DNA from: Sodiomyces alkalinus F11
Taxonomy: Eukaryota; Ascomycota; Sordariomycetes; Glomerellales; Plectosphaerellaceae
Assembly (NCBI RefSeq): GCF_003711515.1
Contig: NW_021167080.1
Location: 6,475,282 to 6,539,281, forward strand
Reading direction: 5' to 3'
DNA: 64,000 bases
This document shows, piece by piece, positions 1 through 64,000 of this stretch. The notes beneath the pieces are model-generated. The model saw only the letters and a list, made by a program, of their open reading frames with translations, did not search any database and had not been told where the DNA came from. Every line of letters begins with the position of its first letter. Positions within the stretch are counted from its first letter, which is position 1. The translations under genes and the position numbers were made by a program.

Positions 1-1946
1 CTATTCACGTATAATAAGGAAGGTATAAGGGAAAGCGCGAGGGCTATTATCTTATATTTAATGGGAAGGTATATATAACTAGAATAACGTAGAATACTAA
101 AAAGCTCTACACCGCTCCGCTAGATTAGCTATACCCCTAGAACGGGTATAAAATTTATACTAGAGCTATCCTCTCCTATATTCTTCTACTCTTTACCACT
201 ATAGTAAGCTTTATATATATCGTGATCCCTAGAGTTCCCTTACATATTTACTATTACTACTCGTAGGGTAAATAAGCGTAGACCCCCGATTATCTTTGTT
301 TTATATTAAGTATATACCCTTCTATATATATTTTATTCTTTATTATATTTATAGCCTATTAGTATATTGTTAAATACCTATTAGCTATTAAACGGTTAAA
401 GGATAGTATATTCGAATACTAGTTCTTTAGATTCTTCTATAGGGGACGTATAGGCGAAGACCTACCGCTCAAAGGATACTTCTATACTATTATACTATTT
501 AGTAATAAGAGTTTGCTTATTTCTAAGCTCTCTATATCGGGCGCTATATTCCGTGTTTAGCATAGAGATAATAAAGAAATCGTTATAGACTACTAAAGCC
601 GCGCCACCGTATTAGGCTAAAATAACCCCCTTACCTATACCCTACGTCGAATAGTATTTACTCCTATAGTCGAGGTAAATCGTGTAGTTAGTATAGACGA
701 CGCTAAAGTAATCGCCCTCGTCTATCCCTAGCCTTAGTTTTTACTAGATTATAATTTAGACGTGTAAAATTAGACTAGACCTAAGTAAATATTTAAGTAA
801 TACCTTAGAAGTATACCTAGATATAACGCGCTATAAGGGCCGGACGGCCGGTTTTTACCCGATCCGCTATCCGCCACGCGCGGTACTAACCCTTCTACGC
901 TATAGAATAATAATACCCTAACTATGTTTACTATCCGGTTAGGTATAAGTGGTATTAATATAGCCGCTCTATTCTTACCTACTAATATCACTATAATAGA
1001 TAGAGTAATACCCGGCTATATTCTATAGTAAATAAACGAACTCGCTTACCTAGTACTTAAACTAGCGGACGTAGTAGAGGTTCGCTATAGGGGCGATATC
1101 GATAAGGCTATATTCCTAGCCAGAACGGGGGACTATAATAGTCTTATTAAGCATTATATCGTATCCGTCGGGTAATTCCTTTAATTACCCGCCTAGAGAA
1201 TAACGCTAACTATCCTATAAGGCGTCGATATTCTCGCCTAGCTATATTTAGGTATATTTAGTAATACTACTACGATAGCTATCCTAATAACTACCGCTAT
1301 ACGCTCCGGCGGCCTTAAAAGACTATACTAGGGCTATATAAGCTCCCCGACGGCTAAAAGGTTCTTCTTTAGGCCTGGCTAGGAGATAGTTTAGATATAG
1401 GGTTATAAATACCTAGCTAAATATCTATTTACCCGTAATACCGGCTATGTATATAAGGAATTTATATATAACGGGTAAAAGCTAAGCTTATTTGTCTAGC
1501 GAGGATATAGTATTATACTACCCGCGCTAGTAGGGATATAGGCTAAAAACTTCCTTAAGGACTATATTATCCCTAGCGAAGTTTAGAATACCGTGGGGTT
1601 ACCCTTCCTTCTCGCGCTTTAGTGTATAGAAGACGCGATATAGATTACCGCGCTTAGCCCTAATAGAAGTATAGACCTAACTAAATATACACTAATAGCT
1701 AATAGGTTTAGTAAGCACTAAACGCGCGCGTGGGATCTTATACTCTATACTACCGCCCTCGCTAACTTTTATAATAAGCCGGGAAATAAGGGCGTTATCT
1801 TATCGTACGATATCGATCGCGCCGAGCTAGATAAATATGCGGCGGAGGTTACCTCCGCCGATATCGAGGACTTACTTAAGGTCGACGAGGAATATTAGGG
1901 TTTCCCCGATAAGGAAGCCGAGTTAGCTAAAGTAGAAGAAATCTAA
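1..1946 (+). pseudogene. Unidentified RIP-damaged long reading frame, 5' end outside window
   Basis: One frame (codons starting at 3, 6, 9...) reads from the window edge to a stop at 1944-1946, about 647 codons. It is broken only by TAA and TAG codons, which RIP makes from CAA, CAG and TGG. The best stretch, about 880-1946, keeps runs such as FLPTNITIIDR, VEVRYRGDIDKAIFLARTGD, AKRFFFRPG and NKGVILSYDIDRAELDKYAA, with an acidic C-terminus (SADIEDLLKVDEEY). The middle is rich in I, L and T and could hold membrane segments. I see no reverse transcriptase, integrase, transposase or kinase motif and cannot assign a family. The lower density of stops in this frame than in the other two supports a real former gene. 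The absence of TGA stops and the loss of CpA suggest it was a repeated sequence, so a mobile element or a multicopy gene family member. The minus-strand 73-codon frame at 770-991 is a shadow. Confidence 0.6.
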
Positions 1947-2374
1947 GTGCACGCTTATTTAGGAAAAGAATAAAGGGTTTAGTAATATATATAATCTATT
2001 TAGCTTAGGAGTCTATTTGGTTCCTATAGTCTATAGTTAGTATTCGGTATTCGGGTATATAGAATAATTACGAGTATATTAGGTATACGAGCTTTAGTAT
2101 TGAGGTTATATCACTTATATTTTAGTTCGGGAGTTTAGATTTCCGCCTATAATAGAATAGATATATACTAAGGTAAGGACGGCGTATACGTGCGTTATCG
2201 TAAAAAGATATATAGGCGGTTTATTTAGTTATATTAATTTTTTTTTCTCCTTCTTCTTTTCGTTATTTATTTTAGTCTTCCTTATTATTCGTTATCGCAT
2301 AAAGCGCGATAGTATTATATAACCGCTAACACAGCGCGAAAAAGTTAATAAATAGCGTAGCTAGCGTATAATAT
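1947..2374. other. Gap without recognisable gene
   Basis: AT-rich, RIP-mutated sequence between two convergent relics. A pyrimidine-rich stretch lies near 2241-2290. I see no coding frame, LTR end or RNA gene here. Confidence 0.5.
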
Positions 2375-3775
2375 ATTCTATCCCCTATTTCCTTTCGTTA
2401 TAAACGCCGTCCGTTTATATAGATTGTAAGTACCGACTACTCTATCCAGTACGCCTAACACGCCGGCCGCGTATACGTCGTATACCTTATCACCTAACGG
2501 CTCCTTAAGACGCCCGCGGGATATAGGCCTTTTTTTGCCCGGGGTATATAATACGCCGGAATAGCGTAGGACTATACGCATAGATAGTCCTCGTGCGCTA
2601 GGCACTATACGCACGTATAGTGCCCGGGCCGGGTTCCCCATATATACGTATGGCCCCGAAGACCAGGAATAGACCGGTCGTATAGAGAAATAGATAGTCC
2701 GGGGCTCGCCGAGGATATATTCCCGGTAAGCCCGCCTTTAGATTAGTAGAGGATATCTTTATTACACCCTATTTTCTATATCTAAAGGTCGCTATTCCGA
2801 ACCCTAAAAGCCCTAGGTCCGATAGTACTGGCTGGCCAGAGATATATCTGGACAGGGCATATTATTATTCGTGGACTTATTATTGGGTTTATTCTCCTAA
2901 CGACGCTATACGTATTTACCTATCTTCTTATATTCCTCGTGCTTCTTCTAGATAGTCTTCCTTCTATATTCCGGGGCCTTATTAGCGTATATAATAAAGA
3001 ACTAGCTCTTTAGATATCTATTACTATACGTCTCGTACTTAGGAGGGTTATAGTCTTAATCTTTACTAGGCTAGGACTTAATTACGGCGTTATTATTATT
3101 AGATATCTCGAAGTCCTCGGACTTAGCCTTAAAGTAAAGGTCGTCGAGCAGGGCCCTTAAATTAATAGTCTTCTTACTTATATATCTTTCTATAAGTACC
3201 GAATACTTACCTTTAATAGCTACAAGGATTATATATATATCTTCCTTATTACTACTTAAACTAATCCGGTTATCGAGCTATTTCCTAATAGCGTATATCC
3301 TCTATAGCTATGTAGAGGTTAACCTAAAATCCTTGATTTTTATAGTATTCTATTCCTATACTAAGGCTATTATAGCTTTTCTAATACACGGGGAACTATA
3401 TCCTTTACTGCCTTAAGTAGTTCGTGCGGATCTATATCGTCTTTTTTCTATGTAAAGCCTTCTAGCCAAAGCTTTATAGGCTTAACTATAGTTAGAAGAG
3501 CGCTATAGACTATTACCCTTTATTAACGTATCGTTCCATTACGTGGGTGGTCTTAGGGGTAGTCTATAATATCTAATAGCTCGTAGCTAGCTATTAAGGC
3601 CTTAACTTCGTATTCCTAATTGTTATAGTCAGTATCTTCTTTAAGAAGAGAAAACTTAATTTATATCGGTTATATCTTTAGATTAATAACTAGCTACTTT
3701 ATAAAGTCGTTTTACGGATTACTTTATCGTTAAGGCAGTTAATGATCCTTTAGGGAGGGGGGGTTATATATTCGA
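2375..3775 (-). pseudogene. Ty1/copia-type Gag relic
   Basis: One minus-strand frame runs from about 3775 to a stop at 2375-2377 (about 465 codons), interrupted only by TAG and TAA. The N-terminal third reads FIKQLVINLKIQPIQIKF, then EYEVKALIASYELLDIIDYP, then VKPIKLWLEGFT. A short domain in which a small protein region is followed by [W/Y]-x-x-W/E-V and a run ending in a 'LWD/DII' type motif is typical of copia Gag proteins. The middle (about 3230-2830) holds LDNRISLSSNKEDIYIIL, SKKTINLRALLDDLYFKAK and a basic, asparagine-rich segment (EYRRKTIQKKHEEYKK). The last 88 codons (2641-2378) are free of stops. No zinc knuckle, protease or RT follows before the neighbouring relic, so it is either a gag-only element or truncated. 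No LTR pair was found. The family assignment rests on general resemblance. Confidence 0.55.
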
Positions 3776-4341
3776 CGTCGAGTATCTTAAGGCTCGTCGG
3801 TTTTAAAGAATGATAGACCGAAAGACTATCTAATACTCTCTCTAACATCTTAAGGTATATCCCTTTAGTTATTCTTAAGGGTACTAACGAGGTTTTATAT
3901 ATTATCTATAGCTACTCTTCATCAGTTGGGGGTTATGCTTTAGTTCTGTTATTACGCTTATATATTAGCCTTTATTTCTTCTTAAAGGCGCGCCTTGTCG
4001 TATTCCTCTTCTTCGTCTTCTAGGACTACTCCTAGCGATTCTTATAGTCTCGAGGGCCCTACTTAGCTATATAGCATTTCGCGAACTATCTTATCTACGC
4101 GTTATTATAATGCATTTTAGTATTGTAGATACATAGAAAATCCGTGAAAACTTTACTTTAATCCTAAAAAAGGATCGAAAGGTGGTATCCAACCTGGGAA
4201 AAGGGCTAGACGATTAAGGATCAGAGATCCTATTAACTTTTTAACCTATTTACTTCTTAATTACGGAAGTACGGGCTTATAATCTGTAGAGAGTATAATA
4301 TAAAGCGTGTATATTAAGTGTATAGAAAAAGAGAGCTACCT
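3776..4341. other. Intergenic, partly lightly mutated
   Basis: No gene is visible. From about 4090 the sequence regains CpA and TpG and looks less RIP-mutated. A small perfect hairpin GGATC-AGA-GATCC lies near 4218-4230. The right end is the target of the CopD insertion. Confidence 0.5.
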
Positions 4342-4346
4342 AGATC

Positions 4347-4564
4347 TATCAGAACAATCGGGTTAAGGTACCGCGGAATTATCTATATCTTATTTCTCTA
4401 GACTTAAGGGTATAAGTCTAGAGCACTATTTATACTAAGCTTTGGGTGCGGGGAGGCCCGTGTTAAGTACCCGAGGTCGCCGACTATATATACGGTTATA
4501 CCTAATAACCTCCTTAATATAACCCCTGATTAGGTGGAAGTCCAGCACGCTATAGCGTATAATA
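4347..4564 (-). repeat. CopD 3' LTR
   Basis: 218 bp, aligned without gaps to 7621-7838, with differences mostly C/T or G/A as RIP predicts. TSD AGATC lies immediately left. It is the 3' LTR because the polypurine tract borders it on the minus strand. Confidence 0.93.
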
Positions 4565-4576
4565 TATCCCCCTAGA
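4565..4576 (-). promoter_or_regulatory. CopD polypurine tract
   Basis: On the minus strand CTAGGGGGATA directly precedes the LTR. It is the expected primer for plus-strand cDNA synthesis. Confidence 0.6.
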
Positions 4577-5261
4577 ACTATAGAATTAATTCTAACTATT
4601 CTAAAAACCAAAATCTAGTAACGGTGCCTAGATATTAATCGTAGGATTAACGGCTTTTTAAAAAGCACGTATTATAAACAGAAAAGACGATTAAAACGAA
4701 CGTAGTTAATCTATAGATCGTTATAAAAACAGAACTAAAATAATAGTAGCGTTAATCGCTCTGTTCTATTACTAGTCCGTCGCTTATTCCTCCCGTATAT
4801 CTCGCTGTAGCGGCGGCTTCTTCGGTATCTCGAAAGTGAAGTGGGAGGAATCCCTATATCGTACTGCCGACCGACGGTTCCTCTATGGCCTACTGTTCTC
4901 TTCTGTAGATTACCTATTAGCAGAGGAAGAGGAAGTAGTAGTACGAGTAGTAGGAAGAGGAGTAGTGGTAGGAGGAGTAGCCGCAGGAAGAGCAGCTATA
5001 GGAGGATCTGGTTTAGGCAAAAGAAAGCCTATAGGTTATAGAGTTATAGAACCATTAGAATCCTCTTCTTTAGCTTATTCCGTAATATCGGGAGGTGGTA
5101 ATAGATGCATAGCGGCGGCTAATGCCACGATAGGTACCGTAGTGGTAGTAGGTACTCTAACTTTAAGCATAGTGGCAGTGGTTACTCTAACTCTAAAGGC
5201 AGTGGTACTAGTAAAGGTTAAAGCCGTGGAGGCCTTCGAGGCTAAAGGCGTTAACGAAGTC

Positions 5262-5386
5262 GTTATTATTAGAGTAGGGTTAGTCCGACTAGGGCACTTG
5301 GTTATTCCGACTAGGGCACTACTGAGAGCACCTTATGCCAGCCGCCGCCACTTCCTATTATACTTAGATACTTCTATATAATCTAC
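5262..5386 (+). repeat. Left arm of 125-bp inverted repeat
   Basis: Pairs with 5555-5680 in reverse complement. The shared core includes GACTAGGGCACTTGGTTATT and ATACTTCTATATAATCTAC. The arms flank a 168-bp loop of short tandem repeats and lie inside the CopD coding region. Confidence 0.85.
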
Positions 5387-5394
5387 GTGCCTAT

Positions 5395-5552
5395 CTTATC
5401 TATACGTCTAATTACGATATCTTCTAACTATTTAATTAACGATATCGTCGCTTATTCGTTCAATTGACGATATCGTCGCTTGTTCGTTTAATTAACGATA
5501 TCGTCGCTTGTTCAATTAATAATATCGTTGCTTGTTTGATTGACGATATCGT
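5395..5552. repeat. Tandem repeat with palindromic GACGATATCGTC core
   Basis: About five units of 27-34 bp, each containing ACGATATCGT or a one-base variant followed by CGCTTGTTC or similar. The 12-mer GACGATATCGTC is itself a perfect palindrome. The array fills the loop between the inverted arms. Confidence 0.8.
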
Positions 5553-5554
5553 TA

Positions 5555-5680
5555 GTAGATTATATAGAAGTATCTAGGTACAATCGGAAGTGACACTGGC
5601 TGGGATCAGGTGCTGTCAGTAGTGCCCCAGTCGGAATAACCAAGTGCCCTAGTCAGACTAACCCCACCCTATTATTATAG
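5555..5680 (-). repeat. Right arm of the inverted repeat
   Basis: Reverse complement of 5262-5386, with small mismatches and one-base indels. Together with the left arm it could form a stem of about 125 bp. Confidence 0.85.
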
Positions 5681-7601
5681 GTGGAAAAACCGTAATAGCT
5701 CTCGAGGCTAAAGGTGTTATTAAGGGCGTTAACGGCACTGAGGCTGCTACGGAAGGAGTAGTATTCGGCCTCGGAATAACTAAAGGAGCCGAAAGCGTGT
5801 CTGCCTCTGCTAGCGACGTTATTAACGATATCGTCGTTAATATCACCCCCCTAGAAATCGACGATTGATTCAATAACCCTTTTTCTTTCTCTTTAAACAA
5901 CATATCTTCTTCCTCTTTAAGTAACCTATCTTCTTCCTCTTTAAATAACCCTTTTTCTTCTATAGCTAACCTATTCGGAATGACCTATACTGCGGTATAT
6001 CGAACGGTGGCACCTCGTAAAGGCTATAATTCCTTAATCGTTGAGTTATGCTGCAAAGCTCTCTCGTGGTCAAAACTGACGATCTGTTGACTAGGTAGTC
6101 GCGATGCTACTTTCCGTGCCTTCGACGTCGCGAAGGTCTTCTTAAGAGCTCTAGGACTATCGTGGCCTAGGCTCTAGCGCCGCACCGAGGTGGCTTTTAC
6201 CACGCTAAGGGTGGACTTCCTCGAGCTTTTATTCGAGACGTTTAACACCTTTAATTAATCGACGGTTAGTTCCGTCGACCAGTTATTAAAGAATAAGTAT
6301 ATCCCGTATAAGCCGTACTTATTATCTTCCGAACCTATAGGACCGTTATCGACGAAGTTGGATAATTCCTTTACTAATTCTTTTGCTAGTGACTTCTTCG
6401 AGATCGACTTTTCCTGCTTTTTAAGGTCCGTTTTAATATTCTTCCAGAACTGCTTTTATCGATCTTTATCCTAGGAACTAACGATACGGTCGTAGTGTTC
6501 TATAACCTCTTTAGAGGGGTCCCACCCGTTCTTCCAACACCCCTCGTTAACGTTAAGGCAGGTCTATATAGGGCGGTAAAAGGTCTTTACCTTCCGAAGC
6601 TGCCGGCAGTTATAAATCCACTCCTTTAGCGCTAATAATAGCTTCCCTTCTTCGTCTTGTCCTAGGAACGTCGCCGTGTAGAAGGAGGAAGTCGGTCTCT
6701 GTTCCAGCCATCATAGGTGCCGATATCGCAGCCACGTCTTATACTCGTTGATAACTAACGATACTGAAGGCAGTTCATCTAACGACAATAGCATGATAGA
6801 AGAGTATCGTGGTTCTGACTATTCCGTAGCTACTAAAGCTATCGAATCAAAGAACGTATATAGTTAATCTTCTATGGAATCGAACGCCCTTACTTCGTAA
6901 GTTATAGCCTCCTAGTATAGCTTTTCGAAATCGTTAAGCTATCTATTATAGGACGTTTTCCTGATATTTATAAGGTAGTCGTCCTAACGGCGCTTAACTA
7001 AGGCTTTTTATACTATATTCGAGGGTTCTAACTTTTCCTTCAGGGTTTTTAGCTTACTCTTCGTATCCTATACGTCTATATAAGCTTCTTAAAGCTATTA
7101 GTTAATCGTCGAATTAATATACCGCGCGATAGCTATAAGGCTATCTCTCTATCGCTCGTACTTCTTATTCTTTAGTATCCATAGCTTATATCGTACTTCC
7201 TAGGTTGCGTCGATTATTGTCGATAGCTCTTCCAGTTCTGTTAGTAGCGCAGGGCGACTTACTTCTTGTATAGAGAGAACTATAAGCTCTTTAACGCCGA
7301 GGGCAGCTACTTCTTCGAGTATACGAATAAACCATACGTGCTACTCGTGAGGGGAAGAGAGGATAACCGTTATGCTGACTATCGTGATGAATACTTAAAC
7401 GATAGAGTAGTGGTTATTAGCATAGATGAAAGGTAAAGGTAGAATTAATAGTAGAGGAAGGGATTAACAGTAGAGGAGGTCGATAAGTAGGCGGATACTT
7501 CTAATAGAATACACTATCCATAGCAGTATTCGAGGCAAAAAGGTAAGGCTATTTATAGCCAGGGATCTACTAAATCGATCGGAAATAGGGTATTTTTGTT
7601 A

Positions 7602-7620
7602 GTTAAGCCGGGCTTATAAC
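7602..7620 (-). promoter_or_regulatory. CopD primer binding site (half initiator tRNA-Met type)
   Basis: Minus strand reads GTTATAAGCCCGGCTTAAC directly after the 5' LTR. It is complementary to the anticodon arm of an initiator tRNA-Met (CCGGGCTCATAAC, with RIP change), as in copia and Ty5-type half-tRNA priming. CopA has the same motif. Confidence 0.7.
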
Positions 7621-7838
7621 TATTAGAATAATCGGGCTAAGGTACCGTAGAATTATCTATATCTTATTTCTCTAAACTTAAGGCTATAAGTCTAGAGCGC
7701 TATTTATACTAAGCTTTGGATGCGGGGAGGCCCGAGCCAAGTACCCGAGGTCGCCGACTATATATACAGTTATACCTAACGACCTCCTTAATATAATCCC
7801 TTATTAGGTGGAAGTCTAGTACCCGATAGCGTGTAATA
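7621..7838 (-). repeat. CopD 5' LTR
   Basis: 218 bp, partner of 4347-4564. Ends GTGTAATA on the plus strand, followed by TSD AGATC at 7839-7843. Confidence 0.93.
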
Positions 7839-7843
7839 AGATC

Positions 7844-8203
7844 CCTTAGGTAGACCTCAAGGAGGTTTAGCTACTTAAATACGGTAACCTGATTAGTTAG
7901 CCGTGGGCACGGACCACCACCACAACAGATATAATATAATTTCACCTTAGGTACTCCGTTTAAAGACTAAAAAGACTACATACTATACAACCCTTATTTA
8001 ATTATATTATAGGGTATATTCCTGTTTTACCCTTTTAAGTAAAACAAGAAGATTCAAGTAACGTACCTGCACTAATAACACTTGGGTACGTAACTTCTAT
8101 ACAACATCGGCTTTACTTGTTAAGAAGTTATAAGGTAGTTTGCTAGGATACAGAGTCCCCCCGGCTAAGTACATCGAAGCCCCTATATTTTATATAGGAA
8201 AAT
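7844..8203. other. Lightly mutated intergenic DNA with hairpins
   Basis: No gene is visible. CpA and TpG are present, so RIP damage is lower than in neighbours. Two overlapping imperfect inverted repeats are seen: 8056-8067 against 8084-8096 (AAGTAACGTACC / GGGTACGTAACTT), and AACTTCT at 8092-8098 against AGAAGTT at 8123-8129. Confidence 0.5.
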
Positions 8204-8773
8204 ATGTATCTGGTTGTATTTCATTCCACCTTTTATCGTGATATTATTGGTTTATTCGGATCCGCAAGTACACCATACATAATTAAACAGGGGTTAGAGT
8301 GTACGTTTGCAGCAGTACGAAGTATGAGGGCGGGGAATGGAAATGGGTGGGGAAAACGTGTCATTCGCCGTTCGACCATGCTGGCAGATGGTCGGTGTGC
8401 CAGACCATAAGGTATGACTGCCTGAGGCCACAAGGAAATGGACGTCCTTGGCTAGGCGTGCAGCGCGCCTGCACACCCTGCGCTCAATCCCCTGTCCGTC
8501 ATCTCGTTCCAAGTTCCAACGCCTTCGTTGGGCCAATGAAATGATCGGCTCGTCGTTCCTCTTTGCTGCACGAGACAGCCTCGTTATGGGAATCGACGGG
8601 GAAGGGAGTGTCATAATGCGTTGCATTTTGCTGATAGAAGCCATAGGAGCGATATGAAGTTGGCTGGGCACGACCGCCGGGGGCGGAGTGAGGCTGTCGA
8701 CGAACGAAGAACGGGGGGACATGGACATTAACATCATTGCCAATAGAAGCTATAACCGGCCGAACGAGGATCT
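8204..8773. other. Low-RIP unique island, no assignable gene
   Basis: Base composition changes sharply here: CpA and TpG are frequent and stop codons are scattered at ordinary density. Several overlapping frames of 66-149 codons exist on both strands, the longest being minus 8743-8294 (149 codons, proline- and serine-rich N-terminus, cysteine-containing C-terminus). None shows a domain I recognise and they overlap each other, so I do not call a gene. It is likely the single-copy DNA into which CopA inserted: the target GATCT at 8769-8773 rejoins unique DNA at 37206. Confidence 0.5.
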
Positions 8774-8989
8774 TATCGTATAGACACACGGACACGACGT
8801 GGTCCATAGGGGATCCAGGGGGGATCCACGCCATGACTAAGGGCTTCGGATATCGGGGACCTCGGGTATTAGGATCTAACAGGGGCGGATACCGGAAAAG
8901 ACCGGATAGGATCCAAATAACATAATACCTATAAGAGAGTCTTCACCACCTAAATTAGGGGTATAAGAGACTCTCCCAGATATAACTTA

Positions 8990-9025
<36 letters not shown>

Positions 9026-9074
9026 ATTTCTACTCTACTAAGTTAATTATATAAGTGCTATTTAATATATAATA
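8774..9074 (+). repeat. CopA copy A 5' LTR
   Basis: 301 bp, starts TATCGTATAG and ends ATAATA (RIP forms of TGTCGTATAG...GCGACA seen in the other copies). Homologous to 36922-37205, 62294-62558 and 63637-63922. It contains a long (TA)n run (about 8991-9023) where the other copies keep (CA)n. Confidence 0.93.
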
Positions 9075-9090
9075 GTTATAAGCCCGGTTT
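9075..9090 (+). promoter_or_regulatory. CopA primer binding site
   Basis: GTTATAAGCCCGGTTT directly follows the 5' LTR. It is complementary to the anticodon arm of initiator tRNA-Met after RIP change and identical to the site in copy C (63923). Confidence 0.7.
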
Positions 9091-9242
9091 ATAACGCCTA
9101 GATATTAATAAGGCTACCCCTATTCTACTATAAAACAATAATCACGTCTATATAAGCAGTTTTAAATAACTACTATCAACCTAATTAGAGTAATTAAAAG
9201 ATTAATTAACCTACCTATTAATTAACTAACCGATAAATAAAT

Positions 9243-9493
9243 AAAGATATCTTCTAATATATCTAACGCCGAATAGAAGGCGGCCGCTATTACCCTTATT
9301 AGCTAAAGGGATTAGGTAATATAGGAGCACGCTGTGCGCGGTAAATCTACCTCCTATTAGGATAACTATCTTAATCTAAAGCTAAGCGATAAGGAGGCTA
9401 ACGCCTACCTACTCCTTAAGCCTATTCTATCTAATATTCGTAAATACAAAGCCCTTATTATAGACCGAAACGCGGAGGAGGCTATAGCCACGG
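9243..9493 (+). pseudogene. CopA copy A Gag, N-terminal part
   Basis: Frame reads DNYLNLKLSDKEANAYLL, then SNIRKYKALIIDRNAEEA, and is cut at 9493 by the GypA insertion, with CACGG duplicated. It continues in the same protein at 31693. Copy B carries the same segment at 47746-48050 with conservative changes. The start codon is not clear. TAG codons replace Q and W. Confidence 0.8.
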
Positions 9494-9886
9494 TATTAGA
9501 ATATACAGTGCTTATACGTTGCTATAGGACTATCACTAGACTTATACATAGATAGGGGGATTATAGTCAGGTCAGACCATCAGAGATATAACGCGTTGGG
9601 GTCTAGTAAGCTAGTTAGCTTAGAAGCTAGCTTAGATCTAATAAGCTAGTTAGCTTAGGAACCAGTTTACACCTAAACTTAGTCCTAAGGAGGCCTCTCG
9701 CTACCCATTTAGTTAGAGGACCTTAGGTAGGTATAAAGAGGGGAGTGCCTTTTATAGTTCCTAAAGTCTTAGAGGGACTTCACGAATAATCTTATCACGA
9801 TACCCCCTCTTTAATTCCTACTAGTCCCTATGTGACCTTATATCGTTCTGTAGTGGCCTATTACTCCTTATAGTACACCTATAATA
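9494..9886 (+). repeat. GypA 5' LTR
   Basis: 393 bp, starts TATTAGAATA and ends CTATAATA. Matches 31300-31692 and, inverted, 47352-47745. A motif CACGAATAATC near 9781-9791 matches the reverse complement of the sequence just after this LTR. Confidence 0.93.
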
Positions 9887-9900
9887 TTTTATTCGTTCTT
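9887..9900 (+). promoter_or_regulatory. GypA putative self-priming PBS
   Basis: TTTTATTCGTTC follows the LTR directly. It lacks the TGG expected of a full tRNA 3' end. Its reverse complement AACGAATAA is found in the 3' LTR (31587-31595) and, with one change, in the 5' LTR, as in Tf1-type self-priming chromoviruses. Confidence 0.55.
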
Positions 9901-9949
9901 TCCTTCTACACAGGTATAACGACCGACAGGAATTATAACGACTAGTCTC

Positions 9950-12900
9950 TAGTAAAACACTAGGAGGCCACTATACCTTAATACGCTAATCCGATAGTTC
10001 CCCCTCTTATAGGATCTATAGACGATAACGAGGAAGGATTATCTTCCCTTTCGCCCCCTCCTTCCTCTAATAGGGCCCCTAACCCTAACACTCCTAATCC
10101 TAAAGGATAAGGGGATAACCGTATAACGCGATATACTTACTTAGACCTTTAGAATCTCCCTACGATAGACCTGCAAGATACTAAACTTATAGTAAAGACC
10201 CGTCGTCTTAAACTACGCCTTAAAAGAAAGAAGACAGAACGCCGACTTAAACTTCTACGTAACGGTATTAACCCCGATACCGTTACCCCTATAACCTCCT
10301 AGGAGCCCTCCTAGTCCTTTTTAGGTATACCCGCGTAGGGTAATAAGGTAATGAAAATTAATATAGATATCCCTAAGTAGGATAGAGTATCTTACGATAG
10401 TTATTTTATTTTTATTAAGGATATTAAGTCCCGGATCGCTATAAACCCTAACTACTTTCGCACTAAACTACCCAAAATCTTCTACGCCTTTAATAGTCTC
10501 CTATAGACTACTAAGTTATTATAGCGTTAGTATTAAAAGACTACCTTCGGATACATAAATCGTGAAGGAGGAGCTATTTAGGAAGATATAAAGAAGTTCC
10601 TTACTAGTCTACTAGTTAACGATAATGTTAATATTATTATTATTACTAATAATATCCTTAATATCCTTCGAGTATATCCTTTATACTCGAACAAAGGATA
10701 TCTTCCCCGCAAGCCTAGACCGTTCTCTTTCGAGTCAGTATATCTAATACGAGTCAGACAAACGATATAAAGGATTACGATATTACTACGATATCGATCT
10801 TTATTATAATACTATTACGATATCGATCCTTTTATAAAGAATAAAGGATATCCAAAGGATATTAACCCGTTCCCTCGGTTCGGTTCCTTCCTTTCTTTGT
10901 TCTTTATTCTTAATCCTTAATCCTTTATCTTAATCCTTTTTTCGATCTGAAGAAGATAATACGCGTGCAGAGATCCTACCTTATAATCCCATTATTACCT
11001 TCTTATTTTTTCCACTGCTTTTCGTGACTTTCGTCCCTTCCGCTTATCTGATATCTTCAAAGATCTTCAAAAGGTTACACCCGGGAGAAATCTATCACGG
11101 AATAACTATTCTCTAACCGTATACGGCAGAAACCAGACTAATCCTATAATAGATTCCTAGACTTTATAAATAGACTTTTTACGGAAGTTCCTATTATTCT
11201 TAACGATAGAATTCGTATATAGTTAATTCTTAATAAGTCACGGAAGCCCCTTAAAGACCGGATCCGTGCTAGAGGGTTACCGAAGTTAGTTAAAGAGCTC
11301 TATATAGCCCCCCGCTAGGCCTATATTACCTTAATCCAGGATACTGAGGATAATACCTAGCCTCGCTCTTCCCTACTAGCTTATTAATAGGCTAAGCGTA
11401 ATAATAAATGGAAAAGATAGTTAAGTCCTTTACGCGGTCGTAACTAGAATAATACTTAAGGCATTAAAGGATAAGATAAGGATATATCGGATAAACCCTA
11501 GAAAAACCCCCGTATTAGACCACTACCCCCTATTAAGGAAATCGAGTATTTTTACTATCACAAAAAAGGCTATTATCGCTTATTATACCTAAAGAACCCT
11601 AGGAAGATAAATTGAAACGCTAATAGGCCTTAGAATAATACCCAGAATAAATCGCCTAGTACTAATTCCGTACTAGTGGATCCTAAGAAAAACACTATAG
11701 TAGGTTAAGTATAGGTTATACCATCTAAGGAACCCTTATAATAAGAACGCGCGCTATCTATATCGGCACCGCTTTCCTATAATCCCCTAAAGGTATAACT
11801 TAGTTTACGATAAGACGGTATATAATAAGATAACGAATAAACCTTTTATTATACTTATATAAACTTAGGTTCGGACTTAGATATTATTAACCGCGCTAGC
11901 CTCCTACCCGCTTATAAACCCTTGGGACCTATTAAGGACGTCTCGTGGTTAGTACTAGGTTAGTAGGTAAAGACCTACGGTGTTATAAAATTAATCTACT
12001 AAACTATAAATAGTTAGGGTAAGACCCGAGCCGAAACTATTATAGTTCACATTATAGATTTAGATCCTAATAGCGCCTAGATTATCCTTAGTCTCCTATA
12101 GCTCTAGTCCTATAGTCCTAGTATCCACTAAAAGGATAAGACGTGGACTTTTCGTCTTTAGAAGTCCGAATTAGCTCTTATTACCATAACCCGCTAGCTA
12201 TATAAGGCTATTAACCGCGCGACTATAGTAGTCCCTTTAATAGTATAGACTACTATAGCTATTTATCCTACGCGTCTCGGATAGATTATAACTACTACCC
12301 AGAACCCTCCTTAAGACTATTAAGAGTATATCTAAAACCCCCTTAGCCCCCTTGATAATGATACCCTCCCTAAACTATACCGAGATTTTACTAATATTTT
12401 TAATATAGTTAAAGCCGGTCGCCTCCTACCGCACTATAAGTAGGACTATATAATTAAACTTAATAAAGGTAAATCGCCCCCTTTTAGTCCTATCTACGCC
12501 TTAGCCGAGGAGGAACTCGTAGTCTTAAGGGAGTATATTAAAGATACTTCGGCGAAATAATAGATCCGGCCTTTATCTAATCTAATAAACGCCCCTATCC
12601 TTTTTATCCTAAAGAAGGGTAGAAAGCTAAGACTATATATAGACTACCGAGGACTTAATAAGGTAACTAAGAAGGACCGTACGCTACTCCCGCTAATTTA
12701 TAAGATTTTAGACCGCCTATCTTATTCGACGATCTACGCGAAGTTAGACCTTAAGGACGCCTATTACCGGTTACGGATCCGAGAAGGCGATAAATAGAAA
12801 ACCGTATTCTGGACTAAGTACGGTTATTACGAGTATCTAGTAATACCTTTTAGTCTTTATAACGCTCCTGCCTTTTTCTAATAGTATATTAATAAGTCTT

Positions 12901-14681
12901 TATACGGACTTCCAGACACTATTTACGTTATTTACCTAGATAATATTCTAATCTATAGCTCGAATATAGTATTATATCGGCGATATATACGGAGTATCCT
13001 ATAACAGTTATAGGAATAGTCCCTATACGCTAATCCGAAGAAATATATCTTTAAGATTTCAGAGGTGGAGTTCCTCGGGTTTATCTATAGCCCTTATAGT
13101 ATCATTATAGACCCTAAACGGGTAAAAGCTATCCGAGATTAGGAAAAGCTAGACACGATTAAGAAGATCCAGGTTTTCTTAGGATTTACGGGTTTTTACT
13201 AGCGGTTTATTAAGGCCTACTCTAAAATTATAGTATTATTAACTAACCTATTAAAAGACGGGGGAAGAGTAGGAGTCTTTATATTAACCTTTAAGGAGCG
13301 GGATACTTTTCGGCTATTATACTAGAAATTTTAAGAGGCGCCTATTCTCCGATATTTTAACCTAATATTACTAATCCGGATTAAGCCGGACATATCGAGT
13401 TTCGCCCTAGGCGTAGTTATTAGTCAACTTAACGTAGACCGATAGTAAAGACTTATAGTATTCTTCTCTAGGAAGCTATAAAGTCCTAAATTAAACTACT
13501 CTACCCCGGATACAGAGCTTATAGCTATTATAGAAGCTTTTCGATAATAAAAACACTATATCTCCTACGTGTAGACCCCCGTAAAGGTACTAATAGACTA
13601 CTTAAACCATTACTACCTTCTCGAAAAACCTAAGGTAAAGGCCTAGCACGCCCGATAGCTTAAGGAGTTAGTAGTTTACGACTTTATTATATAACACCGA
13701 CCGGGTATTAATAACCCTATAGATAGCCTTTAAGGAAGCCCTAGCACGTAGCAGGAAGTCTTAACCTTCGTATAAAACGATAGAAGCCGGTTAAAGTATT
13801 TACGTAAAAGTTTATAGTCGGATCTATTTACGTTACCCCTAGTACTACCCCTACCCCTTATAAAGATATAATAACGTTATTACCTAGTCTTAAGGATAAT
13901 ATCGTAGAAGCCTAATAAGAGGACCCCTTTTATAAATCGCTACGGGAAAGTAACCCGGCTAACCCGTAATCCTATAATAAATAAGGTCTAGCCCTTTTCC
14001 GTAATAGGCTTTTTATTCCGAAATACTCTAGTCTCTGGGAATAGGTATTATAGGCTTTCCACGACTACCCTATAGCTAGATACTATAGAATTATAAGGAC
14101 CCTTCGGCGTATTACGAATACCTTCTTTTAGGAATATATAAAATACGACGTTAAGACTTTTATCCCTATTTACACTATTTATTAGAGGACTAAGCCTAGA
14201 TATTATCAACCCTATAGGTGCCTCTAGAGTCTCTCTATACCGGGCCGTCTATTCTACGAAGTTTTAGTCGATTTTATTACCGGCCTACCGCCTATAATAT
14301 ATAGAGCTAGGAAAAAGAACGCTATTTTTATTAGTATACACCGGTATATAAGATTAACCATATATATCCTATATAGCTTGAGTTCAAGTATAGAGGGCTT
14401 AGCGAACCTTATATAGTAAAGTATCTTCTCTATCTTCGGCCTACTAGATAGTATTATTTCTAACTATAGTTTTTTATTTACGAGTAAATTTTAGTTTACC
14501 CTATATAGACGCTTAGGACTTAAGAGGCGACTATTAATAGCGTTTTATCCGTAGACTAATAGTTAAACTAAGCGGTAATATTAGAACCTAAAGCACTACC
14601 TACGGACCTATTATACCTATTAGTAGGATAACTATGTAGATTAGCTTTTATTAGCTTAGTTTACGTATAATACCGTGTTAT
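9950..14681 (+). pseudogene. GypA Gag-Pol relic, first part (Gag to integrase core)
   Basis: RIP-damaged frame, also interrupted by a solo LTR at about 10626-11079. The Gag N-terminus is proline-rich then basic (KLRLKRKKTERRLKLLRNG). A degraded CCHC zinc knuckle (YYHKKGYYR) is at 11549-11590. A protease-like region lies near 11840-12000 (LGSDLDIINRASLLP). RT spans about 12430-13150, with LRLYIDYRGLNKV, the fingers/palm segment KLDLKDAYYRLRI and the active site YLDNILIYS near 12930-12960, where the second D has become N. VEFLGFIYSPY follows. RNase H near 13380-13560 shows SFALGVVISQL and an ELIAIIEAF segment. Integrase begins near 13850 and is cut at 14681 by the LINE. It resumes at 28675. The inverted copy at 42380-47290 preserves the same order. 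Confidence 0.88.
10626..11079 (+). repeat. CopC-type solo LTR inside GypA gag
   Basis: About 450 bp starting TGTTAATATT, homologous in reverse complement to the CopC 3' LTR at 38998-39432 over its length (shared GATATCTTCCCCG, CGAGTCAGT, GTTCCCTCGGTTCGG). The uninterrupted GypA sequence is visible in the inverted copy near 46590-46620, where a 12-bp spacer takes its place. The exact right end and TSD are unclear (GATAA against GGTTA at best). A lone LTR indicates recombination between the two LTRs of a former element. Confidence 0.8.
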
Positions 14682-14950
14682 TATTATTAATCTTACTCCG
14701 CTATCCTGACTAATCTATAGGAGCCTTCCTAAGCTACGCGGTCCTTCTTAGGTGGCTATAGAGGGGAAAACCCGGGTAAAACCCGGGGAAAACCTCTATA
14801 CACTTCCTTAGGTGGAGAGGTGCCGCTACGGGGCCGATATAGCCCCGGTTCTTCCCCGTTACGTATCTGGATCTTACCTTTAGGCTAATAGCTAACGGGA
14901 AGTAAAGTAGGCTAGTGCTTAGGTAAGTTAGCCTAAGCTAATCTTTATCG
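14682..14950 (-). other. LINE 3' end
   Basis: Noncoding 3' part of the LINE. It contains GGGGAAAACCCGGGTAAAAC-type repeats near 14762-14800 and ends in a short AATAATAAT tail. No polyadenine tail is seen. Confidence 0.6.
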
Positions 14951-17900
14951 GTGGAGCGGGGGGGGCGAGGGGCGTTACCGCGCTCCCGCTATACGGCGGC
15001 TACGGCTTTTTAGCCTTAGTCTCCCTACGTCTATTAAGGATTATGCCTTTTATTTCTTTTATTCGGTTAATAAAGAGAGTAAGGTGGGTAGGCGCCTCCT
15101 ACCTCCCTTAGGTAGGTTCCTGCTATATCCTGCGGTAGGCAAGGGGGATAAGGCTTTACCCTATTATAAGAATTAAATAGTTACTATCCCCCGAGGCCTT
15201 TATACCTTAATCCTCCCTTTTCCTTTTATAACGCTAATAAATTTATTATAGGTTTCCTCCTAATCTATTCCTGTTTACGGTCTTATAAGTTTATCGTTAC
15301 GGCTTATACTAACTAGTAAACCCCTTTAGGATTCTTGTTATTTTCGTATTATAGTTTTACTATAAGTGTCTCGCGGGTAGCGTTATAGTGGCGTGGTGGT
15401 ATAGGGTTAACTAGGTAGTATAGTAACAATTTATATATATATATAAGTAATTAATAGTGGTAGCTTAATAGAAGTTCTCTTTATAGCGTAGTGGTGCCTT
15501 TACGGTAGCGTGCTAATAGTCGTAGATATCTTCTCCTAATAATAACGCTAATACTAATAATAGTCGTAACCGTTATAAAAAGGGCTTAATCCGGGTTATA
15601 CTATATATAAACCCCGGGGGTATTAAGGCGGTGCTGTAGTGGCTAACTTAGGGTAATTATATTCGTTATAGTAAGTGCTTAGGTATATACCTAGACGATA
15701 TAGAGGCCTGCTCTAATACTATAGAAACTAGTATAGTCTATTTTTAATATACTAATAGCCGGCATTTATATAAGGATATAAGTCGTATTAGTGCCGCTAT
15801 AGTGCTATAGGTATACCGTAGTAGTATATTCTAATCGTCTTAATAAGTCCCCTCCGCTACTAAAAAATGGTAATAGCGTTTTATAGATCTCTATAACGCG
15901 TATATAGCGGTGAAGGCTGCTAGTAGTAACGGTATCGCTGCTATAAGCGTCCCCTTTCGGTGCCGTGGTAGTCCCCTGCTAATAAGTTTGTAGGCTAAGG
16001 AGCGCCTAGGGATAGCGTCCCGGTCTTTTAGCTAGGCCCTAAACCAGGCGTTACCTTCCGGCCGCGGCCACGGCGGTACTATATTAGCGGAGGTATAGAA
16101 CTTATCTCGCTAGATAAGGTGTTTAAAGGGTAAGATAGACCTGATTTTAGAATACTGTATAGGTGGCCTCCTTTCGGCCCTATTACGGCCCTTAGTAGTA
16201 ATAGTTAGCGGATTAGTCTTTATAGGATTTTAAGTATATTAAGAGTAGTATTAGCGTTACTAAGGGTGATAAAGACGATAATAACTAATAGCGCCCTATT
16301 AATGCTAAGCTAATACCGCCGGGGTCCTAGCTTATAGGACCCCTATTAATACTTTACTAGTTCGCTATACTATTCTATGCCCGCTCCGGTCTTACTTCGG
16401 TATCGTCTTTATTTTTATAGGCCTTTATAACTTCAAGGGTAAGGCGAAAGTCCTTAAGCCTTTTCCGTTATAGGAACTACTTAGTTATTATCCCGGCTTT
16501 AGTATTATAGTCTAGTGCGTTATATAGATCTCCTTTAGTCGTGAGTAGTCTCCTTATAGTACCGAAGAGCTTTTTACGCTTTTCCTCGGTTATATCCTAG
16601 TATTAAAGTATTATATACTCCGCTATTTCTACCCGCCTATTATTATAGGGGTACTTTATTATCGGAAATCCCGGCACTTTTACTCTTACTAAGAAGGCTT
16701 ATAGGCCTAGCCTTTCTAATTTAATTTAGGTAAGTACGGTACTCTATAGCTTTAGGAGTCCTCTATATTTCCGGAGGGAGCGTTATATTAGGGGGCGGCT
16801 TAGTGCCGCTACGGCGTAGGTATAGGGCCTCCGTGCTTTTACCTAGGTTTAACCCTATTCCCTTATAAGGGCTTTCCTCGGGGCCGCGTTTCCGGCCTAG
16901 GTTATTAGGGTGTTAAGTTAGGCTATCCACGCGAGGGCTATATAGGTCCTATAATACCGATTCGGTGCTACTAGAGCTCTCGTTACGGCGTATACTCCGG
17001 CTAATATCTTATCTTCGGTTCCCTCTTTTTATATCCGGCGGAATTTTCGGGTATTTAGGCTTAAGAGGTATAGATTAAGGGGGCGGATAAAGGTCTTTTT
17101 TTCGAGAACCCTAACCGGCGTGGCTTTATAAGCTCTGGCTATTAACCGGAGGCACCGGTTTTATACCGTTATAAGTGCCGCTACGGGGCTATACCGGGGG
17201 CCGGCCCTTATCTTATAGATAGTTAAGGCGTAATAGGCGATTACTAGTCGTGTTACTATAAGGTATAGTCTTTTTACATCTACGAAGCTATACCCCTACG
17301 CTACCGCGCTAAGCCTTGAAAGGGCGTATATTTAGGTAGCTAATTAGCTTTTTATCTTTTTAGTATTTTATCGGAAGTTAAGCTTCCTATCGAGCTAAAC
17401 GCCTAGGAGCCTTATCGCCTCCGCCGCCGGTACCGAAGTGGTATTAAGGGGAAGCGGGGTAGGTAAGGGTTAGCGTGATTTCGTGAAAGGGATATAGATA
17501 TACTTAGCTAGTTCGAATTATAGTCCGCTCGCTATCCCCTAATTTAGGTATATCCGCTACGTAGCGGTAAGGCGGTGCCGTGTTTATACCTCTATCCTGC
17601 TAAAGACGATAATATTCGTGTTATCAGTAAAACCTACTATTATCGTTTTAGGGACCCTTTTTAGTTTTTTATACAGGGTGGAGATATAGAGGATAAAGAG
17701 AATAGAAGAGATCGGGGAGCTTTACGGTACCCCCCCCCCCCCCGGAGGTGTTATAGGGGGGCTATTTCGCTATTAAGTAGTAGCTAGGCTATACAGTTTT
17801 ATAGAAAGCTACTAATTAGGGTAGTAAGCTATTAGGGGAAGCCTTTCCTTTTAAGTACCTTAAGGAGGCGAGGGTAGGGGATAGTATCGAATACTCCTTT

Positions 17901-19260
17901 AATATTTAGTTAGAGTATTAAAGCGGTGCCGTTATAGGCCTAACTCGCCCTTATAGTCTCTATAACTCTTTATACTACTATCTCTATACTTTACCCTATC
18001 CGGTTACCTATCTATCCCTTTAGGAGGAGCCGATACTCCTCCGCTATAGTAACGATCCAGTTAGCTAGTATCCCGTTAAGGACTTTATTTATTATGCTAA
18101 GGAGTGATATCGGTTATTAGCCCTTTACTCTCCCGTAGTCGGCCGGCGGCCGGCCTTTTTTCTTAAGGACTATTATAGTAGCGTGGCGGTACCTTTTCAG
18201 GTAATAGCTTACTTTAAGACACGCTATGAAGATAGCACTAAGCTTTTAGTATAGGGGGGGTCTATATGCTTTTAATAGTCTTACTAGGAGTCTATCGGGT
18301 CCTAGTACCGCCTAGGGTTTAGTTTTCTTAAGACGCCCCTATATATCCGTTACGGTAATATCGCGGCGGACGTCTTACCCCGGGGGAAATTCCGTGCCTA
18401 GGGGCCTAGGGGCGGTGGGGAGGGGGGTTAGGAAGAACTTCCGGTTAAGGATTTCGGCTTTCTCTGCGTGTATAGTTACCGGGTTATCGTTATTATCTTA
18501 GTATAGTAGTGGCACTAATAGGGGGTTTAGCGGAGCTCCCCCTTTAATTCGTGCCTATTTCTATAGCCGTTAGAGGAGGCTATTATCTTTCCCGGTTAAG
18601 TAGAGTAGGTGTTATTAGTATAGCCGCTTTATTACCGCTACGGCCTTATCTTAGCACCTCTCTATTTCCTAGAACTCGTCCTATCGGTTCCGGGATTTCC
18701 TAGATATATATCTACGGTAAAGGCGCCTTATTTCCTGGGTAAGGGCGGTTAGCTCCGCGTTCTACTAAGGGGTAGATAGGTGTTTAGGAGTACCCCCGTA
18801 GCGGCGCGGCGCGGCCTTATCGGCTAGAGTTATAAGGTCCGTTATTAGGTTATTTAGTGCTAAGTTAATATCTTCTAGTATTATAAAGGGGCCGGTCTAC
18901 TATAATTATATAGCGGTAAGCTAGGGGACTTATAAGGGGTCCAAGTCTTTTTAGACTTAGCGGGGCCTGGCTAGGTCCCGTGGTGGTGTTATTGCGGTAC
19001 TCGGCGTAGTATCCGTTTCTATAAGGATTCAGGCTATCTATAAATAGTGGTCTAACCCGATAATAGCCTTATCCGGGCCGCTAAAATCGATCGTAGCGGA
19101 GCGCCTATATTACCTATATAAGGTTAATAGTGCTAGTACGCTAGCCCGGGCGGTGCTATATAGTTATTCCGGGGGGGGGGTTACTAGGTCTAGGTTCTAC
19201 CGGGTTATAAGGATAAGTATAGTATTAGCTAAGAGGTAGTACCGCGGTGGCTAAGACTAT
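14951..19260 (-). pseudogene. LINE ORF2 relic: endonuclease C-terminus, reverse transcriptase, C-terminal region
   Basis: Read on the minus strand from the GypC left junction. RT motifs are clear: a palm entry RPPADYGRVKG..QPISLLSIINKVL near 18130-18050, FDTIPYPRLLKVLKRKGFP near 17900-17840, LISSFLQNCIA, GVP.SSPISSILFILYI near 17735-17680, and GFTDNTNIIVF near 17640-17600, where the second D of the usual ADD/TDD box is now N. These are typical of Tad/Jockey-type LINE RTs. A run of 14 C (17730-17743) falls in the GVPQGSP block. The part below about 17200 probably holds the C-terminal region, where an RNase H or cysteine motif would be expected, but I cannot define it. The endonuclease N-terminus lies beyond GypC at 26611-27060. 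Confidence 0.8.
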
Positions 19261-19265
19261 AGGGG

Positions 19266-19745
19266 TGTTACGGCCAACAAGCCTAACATGCAGGAAACCC
19301 CGACAGAAACACTGGAAATCACGTGGGGGCTCACGTAACCAAAAGACCAGGGTGGAACGATGGAGCGTAGGACTCGGAACGCTCCCGCGTTCCAGGAACA
19401 AGGGAGCGTCTAGAACCATAACTCTCTAACGCTCCTAACAATCTAAGAATATATGGCTAGAGGAAGTTATAGATAGCATTACTATATATACTAGAGTATT
19501 CTAGGTCTTGCTTCTACTAGAGAATAAGATATCGATTAATCTAAGTCTTCACCTGGACTACTATTCTACGCTTAAACCTACCTTATAAAGAAGACGCCTA
19601 GTCTTTATAACGTAACTACGACTAGACCACTATAAACGATAGTTACTACTCTTTAGTTAATATCCTCTTCTTATTTTAAACTAAAACCTCGACACTAGTC
19701 CCCTATCGTCCGCTATACTATAGAGGACCGGAAGTCGTTATAATA
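19266..19745 (+). repeat. GypC 5' LTR
   Basis: 480 bp, starts TGTTACGGCC and ends TATAATA. The first 260 bp keep many CpA and TpG and are less mutated than the 3' copy. It contains ATCGATTAATC at 19531-19541, complementary to the primer site just after the LTR. Confidence 0.92.
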
Positions 19746-19757
19746 TTTTAATCGATC
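19746..19757 (+). promoter_or_regulatory. GypC putative self-priming PBS
   Basis: TTTTAATCGATC follows the LTR. Its reverse complement shares ATCGATTAA with the LTR at 19531-19539. There is no tRNA-type TGG start. Confidence 0.55.
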
Positions 19758-19799
19758 CTATTCGGTAAGTAGACCTTAATACCTAACGAGTAGTACTCT

Positions 19800-22700
19800 T
19801 TTAATAAGAACGATATATCGAATAACGCTAATACCACGGGCAACGCTACTAGTAACGCTAGAATAACGGCCACCGCGGCCGCCGACCTAATATAAGCTAT
19901 ACGTAATTAAATTATATAACTCTATTAAGAGAACTAGTAACTCCGAGCTTAGATTAAGGCACTACGTCCTAGTAATCTAAGGTATAAATACCCAGAGCCA
20001 CCTAAGTACGATAGGACTCGGGGATAGCTATAAGGCTTCCTAACCTATCTCTGGGGGTATTTCTTATTCTATAAGGACACCCTTAACACGGAAGAGGCGA
20101 AAGTTCTTTACGCTATAGTACTCCTTATAGCAGACGTCTATAAGTGGTTTAAGCCTATCTATAGGGACTATTTAGAGCACCTTAACGATCCTACTAAAAG
20201 GGAGGACGATACTATGGCTATCTTCGGCGACTTCGAGGTTTTCGCTTAGCGACTCGGCGGTATCTTTAGATAACCCGATAAAAAGAGGGTTACTGCCTAA
20301 CGACTTAAAAAGCTTCGATAGACTAAGTCGGTAGCCGACTATACCTCTAAGTTCTAATAGATCGCCTCGAAGCTTAACTATAATAATAAACCCCTTATAG
20401 ACTAATACTATTATAGACTTAAAGATAAAGTTAAGGACGAACTATATAAGCTTAACTGCCTAGAAGATTTTAGCACGTGTATAGCTATAGCTATTCGTAT
20501 CGATAACTAATAATTTAAATAACGAATAGAGAAATATTAGAACTCGAATACTATAATATATACTACTTACTATAGGAGGAACTAAGCTAATACTAGTAGG
20601 AAGTAGCTATACCCACGCTAATTCGGGAGTACCTTATATAGATACTATAATAATCCTATAAAGCTCGATAATATTAACTAATAGAATAATAAGCAGAGTA
20701 GGAAAGATATAAGTAAAGTTAAATACTATAATTATAATAAAATAGGCCACTTCGCGCGCGATTACTAATATTCTAAAAGAGAATAATCGTAACGATAGGC
20801 TAATACGATCGGAAGAGAGAAACCCTAGAAGGAAATTAACGCTATTAGATACCTAGAAATTTATAGGGACGAAATACTATACGCTAACCTTTATTAGATA
20901 ACCTGCTGCGATAAATATTATCTAGTATACTAATTAGAGAAGGATAGAGCTAGATACTACCCTAAAAGACCCTAGAAGATACTTACTATAGTATCTAGTA
21001 ACGAGTACGATAACGACTATAGCCTTAAAATCCCCGACTAGGATAATAATAGACTAGCTTTATAAATTACCGTAGAAATCCTTTAAGAACACGGATAGAT
21101 AAAAGAAGAAGCTAAAAGATAGAAGCAGATCTTAGAAATCCAGAAGAAATAGAAAGTCTATACGAATACTAGTAGTAGAGGCTTTAGCGCCCTCTAGGAA
21201 GTAGGACTTACTCCCGAAAAGAAACACTAATTTAAGAAAGAAGATTATACGCGTTACGTATAGGAGGAAATTGCTAAACTCGAAGAATAAGATTAGGAAA
21301 CGGAGTCCGATAAAGTTCCGGATAATAATATAAACTTCTAGTATTAACTTATAGAAATAGCTAACCTAGTTAAGGAAGAAACTATCTAGCTACGGATATT
21401 TAACTAGCTCACAGAAGAACCACTTAGGTAAACCTACTAAGTCCGTTTCACTAAACTTAGCTTTAATAACGCCTATTATAGAGTACCTATAAATACTAGC
21501 GAAGAATAGTAATAAACTATATATTAACGACCTTATTATACTTAGGAAGACCGAGATACCTTTACCGGCCTAATAATAAGTCTATAAGGATCGGACGATT
21601 AACTACCTAAGTACTAAATATATAAGAGAGGATAGATAATATACGCCGATTATCTAGGCTATAGCCTAATCCTTTAGGCTAATTATATCGAGGATATATA
21701 CCCTATATATAAGGAACGTAAATAAGCTAATAACTTTTAGCCTTAGAATAAAGAACGGACCCTAGAAGATAGAGTCTATTTAAAGAGATAACGTGACGAC
21801 TAGGTTATCACGGAAACTATGGATAAAGGACGCGAGATTCGCCTTTAACCACCTAAAGATAACTATTACGAGTATCGGTTAAGCGGATATAAAACTAATA
21901 GCTATATAGTATACGCTACCGGAAAAATCCTATAACTAGAACGAGACTAAGAAGCTTAGGAGTTACGCTTTTAGGCCCTCGATAAGCGCCTATAATAGAT
22001 AAAATAGATCTTAATCTAGAATAGGTTCTTAGATAAAGAAATATCCCTCGAATACCGAGCTAAACGGGTAAAAAACTGGGAGTATACTATTATAAGGAGC
22101 ACGTGAGAGATACTCGATAGATATACTCTATAATATATAGCAGTATAGGATACTACTATATTAGAATACGACTCGATAAACACAAAATAAACGCACTATT
22201 AGATATAGGCGTAGCAGGAAACTTTATCTTATTAGTAGCCGTGAGAAAGTTCTTTATGTCCTAGGTTAGAAAACACCTAGAAGACGAGTATTACATTACT
22301 CCGTATACGGGAAAGAACTAGTCCTAAGAAGAAGTTATTATTAGCTAGGAGACTATACACCTTTAGGTTAAAATTCAGAATAAAACTAAAATAATAAAGT
22401 TCGATATATACGATATAGGCTATAAGGATATTATCCTTAGTAAGCTATAGTTTAATAAGTAGAATCCTGATATAGACTAAAAGCTTAGCTAGCTTTAGTG
22501 GAGATTAAAGAGTAAGTAAAAGACTATAAAGGAAACCTTACCTAATCCCGATATCTATCGAAAACAGTAGGAAGACTTACCGACGAAGGAGCCTTAGGGA
22601 GACTTAGATAACCGCTAAAAACCAGAGATTAAGGCGAAGGAAGTACGAAAGACTTTAAGATAGCAGTAACGGTATAATAACTAACGCGTAATAAATATTA

Positions 22701-25495
22701 TTAAAGGAATCTATTAGATTATCTAAGTAGAGAGAGGACTCGTAAAAGGCGATCACGATAAACTCGCTAAGGTATTACCAGAATACCGTAAATACGGAAA
22801 GCTATTTACCGAAAATCTAAAGACTAAATTACCGAAATATCAATACTACGATTATAAGATACCCCTTAAGGAAGGTATATACCCGAAATTCTTTCTAATC
22901 TATAGACTAAATTAAAAGGCATTAGATACCTTAGAAGAATATCTTAAAGAAATACTAGTAAAAGGCTATATCAGAGTATTATAGTTATTACCCTATCCTA
23001 TTTATACTAAAGAAAAACGGCTATCCTACTTATACTAAAGAAAAACGGTAAACTACGACTATATATCGACTATCGATAACTTAACGATATAACTATTAAG
23101 AACCGCTACGCACTACCTTTTATCCTAGAGATACGAGATTAGCTAGTTAGAGTATAATAGTTTATAATACTCGACTTAAAAGGAGCCTATAACTTAATTA
23201 GGATTAAGGAAGGAGAAGAATAAAAAATAGCGTTCCGAATAAAGCGAGGATATTTTAAATACCTTATAATACCCTTTAGATTAATAAATACGCCGGTATT
23301 ATTCTAAACGCTTATTAACGATATCCTAAGGAAGTATCTAGACTACTTTGTTATAGTATACCTAGACGATATCCTTATTTTCTCTAAAATATTCGAAGAA
23401 TACCGATAACACGTTTATATAATCCTATAACTCCTATAAGACGCCGACCTACTAGTTAAACTAGAAAAAGTATAATTCTATACGTAAGAAGTTAACTTTT
23501 TAGGGTATACGATACGACCCAATAAAATCTATATAGATAAAGCGAAAATCTAATACGTCTCTAAGTGGCTATAGCCGTAAAATATTCGCGATATTTAGTC
23601 TTTCCTCAGACTTATTAACTACTATCGACGGTTTATTAAAGAGTATAGTAAGATTACTATCCCCTTAACTAAAGTAACTAAAAAAGGGCTTAACTTCGAA
23701 TAGAATAGAAGAATAGAAGAAGTGTTCTAAGCCCTTAAAAGAAGGGTTACTAGCGAACCTATCTTAGTAATACTAAACCCCGATAAAGAATACGAACTCG
23801 AGATAGACGTATCCGACTAGGCTCTAGGAGTATAACTCGGGCAACGCGACGTAAAAGGAAGACTATATCCTATAGTCTTTATATCTAAAAAACTTAGTAG
23901 ACTAGAACTTAACTATTAGATTCATGATAAAGAGCTAATAGCTATTATCGAAGCCTTTAAAGAATAGAGACTATATCTATCAGGAATAAAATACCCGGTA
24001 TAGGTCTACACGGATTATAAGAACCTTACGTAATTTACTACTACTAAGGTTCTTAATAAACGATAGATCCGATAGGCAGAATTCCTATCCGAATTTAACT
24101 TCTATATTTAATATATAAAAGGAAGCGAAAATAGTCGCGTAAACGCACTTCGCCGACTAGGAACACCTGATAAATCATCTAAACCATAAGCTATACTCTA
24201 ATAGAAAGAAGAAGCTCTTACCCTTAAAAATAGAGAAATAAATAGTATTAACCGGATAATTGATACTATATTTAAAGAAGTATACGCCTCGCTAATATAT
24301 AGATATTAAGGAGTTTATAAGACCTACCGCCGATTACGATAATAATACGGCTATATAGGAACTAAAGAACGAGTTAGGGACTTTATTCGTAACTGCGATA
24401 TTTACTAGAAAGCAAAGAGTAGCCGATATAAACCTTACGGATTACTAAAGCTATTACTAGTAGTCAATAGACCTTAGGAATCGCTTATAATAGACTTCGT
24501 GATAGGATTTCCGATATCTAAGGATCCAGTAATAAGAATCGCCTATAATAGCGTATTAGTAATTGTCGACCGATTCACGAAATACACTCTTTATATTCTA
24601 TATATTAAAAACACTATAGTAGAGGAACTAGCTAGTATCTTCCTCGACCGCCTAATCCGGGATCACGGTATACTATATAAGATTATTATAGATAAAGATA
24701 AAGTATTTACTAGTAACTTCTAGAAAGCAGTTATAAGCTAGCTAGGGGCGAAATATAAGTACTTAATAGCATTTTACCCTATAACCGACGGATAAACCGA
24801 AATTATAAACTAAATCCTAGAATAATACCTATAATACTACGTAGGATACAAGTAAGATAATTAGGTATAGTACCTACCGCTTATATAATTCGTATATAAT
24901 AGCTTATTAAACGAGTTAATAAAGAAAATACCGTTCGAAGCAAACTACGAATATAATCTGATAGTATTTAGGAAACCTTTAGAAGGACTAGATACGCTAA
25001 AAGCAATAAAAATAGTTAGAAGTATGAAAAAACTACACGAAGAACTACGAACCGACCTAGAGATAGTCAGAACACGAATAAGTAAGTACGCGAATTAATT
25101 AAGGATTAAAGGACTAACCCTTTTAAGGGGGGACCGCGTTTACCTTATTCGTAAAAACATAAAAATATAATAACTAAGCGATAAATTAGATTTTACAAAA
25201 CTAGGACTATTCGAAATCCTAGAGAAAAAATCAGATACGAACTATATTCTATTACTACCTCCGATAATAAAGATATATAATAATTTCTATATCTTACTAC
25301 TTAAACTAGTATTAAAGAATATAAAAATAATATAAGACACGATTATAGTCGATACTAGTAATATATATAAAGCAGAACGAATCCTTAACTATTAAGAGAT
25401 GCTAGATAGCTAGATAGCACCGAATATCTTATAAAATGGAAAAACTACGGACACGAAGATAATGTATAGGAACCCTAAGACTACTTAGTTAACTA
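19800..25495 (+). pseudogene. GypC Gag-Pol relic with chromodomain
   Basis: Gag occupies about 19800-21400, with the zinc knuckle KYYNYNKIGHFARDY (CCHC with cysteines turned to tyrosine) at 20721-20765. Protease ALLDIGVAGNFI is at about 22191-22226. RT: LYIDYRQLNDITIKNRYALP-type block near 23050-23115, then IILDLKGAYNLIRI, and an intact YLDDILIF at 23356-23379, then VNFLGYTIRPN. RNase H: ELEIDVSDQALG near 23790-23830. Integrase: zinc-binding region near 24290-24420 and catalytic core 24490-24960, including a stop-free stretch 24499-24723 with DRFTKYTLYI and IIIDKDKVFTSNF. The C-terminus at about 25360-25490 reads YLIKWKNYGHEDN, matching the aromatic cage and WKGY-type core of a chromodomain, which in chromoviruses steers integration to methylated histone H3. 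Frameshifts and TAG/TAA stops make it inactive. Confidence 0.9.
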
Positions 25496-25619
25496 TAGAA
25501 GGATCCTATAAGAATACCGAAAGGAATACCTTAAATAACGGGTTATTAATAGTATAAGTATATCCCTACGTATATGACTATAACCCCGTTTCGGTAACGG
25601 TAATAGGACCGGTATTATA

Positions 25620-26040
25620 AAAGTCCTCTAGACTAAGGGCCGACTAATTAATATCCCCCGAAATACTTATCGATTAAAGATCCTCTACGATAAAGCCCTC
25701 CTCGCGAAATAACTTGGCGAGGCGATAAGCGATCGTCTTTGTCTAAACCCTTTATACCCCACTAGAACGTCTTAGTACTCTTCTCCTCCACCCTTTAACG
25801 AAGCTTCTGAATACGAGTAAGGCGGTTCACCGCTATCGCGAGCTATTACTAGAGCACGAATAGCTTTTCTTCGGCCTTAGCCTCCTCCGACTTAAGGCGC
25901 TTCTCGGAAGATAGGAGATAGGTGACTAAGAAAGGACGGAGGGTTAGCGAGGGGTAGCGAAAGGGCTATGAACGAGAAGGAAACTCACGGGAAGAAGCTA
26001 CCAGGACCCTATCTTACGTCCGACTATGACGAACGCATTC
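25620..26040 (-). pseudogene. GypC antisense coiled-coil frame
   Basis: On the strand opposite to pol, between the chromodomain and the 3' LTR, a frame reads LVTYLLSSEKRLKSEEAKAE, then LAIAVNRLTRIQKLR, then FQWGIKGLDKDD (with stops at Q/W). The heptad-like leucines and charged residues suggest a coiled coil. From memory, similar leucine-rich 'RLxRLRKQK' proteins are frequent as hypothetical proteins in fungal genomes near gypsy elements, which I could not check. GypA and GypB also carry antisense frames at this position. Confidence 0.5.
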
Positions 26041-26289
26041 TCCATAATAAGAGGAATCTTCCTTAACTATATAATAAGCCGTATTATTTCGGAAATAACA
26101 AGTATAAGGTATATCTACGTTAACACCACGGAGATCGATATATACGAGAAGGGCGGCTTTTTCAGATTTCTTTCGGACGCTGCGTTTCTGCACGCGATCC
26201 GATATAATGGTTAGCTATAAGGATGGAGGAAAGAGGCCTAAGGAAGCACGGACCCGGGACGACGACCTATTTATACGACCGCTGGGATA

Positions 26290-26311
26290 GCGCTTAGGAG
26301 AGGGGAGGTAA
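26290..26311 (+). promoter_or_regulatory. GypC polypurine tract
   Basis: AGGAGAGGGGAGGTAA just before the 3' LTR (TATTACGG at 26312). Confidence 0.65.
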
Positions 26312-26605
26312 TATTACGGCTAATAAGCCTAATATGCAGGAAACCCCGATAGAAACACTAGAAATCACGTGGGAGCTTACGTAACTAAAAGACTAGGGTA
26401 GAACGATAGAGCGTAGGACTCGGAACGCTCCCGCGTTCTAGGAATAAGGGAGCGTCTAGAACTATAACTCTCTAACGCTCCTAACGATCTAAGAATATAT
26501 AGCTAGAGGAAGTTATAGATAGTATTACTATATATACTAGAGTATTCTAGGTCTTGCTTCTACTAGAGAATAATATACTATAGAGGACCGGAAGCCGTCG
26601 TAATA
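26312..26605 (+). repeat. GypC 3' LTR, internally deleted
   Basis: 294 bp. Aligns with the 5' LTR from TATTACGGC to GAGAATA and again from TACTATAGAGGACCGG to the end. The intervening 186 bp (about 19529-19714 of the 5' LTR), including the primer-complementary motif, is missing. TSD AGGGG follows. Confidence 0.9.
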
Positions 26606-26610
26606 AGGGG

Positions 26611-27060
26611 GTAGTATAGGTTAAAGTCCCTTATAAGGATATATTAGCCCTATAGCGGTGCTATATCGAATATATCTTATAGAGATATGTTTTAGGGGAT
26701 CCTAGCTAACTAGTAGTTCTCTAAGTAAATCGACTAGATTATAAGGGTATTATCTCCGGTTCCGAATATAACCGTGTAGGTATCGTGGTAGGCCCGCTAC
26801 GTCCACATGTATAGCGGGTGTCTTTCATAGATATATAAAAGGGTATAGCCTCCTCCTTAGATTAGCTAGTATACCCTTTAGGAGGGGTAGGCAGGGCTTT
26901 TTGTGAAATAGTTAAGGCCGGGTTTCTATATCGCTAGTATATTATACTTAGCGTGGTACCGGAGCGGTAGCTCCCGCCGCGCCTAACTCCTCCCTATATT
27001 CTATAAAAGGATATGGATTTCTATTAATTAGAAGGGGGGGGGGGGGGGTTAAGACGATAT
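26611..27060 (-). pseudogene. LINE ORF2 relic, endonuclease N-terminus
   Basis: Minus-strand frame upstream of the GypC insertion. A segment KYNILAI.KPGPNY near 26945-26905 corresponds to the 'ILAIQEPW' block of apurinic-type LINE endonucleases, and ARYYDTYTVIF follows near 26780. It continues at 19260 on the far side of GypC. A run of 15 G at 27034-27048 lies near the presumed ORF2 start. Confidence 0.65.
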
Positions 27061-28450
27061 GCCTAGTATAACCGGGGTCTAGCTTTAGGGTTCTTACTAC
27101 GGTGCTTTACCGGCCCCGCGGGGGACTATATAGGCGCTTATCAGGCCTAGTATCGGGGAGCCCTCCTATCCCCTAGTCCTTTTCGGGGGCTAACCCCTGC
27201 CTTTACGGAGGGGGCGGTCCTAGTCCTAGGTAATAATAATCGTGGGGAAGATCTACGGCTATTATAGGTATACCGCTTCGGTCTAGCGGGTAATATCGAA
27301 GTCCCTAGCTTAGTACTTATACGCTTCGCGGGTTTTCTTAGTCTTTTTTTGTAGTAGTCGGTATAAATTATTAAAGGTATTATAATTTCCGGTATAGGCG
27401 GCGTAGCGGCGGGGGCGCCTAAGTACTATAGCTTTATAGTATCCTAGGCCTTATAGGTACGCCGACTCGGGCTTAGCGTAGTAGCGGTATATCCTCTCCG
27501 CTATAGGGTAGCCGTTCGCCCGGTAGCCGAAGTATAGGTATTTCTAGCACCTTAGGGGGCTAAGGTTAGGATTATATAGCTTATAGATATAGCTACCCCC
27601 CTTAAAGAGGAGGGTATTCCGGATAAGGCTTATTACCCTTTCCGGTAAAGCCGATTCGATAAGGAGAAGCGCTACCCTTCTAATACCGCGGCGGGGTACC
27701 CGCTATCGTGCTTAGATAATTTTTGCCTCGGGGTTTATATTTTATAGGGAGACTAGTAGGTCTTCTTCAGATAAGGTGTTAAGGGCCTCCCGGGGGATAG
27801 CCTTAGCTAGTATAGGGTTGGTGCGTATGGCTAGGGTAGCTCCTTTACTAAAGGCCTTCTTAACCTATTATTCTTTATAGGTGGCTTACTACTATACCCT
27901 TTTAGTAAAGGTAAGGTAGATATCTCCGCTCGGTAGCTTCTATACCGTTACGATATTATATCGGGTAATCGTGGTATTTATAGCTTAGATAATTTCCTTC
28001 GAGGTCCTGGCTTTAAGGGGCTAGTCTTCGGGGAGGGTTTTTTAGCGGATAATTAGCTCCTAGTAGTGCTTAGCGGGGATTATTTTAGGGGGGGCGGGGT
28101 TTTACGGCGGTGCCGCTACGGGAGCCCGGGCTATAATATTAGCCTAGGTCTTTTTTATACCGCTTATTCCTTTTCGGAGTTCCTCTCGGATAACGTGATA
28201 GATAGTAGCGTATAGGTATACTAGCGGTATCACGCCGGTGTCTTTACGGGTACTACGTATCGTGATTAGTTCCTTTACTAGCTCTATAACCTATTCGATT
28301 ATATTCCTATTACCTAGTAAGGCCTGAATTTCTGCCTTAATCTTAGTTACTCTCGGTTCCGGGGGGCGCGGTAGTCCCTTTTTAGTCTTATATCGGTTCC
28401 GCGTTATATCCCGCCACGGGCGAGGGGGGGAATACTTATATTACGAAAAT
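27061..28450 (-). pseudogene. LINE ORF1 (Gag-like) relic
   Basis: Minus-strand frame reads VIELVKELITIRSTRKDTG near 28280-28225, VIREELRKGISGIKK, TSKEIIQAINTTITRYNI near 28000-27960, LPSGDIYLTFTKR near 27945-27910, then AERIYRYYAKPESAYL near 27510-27455. The SGD-[IL] block after an 'EI..IN' helix is characteristic of ORF1 proteins of Tad-like elements. The following Y/C-rich part may be the remnant of CCHC knuckles, but the cysteines are lost. Confidence 0.7.
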
Positions 28451-28661
28451 TAGGTCTATTATAAATTCTGCGTGGTCGAGGTCGGGACGATACTATTCTA
28501 TATTTCTTCCGGCTATACCGTAGCGCTAGTATTACGGTGTCGTTATAATAGTATCCCGGGAGGGAGGCCGTAGTTATAATCTCCGTCTCGGTGGTTTTAT
28601 CGATTTTACTCCTATTACGCGCCCGTGGTTAATAGGCGTGTCGATTATAAATGCTGTCTTG

Positions 28662-29300
28662 AATACCGCCTTATATTCTACGATCTAGTAATCCCCCGCT
28701 ATAGTATTTATAGGCTATACCCCCCGAGGACCTAATAATATTACGCTCCCTAAGGCTAATAGGTTCTACGCCGTATCGGCCGATAGATATATTAAATAGC
28801 TAGTAAGAAATAGAAGAGCCCTTATAGACCTTATTAAGAAGGCCTAGGATATATATACGAAGTACTATAATACCGATAAGCTTACCTATAGATTTAAAAA
28901 AGGCGATTATATCCTCCTCTCTACTAAGAATATTAAGTAGAAACGCCCTAGTAAAAAGCTCTTATATAAGTACCTAGAACCCTATAAAATTAAGGAAGTT
29001 ATAGGGAATTATAGCCTCGCCTATAAATTAAAGCTCCTATTAACTATAAAACTTATAATATATTTCCTATTTCCCTCCTAAAGCCATAAAATCCTTATAT
29101 AAATAGTGTCTAGGCCCCCTAAAAAGTCGAGGTAAAACTTTAAGAGTCCGATAAGTATAAAGTTAAGAATATCCTAGCCTACCGTTATAATTAAAACCGC
29201 CGCTAATACCTAATTAAGTAGGAAGGCTACAGATATAAGGAAAATACTTAGGAACCCACGCGAAATATCCCGGAATTACTCCTTCGCGAGTATCACGCTA
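28662..29300 (+). pseudogene. GypA Pol relic, second part (integrase C-terminus and chromodomain)
   Basis: Continues the integrase interrupted at 14681. The GPY/F-like region reads FKKGDYILLSTKNIK near 28898-28940, then YKIKEVIGNYSLAYKLKLL near 28980-29035. At about 29127-29290 a chromodomain follows: YKVKNILAYRYN, then YLIKWEGYRYKEN, then WEPTRNIPELLLREY (stops at W/Q). The inverted copy repeats it at about 42540-42360. Confidence 0.85.
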
Positions 29301-31299
29301 GGAGGTCCTAATATACTCCCTAAAAAGACACTCAGAGCGCCTTAGAAGTTTCATCCTAATATACTAGGTCCAGGAAACACCTTATATATCAGAACTTTAG
29401 GAATTTATATACCGAACCCGTAAACCTCCTAAATTAGGGTCTGAAAAATTAATTATTACCCCGTAGGGACTTACTATTATACTAGATAGAAACACTGGAA
29501 AAAGAAATTTTAAGGCCTAAAACCCCCCCTAATATAAATACTCGGTAACTATATATTAACTGCCCCTTAGCCACCCCTCTTACTACGGCTATTTACTAAG
29601 TAGGTACTCGTATAAACCTTTAACTATAGCTATAAAATAAAGTAACGCACTCTCTATAATCTCCTGATAAGACTAAGTATCTTAAACGGCCTATTTAGCA
29701 GCGCGGCGGATAATAGAAGCCTTATTAAAGCCTTAACGGTTTTACGCCTAATAGCCGCTTTTAGCCTTACCTAGTAAAACCTATAGCTCCTTTAATTCGG
29801 CCTATTACTAAGTTAGTAAAATACACTCTTTTAGGGGCTAAGATTCACTTATAAGCTATATATCAGTATAGTAGCTATATTTATTAGCTTTAATTAGATA
29901 ATGCTATATATGCTTACCTAGTAACTTAGCCTTAAGGGTTATCTAGAAGTCTATTAGTAATCCACGGAGTAGCTTATTAGGAAGGGGTTATAATTACTTA
30001 CCTTTATATAACCCCGAGAATTATTACCTTCGTAATATTTAGATTTATACGAATTAATAGTATACGCCTCCTTATAGGCGCTAAAGATAATATAGACGAA
30101 GGAAGTACCATGTATAACGGTTATAAGGAGCGCGGGGGTAAATACCCTTTACGTCCTCCTTAACCATGCACGTAGTATCCTCCTACGGCTTATTATCGCC
30201 TTTATAGGTATCGGCTATATCCTTGTCCTTATCGATATTATTAACCGTGTTAGGGTCCGTATCGTCCTTATCCTCCTTTTCCTCCCCGTAGTTAACTATA
30301 ATAACCTTATAACCCTCCCCCTCGGAGAACTCCTTAAAGGAATTATTATTAATTATAATAATACTATTATTATTATTCTTTTTATACTTACTATAAGCGT
30401 ACTCCCTACCTGATAATAGCTTAATAATAGGGCTATTACCCTAGTTAACCACTCTAGTAGGAGTATTATTATTATTATAAGTAATACTATCTTACTAGCC
30501 TAGTATTAGCTGTAGCGCTATATTCTCCTGATAGAGAATTTCTATATACTCTATAATAAGCGCTGGCTAGTCTTTAGTTAGGTTATTAGATATAATAATA
30601 GAGGAGGTCGGCGCGTTAATATTAGAAATGATCTAGTATTATAGATAAAGATTGCCCCTTAGTACTTATTAATCGTTAACGGGAGATATATAGAGCCACT
30701 TACCTATACCACGAGAGCTATAAATATATACTTAAATTAGGAAAGAAAAATATCAGGAGAAGGTTATATAAGAAAATAGGTAATATTATTATTATTATTA
30801 TTATAGTAAAAGGTTAACTAACCCTATAGAACTGCGTATACCTTCCTTATATTTACCACGATAATATATTATACCTACTATTAGACCCCCTATATCCTTT
30901 TATTCTTACCGCGATAAGAACCGTGGTGGTTAACGGTAACACTATAGGTAATCTCTTTATATACTTACTTTAAGGATATTTTATGTATATTACTTATTTA
31001 CACGATAGTTATTTATAAATTCCTTTTTACTTCGCTCTTTAACCTAATTATACTGCCCTTAGGACCTCTATACCTAAATAACGTCTTCGTTAGATATAGC
31101 TATATTTAAGGTTTAAAGGCGAACGCTTATTATCTTCCTCGAGTACTCTAAGTAAGAAGAAAGAACCCGGTCTAGATAAAGACGGTTATCCTAATGAGTT
31201 TCGTAATAATATAGGTTTCCTTTACTAGATACCTAATCCTCCCTTAATTATCCGTACTTACGCTCCTAAGAATAGGAGTATTTTTAGAGAGGGGTATAT
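29301..31299. other. GypA 3' region outside the antisense frame
   Basis: 29301-29589 is noncoding sequence after the chromodomain. 30641-31299 runs to the LTR and includes an (ATT)n run at about 30785-30804. A purine tract AGAGAGGGGTA ends at about 31296 before the LTR. Confidence 0.5.
29590..30640 (-). pseudogene. GypA antisense frame
   Basis: Opposite to pol and lying between the chromodomain and the 3' LTR. It reads LIIEYIEILYQENIALQLIL, LLSGREYAYSKYKK, an asparagine run, FKEFSEGEGYKVIIVN, DTDPNTVNNIDKDKDIADTY, APYNRYTWYFLRL, and a C-terminal part with QQAELKELQVLLGKAKSGYQ. All breaks are TAG/TAA. The inverted GypA copy carries the same frame at 41010-42085 with matching residues, so it is not chance. 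No known domain was recognised. The acidic, N/D-rich middle and possible terminal coiled coil are the visible properties. Confidence 0.65.
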
Positions 31300-31692
31300 T
31301 ATCAGAATATGTAGTGCTTATACGTTACTATAGAACTAGTACTAGACTTATATATAGATAGGGGGATCGTAGTTAGGTTAGACCGTTAAAGATACGACGC
31401 GTTAGGGTCTAATAAGCTAATTAACTTAAAAGCTAGCTTAGATCTAGTAAGCTAGTTAGCTTAGGAACCAGCTTATACCTAAACTTAGTCCTAAGGAGGC
31501 CTCTCGCCACCCACTTAGTTAGAAGACCTTAGGTAGGTATAAAGAGGGGAGTGCCTTCTATAGCTCCTAGAGTCTTTAAGGGACTTAACGAATAATCTTA
31601 TTATAATCCCCCCTCTTTAGTTCCTACTAGTCCCTAAGTGACCTTATATCGTTCTGCAATAGCCTATTACTCCTCATAGTACACCTATAACA
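31300..31692 (+). repeat. GypA 3' LTR
   Basis: 393 bp, starts TATCAGAATAT and ends CTATAACA. TSD CACGG follows at 31693-31697. Partner of 9494-9886. Confidence 0.93.
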
Positions 31693-34600
31693 CACGGCTA
31701 CTATATCTTCTACTATTATGCTAAAGGGCGATAAGGCGACGGATGCCACGGACGCCGTCGCTACGGCTATTATAGCTAATACTATAGCGGCCACGGCCGC
31801 CGGTAAAAGGAAAACGGCCGCTCGCCGGAAGGCTATGGCCGTAACGAAAAAACCTCCGATAAGGACGCCTACGTCTATTAACGACCTCTCTAAAAAAAGG
31901 CGTACGCGCTACCTATAAGATTACCGCGTATACCGCGAGGAAAAGGCAGACTACGACACGTAGTAGAAAGAGTTTAATAAGATACGCTCCTATATCGAAA
32001 AGACCGTCTATACTATATTATATAACCTCCTTATATAGCTATAGAATAATACCATAAATAACCCATAGGCCTACATTACTCTCCTATACGCGTATATAGG
32101 AGTAATACTTATAGACCTTGATAAGGAAGCCTTAGTTCTATATCGACGATACACTACGCCTAAAAAGGCTATAACTAAGAATATAGACGGCTAGGTTATA
32201 AGCTAGAAAATAGCGATAATATACTATAAATGTATAGGCGTTTTAGAGCTATTAAGGGTGGACCATTAGGTAGAAGACGCGTTAAAAGCTATTAGACTTA
32301 TCGCCTGGGAATAAAGTAATAACTACCTAGTAAATAACGACGATAAGATTACGGAAAATAAACTAATAATTAACGACTTTGTAAAGGCTTTATAGGTGGT
32401 TCTTAGTAATATAAAAAGCCTATAATCCACCGCTATAAAGCCTAGAGTTAAGAGAGGCACCTTTAATACCCTTAAGAACCTCCCTAATACTAAGGATACT
32501 ACTACTAATAATAGTAAAGATAATACAAAGCGTCATCGTAGCGATATATCCTTAAAGGCTACTCCTCCCATAATAAGAAGGCCCTATGAAATATACAAAA
32601 ACACCTATACTACTACCGCCTATTAGTATATAAGGCCGGCTATACGCCCTTATATCTATCGTGGCCGTGAAGATATTATAAAGGTCGCGGAAAAGAAGAT
32701 ACGTAATTATAGTTTTAAAAGCTGCGTAGATACCGCGATATAGAAAAGGCGGGAAGTAGTGGCTATCACCGCTAATAAGATAAAGGAAGTCTGGGAAGAT
32801 TAACTCTATAATACTACGCTTACTACTATAATAGTTTATAAAGACCTTTCCGTCACCGCGAGTATACGGCTAGGCGTCTACCCCTCCTAAGAAGGGGGGG
32901 TAGCGTATCCTCGTATAATAATACTATTAAGATTATAATAAGAATAAGGGGTATCCCTTTCTAATAACTAAGCCAGAGCGCTATTATACTATATAATCCT
33001 AGACTTGGGATTATTAATCCACGTCTTTAATAATTAAGGCCGTTCTACGGCCGTTAGACCGCCTATTAATAACCTTCTACTACGCTAGGGAGGTATATAT
33101 AAGGCTTTTATCCTCGGATACGGAGACGTTAAGCTATAAGTATAATCCCTATTAGGTACGAAGAGGCTATTACGCCTTTATAATATTATATACTACCAGG
33201 AATTCGTTACTAATATAGTCTCGGAACGCTAGCAACGCCTATAAGGCTACCATTAGGATACTATAAATAATACTATTATCCGCTGTACTAATAACTAGCC
33301 TATTTATAAACTACTATATATCCACGGCTAGTATATAATCAAGCGCGCGGAAGCTATAGCTATTACCGCGTTCGCGGTTTTACCTTACTACCCTCACGAT
33401 AACCCCTATAGAATATCACGATAACCGCAGTAACCGTAGAAGACTATAGTATAACGGTAGCCCGAACGCCTCGGCCACTACAGTACTAACGCTCTCGCGA
33501 AGGTCGTCGACGCTATTTAGGGGGTAAGGATTAAAGGGCCGCGAACCGTAGAGTATAATGCGCACGGGTAATCGTAAATACCTACGCAGATCCGGCAGAT
33601 ACTATCCCTTTACCCGTTAAAGCCCGGAGAGGCCCTAGCGGTTACTTTTCACGATCTACAAAAAGGCGGAGTCGTTAGCGGGTAGTCTATATAAGTCTAT
33701 TATATTCGTTATAGACGTGTATATAGGTTATATATAGGATTACTATTTATAGAAAAAAGATTAAGGCTTTATCCTATACGCGCTAAAAGACGTTTTTACC
33801 CTGCTTAAGACGTAATTCGATATTAGGCCACGCGTTTTATAGGCCGATTCTAAGATATTTTAGTATCCAGAAGTTATTACTTTCCTCGTTACTAAAAGGG
33901 TAAAAGGTTAGCCGTCGGCACTATATTTATAGAATTAAAACGACGTTACAGAACGGATTAAAGGTATCGTTAAGAGAAGAGCCAGGGCTATAAGGATTAG
34001 AGCTAATCTGCCTTTATCTATCTAGCCTAAGATCCTTAAGACTACTATATATCTATATAATAGGACGCTATAATATATTAACGACTAAAAGACGCTATAC
34101 GAAGGCCTACGCGGCCGTTAACCTAACCTTACACACCTACGAGTATATAGCTATAAAGCCTTTATAGAAACGCGTAATATCTAAGCTAAATGGAACCGCC
34201 TATAAAGGCTAGAACCAAAGGTATAGATCGGTTATCACGTTAAATACTAATCCTCGAATAGCTTCCGCGTTTAACTACTATACCTAACGGATATAATTAC
34301 TATAAAAGATATAGTCTTTAACGAAGATAAGATATTTAATAGCAGGATTAAAACACTATAAGCTATAGCTTCCGCTAAGGAAATCGGGGAACGCCTATAA
34401 TCTATCCGTATTACCTAATCTAATAAGACCGCGAATAGGCTATTATTAAGGGGTATAGCCGTAGACGTATTAGATCTTAAGTTGGAAGACTCTAACACCA
34501 CCGCTATTACTATAGGTAAAGATAACACTACCGCTATTACTATAAACGAAGGAAAGGCTATCGCTATTATAATAAAAAAGGCTATTACTATTATTCTAGA

Positions 34601-36780
34601 CTATACCGCTATTATTACGGGAGAGGCTACCGCTATTACTCTAGACACCGATACGGTTACGCATACTCCGCGGTTTACCGCTATAAGGTTCGAACCGTTT
34701 CCCACGCCTTTAATATCCCCGGAAGGTCCTACGCGCGTGTTCCTTATAGCGTTAGCGGTAGTTAGGGGCGTTAAGGTAGAAGGAGATAATAACCACTCAT
34801 AGGTAGCCGCGGATTCCTAAGGGGTGCTTATTGGCTATACGCCTATTAGCCGCGCGCCTATCTATTATAAGAACTATTATAAGTATCTATAAAACTAAGA
34901 AGGTGTAGAATAATAACGCCTAAAAAGCGTTCTTTAACGCTAGAAGGACTTATAACCCTATACGCGCGAGGAAGTAAGCTATTAATAACGGCAATATTGG
35001 TGCTATAGATTCCCCTTATACCTCCTAGCCGCTATCGTATATAACCCGCGAGTATCTCCCGCCTTTACTAAACCACTACCACGATATAAGCCTTTACCTA
35101 TTACGGGAGCGGTAGTTAAGGCTAAGGGGGAATACCTTAAGGGGTATTAATAGATAGGCTATTAGTAGGTGGTAGGCGATGATGAGGCTAATAAGTAATA
35201 AGTCCTCGCCTATAGATTGGTATACACCTATAAATTTAATATGGAGGGCACCCTCCTTAAATATAAGGCACGCCTTATAGTATAAGGGGATTAATAAAAA
35301 CGGTTAAAGACTAAAAGTAACTACGCCGCTATATTAGCCTCGCGGTCCTTCTATATACTAATAGCGATCGCCGTACGATTTAATCTAGAACTAAGGTAGT
35401 TTAATACCGTTAACGCGTTCGTTAACTCTAGCCTTAAAGAAAAGGTGTTGATAAAGATACCGTAGGGCTATAAGGTACTAGGTAAGGTCCTATTACTACG
35501 AAAAGCCCTCTTCGGATTAAGCGTATCGCCACTACTATAATAAGAGGAATTTAGCGGTACGCTATAGAAGATAGGATTCACGGCTATCCCTAATAACCCC
35601 AATATTATAATCCGCGACGGTTTAATCCTATTCTTCTACGTCGACGATATCGGACTTATATATTATAAAGACTATAAGACTAACGCCGACGACCTTAACG
35701 CCGCCCTTAAGTAAAGCTATAGGTTATTAGGAGGCGAAGAAATCTATTAGTTCCTAGGAATTAAGGTCCTAAGGGATATAGCCACCTGTAGGTTATAGCT
35801 ATTATAATCCTCTTACTTCGAGAAGATCGTGGTTAAATACTACGTAGATATCCTCTGCCAAAAACCACTAAAAGTCCTATTATCTATAGAGCCGGTAATA
35901 CTACGCGACGGCACGCGCGCGTCGATTCCCGAGGTCTATTAGTATTAGGGTATAATCGGTCTATCCTATATACCGCTATTATAATAAGACCCGATATCGC
36001 GTTCGCCTATTTAAAGCTTTCCTAATATAATATTAACCCCTCTTCTAACCACCTTAAAAAGGCTTAATAAGTACTATTATTCTTATACTATATAAGATAC
36101 TATTACCTGGAATTTAGCGGGGATAGACTCTTCTTAACCGTAAATAACACGTCCTTCGGGGATCATCTAGACCATAAGAGTTTATAAGGATATACGATAA
36201 AGCTTTTCGGCGGCACCGTTAACTAGAAGGCGGGTAAGTAACCGATAGTCACGACGTCGTTAATAGAGTCGGAACTACTCGCTCTTACTAAGGCCGCTGA
36301 GGAGATATTATTTATTAGCCGGATATTAAGGGATTTAAAGCTTCGGTTAGACTAATAGTAGCTATAGCTATACTACGATAATTAGTAGACTATTAATAAG
36401 GTTAATAAGAAGGCATAACGTCTACGGATAAGACTACGGCATATCGATATACATAACTAGTAAGCGCGCTAGTTAGTATAATAAGGTCTTTTTAAGCTTA
36501 TATTCGTTAATATAAAGTAGATAATCGCGGACGGTTTAATAAAGGCATTACCAGAGGCAGGAATTAAAAGACTATAGTAATAGCTGAATTTAACGGATTA
36601 GAAGAATCGTATCGAGTAATCTAAATAGCTATATAAAAAGATCGAACGCGCTAAAACCGTAGCGACTATAAAGGCCCCCGAGGGCATAGCAGATCCGATA
36701 GACGTGGATCCGATTAAGTAGATCCAGTTAATCAGGATCGAGGAACTAATTAAAATAGAATTAAATTAAACGGTTAAACA
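31693..36780 (+). pseudogene. CopA copy A Gag-Pol relic, second part
   Basis: Resumes the CopA gag after GypA. A stop-free stretch 31718-31918 holds an A/T-rich basic region (TAAGKRKTAARRKAMAV). Protease remnant IILDLGLLIHVFNN lies near 32995-33036. Integrase covers about 33200-34250. A repetitive linker follows at 34482-34660 (AITI-type repeats). RT: KARLIVQGD near 35266-35292, NAFVNSSLKE near 35408-35440, the active site FYVDDIGLIY at about 35634-35662 (both D retained), and FLGIKVL near 35752. RNase H: ASFGDHLDHKSL-type block near 36150-36185, SLIESELLALTKAA near 36258-36300, and LRHIDIHN near 36436-36460. The order PR-IN-RT-RH is that of Ty1/copia. Stops from RIP occur in all domains. Confidence 0.9.
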
Positions 36781-36907
36781 GGGCGGATTTAAGTCCCTTT
36801 TACGAGGGCGTTTTCACCTAAGTATTAACTTTATAATACAAAAGGTTAAGAGCGTTTAGTTTAAACCGAAGCCTTTAATTAGTTACTTAACCTAGGAAAA
36901 CCCACCT

Positions 36908-36921
36908 TAACTAAGGGGGTA
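36908..36921 (+). promoter_or_regulatory. CopA copy A polypurine tract
   Basis: ACTAAGGGGGTA directly before the 3' LTR. The same tract precedes the copy B LTR (62282-62293). Confidence 0.7.
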
Positions 36922-37205
36922 TATCGTATAGGCACACGGACCACGACGTGGTCTATAAGGGATCTAGGGGGGATCCACGCTATAACTAAGGGCTTTAGAT
37001 ATCGGGGACCTCGGGTATCAGGATCTAACAGGGCCGGATACCGGAAAAGACCGGATAGGATCTAAATAACATAGTACCCGTAATAGTCTTCACCACCTAA
37101 ATTAAGGGCATAAGAGACTCTCCTAGATATAACTTGACATAATACACACACACGAGATGTCTACTCTACTAAGTTGATTATACAAGTGCTATTTGACGTG
37201 CGATA
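36922..37205 (+). repeat. CopA copy A 3' LTR
   Basis: 284 bp, starts TATCGTATAGGCACACGG and ends GTGCGATA. Retains CACACACACACGAG where the 5' LTR has (TA)n. TSD GATCT at 37206-37210. Confidence 0.93.
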
Positions 37206-37963
37206 GATCTCCCGTCCGAAAAGGTGAGTATATATATAAGGAATAACGCTAACCAGTATCGATTCTGCGTGCAGTAAGAGTGCCGGTCCTCCGCCCCCCC
37301 CAATTCAGTCCTCCGGGTAAACTTAAACTCTTTCAGGTTATAATAATCCACTATATCTCTACTACCCGAAATTAGGTGGGTTTTATATGTCTCCCGATAT
37401 ACACAAACATACTCAAGGGAAACGGTATAAGTCACTCCAGCCACCTACACCTCTACCGGGGTTTAGTAGGTTAGCGCGTGTATAAACTAATATGATTAGC
37501 TAGTAATCTATAGGGATCTATATAGGTAGCAGTACAAAGAAGTATATAATAACTCTACCAACTCCTAAGTATATATACTAATACGATTCTTTTTTGCCAC
37601 ACTACTATTAGAACTATCACGACTCTAATAGTTAGCATATCCTTTATCCCTCTTTAGAACCTAATATAGACAGGGTATCGTGCGGATTATCGACTCTTAA
37701 AAAGGGCTTTTTCTAAGAATTCTAGGAATCTAGTAATAGCTTTAATTATACCCTGACATGAGCCTCGTAGCGACATTTACTCTTATACCTGCCTATGTAA
37801 AATAGGTGGGAAAGTACGGATCGGCAGGCTAATCCAATAAGCGATCGAGACGTGGGGCAAAGTCACACGCTAACCTACTAAACTCCGGTAGATGTGTAAT
37901 AAGCTAGCTACGTAAATTAAAGCTATTACCACTACTCTAACTGTGCCCGTTATATCCACCTCA
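37206..37963. other. Unique flank right of CopA copy A
   Basis: No gene is recognised. Base composition is less RIP-like near 37206-37460 and 37750-37880. A minus frame of 88 codons (37444-37178) overlaps the LTR end and is not supported as a gene. Confidence 0.45.
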
Positions 37964-38121
37964 TTATTATTACTATAATTGCTATTATTACTGTAATTGC
38001 TGTTATTACTGTAATTGCTGTTATTACTATAATTACTGTTATTGCCGTAATTGCTATTATTACCGTAATTACTGCTATTACCGTAATTACTGCTATTACC
38101 GTAATTACTGCTATTACCGTA
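37964..38121. repeat. 18-bp minisatellite
   Basis: About 8.5 units of 18 bp, consensus ATTGCTRTTATTACTGTA changing rightwards to ATTACTGCTATTACCGTA. The last three units are nearly identical. The array abuts the GypB-type LTR starting at 38126. Confidence 0.9.
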
Positions 38122-38125
38122 ATGA

Positions 38126-38470
38126 TATTAGGTGCCTGCAGCAGAGGTTATAATAGGTCCTAGGTATAAACCTATCGGGGTCCAGGCGTCCTTAGTATAA
38201 GACCCTCTAAGACATAAACAAAGTAGTTATTATATAGTAAACAGAATAGTCCCTCGAAGTAAATAAAGTATTCCTCGAGAAAGTAAATAAAGCAGTCTTT
38301 AAGGAGTAGCAGAGCATAGTCTTAGAGAGCGGAGGAGCCTCCGGCTTTTAGGAGGGAGGCTAGCGATTAATCTAATTCTTTAGCTATACCCACGTTTTAA
38401 TCCTATTATAATCCTACTTAGTTTCTTACTTAACCCTACCTTTTTACTCTTTACGGCTACCTATTTAATG
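38126..38470 (+). repeat. GypB-type 5' LTR
   Basis: 345 bp, starts TATTAGGTGCCTGC and ends CTATTTAATG. Homologous to the inverted LTRs at 48051-48402 and 56771-57122. It contains AGCGATTAATC near 38362-38372, and TTTTAATCGCC follows the LTR at 38471, the same putative self-primer pair as in GypB. Confidence 0.88.
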
Positions 38471-38539
38471 TTTTAATCGCCTTACCCTTTAAGGACGCGA
38501 AGACCGTTAAGAAGAGTCACTGAGATATCTAACTATTAC

Positions 38540-38997
38540 AAAAGAAACGATCCCACCTTCGATTTTAATAAGGCTACTAGTTAGTTTAAGCGGTAGGTCC
38601 GCGATAGTAAGACCGCCTTTATAGAAGACGCTCCTTATAACAAGGGAGATAACGGGAACACGCCGAGAACTAACACGGCTCCTATATCTGCCCCTATACC
38701 GGCACCTATACCTATACCTACATCTATACTTATCCCTATCGCTATCCCTATTACTCCTAAGACTATGACTATAATAGAGGCGCACGATCCTAACCTGCCC
38801 CCGCACGTAAACGTTAACCTAGCCACGCTAACGGACGAATAACTAGACGAACGCGTTAAGTGGATAGAGGCGTAGAACCACTGTAAGCGTAAGCTTGCTT
38901 ACCTTACTAAGCTTAAGGCGGATATTACCGCCGCCGCCGCTATTAACTCTGGTCCAGCCAATATCACCTACTGCCATATAGCTAAGCCCTAGCATTA
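38540..38997 (+). pseudogene. GypB-type Gag N-terminal relic
   Basis: Reads DPTFDFNKATS, then a proline-threonine-isoleucine repeat region (PAPIPIPTSI), then LPPHVNVNLATLTDE, VKWIEAQNHCKRKLAYLTKL and ITAAAAINSGPANITYCHIA. It parallels the GypB Gag starting at 56699 on the minus strand. Few stops and many CpA remain, so this copy is less mutated. Minus frames at 38507-38826 are its shadows. The original ATG is lost. Confidence 0.75.
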
Positions 38998-39432
38998 TTT
39001 TAAAGATATCTAAAGATATCGGATAAGCGGAAGAGACGAAAGTCACGAAAAGCAGTGGAAAAATAAGAAGGTAATAATGGGATTGTAAGATAGGATCTCT
39101 GCGCGCGTATGGATTGTGTAAAAGCGATTGAGATAAAGGATAAGGAATAAAGAATAAAGAAAGGAAACAACCGAACCGAGGGAACGGGTTGATACCCTTT
39201 ATTCTTCATAAAAGGATCGATATCGTAATAGTATTGTAATATAGATTGATATCGTAGTAATATCGTAATCCTTTGTATCTTTTGACTGACTCGTATTAGA
39301 TAAACTGACTCGAAAAAGAACGGTCTAGGCTTACGGGGAAGATATCCTTTATTCAAGTACGAAGGATATACTTGAAGGATATTTAGTAAATTATTAGTAA
39401 TAATATTAATAGTAATAATAGTAATATTAATA
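38998..39432 (-). repeat. CopC 3' LTR
   Basis: About 435 bp. Minus strand begins TATTAATATTAC after a GGGGGGG tract and matches the solo LTR at 10626-11079. The far end near 38998 (TTTTAAAG) is placed by the edge of that homology. Confidence 0.8.
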
Positions 39433-39440
39433 CCCCCCCG
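39433..39440 (-). promoter_or_regulatory. CopC polypurine tract
   Basis: Minus strand CGGGGGGG directly before the LTR start. Confidence 0.65.
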
Positions 39441-39627
39441 TAATCTGGTTCTTATATAAGAATGAGTAGCTTAAAACGAGTATGTATGTTATAGAGTTAT
39501 CGCGTAGAAACCCTAGTTAACTAACTAGGACTAATTATGAGAGGAAAACTAAAAGAAAACCTTTAAGGGAAAATTTTAAAAACCTATAATTTCTTGTAAA
39601 GGGAAAATTCGAAAACCCTTTCTATAA

Positions 39628-39742
39628 CACTAGGAAAACCCGTAGGTAAAACACCTAGTTATATTATCTTAGGAAAACCCGTAGGTAAAAAACCTAAGTA
39701 TTTATATCTAGGAAAATCCGAGGATAAAAAACTTAGTTATAG
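39628..39742 (-). repeat. Three tandem repeats in the CopC 3' noncoding region
   Basis: Three units of about 38-40 bp, each with CTAGGAAAACCCGTAGGT or a variant, then AAAA and a partial inverted copy (ACCTA), so each could fold into a small hairpin. They lie just after the pol stop codon (39746-39748). Confidence 0.75.
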
Positions 39743-39745
39743 ACC

Positions 39746-40895
<1,150 letters not shown>

Positions 40896-41009
40896 ACTTT
40901 TTCTTTCCTAATATAAGTATATATTTATAGCCCTTTTTATACTAGTAAGTATCTCTCCACGTCTATTATTCGAGATTAATAAGTAATAAGGGGTAGTCTT
41001 CCTTTATAA

Positions 41010-42085
41010 TATTAAAAAATTTATAATATTAACATGCTAACGCCCTTTATCACTATATCTAGTAATCTAACTATAAACTAGTTAGCGCTTATTATACAGT
41101 ATATAGAAAATCTCTATTAGGAGAATATAGCCATACGGCTAGTATTAGGCTAATAAGATAGTATTAGTAATAATAATCATAATACTCCTGCTAAAGTAGT
41201 TAACTAGGGTAATAGCCCTATTATTAAGCTATCGTCGGGTAACGAGTACGCTCCTAGTAAGTATAAAAAGAATAATAATAATAATATTATTATAATTAAT
41301 AATAACTCCTTTAAGGGTTTCTCTAAGGAGGAGGGTAGTAATATCGTTATAGTTAATAATAGAGACGAAAAAGAGAATAAGGATAACACGGACCCGGATA
41401 CGGTTAATAATATCGATAAGGATAAGAATATAGCGGATACCTATAAAGGCAATAGTAAGCCGTAGAAGGATACTACATGCACAGTTAAGGAGGACGTGGA
41501 GGGCACCCACCCCCGCGCTCCATATAACCGTTATACATAGCACTTCCTCCGTCTTAAGCTAAACGGTAGTCACGACTATATTATCTTTAGCGCCTATAAG
41601 GAGGCGTATACTATTAATTCGTATAAATATAAGTATTACTAAGGTAATAGTTCTCGGGGTTATATAAAGATAAGTGATTATAACCCCTTCCTAATAAGCC
41701 ACTCCGTGGATCACTAATAGACTTCTAGATAACCCTTAAGGCTATGCTACTAGGTAAGCATATATAGTATTATCTAATTAAGGCCAATAAACACGACTAC
41801 TACATCGATACGTAGCTTATAAGTAAACCTTGCCCCCTAAGAGAGTATATCTTACTAACTTAGTAATAGGCCGAATTAAAGGAGCTATAGATTTTACTAG
41901 GAAGGCGAAGAGCGGCTATTAGGCCTAAAACCGTCAGGGCTTTAATAAGGCTCCTATAGTCCGCCGCGCCGCCGAAGAGGCGGTTTAAGATACCTAGTCT
42001 TACTAGGAGATTATAAAGAGTGCGTTACTACGTTTCGTAGCCATAAGTAAATGCTTATATAAGCACCTACTTAGTAAGTAGCCGT
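41010..42085 (+). pseudogene. GypA copy 2 antisense frame
   Basis: Plus strand, opposite to pol. It reads LSSGNEYAPSKYKK, an asparagine run, FKGFSKEEGSNIVIVN, DTDPDTVNNIDKDKNIADTY, APYNRYT, then KAMLLGKHIQYYLIKANKH and QQAELKELQILL. It matches residue for residue the antisense frame of GypA at 30640-29590, with TAG at Q positions. The minus frames at 41204-41543 are its shadows. Function unknown. Confidence 0.65.
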
Positions 42086-42359
42086 AGTAAAAAGGGGGGG
42101 CTAAGGGGCGGTTAATATATAGTTACCGAGGATTTATATCGGGGTCTTAGGAGTTTTGCTTTTTAGTTTTTATATCTAGTATAATAGTAAGTCTCTACGG
42201 GGTAATAATTAATTTTCCAGACTCTAATTTAGGAGGTCTACGGGTTCGGTATATGAATTCCTAAAATTGTAATATATAATATATTTCCTAGACCTAGTAA
42301 ATCAGGATTAAACTTATAAGGCGCTCTAAGTATTTATCTAGGGAATGTATCAGGACCTC

Positions 42360-45300
42360 CTAGTATAATACTCGTAAAGGAGTAATTCCAGGATATTTCG
42401 CGTAGGTTCCTAAGTATTGTCCTTATATCTATAGCCTTTCTACTTAATTAGGTATTAGCGGCGGTTTCTATTATAGCGGTAGGCTAGGATATCCTTAGCT
42501 TAGTACTTATCGGACTCCTAAGGTTCTATCTTAACTTTCTAAGGGACTTAGACGCCGTCTATACAAGGACTCTGTAACTCTAGGAGGGAAATAGGAAAGA
42601 TATTATGAATTTTTATAGCTAACAGAAGCTTTAATTTATAGGCGAGGCCGTGATTCCCTATAACTTCCTTAATTTTATAAGGTCCTAGATACTTATCTAA
42701 GGGCTTCTTACTAAGCCGCTTTTACTTAATATTCTTAGTAGAGAGGAGGATATAATTACCTTTTTTAAACTTATAAGTACGCTTATCGGTATTATAGTAT
42801 TTCGTATATATCTCCTAGGCCTTCTTAATAAGGTCTATAAGGGCTCTCCTATTCGCTACTAAGTATTTAATATATTTATCGGCTAATACGACGTAAAACT
42901 TATTAGCCTTAGAGAGTATAATATTATTAGGTCCTCGGGGGGTATAACCTATAAGTGCTATAGCGGGGGACTACTAAATCGTAGAATACTACGCGGTATT
43001 ATGCGTAAACTAAGCTAATAAGAGCTAATCTACCTAGTTATCCTACTAATAGGTATAATAGGTCCTTAGGTAATACTCTAGGTTCTAATATTAGCGCTTA
43101 GTTTAACTATTAGTTTACGGATAAAACGCTATCGATAGTCGCCTCTTAAGTCCTAAATATCTATATAGGGTAAACTAAAATTTACCCGTAAATAAAAAAC
43201 TATAGTTAGAAATAATACTATCTAGTAGGCTAAAGATAGAGAAGACACTTAATTATATAAGGTTCGCTAGGCCTTCTATATTTAAACTAGAGCTATACGG
43301 AATATACAGGGTAAATTTCGTGTACCGGTATATAATGATAAGAATAGCGTCCTTTTTCCTACCTCCGTATATTACGGGCGGTAGGCCGGAAATAAAGTCG
43401 ACTAAAATTTCCTAGAACGGACGGCCCGGTATAAAAAGACTCTAGAGGCACCCGTAGGGTTTATAATATCTAGGCTTAGTCCTCTAATAAATACGGTAAA
43501 TAAGGATAAAAGCTTGAACGTCTTATTTTATATATTCCTAAAAGAAAGTGTCTATAATACGCCGAAGGGTCCTCGTAATTCTATAGTATCTAGTTATAGG
43601 GTAATCGTGGAAAGCCTATAGAATCTATTCCCGGAGACCGGAGTATTTCGGAATAAAAAGCCTATCACGGAAAAAGACTAGACTTTATTTATTATAGGAC
43701 CACGGGTTAGTCGGGTTACCTTCCCGTAATAACTTATAAAAGGGGTCCTCTTATTAGGTTTCTATAATATTATAAGACTAGGTAATAACGTTACTATATT
43801 TTTGTAAGGGGTAGGGGTAGTATTAAGGGCAGCGTAAATGGGTCCGACCGTAAACTTTTACGTGAATACTTTAACCGGCTTCTATCACTCTATACGAAAG
43901 TTAAGACTTCCTGCTACGTGCTAAGGCTTCCGCGAGAGGCTATCTATAGGGTTATTAATACCCGGTTAGTATCGTATAGTAAAGTGGTAAACTACTAATT
44001 CGTCGAGCTATTAAGTATACTAGGCCTTTACCTTAGGTTTTTCGAGAAGGTAACGGTGGTTTAAATAGTCTATTAGTACCTCTATAGGGGTTTAGGCGTA
44101 AGTGATATAATATCTTTATAATCGAAAAGCTTCTATAATAGCTATAAGCTTTATATCCGGGGTAAAGTAGTTTAACTTAGGACGTTATAGCTTCCTATAA
44201 AAGAATACTATAGGTCTCTACTATCGGTCTACGTTAAGTTAACTAATAACTACGCCTAGGACGAAACTTAATATATCCGGCTTAATCCGGATTAATAATA
44301 TTAGGTTAAAATATTAAAGAATAGGTGCCTCCTAAAATTTCTAGCATAATAGCCGAAAAGCCTCCCGCTCCTTAAAGGTTAATATAAAGACCCCTACTCT
44401 TCCTCCGTCTTTTAATAGGTTAGTTAGTAGTGCTATAACCTTAGAGTAAGCCTTAATAAACCGCCGGTAAAAACCCGTAAATCCTAAGAAAACCTGGATC
44501 TTCTTAATCGTGTCTAGCTCTTTCTAATCCCGGATAACTTCTACCCGTTTAGGGTCTATAAAAACACTATAAGAACTATAGATAAACCCAAGGAACTCTA
44601 CCTCTTAAACCTTAAAGATATATTTCTTCGGATTAGTATATATAGACTATTCCCGTAACCGTTATAGGATACTCCGTATATATCGCTAATATAACACTAC
44701 GTCTAAGCTATAAATCAGGATATTATTTAGGTAAATAACATAAATAGTATCTATAAGTCCTCGTAAAGACTTATTAATATAATATTAAAAGAAGGCAGGA
44801 GCGTTATAAAGACTAAAAGGTATTATTAGATACTTATAGTAACCGTACTTAGTCCGGAATACGGTCTTCTATTTATCACCTTCTCAGATCCGTAACCGGT
44901 AGTAAGTATCCTTAAGGTTTAACTTTATATAGATTATCGAATAGGATAGGCGGTCTAAAATCTTATAAGTTAGCGGGAGTAGCGTATAGTCCTTCTTAGT
45001 TACTTTATTAAGTCCTTAGTAGTCTATATATAGTCTTAACCTTCTATTCTTCTTCAGGATAAAAAGGATAGAGGCGCCTATTTAACTAGATAAAGGCCGG
45101 ATTTGTTATTTCGCTAAAGTATCTGTAATATACTCCCTTAAGACTACGAGTTCCTCCTTAGCTAAGGCGTAAATAGGACTAAAGGGGGGCGATTTACCTT
45201 TAGTAAGTTCAATCGCGTAGTCTTACTTATAGTACGGTAAAAGGCGACCGGCTTCGACTATATTAAAAATATTAGTAAAATCTTAGTATAGTTTAGGGAG

Positions 45301-47290
45301 GGTATCCTTATTAGGGGGGTTAGGGGGGTTTTAGATATCCTCTTAGTAATCTTAAAGAGGGTTTTAGGTAGCGGTTATAATCTAGCCTAAGCGCGTAGGA
45401 TAAACGGCTATAGTAATCTATACTATTAAAGGAATTATAGCGGTAACGCGGCTAATAGCTTTCCGTAACTAATAAGTTATAGTAATAAAGGCTAATTCGG
45501 ACTTCTAAAGGCGGAAAGTCTATATCTTATCTATCTACCGGATACTAGGACTATAGGACTAGAGTTATAAGAAACTAAGGATAATCTAGGCGCTATTAGG
45601 ATCTAAATCTATAATATAAAATATAATAGTTTTGGCTCGGGTCCTGCCCTAACTATATATAATCTAATAGATTAATTTAATAACCCCGTAAGTCTTTACT
45701 TACTAACCTAGTACTAATTATAAGACGTTCTTAGTAGGTCCTAAGGGTTTATAACCGGGTAGGAGGCTAGCACAGTTAATAACGTCTAGGTCCGAACCTA
45801 AGTCTATATAAGCACGGTAGGAGGTTTATTTGCTATCTGATTATATACCGCCTTATCGTAAACTAAGTTATACCTCTAAGGGACTATAAGAGAGAGGTAG
45901 CGATATAGATAGCGCGTATTCCTACTATAAGAGTTCCTTAGAAAGTATAACCTATACTTAACCTACTATAGTATTTCTCTTAGGATGTATTACTACGGAA
46001 TTAGCACTAGGCGTCATATTCTGGGTATTATTATAAGGCCTATTAGCGTTCTGATTCGTCTTCCTAGGGTCCTTTAGGTATAATAAGCGATACTAGCCCT
46101 TTTCGTGATAGTAAAAAAACTCGATTTCCTTAATAGAGGGGGGTAGGCTAATATAGGGGTTCTTTTAGGGTTTATCCGATATATCCTTATTTTATCCCTT
46201 AATACCCTTAGTATTATTCTGGTTATAACTATATAAAGGGCTTAACTATCTTTTCTGCTTATTATTACGCTTAGCCTGCTAATAGGCCGGTAGGGCAGAG
46301 TAAGGCTAGTTATGATCCTCGGCGTCCTGGATTAAGGCGACCTAAGCCTAACGGGCGGCTATATAAAGCTCTTTAACTAATTTCGGTAAACTTCTAGCAC
46401 GGATACGGTCTTTAAAAGCCTTTCGTAACTTATTAAGAATTACCTATATACGAATTTTATCGTTAAGAATAATAGGGACTTCCGTAACAAGTCTATTTAT
46501 AAAGTCTAGGAATCTATTATAGGACTAGTCTAGTTTCTGCCGTATACGGTCAGAGAATCGTTATTCCGTGATAGATATCTCCCGGGTATTATAGTTAATA
46601 AGTAGACTAGTAAGGAACTTCTTTATATCTTCCTAAATAGCCCCTCCTTCACGATTTATATATCCGAAGATAGTCCTCTAATACTAATACTATAATAACT
46701 TAGTAGTTCATAGGAGATTATTAGAGGCGTAGAAGATTTTAGGTAGTTCGGTGCGAAAATAGTTAGGGTTTATCGCGATCCGGGCCTTAATATCCTCGAT
46801 AAAAATAAAATATCTATTATAAGATACTCTATCCTACTTAGGGACGTCCACGTTAATTTTAATTACCTTATTACCCTACGCTAGTATACCTAAAGAGGAC
46901 CGGGAGGGCTCCTAGGAGGTTATAAGGGTAACGGTATCAGGGTCGATCCCGCTACGTAGAAGTTCGTGTCAGCGTTCTTCTTCCTTTTAAGGCATAGTTC
47001 AAGATCATAGGTCTTTACTATAAGTTCGGTATCTTAGAGGTCTATTATAGGGAGACTCTAAAGGTCTAAGTAAGTATATCGCGTTATACGGTTATCCCCT
47101 TATTCTTTAGGATTAGGAGTATTAGGGGCAGGGGTACTATTAAAGAGAGGAGGGGGCGAAAAGGAAGGGGATCCTTCCTTATTATTATTTATAGGTCCTA
47201 TAGGAGGGGGGATTAACGGATTAACGCGTTAAGGTATAATAGTCTCTTAGGGTTCTACTAATAACTATTCTTTAGTATTACGTGGGTCGA
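42360..47290 (-). pseudogene. GypA copy 2 Gag-Pol relic
   Basis: Minus-strand frame in the same order as GypA. Gag includes a knuckle remnant (FFYYHEKGQYRLLY) near 46130-46090. Then come a protease region with DLGSDLDVINCASLLPGYKP, RT with LYIDY and KLNLKDTYYRLRI near 44960-44900, an active site turned into YLNNILIYS near 44750-44705, VEFLGFIYSSY, and RNase H with LGVVISQLNVDR. The integrase core is uninterrupted at 43800-42900 and the chromodomain follows (KDILAYRYN, YLIK.KGYRYKDN) near 42510-42380. Both catalytic D residues of RT are affected by RIP. It is useful as the reference for the sites broken in copy 1. Confidence 0.88.
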
Positions 47291-47336
47291 ATTAGTCGTG
47301 TATAATTCCTATTAGTTATTATACCCGTGTAAAAGG

Positions 47337-47351
47337 GAAGAATAAATAAAA
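47337..47351 (-). promoter_or_regulatory. GypA copy 2 putative primer site
   Basis: Minus strand TTTTATTTATTCTTCC next to the 5' LTR, a mutated form of the GypA motif TTTTATTCG. The LTR keeps the complementary AACGAATAA (plus-strand TTATTCGTT at 47449-47457). Confidence 0.45.
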
Positions 47352-47745
47352 TATTATAGGTATACTATAAGGAGTAATAGGCCACTATAGAACGATATAA
47401 GATCCCTTAGGGACTAGTAGGAACTGAAGAGGGGGTATCGGGATAAGATTATTCGTTAAGTCTCCTCTAAGACTCTAGGAACTATAGAAGGCACTCCCCT
47501 CTTTATACCTACCTAAGGTCTTCTAACTAAGTAGGTAACAAGAGGCCTCCTTAGGACTAAGTTTAGGTATAAGCTAGTTCCTAAGCTAATAAGCTTACTA
47601 AATCTAAGCTAGCTTCTAAGCTAACTAGCTTACTAGACCTCGACGCGTCGTATGTTGAACGGTCCGACCTGACTACGATGCCCCTATCTATATACAAGTC
47701 TAGTGCCAGTCCTATAGCAACGTATAAGCACTATATATTCTAACA
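47352..47745 (-). repeat. GypA copy 2 5' LTR
   Basis: 394 bp, reverse complement of 9494-9886. Plus strand starts TATTATAGG and ends TATTCTAACA. Confidence 0.92.
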
Positions 47746-48050
47746 CTATCTTAATCTAAAGCTAAGCCACGAAAAGGCTAATGCCTACCTCCTCCCTATA
47801 CCTACGCCGTCTAAGATTCGTAAGTACGAAACCCTTATCGTGGACCTAAACACAGAGGAGGCTATAGCTATGGCTACCACGTTTTCTACTATTATGCTAA
47901 AGGGCTATAAGGCTACCGATACTACGGACGCCGCTATTATTATAGCGGCTATGGCGGCCACGGCCGCTACTACTACGGCCGCCGGTAAGAAGAAGATAGC
48001 CGCTCGCCGGAAGGCTACGGCCGTAATAAAAGAACTGACGATAAGGACGC
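47746..48050 (+). pseudogene. CopA copy B Gag, N-terminal part
   Basis: Reads YLNLKLSHEKANAYLL, RKYETLIVDLNTEEAIAMAT and an alanine/threonine- and lysine-rich block (AAGKKKIAARRKATAV) that is stop-free from 47840. It is cut by GypB at 48050 with GACGC duplicated. Homologous to 9366-9493 plus 31693-31868 of copy A. Confidence 0.82.
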
Positions 48051-48402
48051 TGTTAAATGGGTAGTCGCAAAGAGTGAAAAGGTATGGTCAAGTAAGAAAC
48101 TAGGTGTGATTATGATAGGATCACGATAAGGGAAGTGTAGGGGTAGCTAAAGAATTAGATTAATCGCTGGCCTCCCTCTTTAAAGGGGAGGCTCCTCCGC
48201 TTCTTAAGACTACGTTCCGTTACTCCTCGAGGACTACTTATTTACTTCCTTAAGGGCTACCTTATTTACTTCGAGGGACTATTCTGTTTACTCTATGATA
48301 CCTACTTTATTTATGCCTCGAGGGGTCTTAGACTAGGCATGCCTAGACCCCTATAGGTTTATACTAGGGACCTATTATAACCACTACTGCAGGCACCTAA
48401 TA
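48051..48402 (-). repeat. GypB 3' LTR
   Basis: 352 bp. Plus strand TGTTAAATGG ... ACCTAATA. Minus-strand purine tract CCGGGGGAGG borders it at about 48409-48420. Confidence 0.93.
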
Positions 48403-48424
48403 TAGCGACCTCCCCCGGATACTC
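48403..48424 (-). promoter_or_regulatory. GypB polypurine tract
   Basis: Minus strand ATCCGGGGGAGGTCGCTA directly before the 3' LTR. Confidence 0.6.
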
Positions 48425-49139
48425 CTGTCCTTAGGAGCGCCTGATCCGTGCCGGCCCCTCGGCTCCTCCGAAAACCTAGCCTCCGAGTCCGTTCTTAAAT
48501 CCTAAACCCCTCGATACTCCGAACCAGAGCCCTCTATAACGGGGCCCTAATAGGTTCCCGCCTAATACCTACACGGAGCCCTTTTAGCTATAGCTTTAAT
48601 TTAGGTAGGCCCTTTCTCCCTTTATCTATTAACTAAGGCTACTTCCTTTTATACTTCCGAATCCGGCGCTGCGTACGGCCAAGCCCTATTAATTCTCCTA
48701 TAGTCGTATTCCTACCAGGAACCTAAGGGGTTCCGGGGTAGGTCCTTCCCGGGCTATCGAATCTGCCCCTTTATCCTTACGGATTATCTCTTTGATCTAT
48801 CTATAAAGAGTCCCTCTCATGGTGTTATATAGGCCCGATATTACTCCTTCTGTGAATTTCGTGGCTTTCTTCTTTATACTAAAAAAAGGTGTCTATATAA
48901 CTATTATAGGGGGATATCTTATAATCCTGCCGTTTTCCCCTGTTCCTATTCTTTTCTTCCTCCTTTATACCTAATTTTTTAATCGTGCTACCTTTTTCGG
49001 TAAGTTCTGCCTAATTCAGGATATCGTATACTAACGACTTATAGTCTTAATTAATTAAATAACCCAGTACTATTTTATAACTGCTTCCTAGCCTATCTCT
49101 AGCCTATAGTATAGGCTAACCACGCGATATAATATAGTC
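48425..49139. other. GypB 3' noncoding region
   Basis: RIP-mutated sequence between the 3' LTR and the antisense frames. No coding frame was recognised. Confidence 0.45.
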
Positions 49140-49592
49140 GCTATACCCTCCTAGGAAGATAATAATAATAATAAGCACGTCGCTACTCCCGCGAGTATAT
49201 CGCGGTCCTTTAAAAGGATCAAGATCGTGGTTACGGCGTCGACCTTATAGTCCGCTAGGTAGTCTGCCTCGTAGCTAGCTACGCCGTAGCCGGCTACGCT
49301 AAAGCCTCTTACTTCTACTATAGCTACGTCGTTATTAATTACTACGCTATCGGTCGCTCTCCGCTAGAAGGTAGTGGATATCGGTATAGGCGGGGATCTA
49401 AAGGCCCCCTATATACGTTATACGGGTAAGTTAGTGACGATTAACTTTAAGGAAAAGACATATACTATTAAGGCCGAGACGTACCATTACGGCGATAACG
49501 GCCGGCGTATAAATAAATACCACTACTCCTCTAAGCATAACAGCCTTAAATACCGCGTAGTAAGTTATATATCTCTAACACTATCCTTATAG
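49140..49592 (+). pseudogene. GypB antisense frame 1
   Basis: Plus strand, opposite to pol. A frame with few breaks reads SISRSFKRIKIVVTAST, then a stop-free 72-codon run from 49374: KAPYIRYTGKLVTINFKEKT, AETYHYGDNGRRINKYHYSS. A GTAAGT at 49560 and a CTAAC...TTATAG ending at 49592 resemble splice signals, but 33 nt is very short for an intron. No family recognised. It may be the first part of the frame at 49640-50463, which is in a different register. Confidence 0.45.
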
Positions 49593-49639
49593 CCCCTCTC
49601 TTTTTAGACTACTCCGTAGGCCCCGTTTCTAATATATAT

Positions 49640-50463
49640 AATAGCTCCCTATTACCGGTAAGAACGCTACCGAGTAGCTATAAAAGGTTTTAGTTATTAC
49701 TATTAAGAAAGGTAGCCTAAATAAGAGTCGTCGTGTAAGTATTACTAACTATATCCTCTTATTAACCATATATAATACCCTTACTAAGCCTTTATAGTAC
49801 TAGGCCATAGCAGTTCGATACTAGGTTATCCTTACAAAGGCTCTAGGTTAAGTAACGCTAAAGGTTAACCGGTCGTCTATTAAGGAAGCTATTACTACTC
49901 GGCCTTAAGCTAAGGAAGTTACCGATACCCGCTAGAAAATAGCGGAAGATATCCACGAGAGGCTCGATAGTATAAAGTCGCTCCTTAAGCAATTCGTCGG
50001 GTTATAGTAGCAGCGCCTTACTATTAAGCAGCAGCGGCTCGATATTAAGCAGTAACACCTAGTATTATATCAGCACGACCTCACGGCCCAGGAATATACG
50101 GCCACTATCTTCGAGTAAATAGCTACTCTTAACCTAGCCTAGGCTTAGGCCGTGGAAGGTAATATACCTACACCCTTAGGGTCTACCTTAGCCCCTACGG
50201 GAGTTAGCTTTACAGGTAACGATATATTTAGTAATAGTAGCCCTACGCAACCTTAAGACTTCGTGCCGTAAAGTCCCTATGGTCCCCCGGATTCTTATAA
50301 AATACCCGACGATAACGATATAGTGCCGACCTCGTTAGTAAAGAAGGGTAAAGGGAAGAAGGCTTTAACGCCCTCGACACCTTTATCAGGGAAAAAGAAG
50401 AAAAAATAAGCAGAAGGCGAAAACGCCGCTATCTTTTTTTCCTTCGACGCTATCTGCGGGTAA
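49640..50463 (+). pseudogene. GypB antisense frame 2, coiled-coil protein relic
   Basis: Plus strand, opposite to pol. It reads KVLVITIKKGSLNKSRRVSI, VTLKVNRSSIKEA, KIAEDIHERLDSIKSLLKQF, QRLTIKQQRLDIKQQHLVLY, HDLTAQEYTATIFEQIATLN, then a proline/serine region (TPLGSTLAPTGVSFTGND), YKIPDDNDIVPTSLVKKGKG and a lysine-rich end. The stop is TAA at 50461-50463. All internal breaks are TAG/TAA. The Q/L/I heptad-like stretch suggests a coi. Confidence 0.5.
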
Positions 50464-51269
50464 TAGGTAAAAGGGGGTAACGGCTACTACCGCGGGGCAG
50501 AGCCAGGTATATATAAAGGATAATAAGGCGGTTAGGCGCGAGCTCACCCCTCTAGATAATAAGTTAGTAGGGTTTAAGGACGTCCTTTCGGGGGCGTAAT
50601 AGGTATATATAGAGGAAGCGGTTATTCTTTTCCCCAGGTTTTTTACCAGCCTTCGGGTTAGGTTTTTCCATTTTTTTTAACTAGCTTTAGGGTATTTCTA
50701 TCGTAACCCTAACAGTCCTGACTATACTTCTATTATAATATAATCGTGTCTGTATTATAACGGTTAGTTAAGGGAATAGTGAAGGAAAATAGACTTTTAG
50801 GGCGATAAGTTATTATGCCAAAGGAATAAGAACGGGGTTAAGGGCGTTATACCCGAAAATGAATAGAGGTCGGAAGTAAAACGCTTAAAAAAGGGAGAAT
50901 AAAGGTTAAGAGCAGAACGCTCTAAAGGAAGAAAACAGGAGGTTAAGAGTAGAACGCTTAAAAGGAAAAAAGCAGGAGGCGAGGTAATAGTGTCTATATA
51001 GTCCCTATCTAGGTTAAGGGGGGTTCCCTGCCTAAGAATGTATCTCCACGTCCCACTAAAGGGTTTTTCTAGGTTAAAATAGCCGATATATAGGCCCTTA
51101 TTCTATTAGGTCCCCTACGGGAATAGTATAGGAACCTATTATATTCCTAGTAAGTCTTAGTATCTATAAGGAGGAGGAAGGATAGAGTAACGCCCTATAT
51201 CGTGTCTATAAGGTCTCCTATAGGAATAGTATATAAACCCGTTTAGTTCCCTAAGACGGAGAGCCTCGA
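50464..51269. other. GypB spacer between antisense frame 2 and the pol end
   Basis: About 0.8 kb between two converging relics. Purine-rich repeats lie near 50860-50990, with AGAACGCTTAAAAGG-type motifs repeated about every 35-45 bp. No coding frame was recognised. Confidence 0.45.
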
Positions 51270-54200
51270 CCGAAAATAATTATTAATAAGTTTATCGGGT
51301 ATATTCCGCTTCGGCTCCTAGGTATTCTCCTCGTTACTATAGCCGACCTATTTAATTAGGTATTAGCGCCGTTTACCCTAATATTAATAGTCCAGGATAG
51401 CTTCGACCTTATACTCGTCCGAATTCGGTTTAATATCGACTATAGGTGGTTCCGGCTATAATCTATTATAGAACCTCTATAGCTCTAGTAGGGAGACAGG
51501 GAAAACGTTATAAATCCTTATACCTTTAGGCAGTGCTAACTAGTAAGCTAGGCTATACGTTCCGACGACCTTAGTTACCCTGTACGGACTAATAAACGTA
51601 TCGCTAAGCTTTTTCGAGGGTCTCTTCTATCGGATATTCTTCGTGGATAGTAAGATATACTCGTCCACCTTAAAGGAGCGCTAAGCACGGCCGTTATTAT
51701 AATACCGTTCGTAAAAGGCCTACGCCCTCCTAATAAGGTCCGAGATAGACCGGCGCTAGGCTATAAAGTACTCCATATAGCGCTTAGCCCCGGCGGCACG
51801 AATCTCGCCTACCCTCGGGAGCTATACTTTATTAGGGCCTCGGGGGTTATAACCTATTAACGTATCGGATAGGGTATAACGTATCGCCGAATACCACGCT
51901 ATATTATAGGTAAATTCCGCTAATAGTAGTTAGTTAACCCAGTTATCCTATTCCTACGAATAGAATACACGCAGGTAATACTTAAGCTTCTAGTTCTATC
52001 GCTCCGTTTATCTATCCGTCTACGGGTACTACACTATAGATAGGCGCCTAACTATACCTAAATATCGATATAATATTACTTAAAAACGGCTTATAAATAA
52101 TAAGCCTCGGTCCGATATAATACCGTTAGGTAGGCTAAAGATGCAGAAAACATAGTACTATAAGGACTTAGCAAATGCTTCTACTATTAGGCCACTACTC
52201 GAGGGGATATAAATCAAGTACTTTATTACGCGGTATACTACTATAAGGATAGTATCCTGTTTCGTATCTATAGTCGCGCTATAAACCGGCGGCAGGCCCG
52301 TGATAAAGTTAATAGATATCTCTATATAGGGGTGCTAGGGTATTAGGAGACTCGCTAGCTCGCTATAAGGCTTATAGTGCCGTGGCTTAGTGCGTTAATA
52401 AATAGCATAGGTAAGCATAAACTACCGGATATCCCTATGTAAATAATCCTAGAAGTAAAAGTCCGAAATCCTCTTAATAGTCCTTATAACCCTATAATGA
52501 CCTACGCTAGGTCTATTATAGAAATATTATAGGACCTTTTATCGGAGACTAGAGTAGTTTAGCACGAAAACGCGATTCTTAAAACGAAGGATACCATTAC
52601 TCCTAGACTAATATCCGTACGTGGTATCTTTATTATAGGCCTTACGCTATCTAGTGCAAAAAGGGTTATCCGCTTACGCCTCTGCCACCTTTTCTAGTAG
52701 GGTAGGGGAATTAAGAGCGGGAAAAATAGGGTTAGACTTATGGGTAGTCCGGGAACCACGCTAGTTCCCGATAAGGCCTAAAATAAAACGCCTTAAAAAA
52801 GGCTCTAAGATAAAGTCATCCGCTTACGTCTTAACTATCTTTTCTGGTAAGGTAGGAGGAGCGGGAATAGCGCGGGTACTATACTAGGTCCTATATAAGC
52901 CTAAGGCAAAACGCTTCGAAACAGACTTTATAGAGGAAGAAAGGTTATCCGCTTACGTCTTAACGACTAAGGTAGGAGGAGCGGGAAAATTATAACCGGG
53001 GCTATTACGGGAACTATGCTAATTCCCGATATAACCTAAAATAAGACGCCTCGAAAAGGACTTTAAAAAGGGATTATCCGCCTACGCCTTTACCACCTTT
53101 TCCGGTAAAGGGGAGTTAAGAGCGGGAATAGAAACTAAGGTAGTACGGGAACCACCCTAGTTCCCGATATATCCTATAATAAAACGTTTCGAAAAAGACT
53201 TTACCGCCTTAGCATGGTTAGTAACTAGGGCGCACTTATAGGGCGTATAATAGGGCTTCCTTAATAGTCTATCCGCGGGGTTTAACGTTCCCGGGCGGTG
53301 CCGAATCTTAAAATTCAATAGGGTAAGCTCGTTAAGCCACCGTGCGTGCTACCCCTTAAGCTTTAGCTTATCTAGTAGGTAGCGATAGTTTAGGTAGTCT
53401 ATTAGGACTACTATAGGGCTTTAACTATAGGCCACGTAATAGCGCTACATGCGGAAAGACTCGATAATAGCTATAAGCTTAGAATCGGGGGTGCTATAAT
53501 TAAGCTTAGCCCCGCGTAGCTTACGGGATATAAACGCTATAGGGCGCTATAAGCCATCCTCGAGTTAGCTAATAATAGCGCTAATAGCAAAAGTACAAGT
53601 ATCTAGCTTAGTACGTATCGGCAGAGTAGGGTTAAAATACCTTAAAACTAGCGCTTTTTAAAATAGTAGCTTTATTTCCTCGAACACGGCCTAGGCCTAC
53701 TAGGAAAGCACGAGGACCCCGGTATACCCCCTTGTAGGGCTTCCTTTAAGATAGTCTATAAGGGGGGCGGCCGCCTTAGAATAGTTCTTAATAAAACGCC
53801 TATAAAAACCCGTAAAGCCTAGGAAGACCTATATCTTCTTAACACTATTAGGAAGCTCCTAGTCGTGGATAGCCTTAACATGGGATAGGTCTATATATAC
53901 CCTATTTAGACTATAGATAAAACCGAGGAATTCCACGTCCCTAGTCTTAAACTCGCACTTATCGGGGTTAGTATATAAGGACCACTATCTAAGCCTTACG
54001 AGGACCTCGCGGATATATACGCGGTAGGTAACTAAGTCCTTACTATAAATAAGGATATTATCGAGGTAGACTATATAGATAGTATCTATAAGACCCGCTA
54101 ATGCCTAATTAATATAGCGTTAGAAGCTCGCGAGGGCGTTAGTTAACCCGAATAGTATAACGAGGTATTCGTAGTAGCCGTATTTCGTCCGGAACGCTGT

Positions 54201-56699
54201 TTTCTACTTATAGCCCTCCCGAATCCGTAACCGATAGTACGTATCTTTAAGATCTAGCTTAGTATAGTACTACGCTAATAATAACCGATCTAGGATTTCG
54301 TGGATCAGGGGTAAGGGGGTATAGTCCTTAACGGTCACCTTATTTAACCCTCTATAGTTGATATAGAGGCGTAGCTTACCACCCTTCTTAGGAATAAATA
54401 GAATGAGGGCGCTGGTCGGACTAGTAGATAGTCTAATCCATCCTTTCGTAACGGTATCCTATAGATACTAGCGCAGCACCTTTAATTCCTACGCGGCGAG
54501 AGGGTAAATCGGGCTATAAGGCGGCTTCTTCTCTTTCTCGACTTTAACGGCATAGTCCTACTACTAGTACGTTAGTAGCCGCCCGGCGTTTTCGACGTTA
54601 AAAATATTAGGGAAATCTTAATACTATTCTAGTAGCATAGTAGCGGGTGCCCCGGCTTCTAAGAATTCGTCTCTATATCCCACTAAAGAGTTTTCTGTTA
54701 GACTAATATAGCTAATAAGGCCGATACGTGGGCCCCATATAGAACCTATATAGGTTAGGGTAAGGATAGACTTAGCTTATCTAACTACCCTACGTAGCTC
54801 TTTTAGGGATATAACCACACTAAGCTCCGCGTAGGATAAGGGATAAGTCCACATGCTATACTACTAATTAACGTTAGGGTTAACGGCTATAAGCCACGGT
54901 CTTCCTAGTATTATACGGGCGTCCTAGGGATTAAGCTGTATAATGTAGAACTCGGCGCGCTATACTCTCTTCTGACCCTAGTAGTCGGTATTAGTAATAA
55001 TCCTATAGAGGGACCTAAGGGTTATCTTCGTTTATCCCTCCGTAATCTAGGATACCGGGATCAGGGACCCCTTAGGAACCTAACTAGGTCCTAGGAAGGA
55101 CCGATCTAAAACGTTAATATTGGCGCCCCCGTTAAGGAGAGCCGACGTCTATACCTATTCCCTATCTCGGCGAAAGGAAATGCGTGCCTCTACCGGTATA
55201 GTGGTGGTAAAGGGGGTTACTCGAGGTAGGTATTATCCCTAGGGCACCTCACCCGTAAGACGGCTGACTATAGGATAAGGTATAGATACCGGCTAGGTAT
55301 TCGGATTACTATTACTCGAGCGCGACCGCTTAATATAAGGGCTAGGGCACGTAATAGCGTAATACCCCTTTTAGTTATAGTTATAGTAAGTAATAGAATC
55401 GAGGTGCGATAACAGTCTAGAGCGTATAGGGTAGCTAGGAGCAGAGGCTAGTATAGACGTAAAGGTAGAGATAGGGGCAGGAGCAGGGGTATAAGGAGGG
55501 CTAGGGGCACGCGAACGGAAACGGCGTTATTAGGTAGTGGACTAGAAGTCTACTCGAGTAACGGCCAGCCCGTCGTTAATAGTTAAGGCTTCCGCCCTAT
55601 AATAGGCCGGGGCCAGGTTCTAATAGTCCTTAGGAACCCCTATAAACACTATATAGTCCCGAATAGGTGGGAGGACCCTTATTAGTACTATCTAAATCCT
55701 CTACTAGTTTAGGAGTTTGCCCGGTAGTTCTGACTCCAGGGCTTCCTACTATTATATAAATTTAGCGTAAGACTCCCCCTCTCTCTAGGAGGAGATAGAC
55801 TCGCTCTGGATCTATACCGCTACCTCTTATAGGCGGGTATTATTATCGTTAACCTGATAGGATAACCAGGCTTATAGGGCGGCCTAGCTAATCCTATTAG
55901 AGTCGCTATCGTACTTATATCGTAATTTAGCCTACTAGCGTTCCTTAAGGTAATAGGGGAGGCACGATATAATAAAGTAGTTCTTCGCAGCGTCCGTGGG
56001 GAAAGACTAAGAGTCTAGGTTAAACCGTTGATTTATTTCCTAGATAAACGTGCGATGCTTAGCCTAGGATACGCTATCCTATTTAGGTAAGAGGAAATTA
56101 AACTTAGCCTATATAGCGGATCCGTGTATAGATAACGTTATAGATATATTATAAGTATACTAGGATCCTGATAGGGTTATAATAATATGACGCCGAGGTT
56201 CTGCTATACGATAGTGGGTAATATCGGCCGGGTTAGGATTAATAGCGGCGGCGGCGGTAGTAATAGCGGCGGTAGTATCCGCCTTTAGCTTAGTAAGGTA
56301 CGCGAGCTTACGCTTACGGTGGTTCTATACCTTTATCTATTTAACGCGTTTATCTAGTTATTCCTCCGCTAGCGTGCCTAGATTAACGTTTATATACGGG
56401 GGCAGGTTAGGGTTATACGCGGGTCCAAGTATAGTTATAGGAGGGACGGGGAAGGTGATAGGGGCAGAGGTAGTAGTAGAGGTAGTGCTAGTGATAGGAG
56501 TAGGTATAGGGGCAGGAATAAGTGCCGGTACGGTAGTAGACGTGGGAGTAGTAGGAGTAGTATTAGTTCCCGGCGTGTTCCCGTTATATTTCTTATCGGC
56601 GGGGTTATAGGCGTCTTCTATAAAGGCGGTCTCGCTATCGCGGAGTTACCGCTTAAACTAACTAATAGTCTTATTAAAATTACAGGTGGGATTATTCAT
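51270..56699 (-). pseudogene. GypB Gag-Pol relic with chromodomain
   Basis: Minus-strand frame begins with ATG at 56699-56697 (MNNPTCNFNKTIS). A proline-threonine repeat region and NLGTLAEE follow. The CCHC knuckle remnant YYNYNQKGYYAITC is at about 55390-55345. Protease: SALLNGGANINVLDRSFLGP near 55150-55085, where the DSGA core has become NGGA. RT spans about 54400-53900: [30 protein letters not shown], and YLDNILIYSKD near 54080-54050, with the second D changed to N. RNase H covers about 53800-53290, ending near LNFKIRHRPGNV. An in-frame repeat array follows (52666-53212). Integrase lies at about 52500-51580. The chromodomain near 51428-51270 reads DEYKVEAILDYQY, YLIKWVGYSNEEN, then EPKRNIPDKLINNYF (stops at Q/W). 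Inactive through stops and lost catalytic residues. Confidence 0.88.
52666..53212 (-). repeat. Four in-frame tandem repeats of 43-50 codons in GypB pol
   Basis: Units start at 52666, 52816, 52945 and 53074 (periods 150, 129, 129 bp, all multiples of three). Each carries, on the minus strand, a KRF/RRLI..G.IGNQ block, a serine-arginine-threonine bit, a PALNSP or PAPPT bit, and KT/KA-QADN. The array lies between RNase H and integrase. Confidence 0.85.
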
Positions 56700-56758
56700 T
56701 TCGTGATAGTTAGATATCTTAGTGACTCTCCTTAACGGTCTTCGCGCCCTTAAGGGTA

Positions 56759-56770
56759 GAGCGATTAAAA
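56759..56770 (-). promoter_or_regulatory. GypB putative self-priming PBS
   Basis: Minus strand TTTTAATCGCTC directly after the 5' LTR. Its reverse complement GCGATTAA occurs in the LTR (plus strand TTAATCGC, 56880-56887). Confidence 0.55.
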
Positions 56771-57122
56771 TATTAAATAGGTAGTCGTAAAGAGTGAAAA
56801 GGTAGGGTTAGGTAAGGAACCAGGTATAATCATAATAGGATTATAATAGGGGAAGTATAGGGGTAGCTAAAGAATTAGATTAATCGCTAGCCTCCCTCTT
56901 TAAAGGGGAGGCTCCTCCGCTTCTTAAGACTGCGTTCCACTACTCCTCGAGGACTGCTTATTTGCTTCCTCGAGGGCTGCCTTATTTACTTTAAGGGACT
57001 ATTCTGTTTACAATATAATAACTGCTTTGTTTATACCTCGAGGGGTCTTAGACTAGACACGCCTAGGCCCCTATGGGTTTATACTGGGGACCTATTATGA
57101 CCACTGTTGCAGGCACCTGACA
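56771..57122 (-). repeat. GypB 5' LTR
   Basis: 352 bp, plus strand TATTAAATAG ... CACCTGACA, partner of 48051-48402. TSD GACGC follows at 57123-57127. Confidence 0.93.
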
Positions 57123-60100
57123 GACGCCCACGTTTATTAACGACTATACCGAAAAGGGGCGTACGCGCTACCTATAAGATCGCCCCGTATACCGCGAAGA
57201 AAAGGCAGACTATAACGCGTAGTAGAAGGAATTTAATAAGGTATACTCGTATATTAAGGGGACTATTTATACTATATTATATAACCTCCTCGCCTAGCTA
57301 TGGGATAATAATATAAATAACCTATAAGCCTAGATTACTCTCCTGCACACGTATATAAGACTAACCCCTATTGACCTCTATAAGGAAGCCCTAATCCTAT
57401 ATCGACGATATACCACGCCTATGAAGGCTATACCTAAAAATATAGACGGGTGGGTTATAAGCTAGAAAATAGCGATAATACACTATGAATATATAGGCGG
57501 TTTAGAGCTATTAAGCACGGACCGTTAGGCGGAAGACGCGTTAAAAGGTATTAGACTTATCGCCTAGGAATAGAGTAATAATTACCTAGTAAATAACTAC
57601 GATAAGATTACGGAAAACGAGCTAATAATTAATAACTTTATAAAGGCTTTAAGAGCGGTTCTTAGTAATATAAAGAGCCTATAATCCTGCTATAAAGCCT
57701 AGAGTTGGGAGAGGCACCTTTAATACCCTCGGGAACCTCCCCGATACTAAGGATATTGCTAATAATGAAGATAATAAGAAGCGTCCTCGTAGTAATACGT
57801 CTATAAAGGCTATCCCTTCTATAATAAGGAGGCCCTAAAAGATATACAAGAACACCTATACTACCGCCGCCTATTAGTACGTAAGGCCGGCTATACGCCC
57901 TTATAGCTAGCGTGGCCATGAAGATATTAGGAAGGTTATAGAAAACAAGATACGTAACTATAGTTTTAAAAGCCGCGTGGATACCGCGATATAGAAGAGA
58001 CGGGAAGCCTTAGGGGCTACTATTATAGCTAGTAAGATTATGGAGGTCTAGGAAGATTAACTCTATAATACTACGCCTATTATAACTGCTATACTATAAA
58101 ATCGGCGGGTTACTAAGCCGGCCGTAACTATAATTTTAAAAGACCTATCCGTTACTGTAACGGGGTAACTAGGCGTCTACCCTACCTAAGAAAGGCGGGT
58201 AGCGCGCCCTCGCACGATAATACTATTAAGATTATAATAAGGAGCGTCTCTTTTTATTAATTAAGCTAAAGCACTACTACAGTACGCGATCCTAGACTTA
58301 GGATCGTTAATTCACGTATGTAATAATTAAGGCCGTTTTACAGCTATTCAACCACCTACTAATACTTTATCTTTATCCCTTTAGGTGGGTACTTATACCG
58401 CTTCTATCCTCGTTTACGGAGATATTAAGCTACGTGTATAATCCTTATCGGGCACGAAGAGGCTATTACGCCTCCGTAATATCGTATACTATAAGGAGTT
58501 TATTACTAATATCGTCTCGGAACGCTAGCTACGCCTATAAGGCTACCGCTAGGATACCGTAAATAACACCATTATTAGCTCTGCCGATAACCGGCCTATC
58601 TATAAGCTACCGGCTATCTACGGCTAGTATATAATCGAATACGCGGAAGCCACCGCTACCGCATTTACGGTTTTGGCTTAGCACCCCCGCGATAATCCGT
58701 ATAGAAGATTATAATAGCCGCCGTAACCGTAGAAGACTGCCGCGTAAAGGTAGCACGAACGCCTTAGCCACTACGGCACCGATACCCTTATAAGGATTAT
58801 CGACGCTATTTAGAGGGTAAGGATTAAGGGGCCGCGAACCGTGGAGTATAACGCGTGTGGATAATTGTAAATGTCTATATAGATTAGGCGTATACTATCC
58901 TTTTACCTATTAAGGCCCTAGCTATCGATTTTCACGATCTAGAAGAGTCGGAATCGCTGGGCGGCCTATATAAGTCTATGATATTCGTTATAGACGTGTT
59001 TATAGAATATACCTGGGATTACCACCTATAGAAAAGAGACTAAGGCTTTATTCTTTGGACTTTAAAGGACGTTTGTACCCTGCCTAAGACCTAATTCAAT
59101 ATTAGGCTATATATCCTATAAGCCGATTCTGAGATATTTTAGCACCTAGAAATCGTTACTTTTCTCGCTACTAAGGGGATAGAAGGCTAGCTGTTAGCAC
59201 TATATTTATAGGATTAAAACGGCGTCGTAGAACGGATTAGAGGTATCGTTAAAAGAAAGGTAAGGGCTATAAGGATTAGAGCCAGTCTGCCTATATCTAT
59301 CTAGCCTAAGATCTTTAAGACTGCTATATATCTATATAATAGAACCCTATAATATATTAACGATTAGAAGACGCTATACGAAGGCCTGCGCGGCCGTTAA
59401 CCTGACCTTACGTATCTACGAGTATATAGCTATGAAGTCTTTATAAAAACGCGTGATGCCTAAGCAAAAAGAAACCGCCTGTAAAGGCTGGAAATAAAGG
59501 CATAGATCGGTTATTATATCGGATACTATTCCTCGAATAGGTTTCTCGTATAGCTATTATACCTAACGGATATTATTACTATAAGAGACGTGATCTTTAA
59601 CGAATAAAAGACCTTTAATAGCAGGATTAAAACGCTATAAGCTAAAGCTTCCACTGAGAAAATTAGGGAACACCTATAATCTATCCATATCACCTAATCT
59701 AATAATATAACGACCGCGAATAGGCTACTATTAAGGGGTATAGCTATAGACATATTAGATCCTAAGTCGGAAGACTCTAATACTATCGCTATTACTATAG
59801 ACGAAGGCGAGGCTGTTATTATTACTACGAGAGAGGCCGCCGCTATTACTATAAAAGACGCTGTTATGATTACTATAAGAGAGGCTAACGCTAGTATTAC
59901 GGATACTGCTATTACTATAGGAGAAGACTACGCTATCGCTATTACTACGGGTAAAGACAACGCTACCGCTATTACTATGGAAGAGGATACTGCTATTATT
60001 ACGGATACTCCACGGTTTACTACTACGAGGTTTAAACCGTTTCCCACGCCTCTAATATCCCTAGAAGATCCTGCGCGCGCGTTCCTTATAGCGTTAGCGG

Positions 60101-62150
60101 TATTCCGGGGCGCGACGGTGGAAAAAGACGATAACCACTAACGGGTAGCCGTGGATACCCCTAGGGGGTGCCCGGTAGCCGTACGCCTATTAGCCGCGCG
60201 CCTATTACCCGCGAGCCTATCTATTATAAGAACTATTATAAGCCTTTATAAGACCGAGAAGGTGTAGAACGATAATGCATGAAAGGCGTTCTTTAACGCT
60301 AGAAGGACTTATAACCCTACACGCACGAGGAAGTAAGCTATAGATAACGGCGATATTGGCGCTATAGATCCCTCTCCCTTTAACGCCTCTTAGCCGCTAT
60401 TATATATAACCCGCGAGGATCTCCCGCATCTACTAAACTATTACCGCGATATACGCCTTTACTCGTTACGGGAGCGGTAGTTATAGGCTAAGGGGGAATA
60501 CCTTAAGGGCTACCGATAGATAGGCTACTAATAAGAGGTAGGTAGTAAGTAGGCTAAGTAATAAGTCCTCGTCTATAGATAGGTATACATCTATAAGTTT
60601 AATAAGAAGGACACCCTCCTTAAGTATAAGGCACGCCTTATAGTACAAGGGGATTAATAAAAATAGTTAGAAACTAAAGATAACTACGCTGCTATATTAG
60701 CCTCGCGGTTTTTCCGTATACTGATAGTAATCGCCGCCCGATTTAACCTAGAGATAAGGTAGTTCGACGCTATTAACGTGTTCGTTAATACTAGTCTTAA
60801 AGAGGAAGTGTTTATAAAGATACTGTAAGGCTATAAAGTGCTAGGTAAGGTATTACTACTACGGAAAGCCCTCTTTAGTTTAAGGGTATCGCTACTACTA
60901 TAGTAAGAGGAATTTAGCGGTATACTATAAAGGATAGGATTTACCGCCATGCCTAATAACCCCTGTATTATAATCCGCGATAGTTTAATCCTATTCTTCT
61001 ATATCGACGATATTGGACTTATCTACTATAGGGATTGTAAGACTAACACTAATAACCTTAAGGCTGCCCTTAAGCGAAGCTATAGGTTATCAGGAGGCGA
61101 CGAAATCCGTTAGTTACTAGGAAGTAAGGTTCTAAGGGATAAAGCAATATATAGGTTATAGTTATTATAATCCTTTTACGTGGAGAAGATCGCGGTTAAA
61201 TACTACGTAGATATTCTCTGCCGAAAACTACTAAAGGTCCTATTATTAATTATAAAGCCGCTAATACTACGTGATACTATACACGCATCGATTCCCGAGG
61301 TCCGCTAGTATTAGGGTATAATAGGTTTAATTCTATATACCACTATTGTGATAAGACCCGATATCGCGTTCGCCTACTCAAAGCTTTCCTAATATAATAT
61401 TAACCCCTCCTCTAACTATCTTAAGAGGGCTTAATAAGTACTGCTATTCTTATGTTTCATAAGGCATTACTACCTAGAATTCTATAGTGATAGACTCTTC
61501 CTAACTGTAAACGACGCGTCCTTCGGGGATAATCTAGACCGTAAAAGCTCACAAGGATACGCGATAAAGCCTTTTAGCTGTACTATTAACTAGAAGGCGG
61601 GTAAGTAACCGACCGTTATAACGTCGTTAACAGAATCGGAATTCCTCGCTCTTATAAAGGCCGCTAAGGAGACGTTATTTATTAGTCGGATACTAAGGGA
61701 TCTAAAGCTTTAGTTAGATTAATAATAACTATAGCTATACTACGATAATTAGTAAACTATTAACCTCGTTAATAAGAAGGTATAACGCCTACGAATAAGA
61801 CTACGGTATATCGATATTTATAACTAGTAGACGCGCTAGTTAGTATAGTACGGTCTTTTTAAGGTTATATACATTAATACGAAGGATATAATCACGGACG
61901 GGTTAATCAAGGTATTACCGGAGGCGGGGATTAAACGACTATAATACTAGCTTAATTTAACAGATTAAAAGAATTATATTAAGTAGTCGAAATAACTATA
62001 CGAAGAGATTAAACGCGCTAAAGCCGTGGTCGTAGCGATAATAAAGGCCCCTAAGGGCATAGTAGATCCGATAGATATAGATCCGATTAAGTAAATCAAG
62101 CTAATCAGAATCGAGGAACTAATTAAGATAGAATTAAAGTAAACGGTTAA
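57123..62150 (+). pseudogene. CopA copy B Gag-Pol relic, second part
   Basis: Continues CopA after GypB and parallels 31864-36780 of copy A throughout. Protease remnant AILDLGSLIHVCNN lies near 58287-58330, better kept than in copy A. Integrase covers about 58480-59450. A long repetitive linker spans 59790-60010 (TAITIGED, AIAITTGKDN units) and runs into a stop-free stretch 59866-60141. RT: KARLIVQGD near 60627-60652, NVFVNTSLKEE, the active site FYIDDIGL near 60990-61020 (VDD changed to IDD). RNase H: TVNDASFGDNLDR near 61507-61545, ESEFLALIKAA near 61636-61670, and LRYIDIYN near 61800-61825. It ends near 62150, before the purine tract. Confidence 0.9.
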
Positions 62151-62281
62151 ATAGGGCGGATTTAGATCCCTTTTACAAGGGCGTTTTCCCTTAACTATTG
62201 ATTTTACGATAGGAAAGTTAAGAGTGTTTGGTTTAAACCGAAGCCTCTAATTAGTTAGTTAACCTAGGAAGACCCACCTTA

Positions 62282-62293
62282 ACTAAGGGGGTG
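62282..62293 (+). promoter_or_regulatory. CopA copy B polypurine tract
   Basis: ACTAAGGGGGTG directly before the 3' LTR, as in copy A. Confidence 0.7.
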
Positions 62294-62558
62294 TATCGTA
62301 TAGGTATACGGACCACGACATGGTCTATAAGGGATCTACACCTAACTAAGGGCTTCGGGCCTCGGGTATTAGGATATAATAAGGGCGGATACCGGAAAAG
62401 ACCGGATAGGATCTAAATAATATAATACCTATAATAGAGTCTTCACTAACTAAATTAAGGATATAAGAGACTTATATAGATATAACTTAATATAATACAT
62501 TTACACGAGATTTCTACTCTACTAAGTTAATTATATAAGTGCTATTTAACGTGCGACA
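62294..62558 (+). repeat. CopA copy B 3' LTR
   Basis: 265 bp, starts TATCGTATAGG and ends GTGCGACA (unmutated CA end). It lacks about 20 bp near its start compared with copy A (AGGGGGGATCC region). Confidence 0.92.
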
Positions 62559-63550
62559 GGAATTCCCTTTTAGCGTAGTGGTATATTATTAAGATACGAT
62601 ATAATTATCAGATAAAGCGTAGTCGAAATTATTATAAAATAGGTTAAAATTAATTAAGGTAATTATATACTATTATAACGATATCGGATCGTTAGGGAAC
62701 CGCTACTACTATATTTTATATAGTGCAGATTCTATAAGCGTCCACCCCGATTATAATCTTAGTAATCCGGCCCGATATATAATCGAAAAGACTATAGTCT
62801 ATTCGATAGTGTATACAGTAGGTTAGTACTTAGGTAGCTTATTATGCCTTACGGGCCCCACCGTTTACTGGCAAAATAGTCATCTTTACTGGCTCCCTAG
62901 TAAGGCCCAAAAAAACACGAGACGTCAAATCACTATCACATCACACTAGCGCCGTCGTCTTTTCTGGTTATGCAAACTTATTCCCCGATATAGTATGGAT
63001 AGAATGCTAGACAAACTTGAAACTTGGCGACCATGCACACGGAACCAACAAGGGACCCGCCTCCCCGGGCCCCGGGCCTCCGGTGTCCGATATGATAGGG
63101 CCCGATAGCGGTTGGCGCTCGTGATCGAGCGATAACCATTGCGCTCAAACCACCCCTTGGTTCCTTCTTCCTGCTTAAGAAATTGAATGAGGCGCGAGTG
63201 CACTGGCTCCTCCTTTTCGACTATTGCCCATTCGATCCTCGGAATGATTTACGAGAAACGAGCGAGCCGTGCACTGGCGGGAGCCCGAGCGGGATAGCCG
63301 GGTCGGCATATCACCGTGGTCGAGCCATCGCTCTTATCAGTCGAGTTATTCGTATTTACGAAGTAACTAAGTTACGACGTAATAGTTATTATCTAATTAC
63401 TAATATGCTTCAGACCTTGCGTTAATCGATCTAGAACCGAGAGAGAAACGTACCGCCTTTTCCCTCCCTTGCATTACCAGCAACCAACTATAGGAAACAC
63501 GAAACGAACTACCGCCGGGAACTAGAACAGGACGACTGCGACGCTGGCCT
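62559..63550. other. Mostly low-RIP unique DNA, no assignable gene
   Basis: 62559-62840 is RIP-like. It includes a tRNA-like stretch at 62563-62640 with an A-box-like TAGCGTAGTGG and a B-box-like GTAGTCGAAAT about 45 bp apart. From about 62845 CpA and TpG return and GC rises (GGGCCCCGGGCC near 63080). Two divergent frames of about 80-85 codons (minus 63203-62946, plus 63183-63425) overlap and show no domain, so no gene is called. Short inverted words CCTTAC (62847) and GTAAGG (62900) bracket two copies of TTTACTGG. Confidence 0.45.
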
Positions 63551-63636
63551 TATCGCACGTTAAAAGGCACTTAGATAATTAACATAGTAGAGCAGAAATC
63601 TCGTGTGTGTGTTATGTTAAGTTATATCTAGGAGAG
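63551..63636 (-). repeat. Inverted CopA LTR fragment
   Basis: Reverse complement of the terminal 86 bp or so of the CopA LTR: plus strand starts TATCGCACGTTAAAAGGCAC and runs to CTAGGAGAG, where copy C begins. It keeps a GTGTGTGTGT run matching (CA)n of other LTRs. Confidence 0.88.
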
Positions 63637-64000
63637 TGTCGCATAGGCACACGGACCATAACGTGGTCCATAGGGGATCCAGGGGGGATCCACGCTATAA
63701 CTAAGGGCTTCGGATATCGGGGACCTCGGGCATCAGGATATAATAGGGGCGGATACCGGAAAAGACCGGATAGGATCTAAATAATATAGTATCTATAATA
63801 GAGTCTTTACCACCTAAATCAAGGGTATAAGAGACTTATATAGATATAAGTTAATATAATATATATACACGAGATTTCTGCTCCACTAAGTTAATTATCT
63901 AAGTGCCTTTTATTATACGATAGTTATAAGCCCGGTTTATAACGCCTAAACGATAAATATTAATAAGGCTACCCCTATTCTACTATAAAGAAGTAATTAT
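63637..64000 (+). mobile_element. CopA copy C, 5' end only
   Basis: 5' LTR 63637-63922 (starts TGTCGCATAGG, ends ATACGATA), PBS GTTATAAGCCCGGTTT at 63923-63938, then the CopA leader (AATAAGGCTACCCCTATTC) to the window end. Orientation is plus. It is inserted inside an older inverted CopA LTR. Confidence 0.92.

What the first reader, a model, noticed from the sequence alone, without database searches (positions are those of the whole stretch)
25620..50463. An antisense frame between chromodomain and 3' LTR in all three chromovirus families
GypA (30640-29590, minus), GypB (49140-50463, plus) and GypC (26040-25620, minus) each carry a degraded frame on the strand opposite pol in the same place. 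Breaks are only TAG/TAA. The sequences differ, but two contain Q/L/K-rich probable coiled coils. Antisense 3' frames are known from some plant gypsy elements (for example Grande). I do not know a description for fungal chromoviruses as a shared trait. They could encode a regulator or produce antisense RNA that restrains the element.
Basis: partly seen in the sequence, partly recalled or inferred. Interest (0 to 1): 0.8.

Follow-up and report, generated by a model that had tools for sequence, protein, structure and literature searches.

The report
Spliced antisense gene in fungal retrotransposons
Three decayed mobile elements in a fungal genome each carry the ruins of an extra gene on the opposite strand, with its own intron and, in the best-preserved family, a cysteine cluster plus coiled coil like those of some regulators; such antisense genes were known from one related element (Boty), but the intron and the regulator-like make-up may be new.

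Summary
The antisense frames are real and lie between chromodomain and 3' LTR in GypA, GypB and GypC. The elements are RIP-saturated, so breaks are nearly always TAG/TAA in every frame and that clue means nothing. Sense splicing cannot see such an intron, so it survives retrotransposition; it points to an antisense mRNA. The GypC-type protein has two intact environmental homologues (E 1e-38), a C-x2-C-x6-C-x8-C-x2-C-x6-C cluster, a predicted long coiled coil, and selection in its frame (omega 0.46, lowest of six frames in 82 of 90 pairs). It is opposite-stranded near integrase in 28 of 29 cases, the exception a mispairing. GypA and GypB rest mainly on splice sites and conserved frames; GypB gave no homologue and GypA was not searched. 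Fungal precedent: Boty's antisense gene brtn (seen only as a citation). New variant of a known kind, most likely an antisense-encoded regulator; function not shown.

The parts
25989..26205 (-). GypC antisense gene, exon 1 (six-cysteine cluster; many Cys codons read Tyr through RIP)
   Evidence: coordinates; Cys/Tyr columns; less mutated copies L079 and L091; intact homologues
25926..25988 (-). GypC antisense intron, 63 bases: GTGAGT donor, CTAAC branch, TTAG acceptor
   Evidence: the same place in 24 of 33 related copies tried, the other 9 (window copy among them) not matching the script's anchors
25620..25925 (-). GypC antisense gene, exon 2 (coiled coil; true end not fixed; window copy has a frameshift near 25735, by eye)
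   Evidence: fold of homologue P0017
25336..25463 (+). GypC chromodomain, end of pol
19268..19531 (+). GypC 5' LTR
   Evidence: 93% to 3' LTR
26314..26577 (+). GypC 3' LTR, about 110 bases upstream of the antisense gene start
30002..30632 (-). GypA antisense gene, exon 1 (acidic stretch, then Cys/Tyr-rich end)
   Evidence: start not fixed
29943..30001 (-). GypA antisense intron, 59 bases
   Evidence: GT in 21 of 22 copies, GTRAGT in 19 of 22; coordinates
29586..29942 (-). GypA antisense gene, exon 2
29147..29248 (+). GypA chromodomain
   Evidence: E 0.009, supported by DNA similarity to GypB through 29274
31300..31690 (+). GypA 3' LTR
   Evidence: 89% to 9494-9884
41046..42084 (+). antisense gene in the second GypA copy (40877-47749, reversed), broken
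   Evidence: (G000:C2:6516327-6517365), converted to window coordinates
49143..49559 (+). GypB antisense gene, exon 1 (start by eye)
   Evidence: Cys/Tyr columns
49560..49797 (+). GypB antisense intron, 238 bases, length varies between copies and not by threes
   Evidence: GT in 17 of 21 copies, GTAAGT in 16 of 21; lengths
49798..50421 (+). GypB antisense gene, exon 2 (Q/L/K-rich coiled-coil-like; end approximate)
51321..51422 (-). GypB chromodomain
   Evidence: E 0.059, supported by DNA similarity to GypA
48053..48398 (-). GypB 3' LTR
   Evidence: 88% to 56773-57118

Best explanation
Each element carried, between pol and its 3' LTR, a real two-exon gene read on the opposite strand. It was probably transcribed from a promoter in or next to the 3' LTR and spliced, and it made an accessory protein: a cysteine (probably zinc) cluster in exon 1 and a coiled coil in exon 2. 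I think the protein is a dimeric nucleic-acid-binding regulator that acts on the element's own LTR or RNA, working like the antisense-encoded HBZ protein of HTLV-1. Shown here: place, strand, frame, intron signals, relatives, and for GypC selection and intact homologues. Inferred: transcription, zinc binding, dimer formation, target and effect.
For: Position and strand; in the genome, 28 of the 29 integrase (PF00665) hits with a P0017-like hit within 4 kb have it on the opposite strand, 812-914 bases downstream (98 of the 142 matches were entered, one per place; 27 of 56 integrase hits had none nearby); the one same-strand case is a mispairing, since L079's own pol end lies on the other strand. 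DNA alignments that span chromodomain and antisense region in one orientation: 17 of 20 GypB, 19 of 20 GypA and 20 of 20 GypC loci. Intron: GypA GTRAGT in 19 of 22 copies and GypB GTAAGT in 16 of 21, with TACTAA-like branch sites in most; GypC-type: 24 of 24 anchored copies (of 33 tried) have a donor and an acceptor that join exons in frame, while intron length mod 3 varies. Coding: GypC omega 0.46, lowest of six frames in 82 of 90 pairs, pol control 0.39, lowest in 120 of 190. Stops sit where other copies have Gln or Trp: GypC 13 of 14 stop columns. Intact homologues P0017 and P0018. Coiled coil: helix 80-196, pLDDT 88-95 for residues 91-180. The LTR diverges with the antisense gene between subfamilies (0.54 and 0.54, null about 0.45) while pol stays at 0.88.
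Against: No RNA data. No Pfam zinc-cluster match even at E 10. GypA and GypB have weaker selection signals (omega 0.51 and 0.50; lowest of six frames in 5 of 7 GypA pairs, 29 of 51 GypB pairs, and 12 of 46 for the GypB C-terminal part), and non-coding LTR controls reached 0.43-0.50 in some frames. With seven disjoint GypC pairs the signal is the same way but small (omega 0.56, 22 synonymous changes). Stop columns with Gln or Trp in another copy are only 25 of 43 in GypB (intron columns included) and 5 of 10 and 6 of 14 in the two GypA parts. A GypB homologue search and the first GypC search found none (each scored only about 8000 candidates). Homology among the three families is not shown except weakly for GypA-GypB exon 1 (E 0.0028, 0 of 40 shuffles as high). 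In GypA only 1 of 20 rows shows Cys at the proposed last CxxC. Four of 21 GypB copies lack GT at the donor, three reading GC. AlphaFold mean pLDDT is 70 and the Cys part only about 60. Divergence of gene and LTR together may be plain physical linkage, and subfamilies were defined by the antisense stretch itself.
Confidence: 0.55

Rival explanations
1. The protein is real but is a structural helper (RNA packaging, nucleocapsid-like zinc protein, or import of the integration complex), not a transcription regulator.
For: A Cys cluster next to a coiled coil fits RNA binding as well as DNA binding; the review PMC7264820 (passages) discusses nuclear entry of the integration complex. No known DNA-binding family is matched.
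Against: The divergence together with the LTR while pol stays constant fits a target in the LTR better, though linkage explains it too.
Confidence: 0.2
2. The antisense RNA, not the protein, is the product: it pairs with the genomic RNA and feeds RNA silencing.
For: Antisense RNA could form double strands with genomic RNA; proposed for plant elements in PMC7264820 (passages).
Against: Amino-acid-level selection in GypC, intact protein homologues, six ordered Cys columns and frame-restoring introns are not needed for an RNA effect. Both roles may coexist.
Confidence: 0.1
3. Artefact: RIP removes TGA and shifts composition so that long degraded frames appear by chance.
For: Extreme RIP; RIP makes low-TGA frames everywhere.
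Against: Relatives at 90 places in the genome, most at 33-60% amino-acid identity (places counted), near un-mutated stretches L079 and L091, intact homologues, conserved splice sites.
Confidence: 0.05
4. A captured host gene: a fungal zinc-cluster gene inserted in reverse once and kept by the elements.
For: An antisense intron suggests that the gene did not come in as a spliced cDNA (inference); the Cys spacing equals that recalled for fungal Zn2Cys6 factors.
Against: No full-length match without stops was listed for P0017, P0006, P0002 or P0003 in this genome; eight partial stop-free matches at seven places were not examined one by one. No Pfam match. It explains origin, not function, so it can hold with the best explanation.
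Confidence: 0.1

Closest known systems
brtn of Boty-like elements, Botrytis cinerea (Zhao et al. 2011, Virology 417:248)
   Same: Fungal LTR retrotransposon with gag, RT, IN and CHROMO domains and an extra gene antisense to pol between pol and 3' LTR (passages in citing papers)
   Different: Paper not held; its sequence could not be compared. Whether brtn has the Cys cluster, coiled coil or antisense intron is unknown to me
Plant antisense extra genes (aORF-3R): Grande gene23, RIRE2, Retand TRP28, PvRetro13
   Same: Same place and strand; unknown function; some nuclear or DNA-binding-like (passages)
   Different: Different hosts and proteins; no TRP28 (PF04195) match in the Pfam scans here
HBZ of HTLV-1 (named in PMC11963269, passages; details recalled)
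   Same: Antisense gene at the 3' end with a dimerising regulator (dimer and splicing recalled)
   Different: HBZ is a bZIP protein of a retrovirus (recalled); no sequence comparison made; function here not shown
Zn2Cys6 (Gal4-type) zinc cluster factors (spacing recalled)
   Same: GypC-type spacing C-x2-C-x6-C-x8-C-x2-C-x6-C followed by linker and coiled coil
   Different: No PF00172 match up to E 10; fewer basic residues around the cluster in P0017 and P0018 than I recall for the family

Membership tests
Chromovirus (Ty3/gypsy with chromodomain integrase) | Integrase and chromodomain on pol strand, LTR pair | tested here: met
   GypA and GypB chromodomain matches weak (E 0.009, 0.059)
Antisense extra gene between pol and 3' LTR (aORF-3R, as brtn) | Position and opposite strand | tested here: met
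Antisense extra gene between pol and 3' LTR (aORF-3R, as brtn) | Kept in copies with protein-level conservation (GypC) | tested here: met
Antisense extra gene between pol and 3' LTR (aORF-3R, as brtn) | Kept in copies with protein-level conservation (GypA, GypB) | tested here: inconclusive
   conserved in copies but the selection test does not stand out from LTR controls
Antisense extra gene between pol and 3' LTR (aORF-3R, as brtn) | Transcription of the antisense gene | not testable with these tools
   no RNA data
brtn family proper | Sequence homology to BRTN | not testable with these tools
   paper and sequence not held
Zn2Cys6 zinc cluster (PF00172) | Cys spacing | tested here: met
   GypC only: columns 38, 41, 48, 57, 60, 67; P0017, P0018. 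GypB and GypA differ
Zn2Cys6 zinc cluster (PF00172) | Profile match | tested here: not met
   no PF00172 up to E 10; the tool's filters drop many weak matches
HBZ-like regulator | Antisense, spliced, dimerising, acts on LTR transcription | tested here: inconclusive
   antisense place and intron signals shown; long helix predicted; action untested

The most novel reading that the evidence does not exclude
Fungal chromoviruses share an ancient antisense gene, spliced through an intron that only the antisense RNA can remove, encoding a Gal4-like (cysteine cluster plus coiled coil) dimer that reads the element's own LTR. Gene and LTR travel and diverge as one cassette over a shared pol, giving each subfamily its own self-recognition and copy control: a transposon counterpart of HBZ.
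Probability: 0.25. Interest if true: 0.82.

Novelty: new variant of a known kind. Interest (0 to 1): 0.6.

Why it matters
Antisense extra genes in LTR retrotransposons are known but unexplained. An intron in the antisense direction is sequence evidence, in dead elements, that the antisense strand was once a working mRNA, and it gives a simple marker for finding such genes in other genomes. A gene that diverges with its LTR while pol stays fixed points to a testable job (own-LTR recognition) for a class of genes with no known function.

Tried and rejected
Frame test by fixed stops over copies: RIP is so saturated that even pol is poorly resolved except in GypC; not used as evidence. Absence of TGA: rejected as evidence. 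Sense-strand env-like frame: open runs up to 142 codons exist in GypA, which by eye mirror the acidic antisense stretch; I found no support for them but made no homology search with them. First homologue search with heavily mutated GypC rows found nothing; a second with less mutated rows found two; GypB found none; GypA was not searched in that collection. Viral and prokaryote contig scans found nothing. Cross-family homology by profile: only GypA-GypB exon 1 suggestive, the five other comparisons had 5-14 of 40 shuffles as high. Pfam matches found are all below curated cut-offs and judged chance. Solved-structure search: best E 0.19, nothing. LTR/antisense comparison first done with a lax scoring whose shuffled null was 0.69, discarded and redone with null about 0.45. 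No fold search was run on the model. In one search the GypC set was 15 loci (90 of 105 pairs inside the identity window), the GypB set 11 loci, all carrying one frame over the whole length by choice (51 of 55 pairs), and the GypA set one divergent copy (L048) against 7 others; pairs are not independent. One search also gave a GypA pol control (omega 0.56, lowest in 74 of 153 pairs). In one search, 33 loci (window included) were tried and 9 did not match the anchoring pattern and were left out (window, L049, L050, L051, L060, L064, L066, L089, L091); 20 of the 24 copies kept offered two or three acceptor candidates. In one search, 12 of 22 GypA and 25 of 31 GypB copies matched both anchors. In one search one of 21 loci (L064) was left out.

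Papers: PMC8365987, PMC7264820, PMC4227169, PMC5987419 and PMC11963269 were seen as passages only; Zhao et al. 2011 only as a citation. Searches behind the statement that I found no other fungal description: (searches returned no papers; the rest were seen as listings, apart from the five papers above).
Full report
What was checked. The window lies in an unnamed 43.4 Mb, 22-contig genome. CA and TG dinucleotides are strongly depleted across the elements, the mark of repeat-induced point mutation (RIP). The 68 stretches (some overlap, one is the window itself) are mutated too, with (CA+TG)/(AC+GT) of 0.16-0.43. Of the loci fetched later, L079 and L091 are nearly un-mutated (1.01 and 0.83) and a few are intermediate (L080 0.53, L084 0.60, L090 0.49). 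Under this mutation pattern TGA turns into TAA and Gln and Trp codons into stops (recalled mechanism), so 'only TAG/TAA' nearly holds in all six frames and says nothing about coding.

Anatomy. GypA and GypB pol resemble each other at about 62% DNA identity up to the chromodomain and show no listed DNA similarity after it. The antisense stretch recurs in at least 40 GypB copies by DNA (the search scored only 40 of 131 candidates), and a protein search with GypB gave 100 matches. GypA gave 29 matches, some of them pieces of one copy. GypC-type protein gave 152 matches, many of them pieces, down to 29% identity; the 90 that I listed one per place are 90 separate places.

The intron. In GypC-type copies the cysteine part and the coiled-coil part often sit in different frames. 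Between them lies a GT...YAG stretch of 53-63 bases, mostly with a CTRAY branch-like site. In 24 of 24 copies that the script could anchor (of 33 tried), an acceptor exists that brings the two parts into one frame, although the intron length is not constant modulo 3 (among the 14 loci not chosen by frame: 5, 6 and 3 copies with remainder 0, 1 and 2). In 20 of the 24, two or three acceptor candidates were offered and at least one fitted, so the count alone overstates the case; the fitting one is usually the first YAG after the branch site. GypA has GTRAGT at its donor in 19 of 22 copies and an ACTAAY branch in most; the intron is 59 bases and the exons lie in frames that differ accordingly in the 12 copies anchored on both sides. 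GypB has GTAAGT in 16 of 21 copies, with a TACTAA-like branch in most, 238 bases in the window, and lengths varying by all remainders. GTRAGT occurs 2 and 3 times on the antisense strand and never on the sense strand of the GypA and GypB regions. An intron on the antisense strand is not spliced from the genomic RNA and so is not lost in retrotransposition (reasoning from known biology). Its preservation implies an antisense transcript under selection (inference).

The protein. In GypC-type rows six columns alternate Cys and Tyr with spacing C-x2-C-x6-C-x8-C-x2-C-x6-C. The nearly un-mutated stretches show Cys at six of six (L091) and four of six (L079) of these, and two intact environmental proteins, P0017 (232 aa, 42% identical to the query) and P0018 (241 aa, 37%), show all six. 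The spacing equals the Zn2Cys6 pattern (recalled), but no Pfam zinc-cluster match was found. Residues 80-196 of P0017 are predicted as one long helix (pLDDT 88-95 over residues 91-180); the cysteine part is only about 60, and the model as a whole 70 with pTM 0.27. About 18 residues between the two parts of P0017 look like an unspliced intron read through by gene prediction (inference). In GypB four columns keep Cys in some copies (109, 121, 124, 132) behind two all-Tyr columns (85, 88); GypA shows Tyr at similar places with almost no surviving Cys. Exon 1 of GypA and GypB resemble each other weakly (E 0.0028; 0 of 40 shuffles as high); the five other comparisons among the three families are not above shuffles.

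Selection. Using transversions only, which RIP does not cause, the GypC antisense frame has omega 0.46 against 0.69-1.26 in the five other frames, lowest in 82 of 90 pairs; seven disjoint pairs give 0.56 against 0.95-1.26. Pol controls give 0.39 (GypC, lowest in 120 of 190 pairs) and 0.56 (GypA, 74 of 153) in their own frames. GypB (0.50) and GypA (0.51) point the same way, but LTR controls show that single short regions can give such values by chance, so for these two the intron and protein conservation carry the case. Pairs share ancestry, so counts are not independent.

Stops. In the GypC-type profile 13 of 14 stop columns show Gln or Trp in another copy, as expected of RIP in a once-open frame; GypB has 25 of 43 (intron columns included), the two GypA parts 5 of 10 and 6 of 14. 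In the rest no copy seen shows Gln or Trp; they may be saturated RIP or true stops.

Strand. Of 56 integrase hits in the genome, 29 have a P0017-like hit within 4 kb and 28 of those are on the opposite strand, 812-914 bases downstream (98 of 142 P0017 matches entered, one per place). With P0006 the count was 21 of 22. The exception in both pairs L079 with a foreign integrase hit; the DNA beyond L079 is a GypC-type pol end on the opposite strand, 82-89% identical to other copies. For GypB only 22 of 100 matches were entered; one had an integrase hit nearby, on the same strand at 1617 bases. There too the DNA beyond the antisense gene is the GypB pol end in the window's arrangement, so the integrase hit belongs to another element. 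Alignments running through chromodomain and antisense region in one orientation cover 17 of 20 GypB, 19 of 20 GypA and 20 of 20 GypC loci.

A moving cassette. Among 20 GypC-type copies (21 tried), pol ends are 0.88 identical between subfamilies and 0.90 within, but the antisense stretch drops from 0.82 to 0.54 and the LTR from 0.75 to 0.54, near the shuffled level of about 0.45; antisense and LTR similarity correlate at 0.72, pol and LTR at 0.43. Subfamilies were defined by the antisense stretch, so its own drop is built in; the LTR drop is not. So the 3' end (antisense gene plus LTR) diverges or is exchanged as a unit over a common pol. This fits a regulator with its target, but physical linkage with recombination explains it as well.

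What is known. [quoted passage not shown] the brtn paper is seen only as a citation. A Monilinia transcript resembles BRTN (PMC5987419, passage). So the kind is known, in fungi too. What I did not find in my searches (listed under Tried and rejected) is the antisense intron, the cysteine cluster with coiled coil, or the joint divergence with the LTR; brtn may or may not share them.

Verdict. A real antisense gene in GypC (very likely), and in GypA and GypB (likely); function as an LTR-directed regulator is the leading guess at about 0.4 and untested.

Noticed in passing
L079 (G000:C1:3975871-3976639) and L091 (G000:C2:6235250-6235900): Nearly un-mutated antisense stretches, although the pol end beside L079 (L090) is mutated (index 0.49). 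In 17 of 21 GypC rows the antisense region is less RIP-mutated than pol, 1 equal, 3 more: divergence may shield it from RIP.
   Followed up: partly
window 31864-37206 and 57123-62559: A 5.4 kb direct repeat at 80% identity next to GypA and GypB, another repeat family, not identified.
   Followed up: no
window 8797-9003, 36946-37152, 62297-62503, 63661-63867: A 207-base repeat in four copies (67-90% to the first), possibly the end of another element.
   Followed up: no
window 14685-28662: GypA is split by a nested insertion holding GypC and further unidentified DNA.
   Followed up: no
window 52647-53220: Imperfect internal repeats inside GypB pol.
   Followed up: no
G000:C1:601226-601474 and C1:603091-604356: An integrase hit with a GypB antisense-type hit on the same strand 1617 bases away; the GypB copy's own pol end lies on its other side in the usual arrangement, so two elements abut.
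   Followed up: yes
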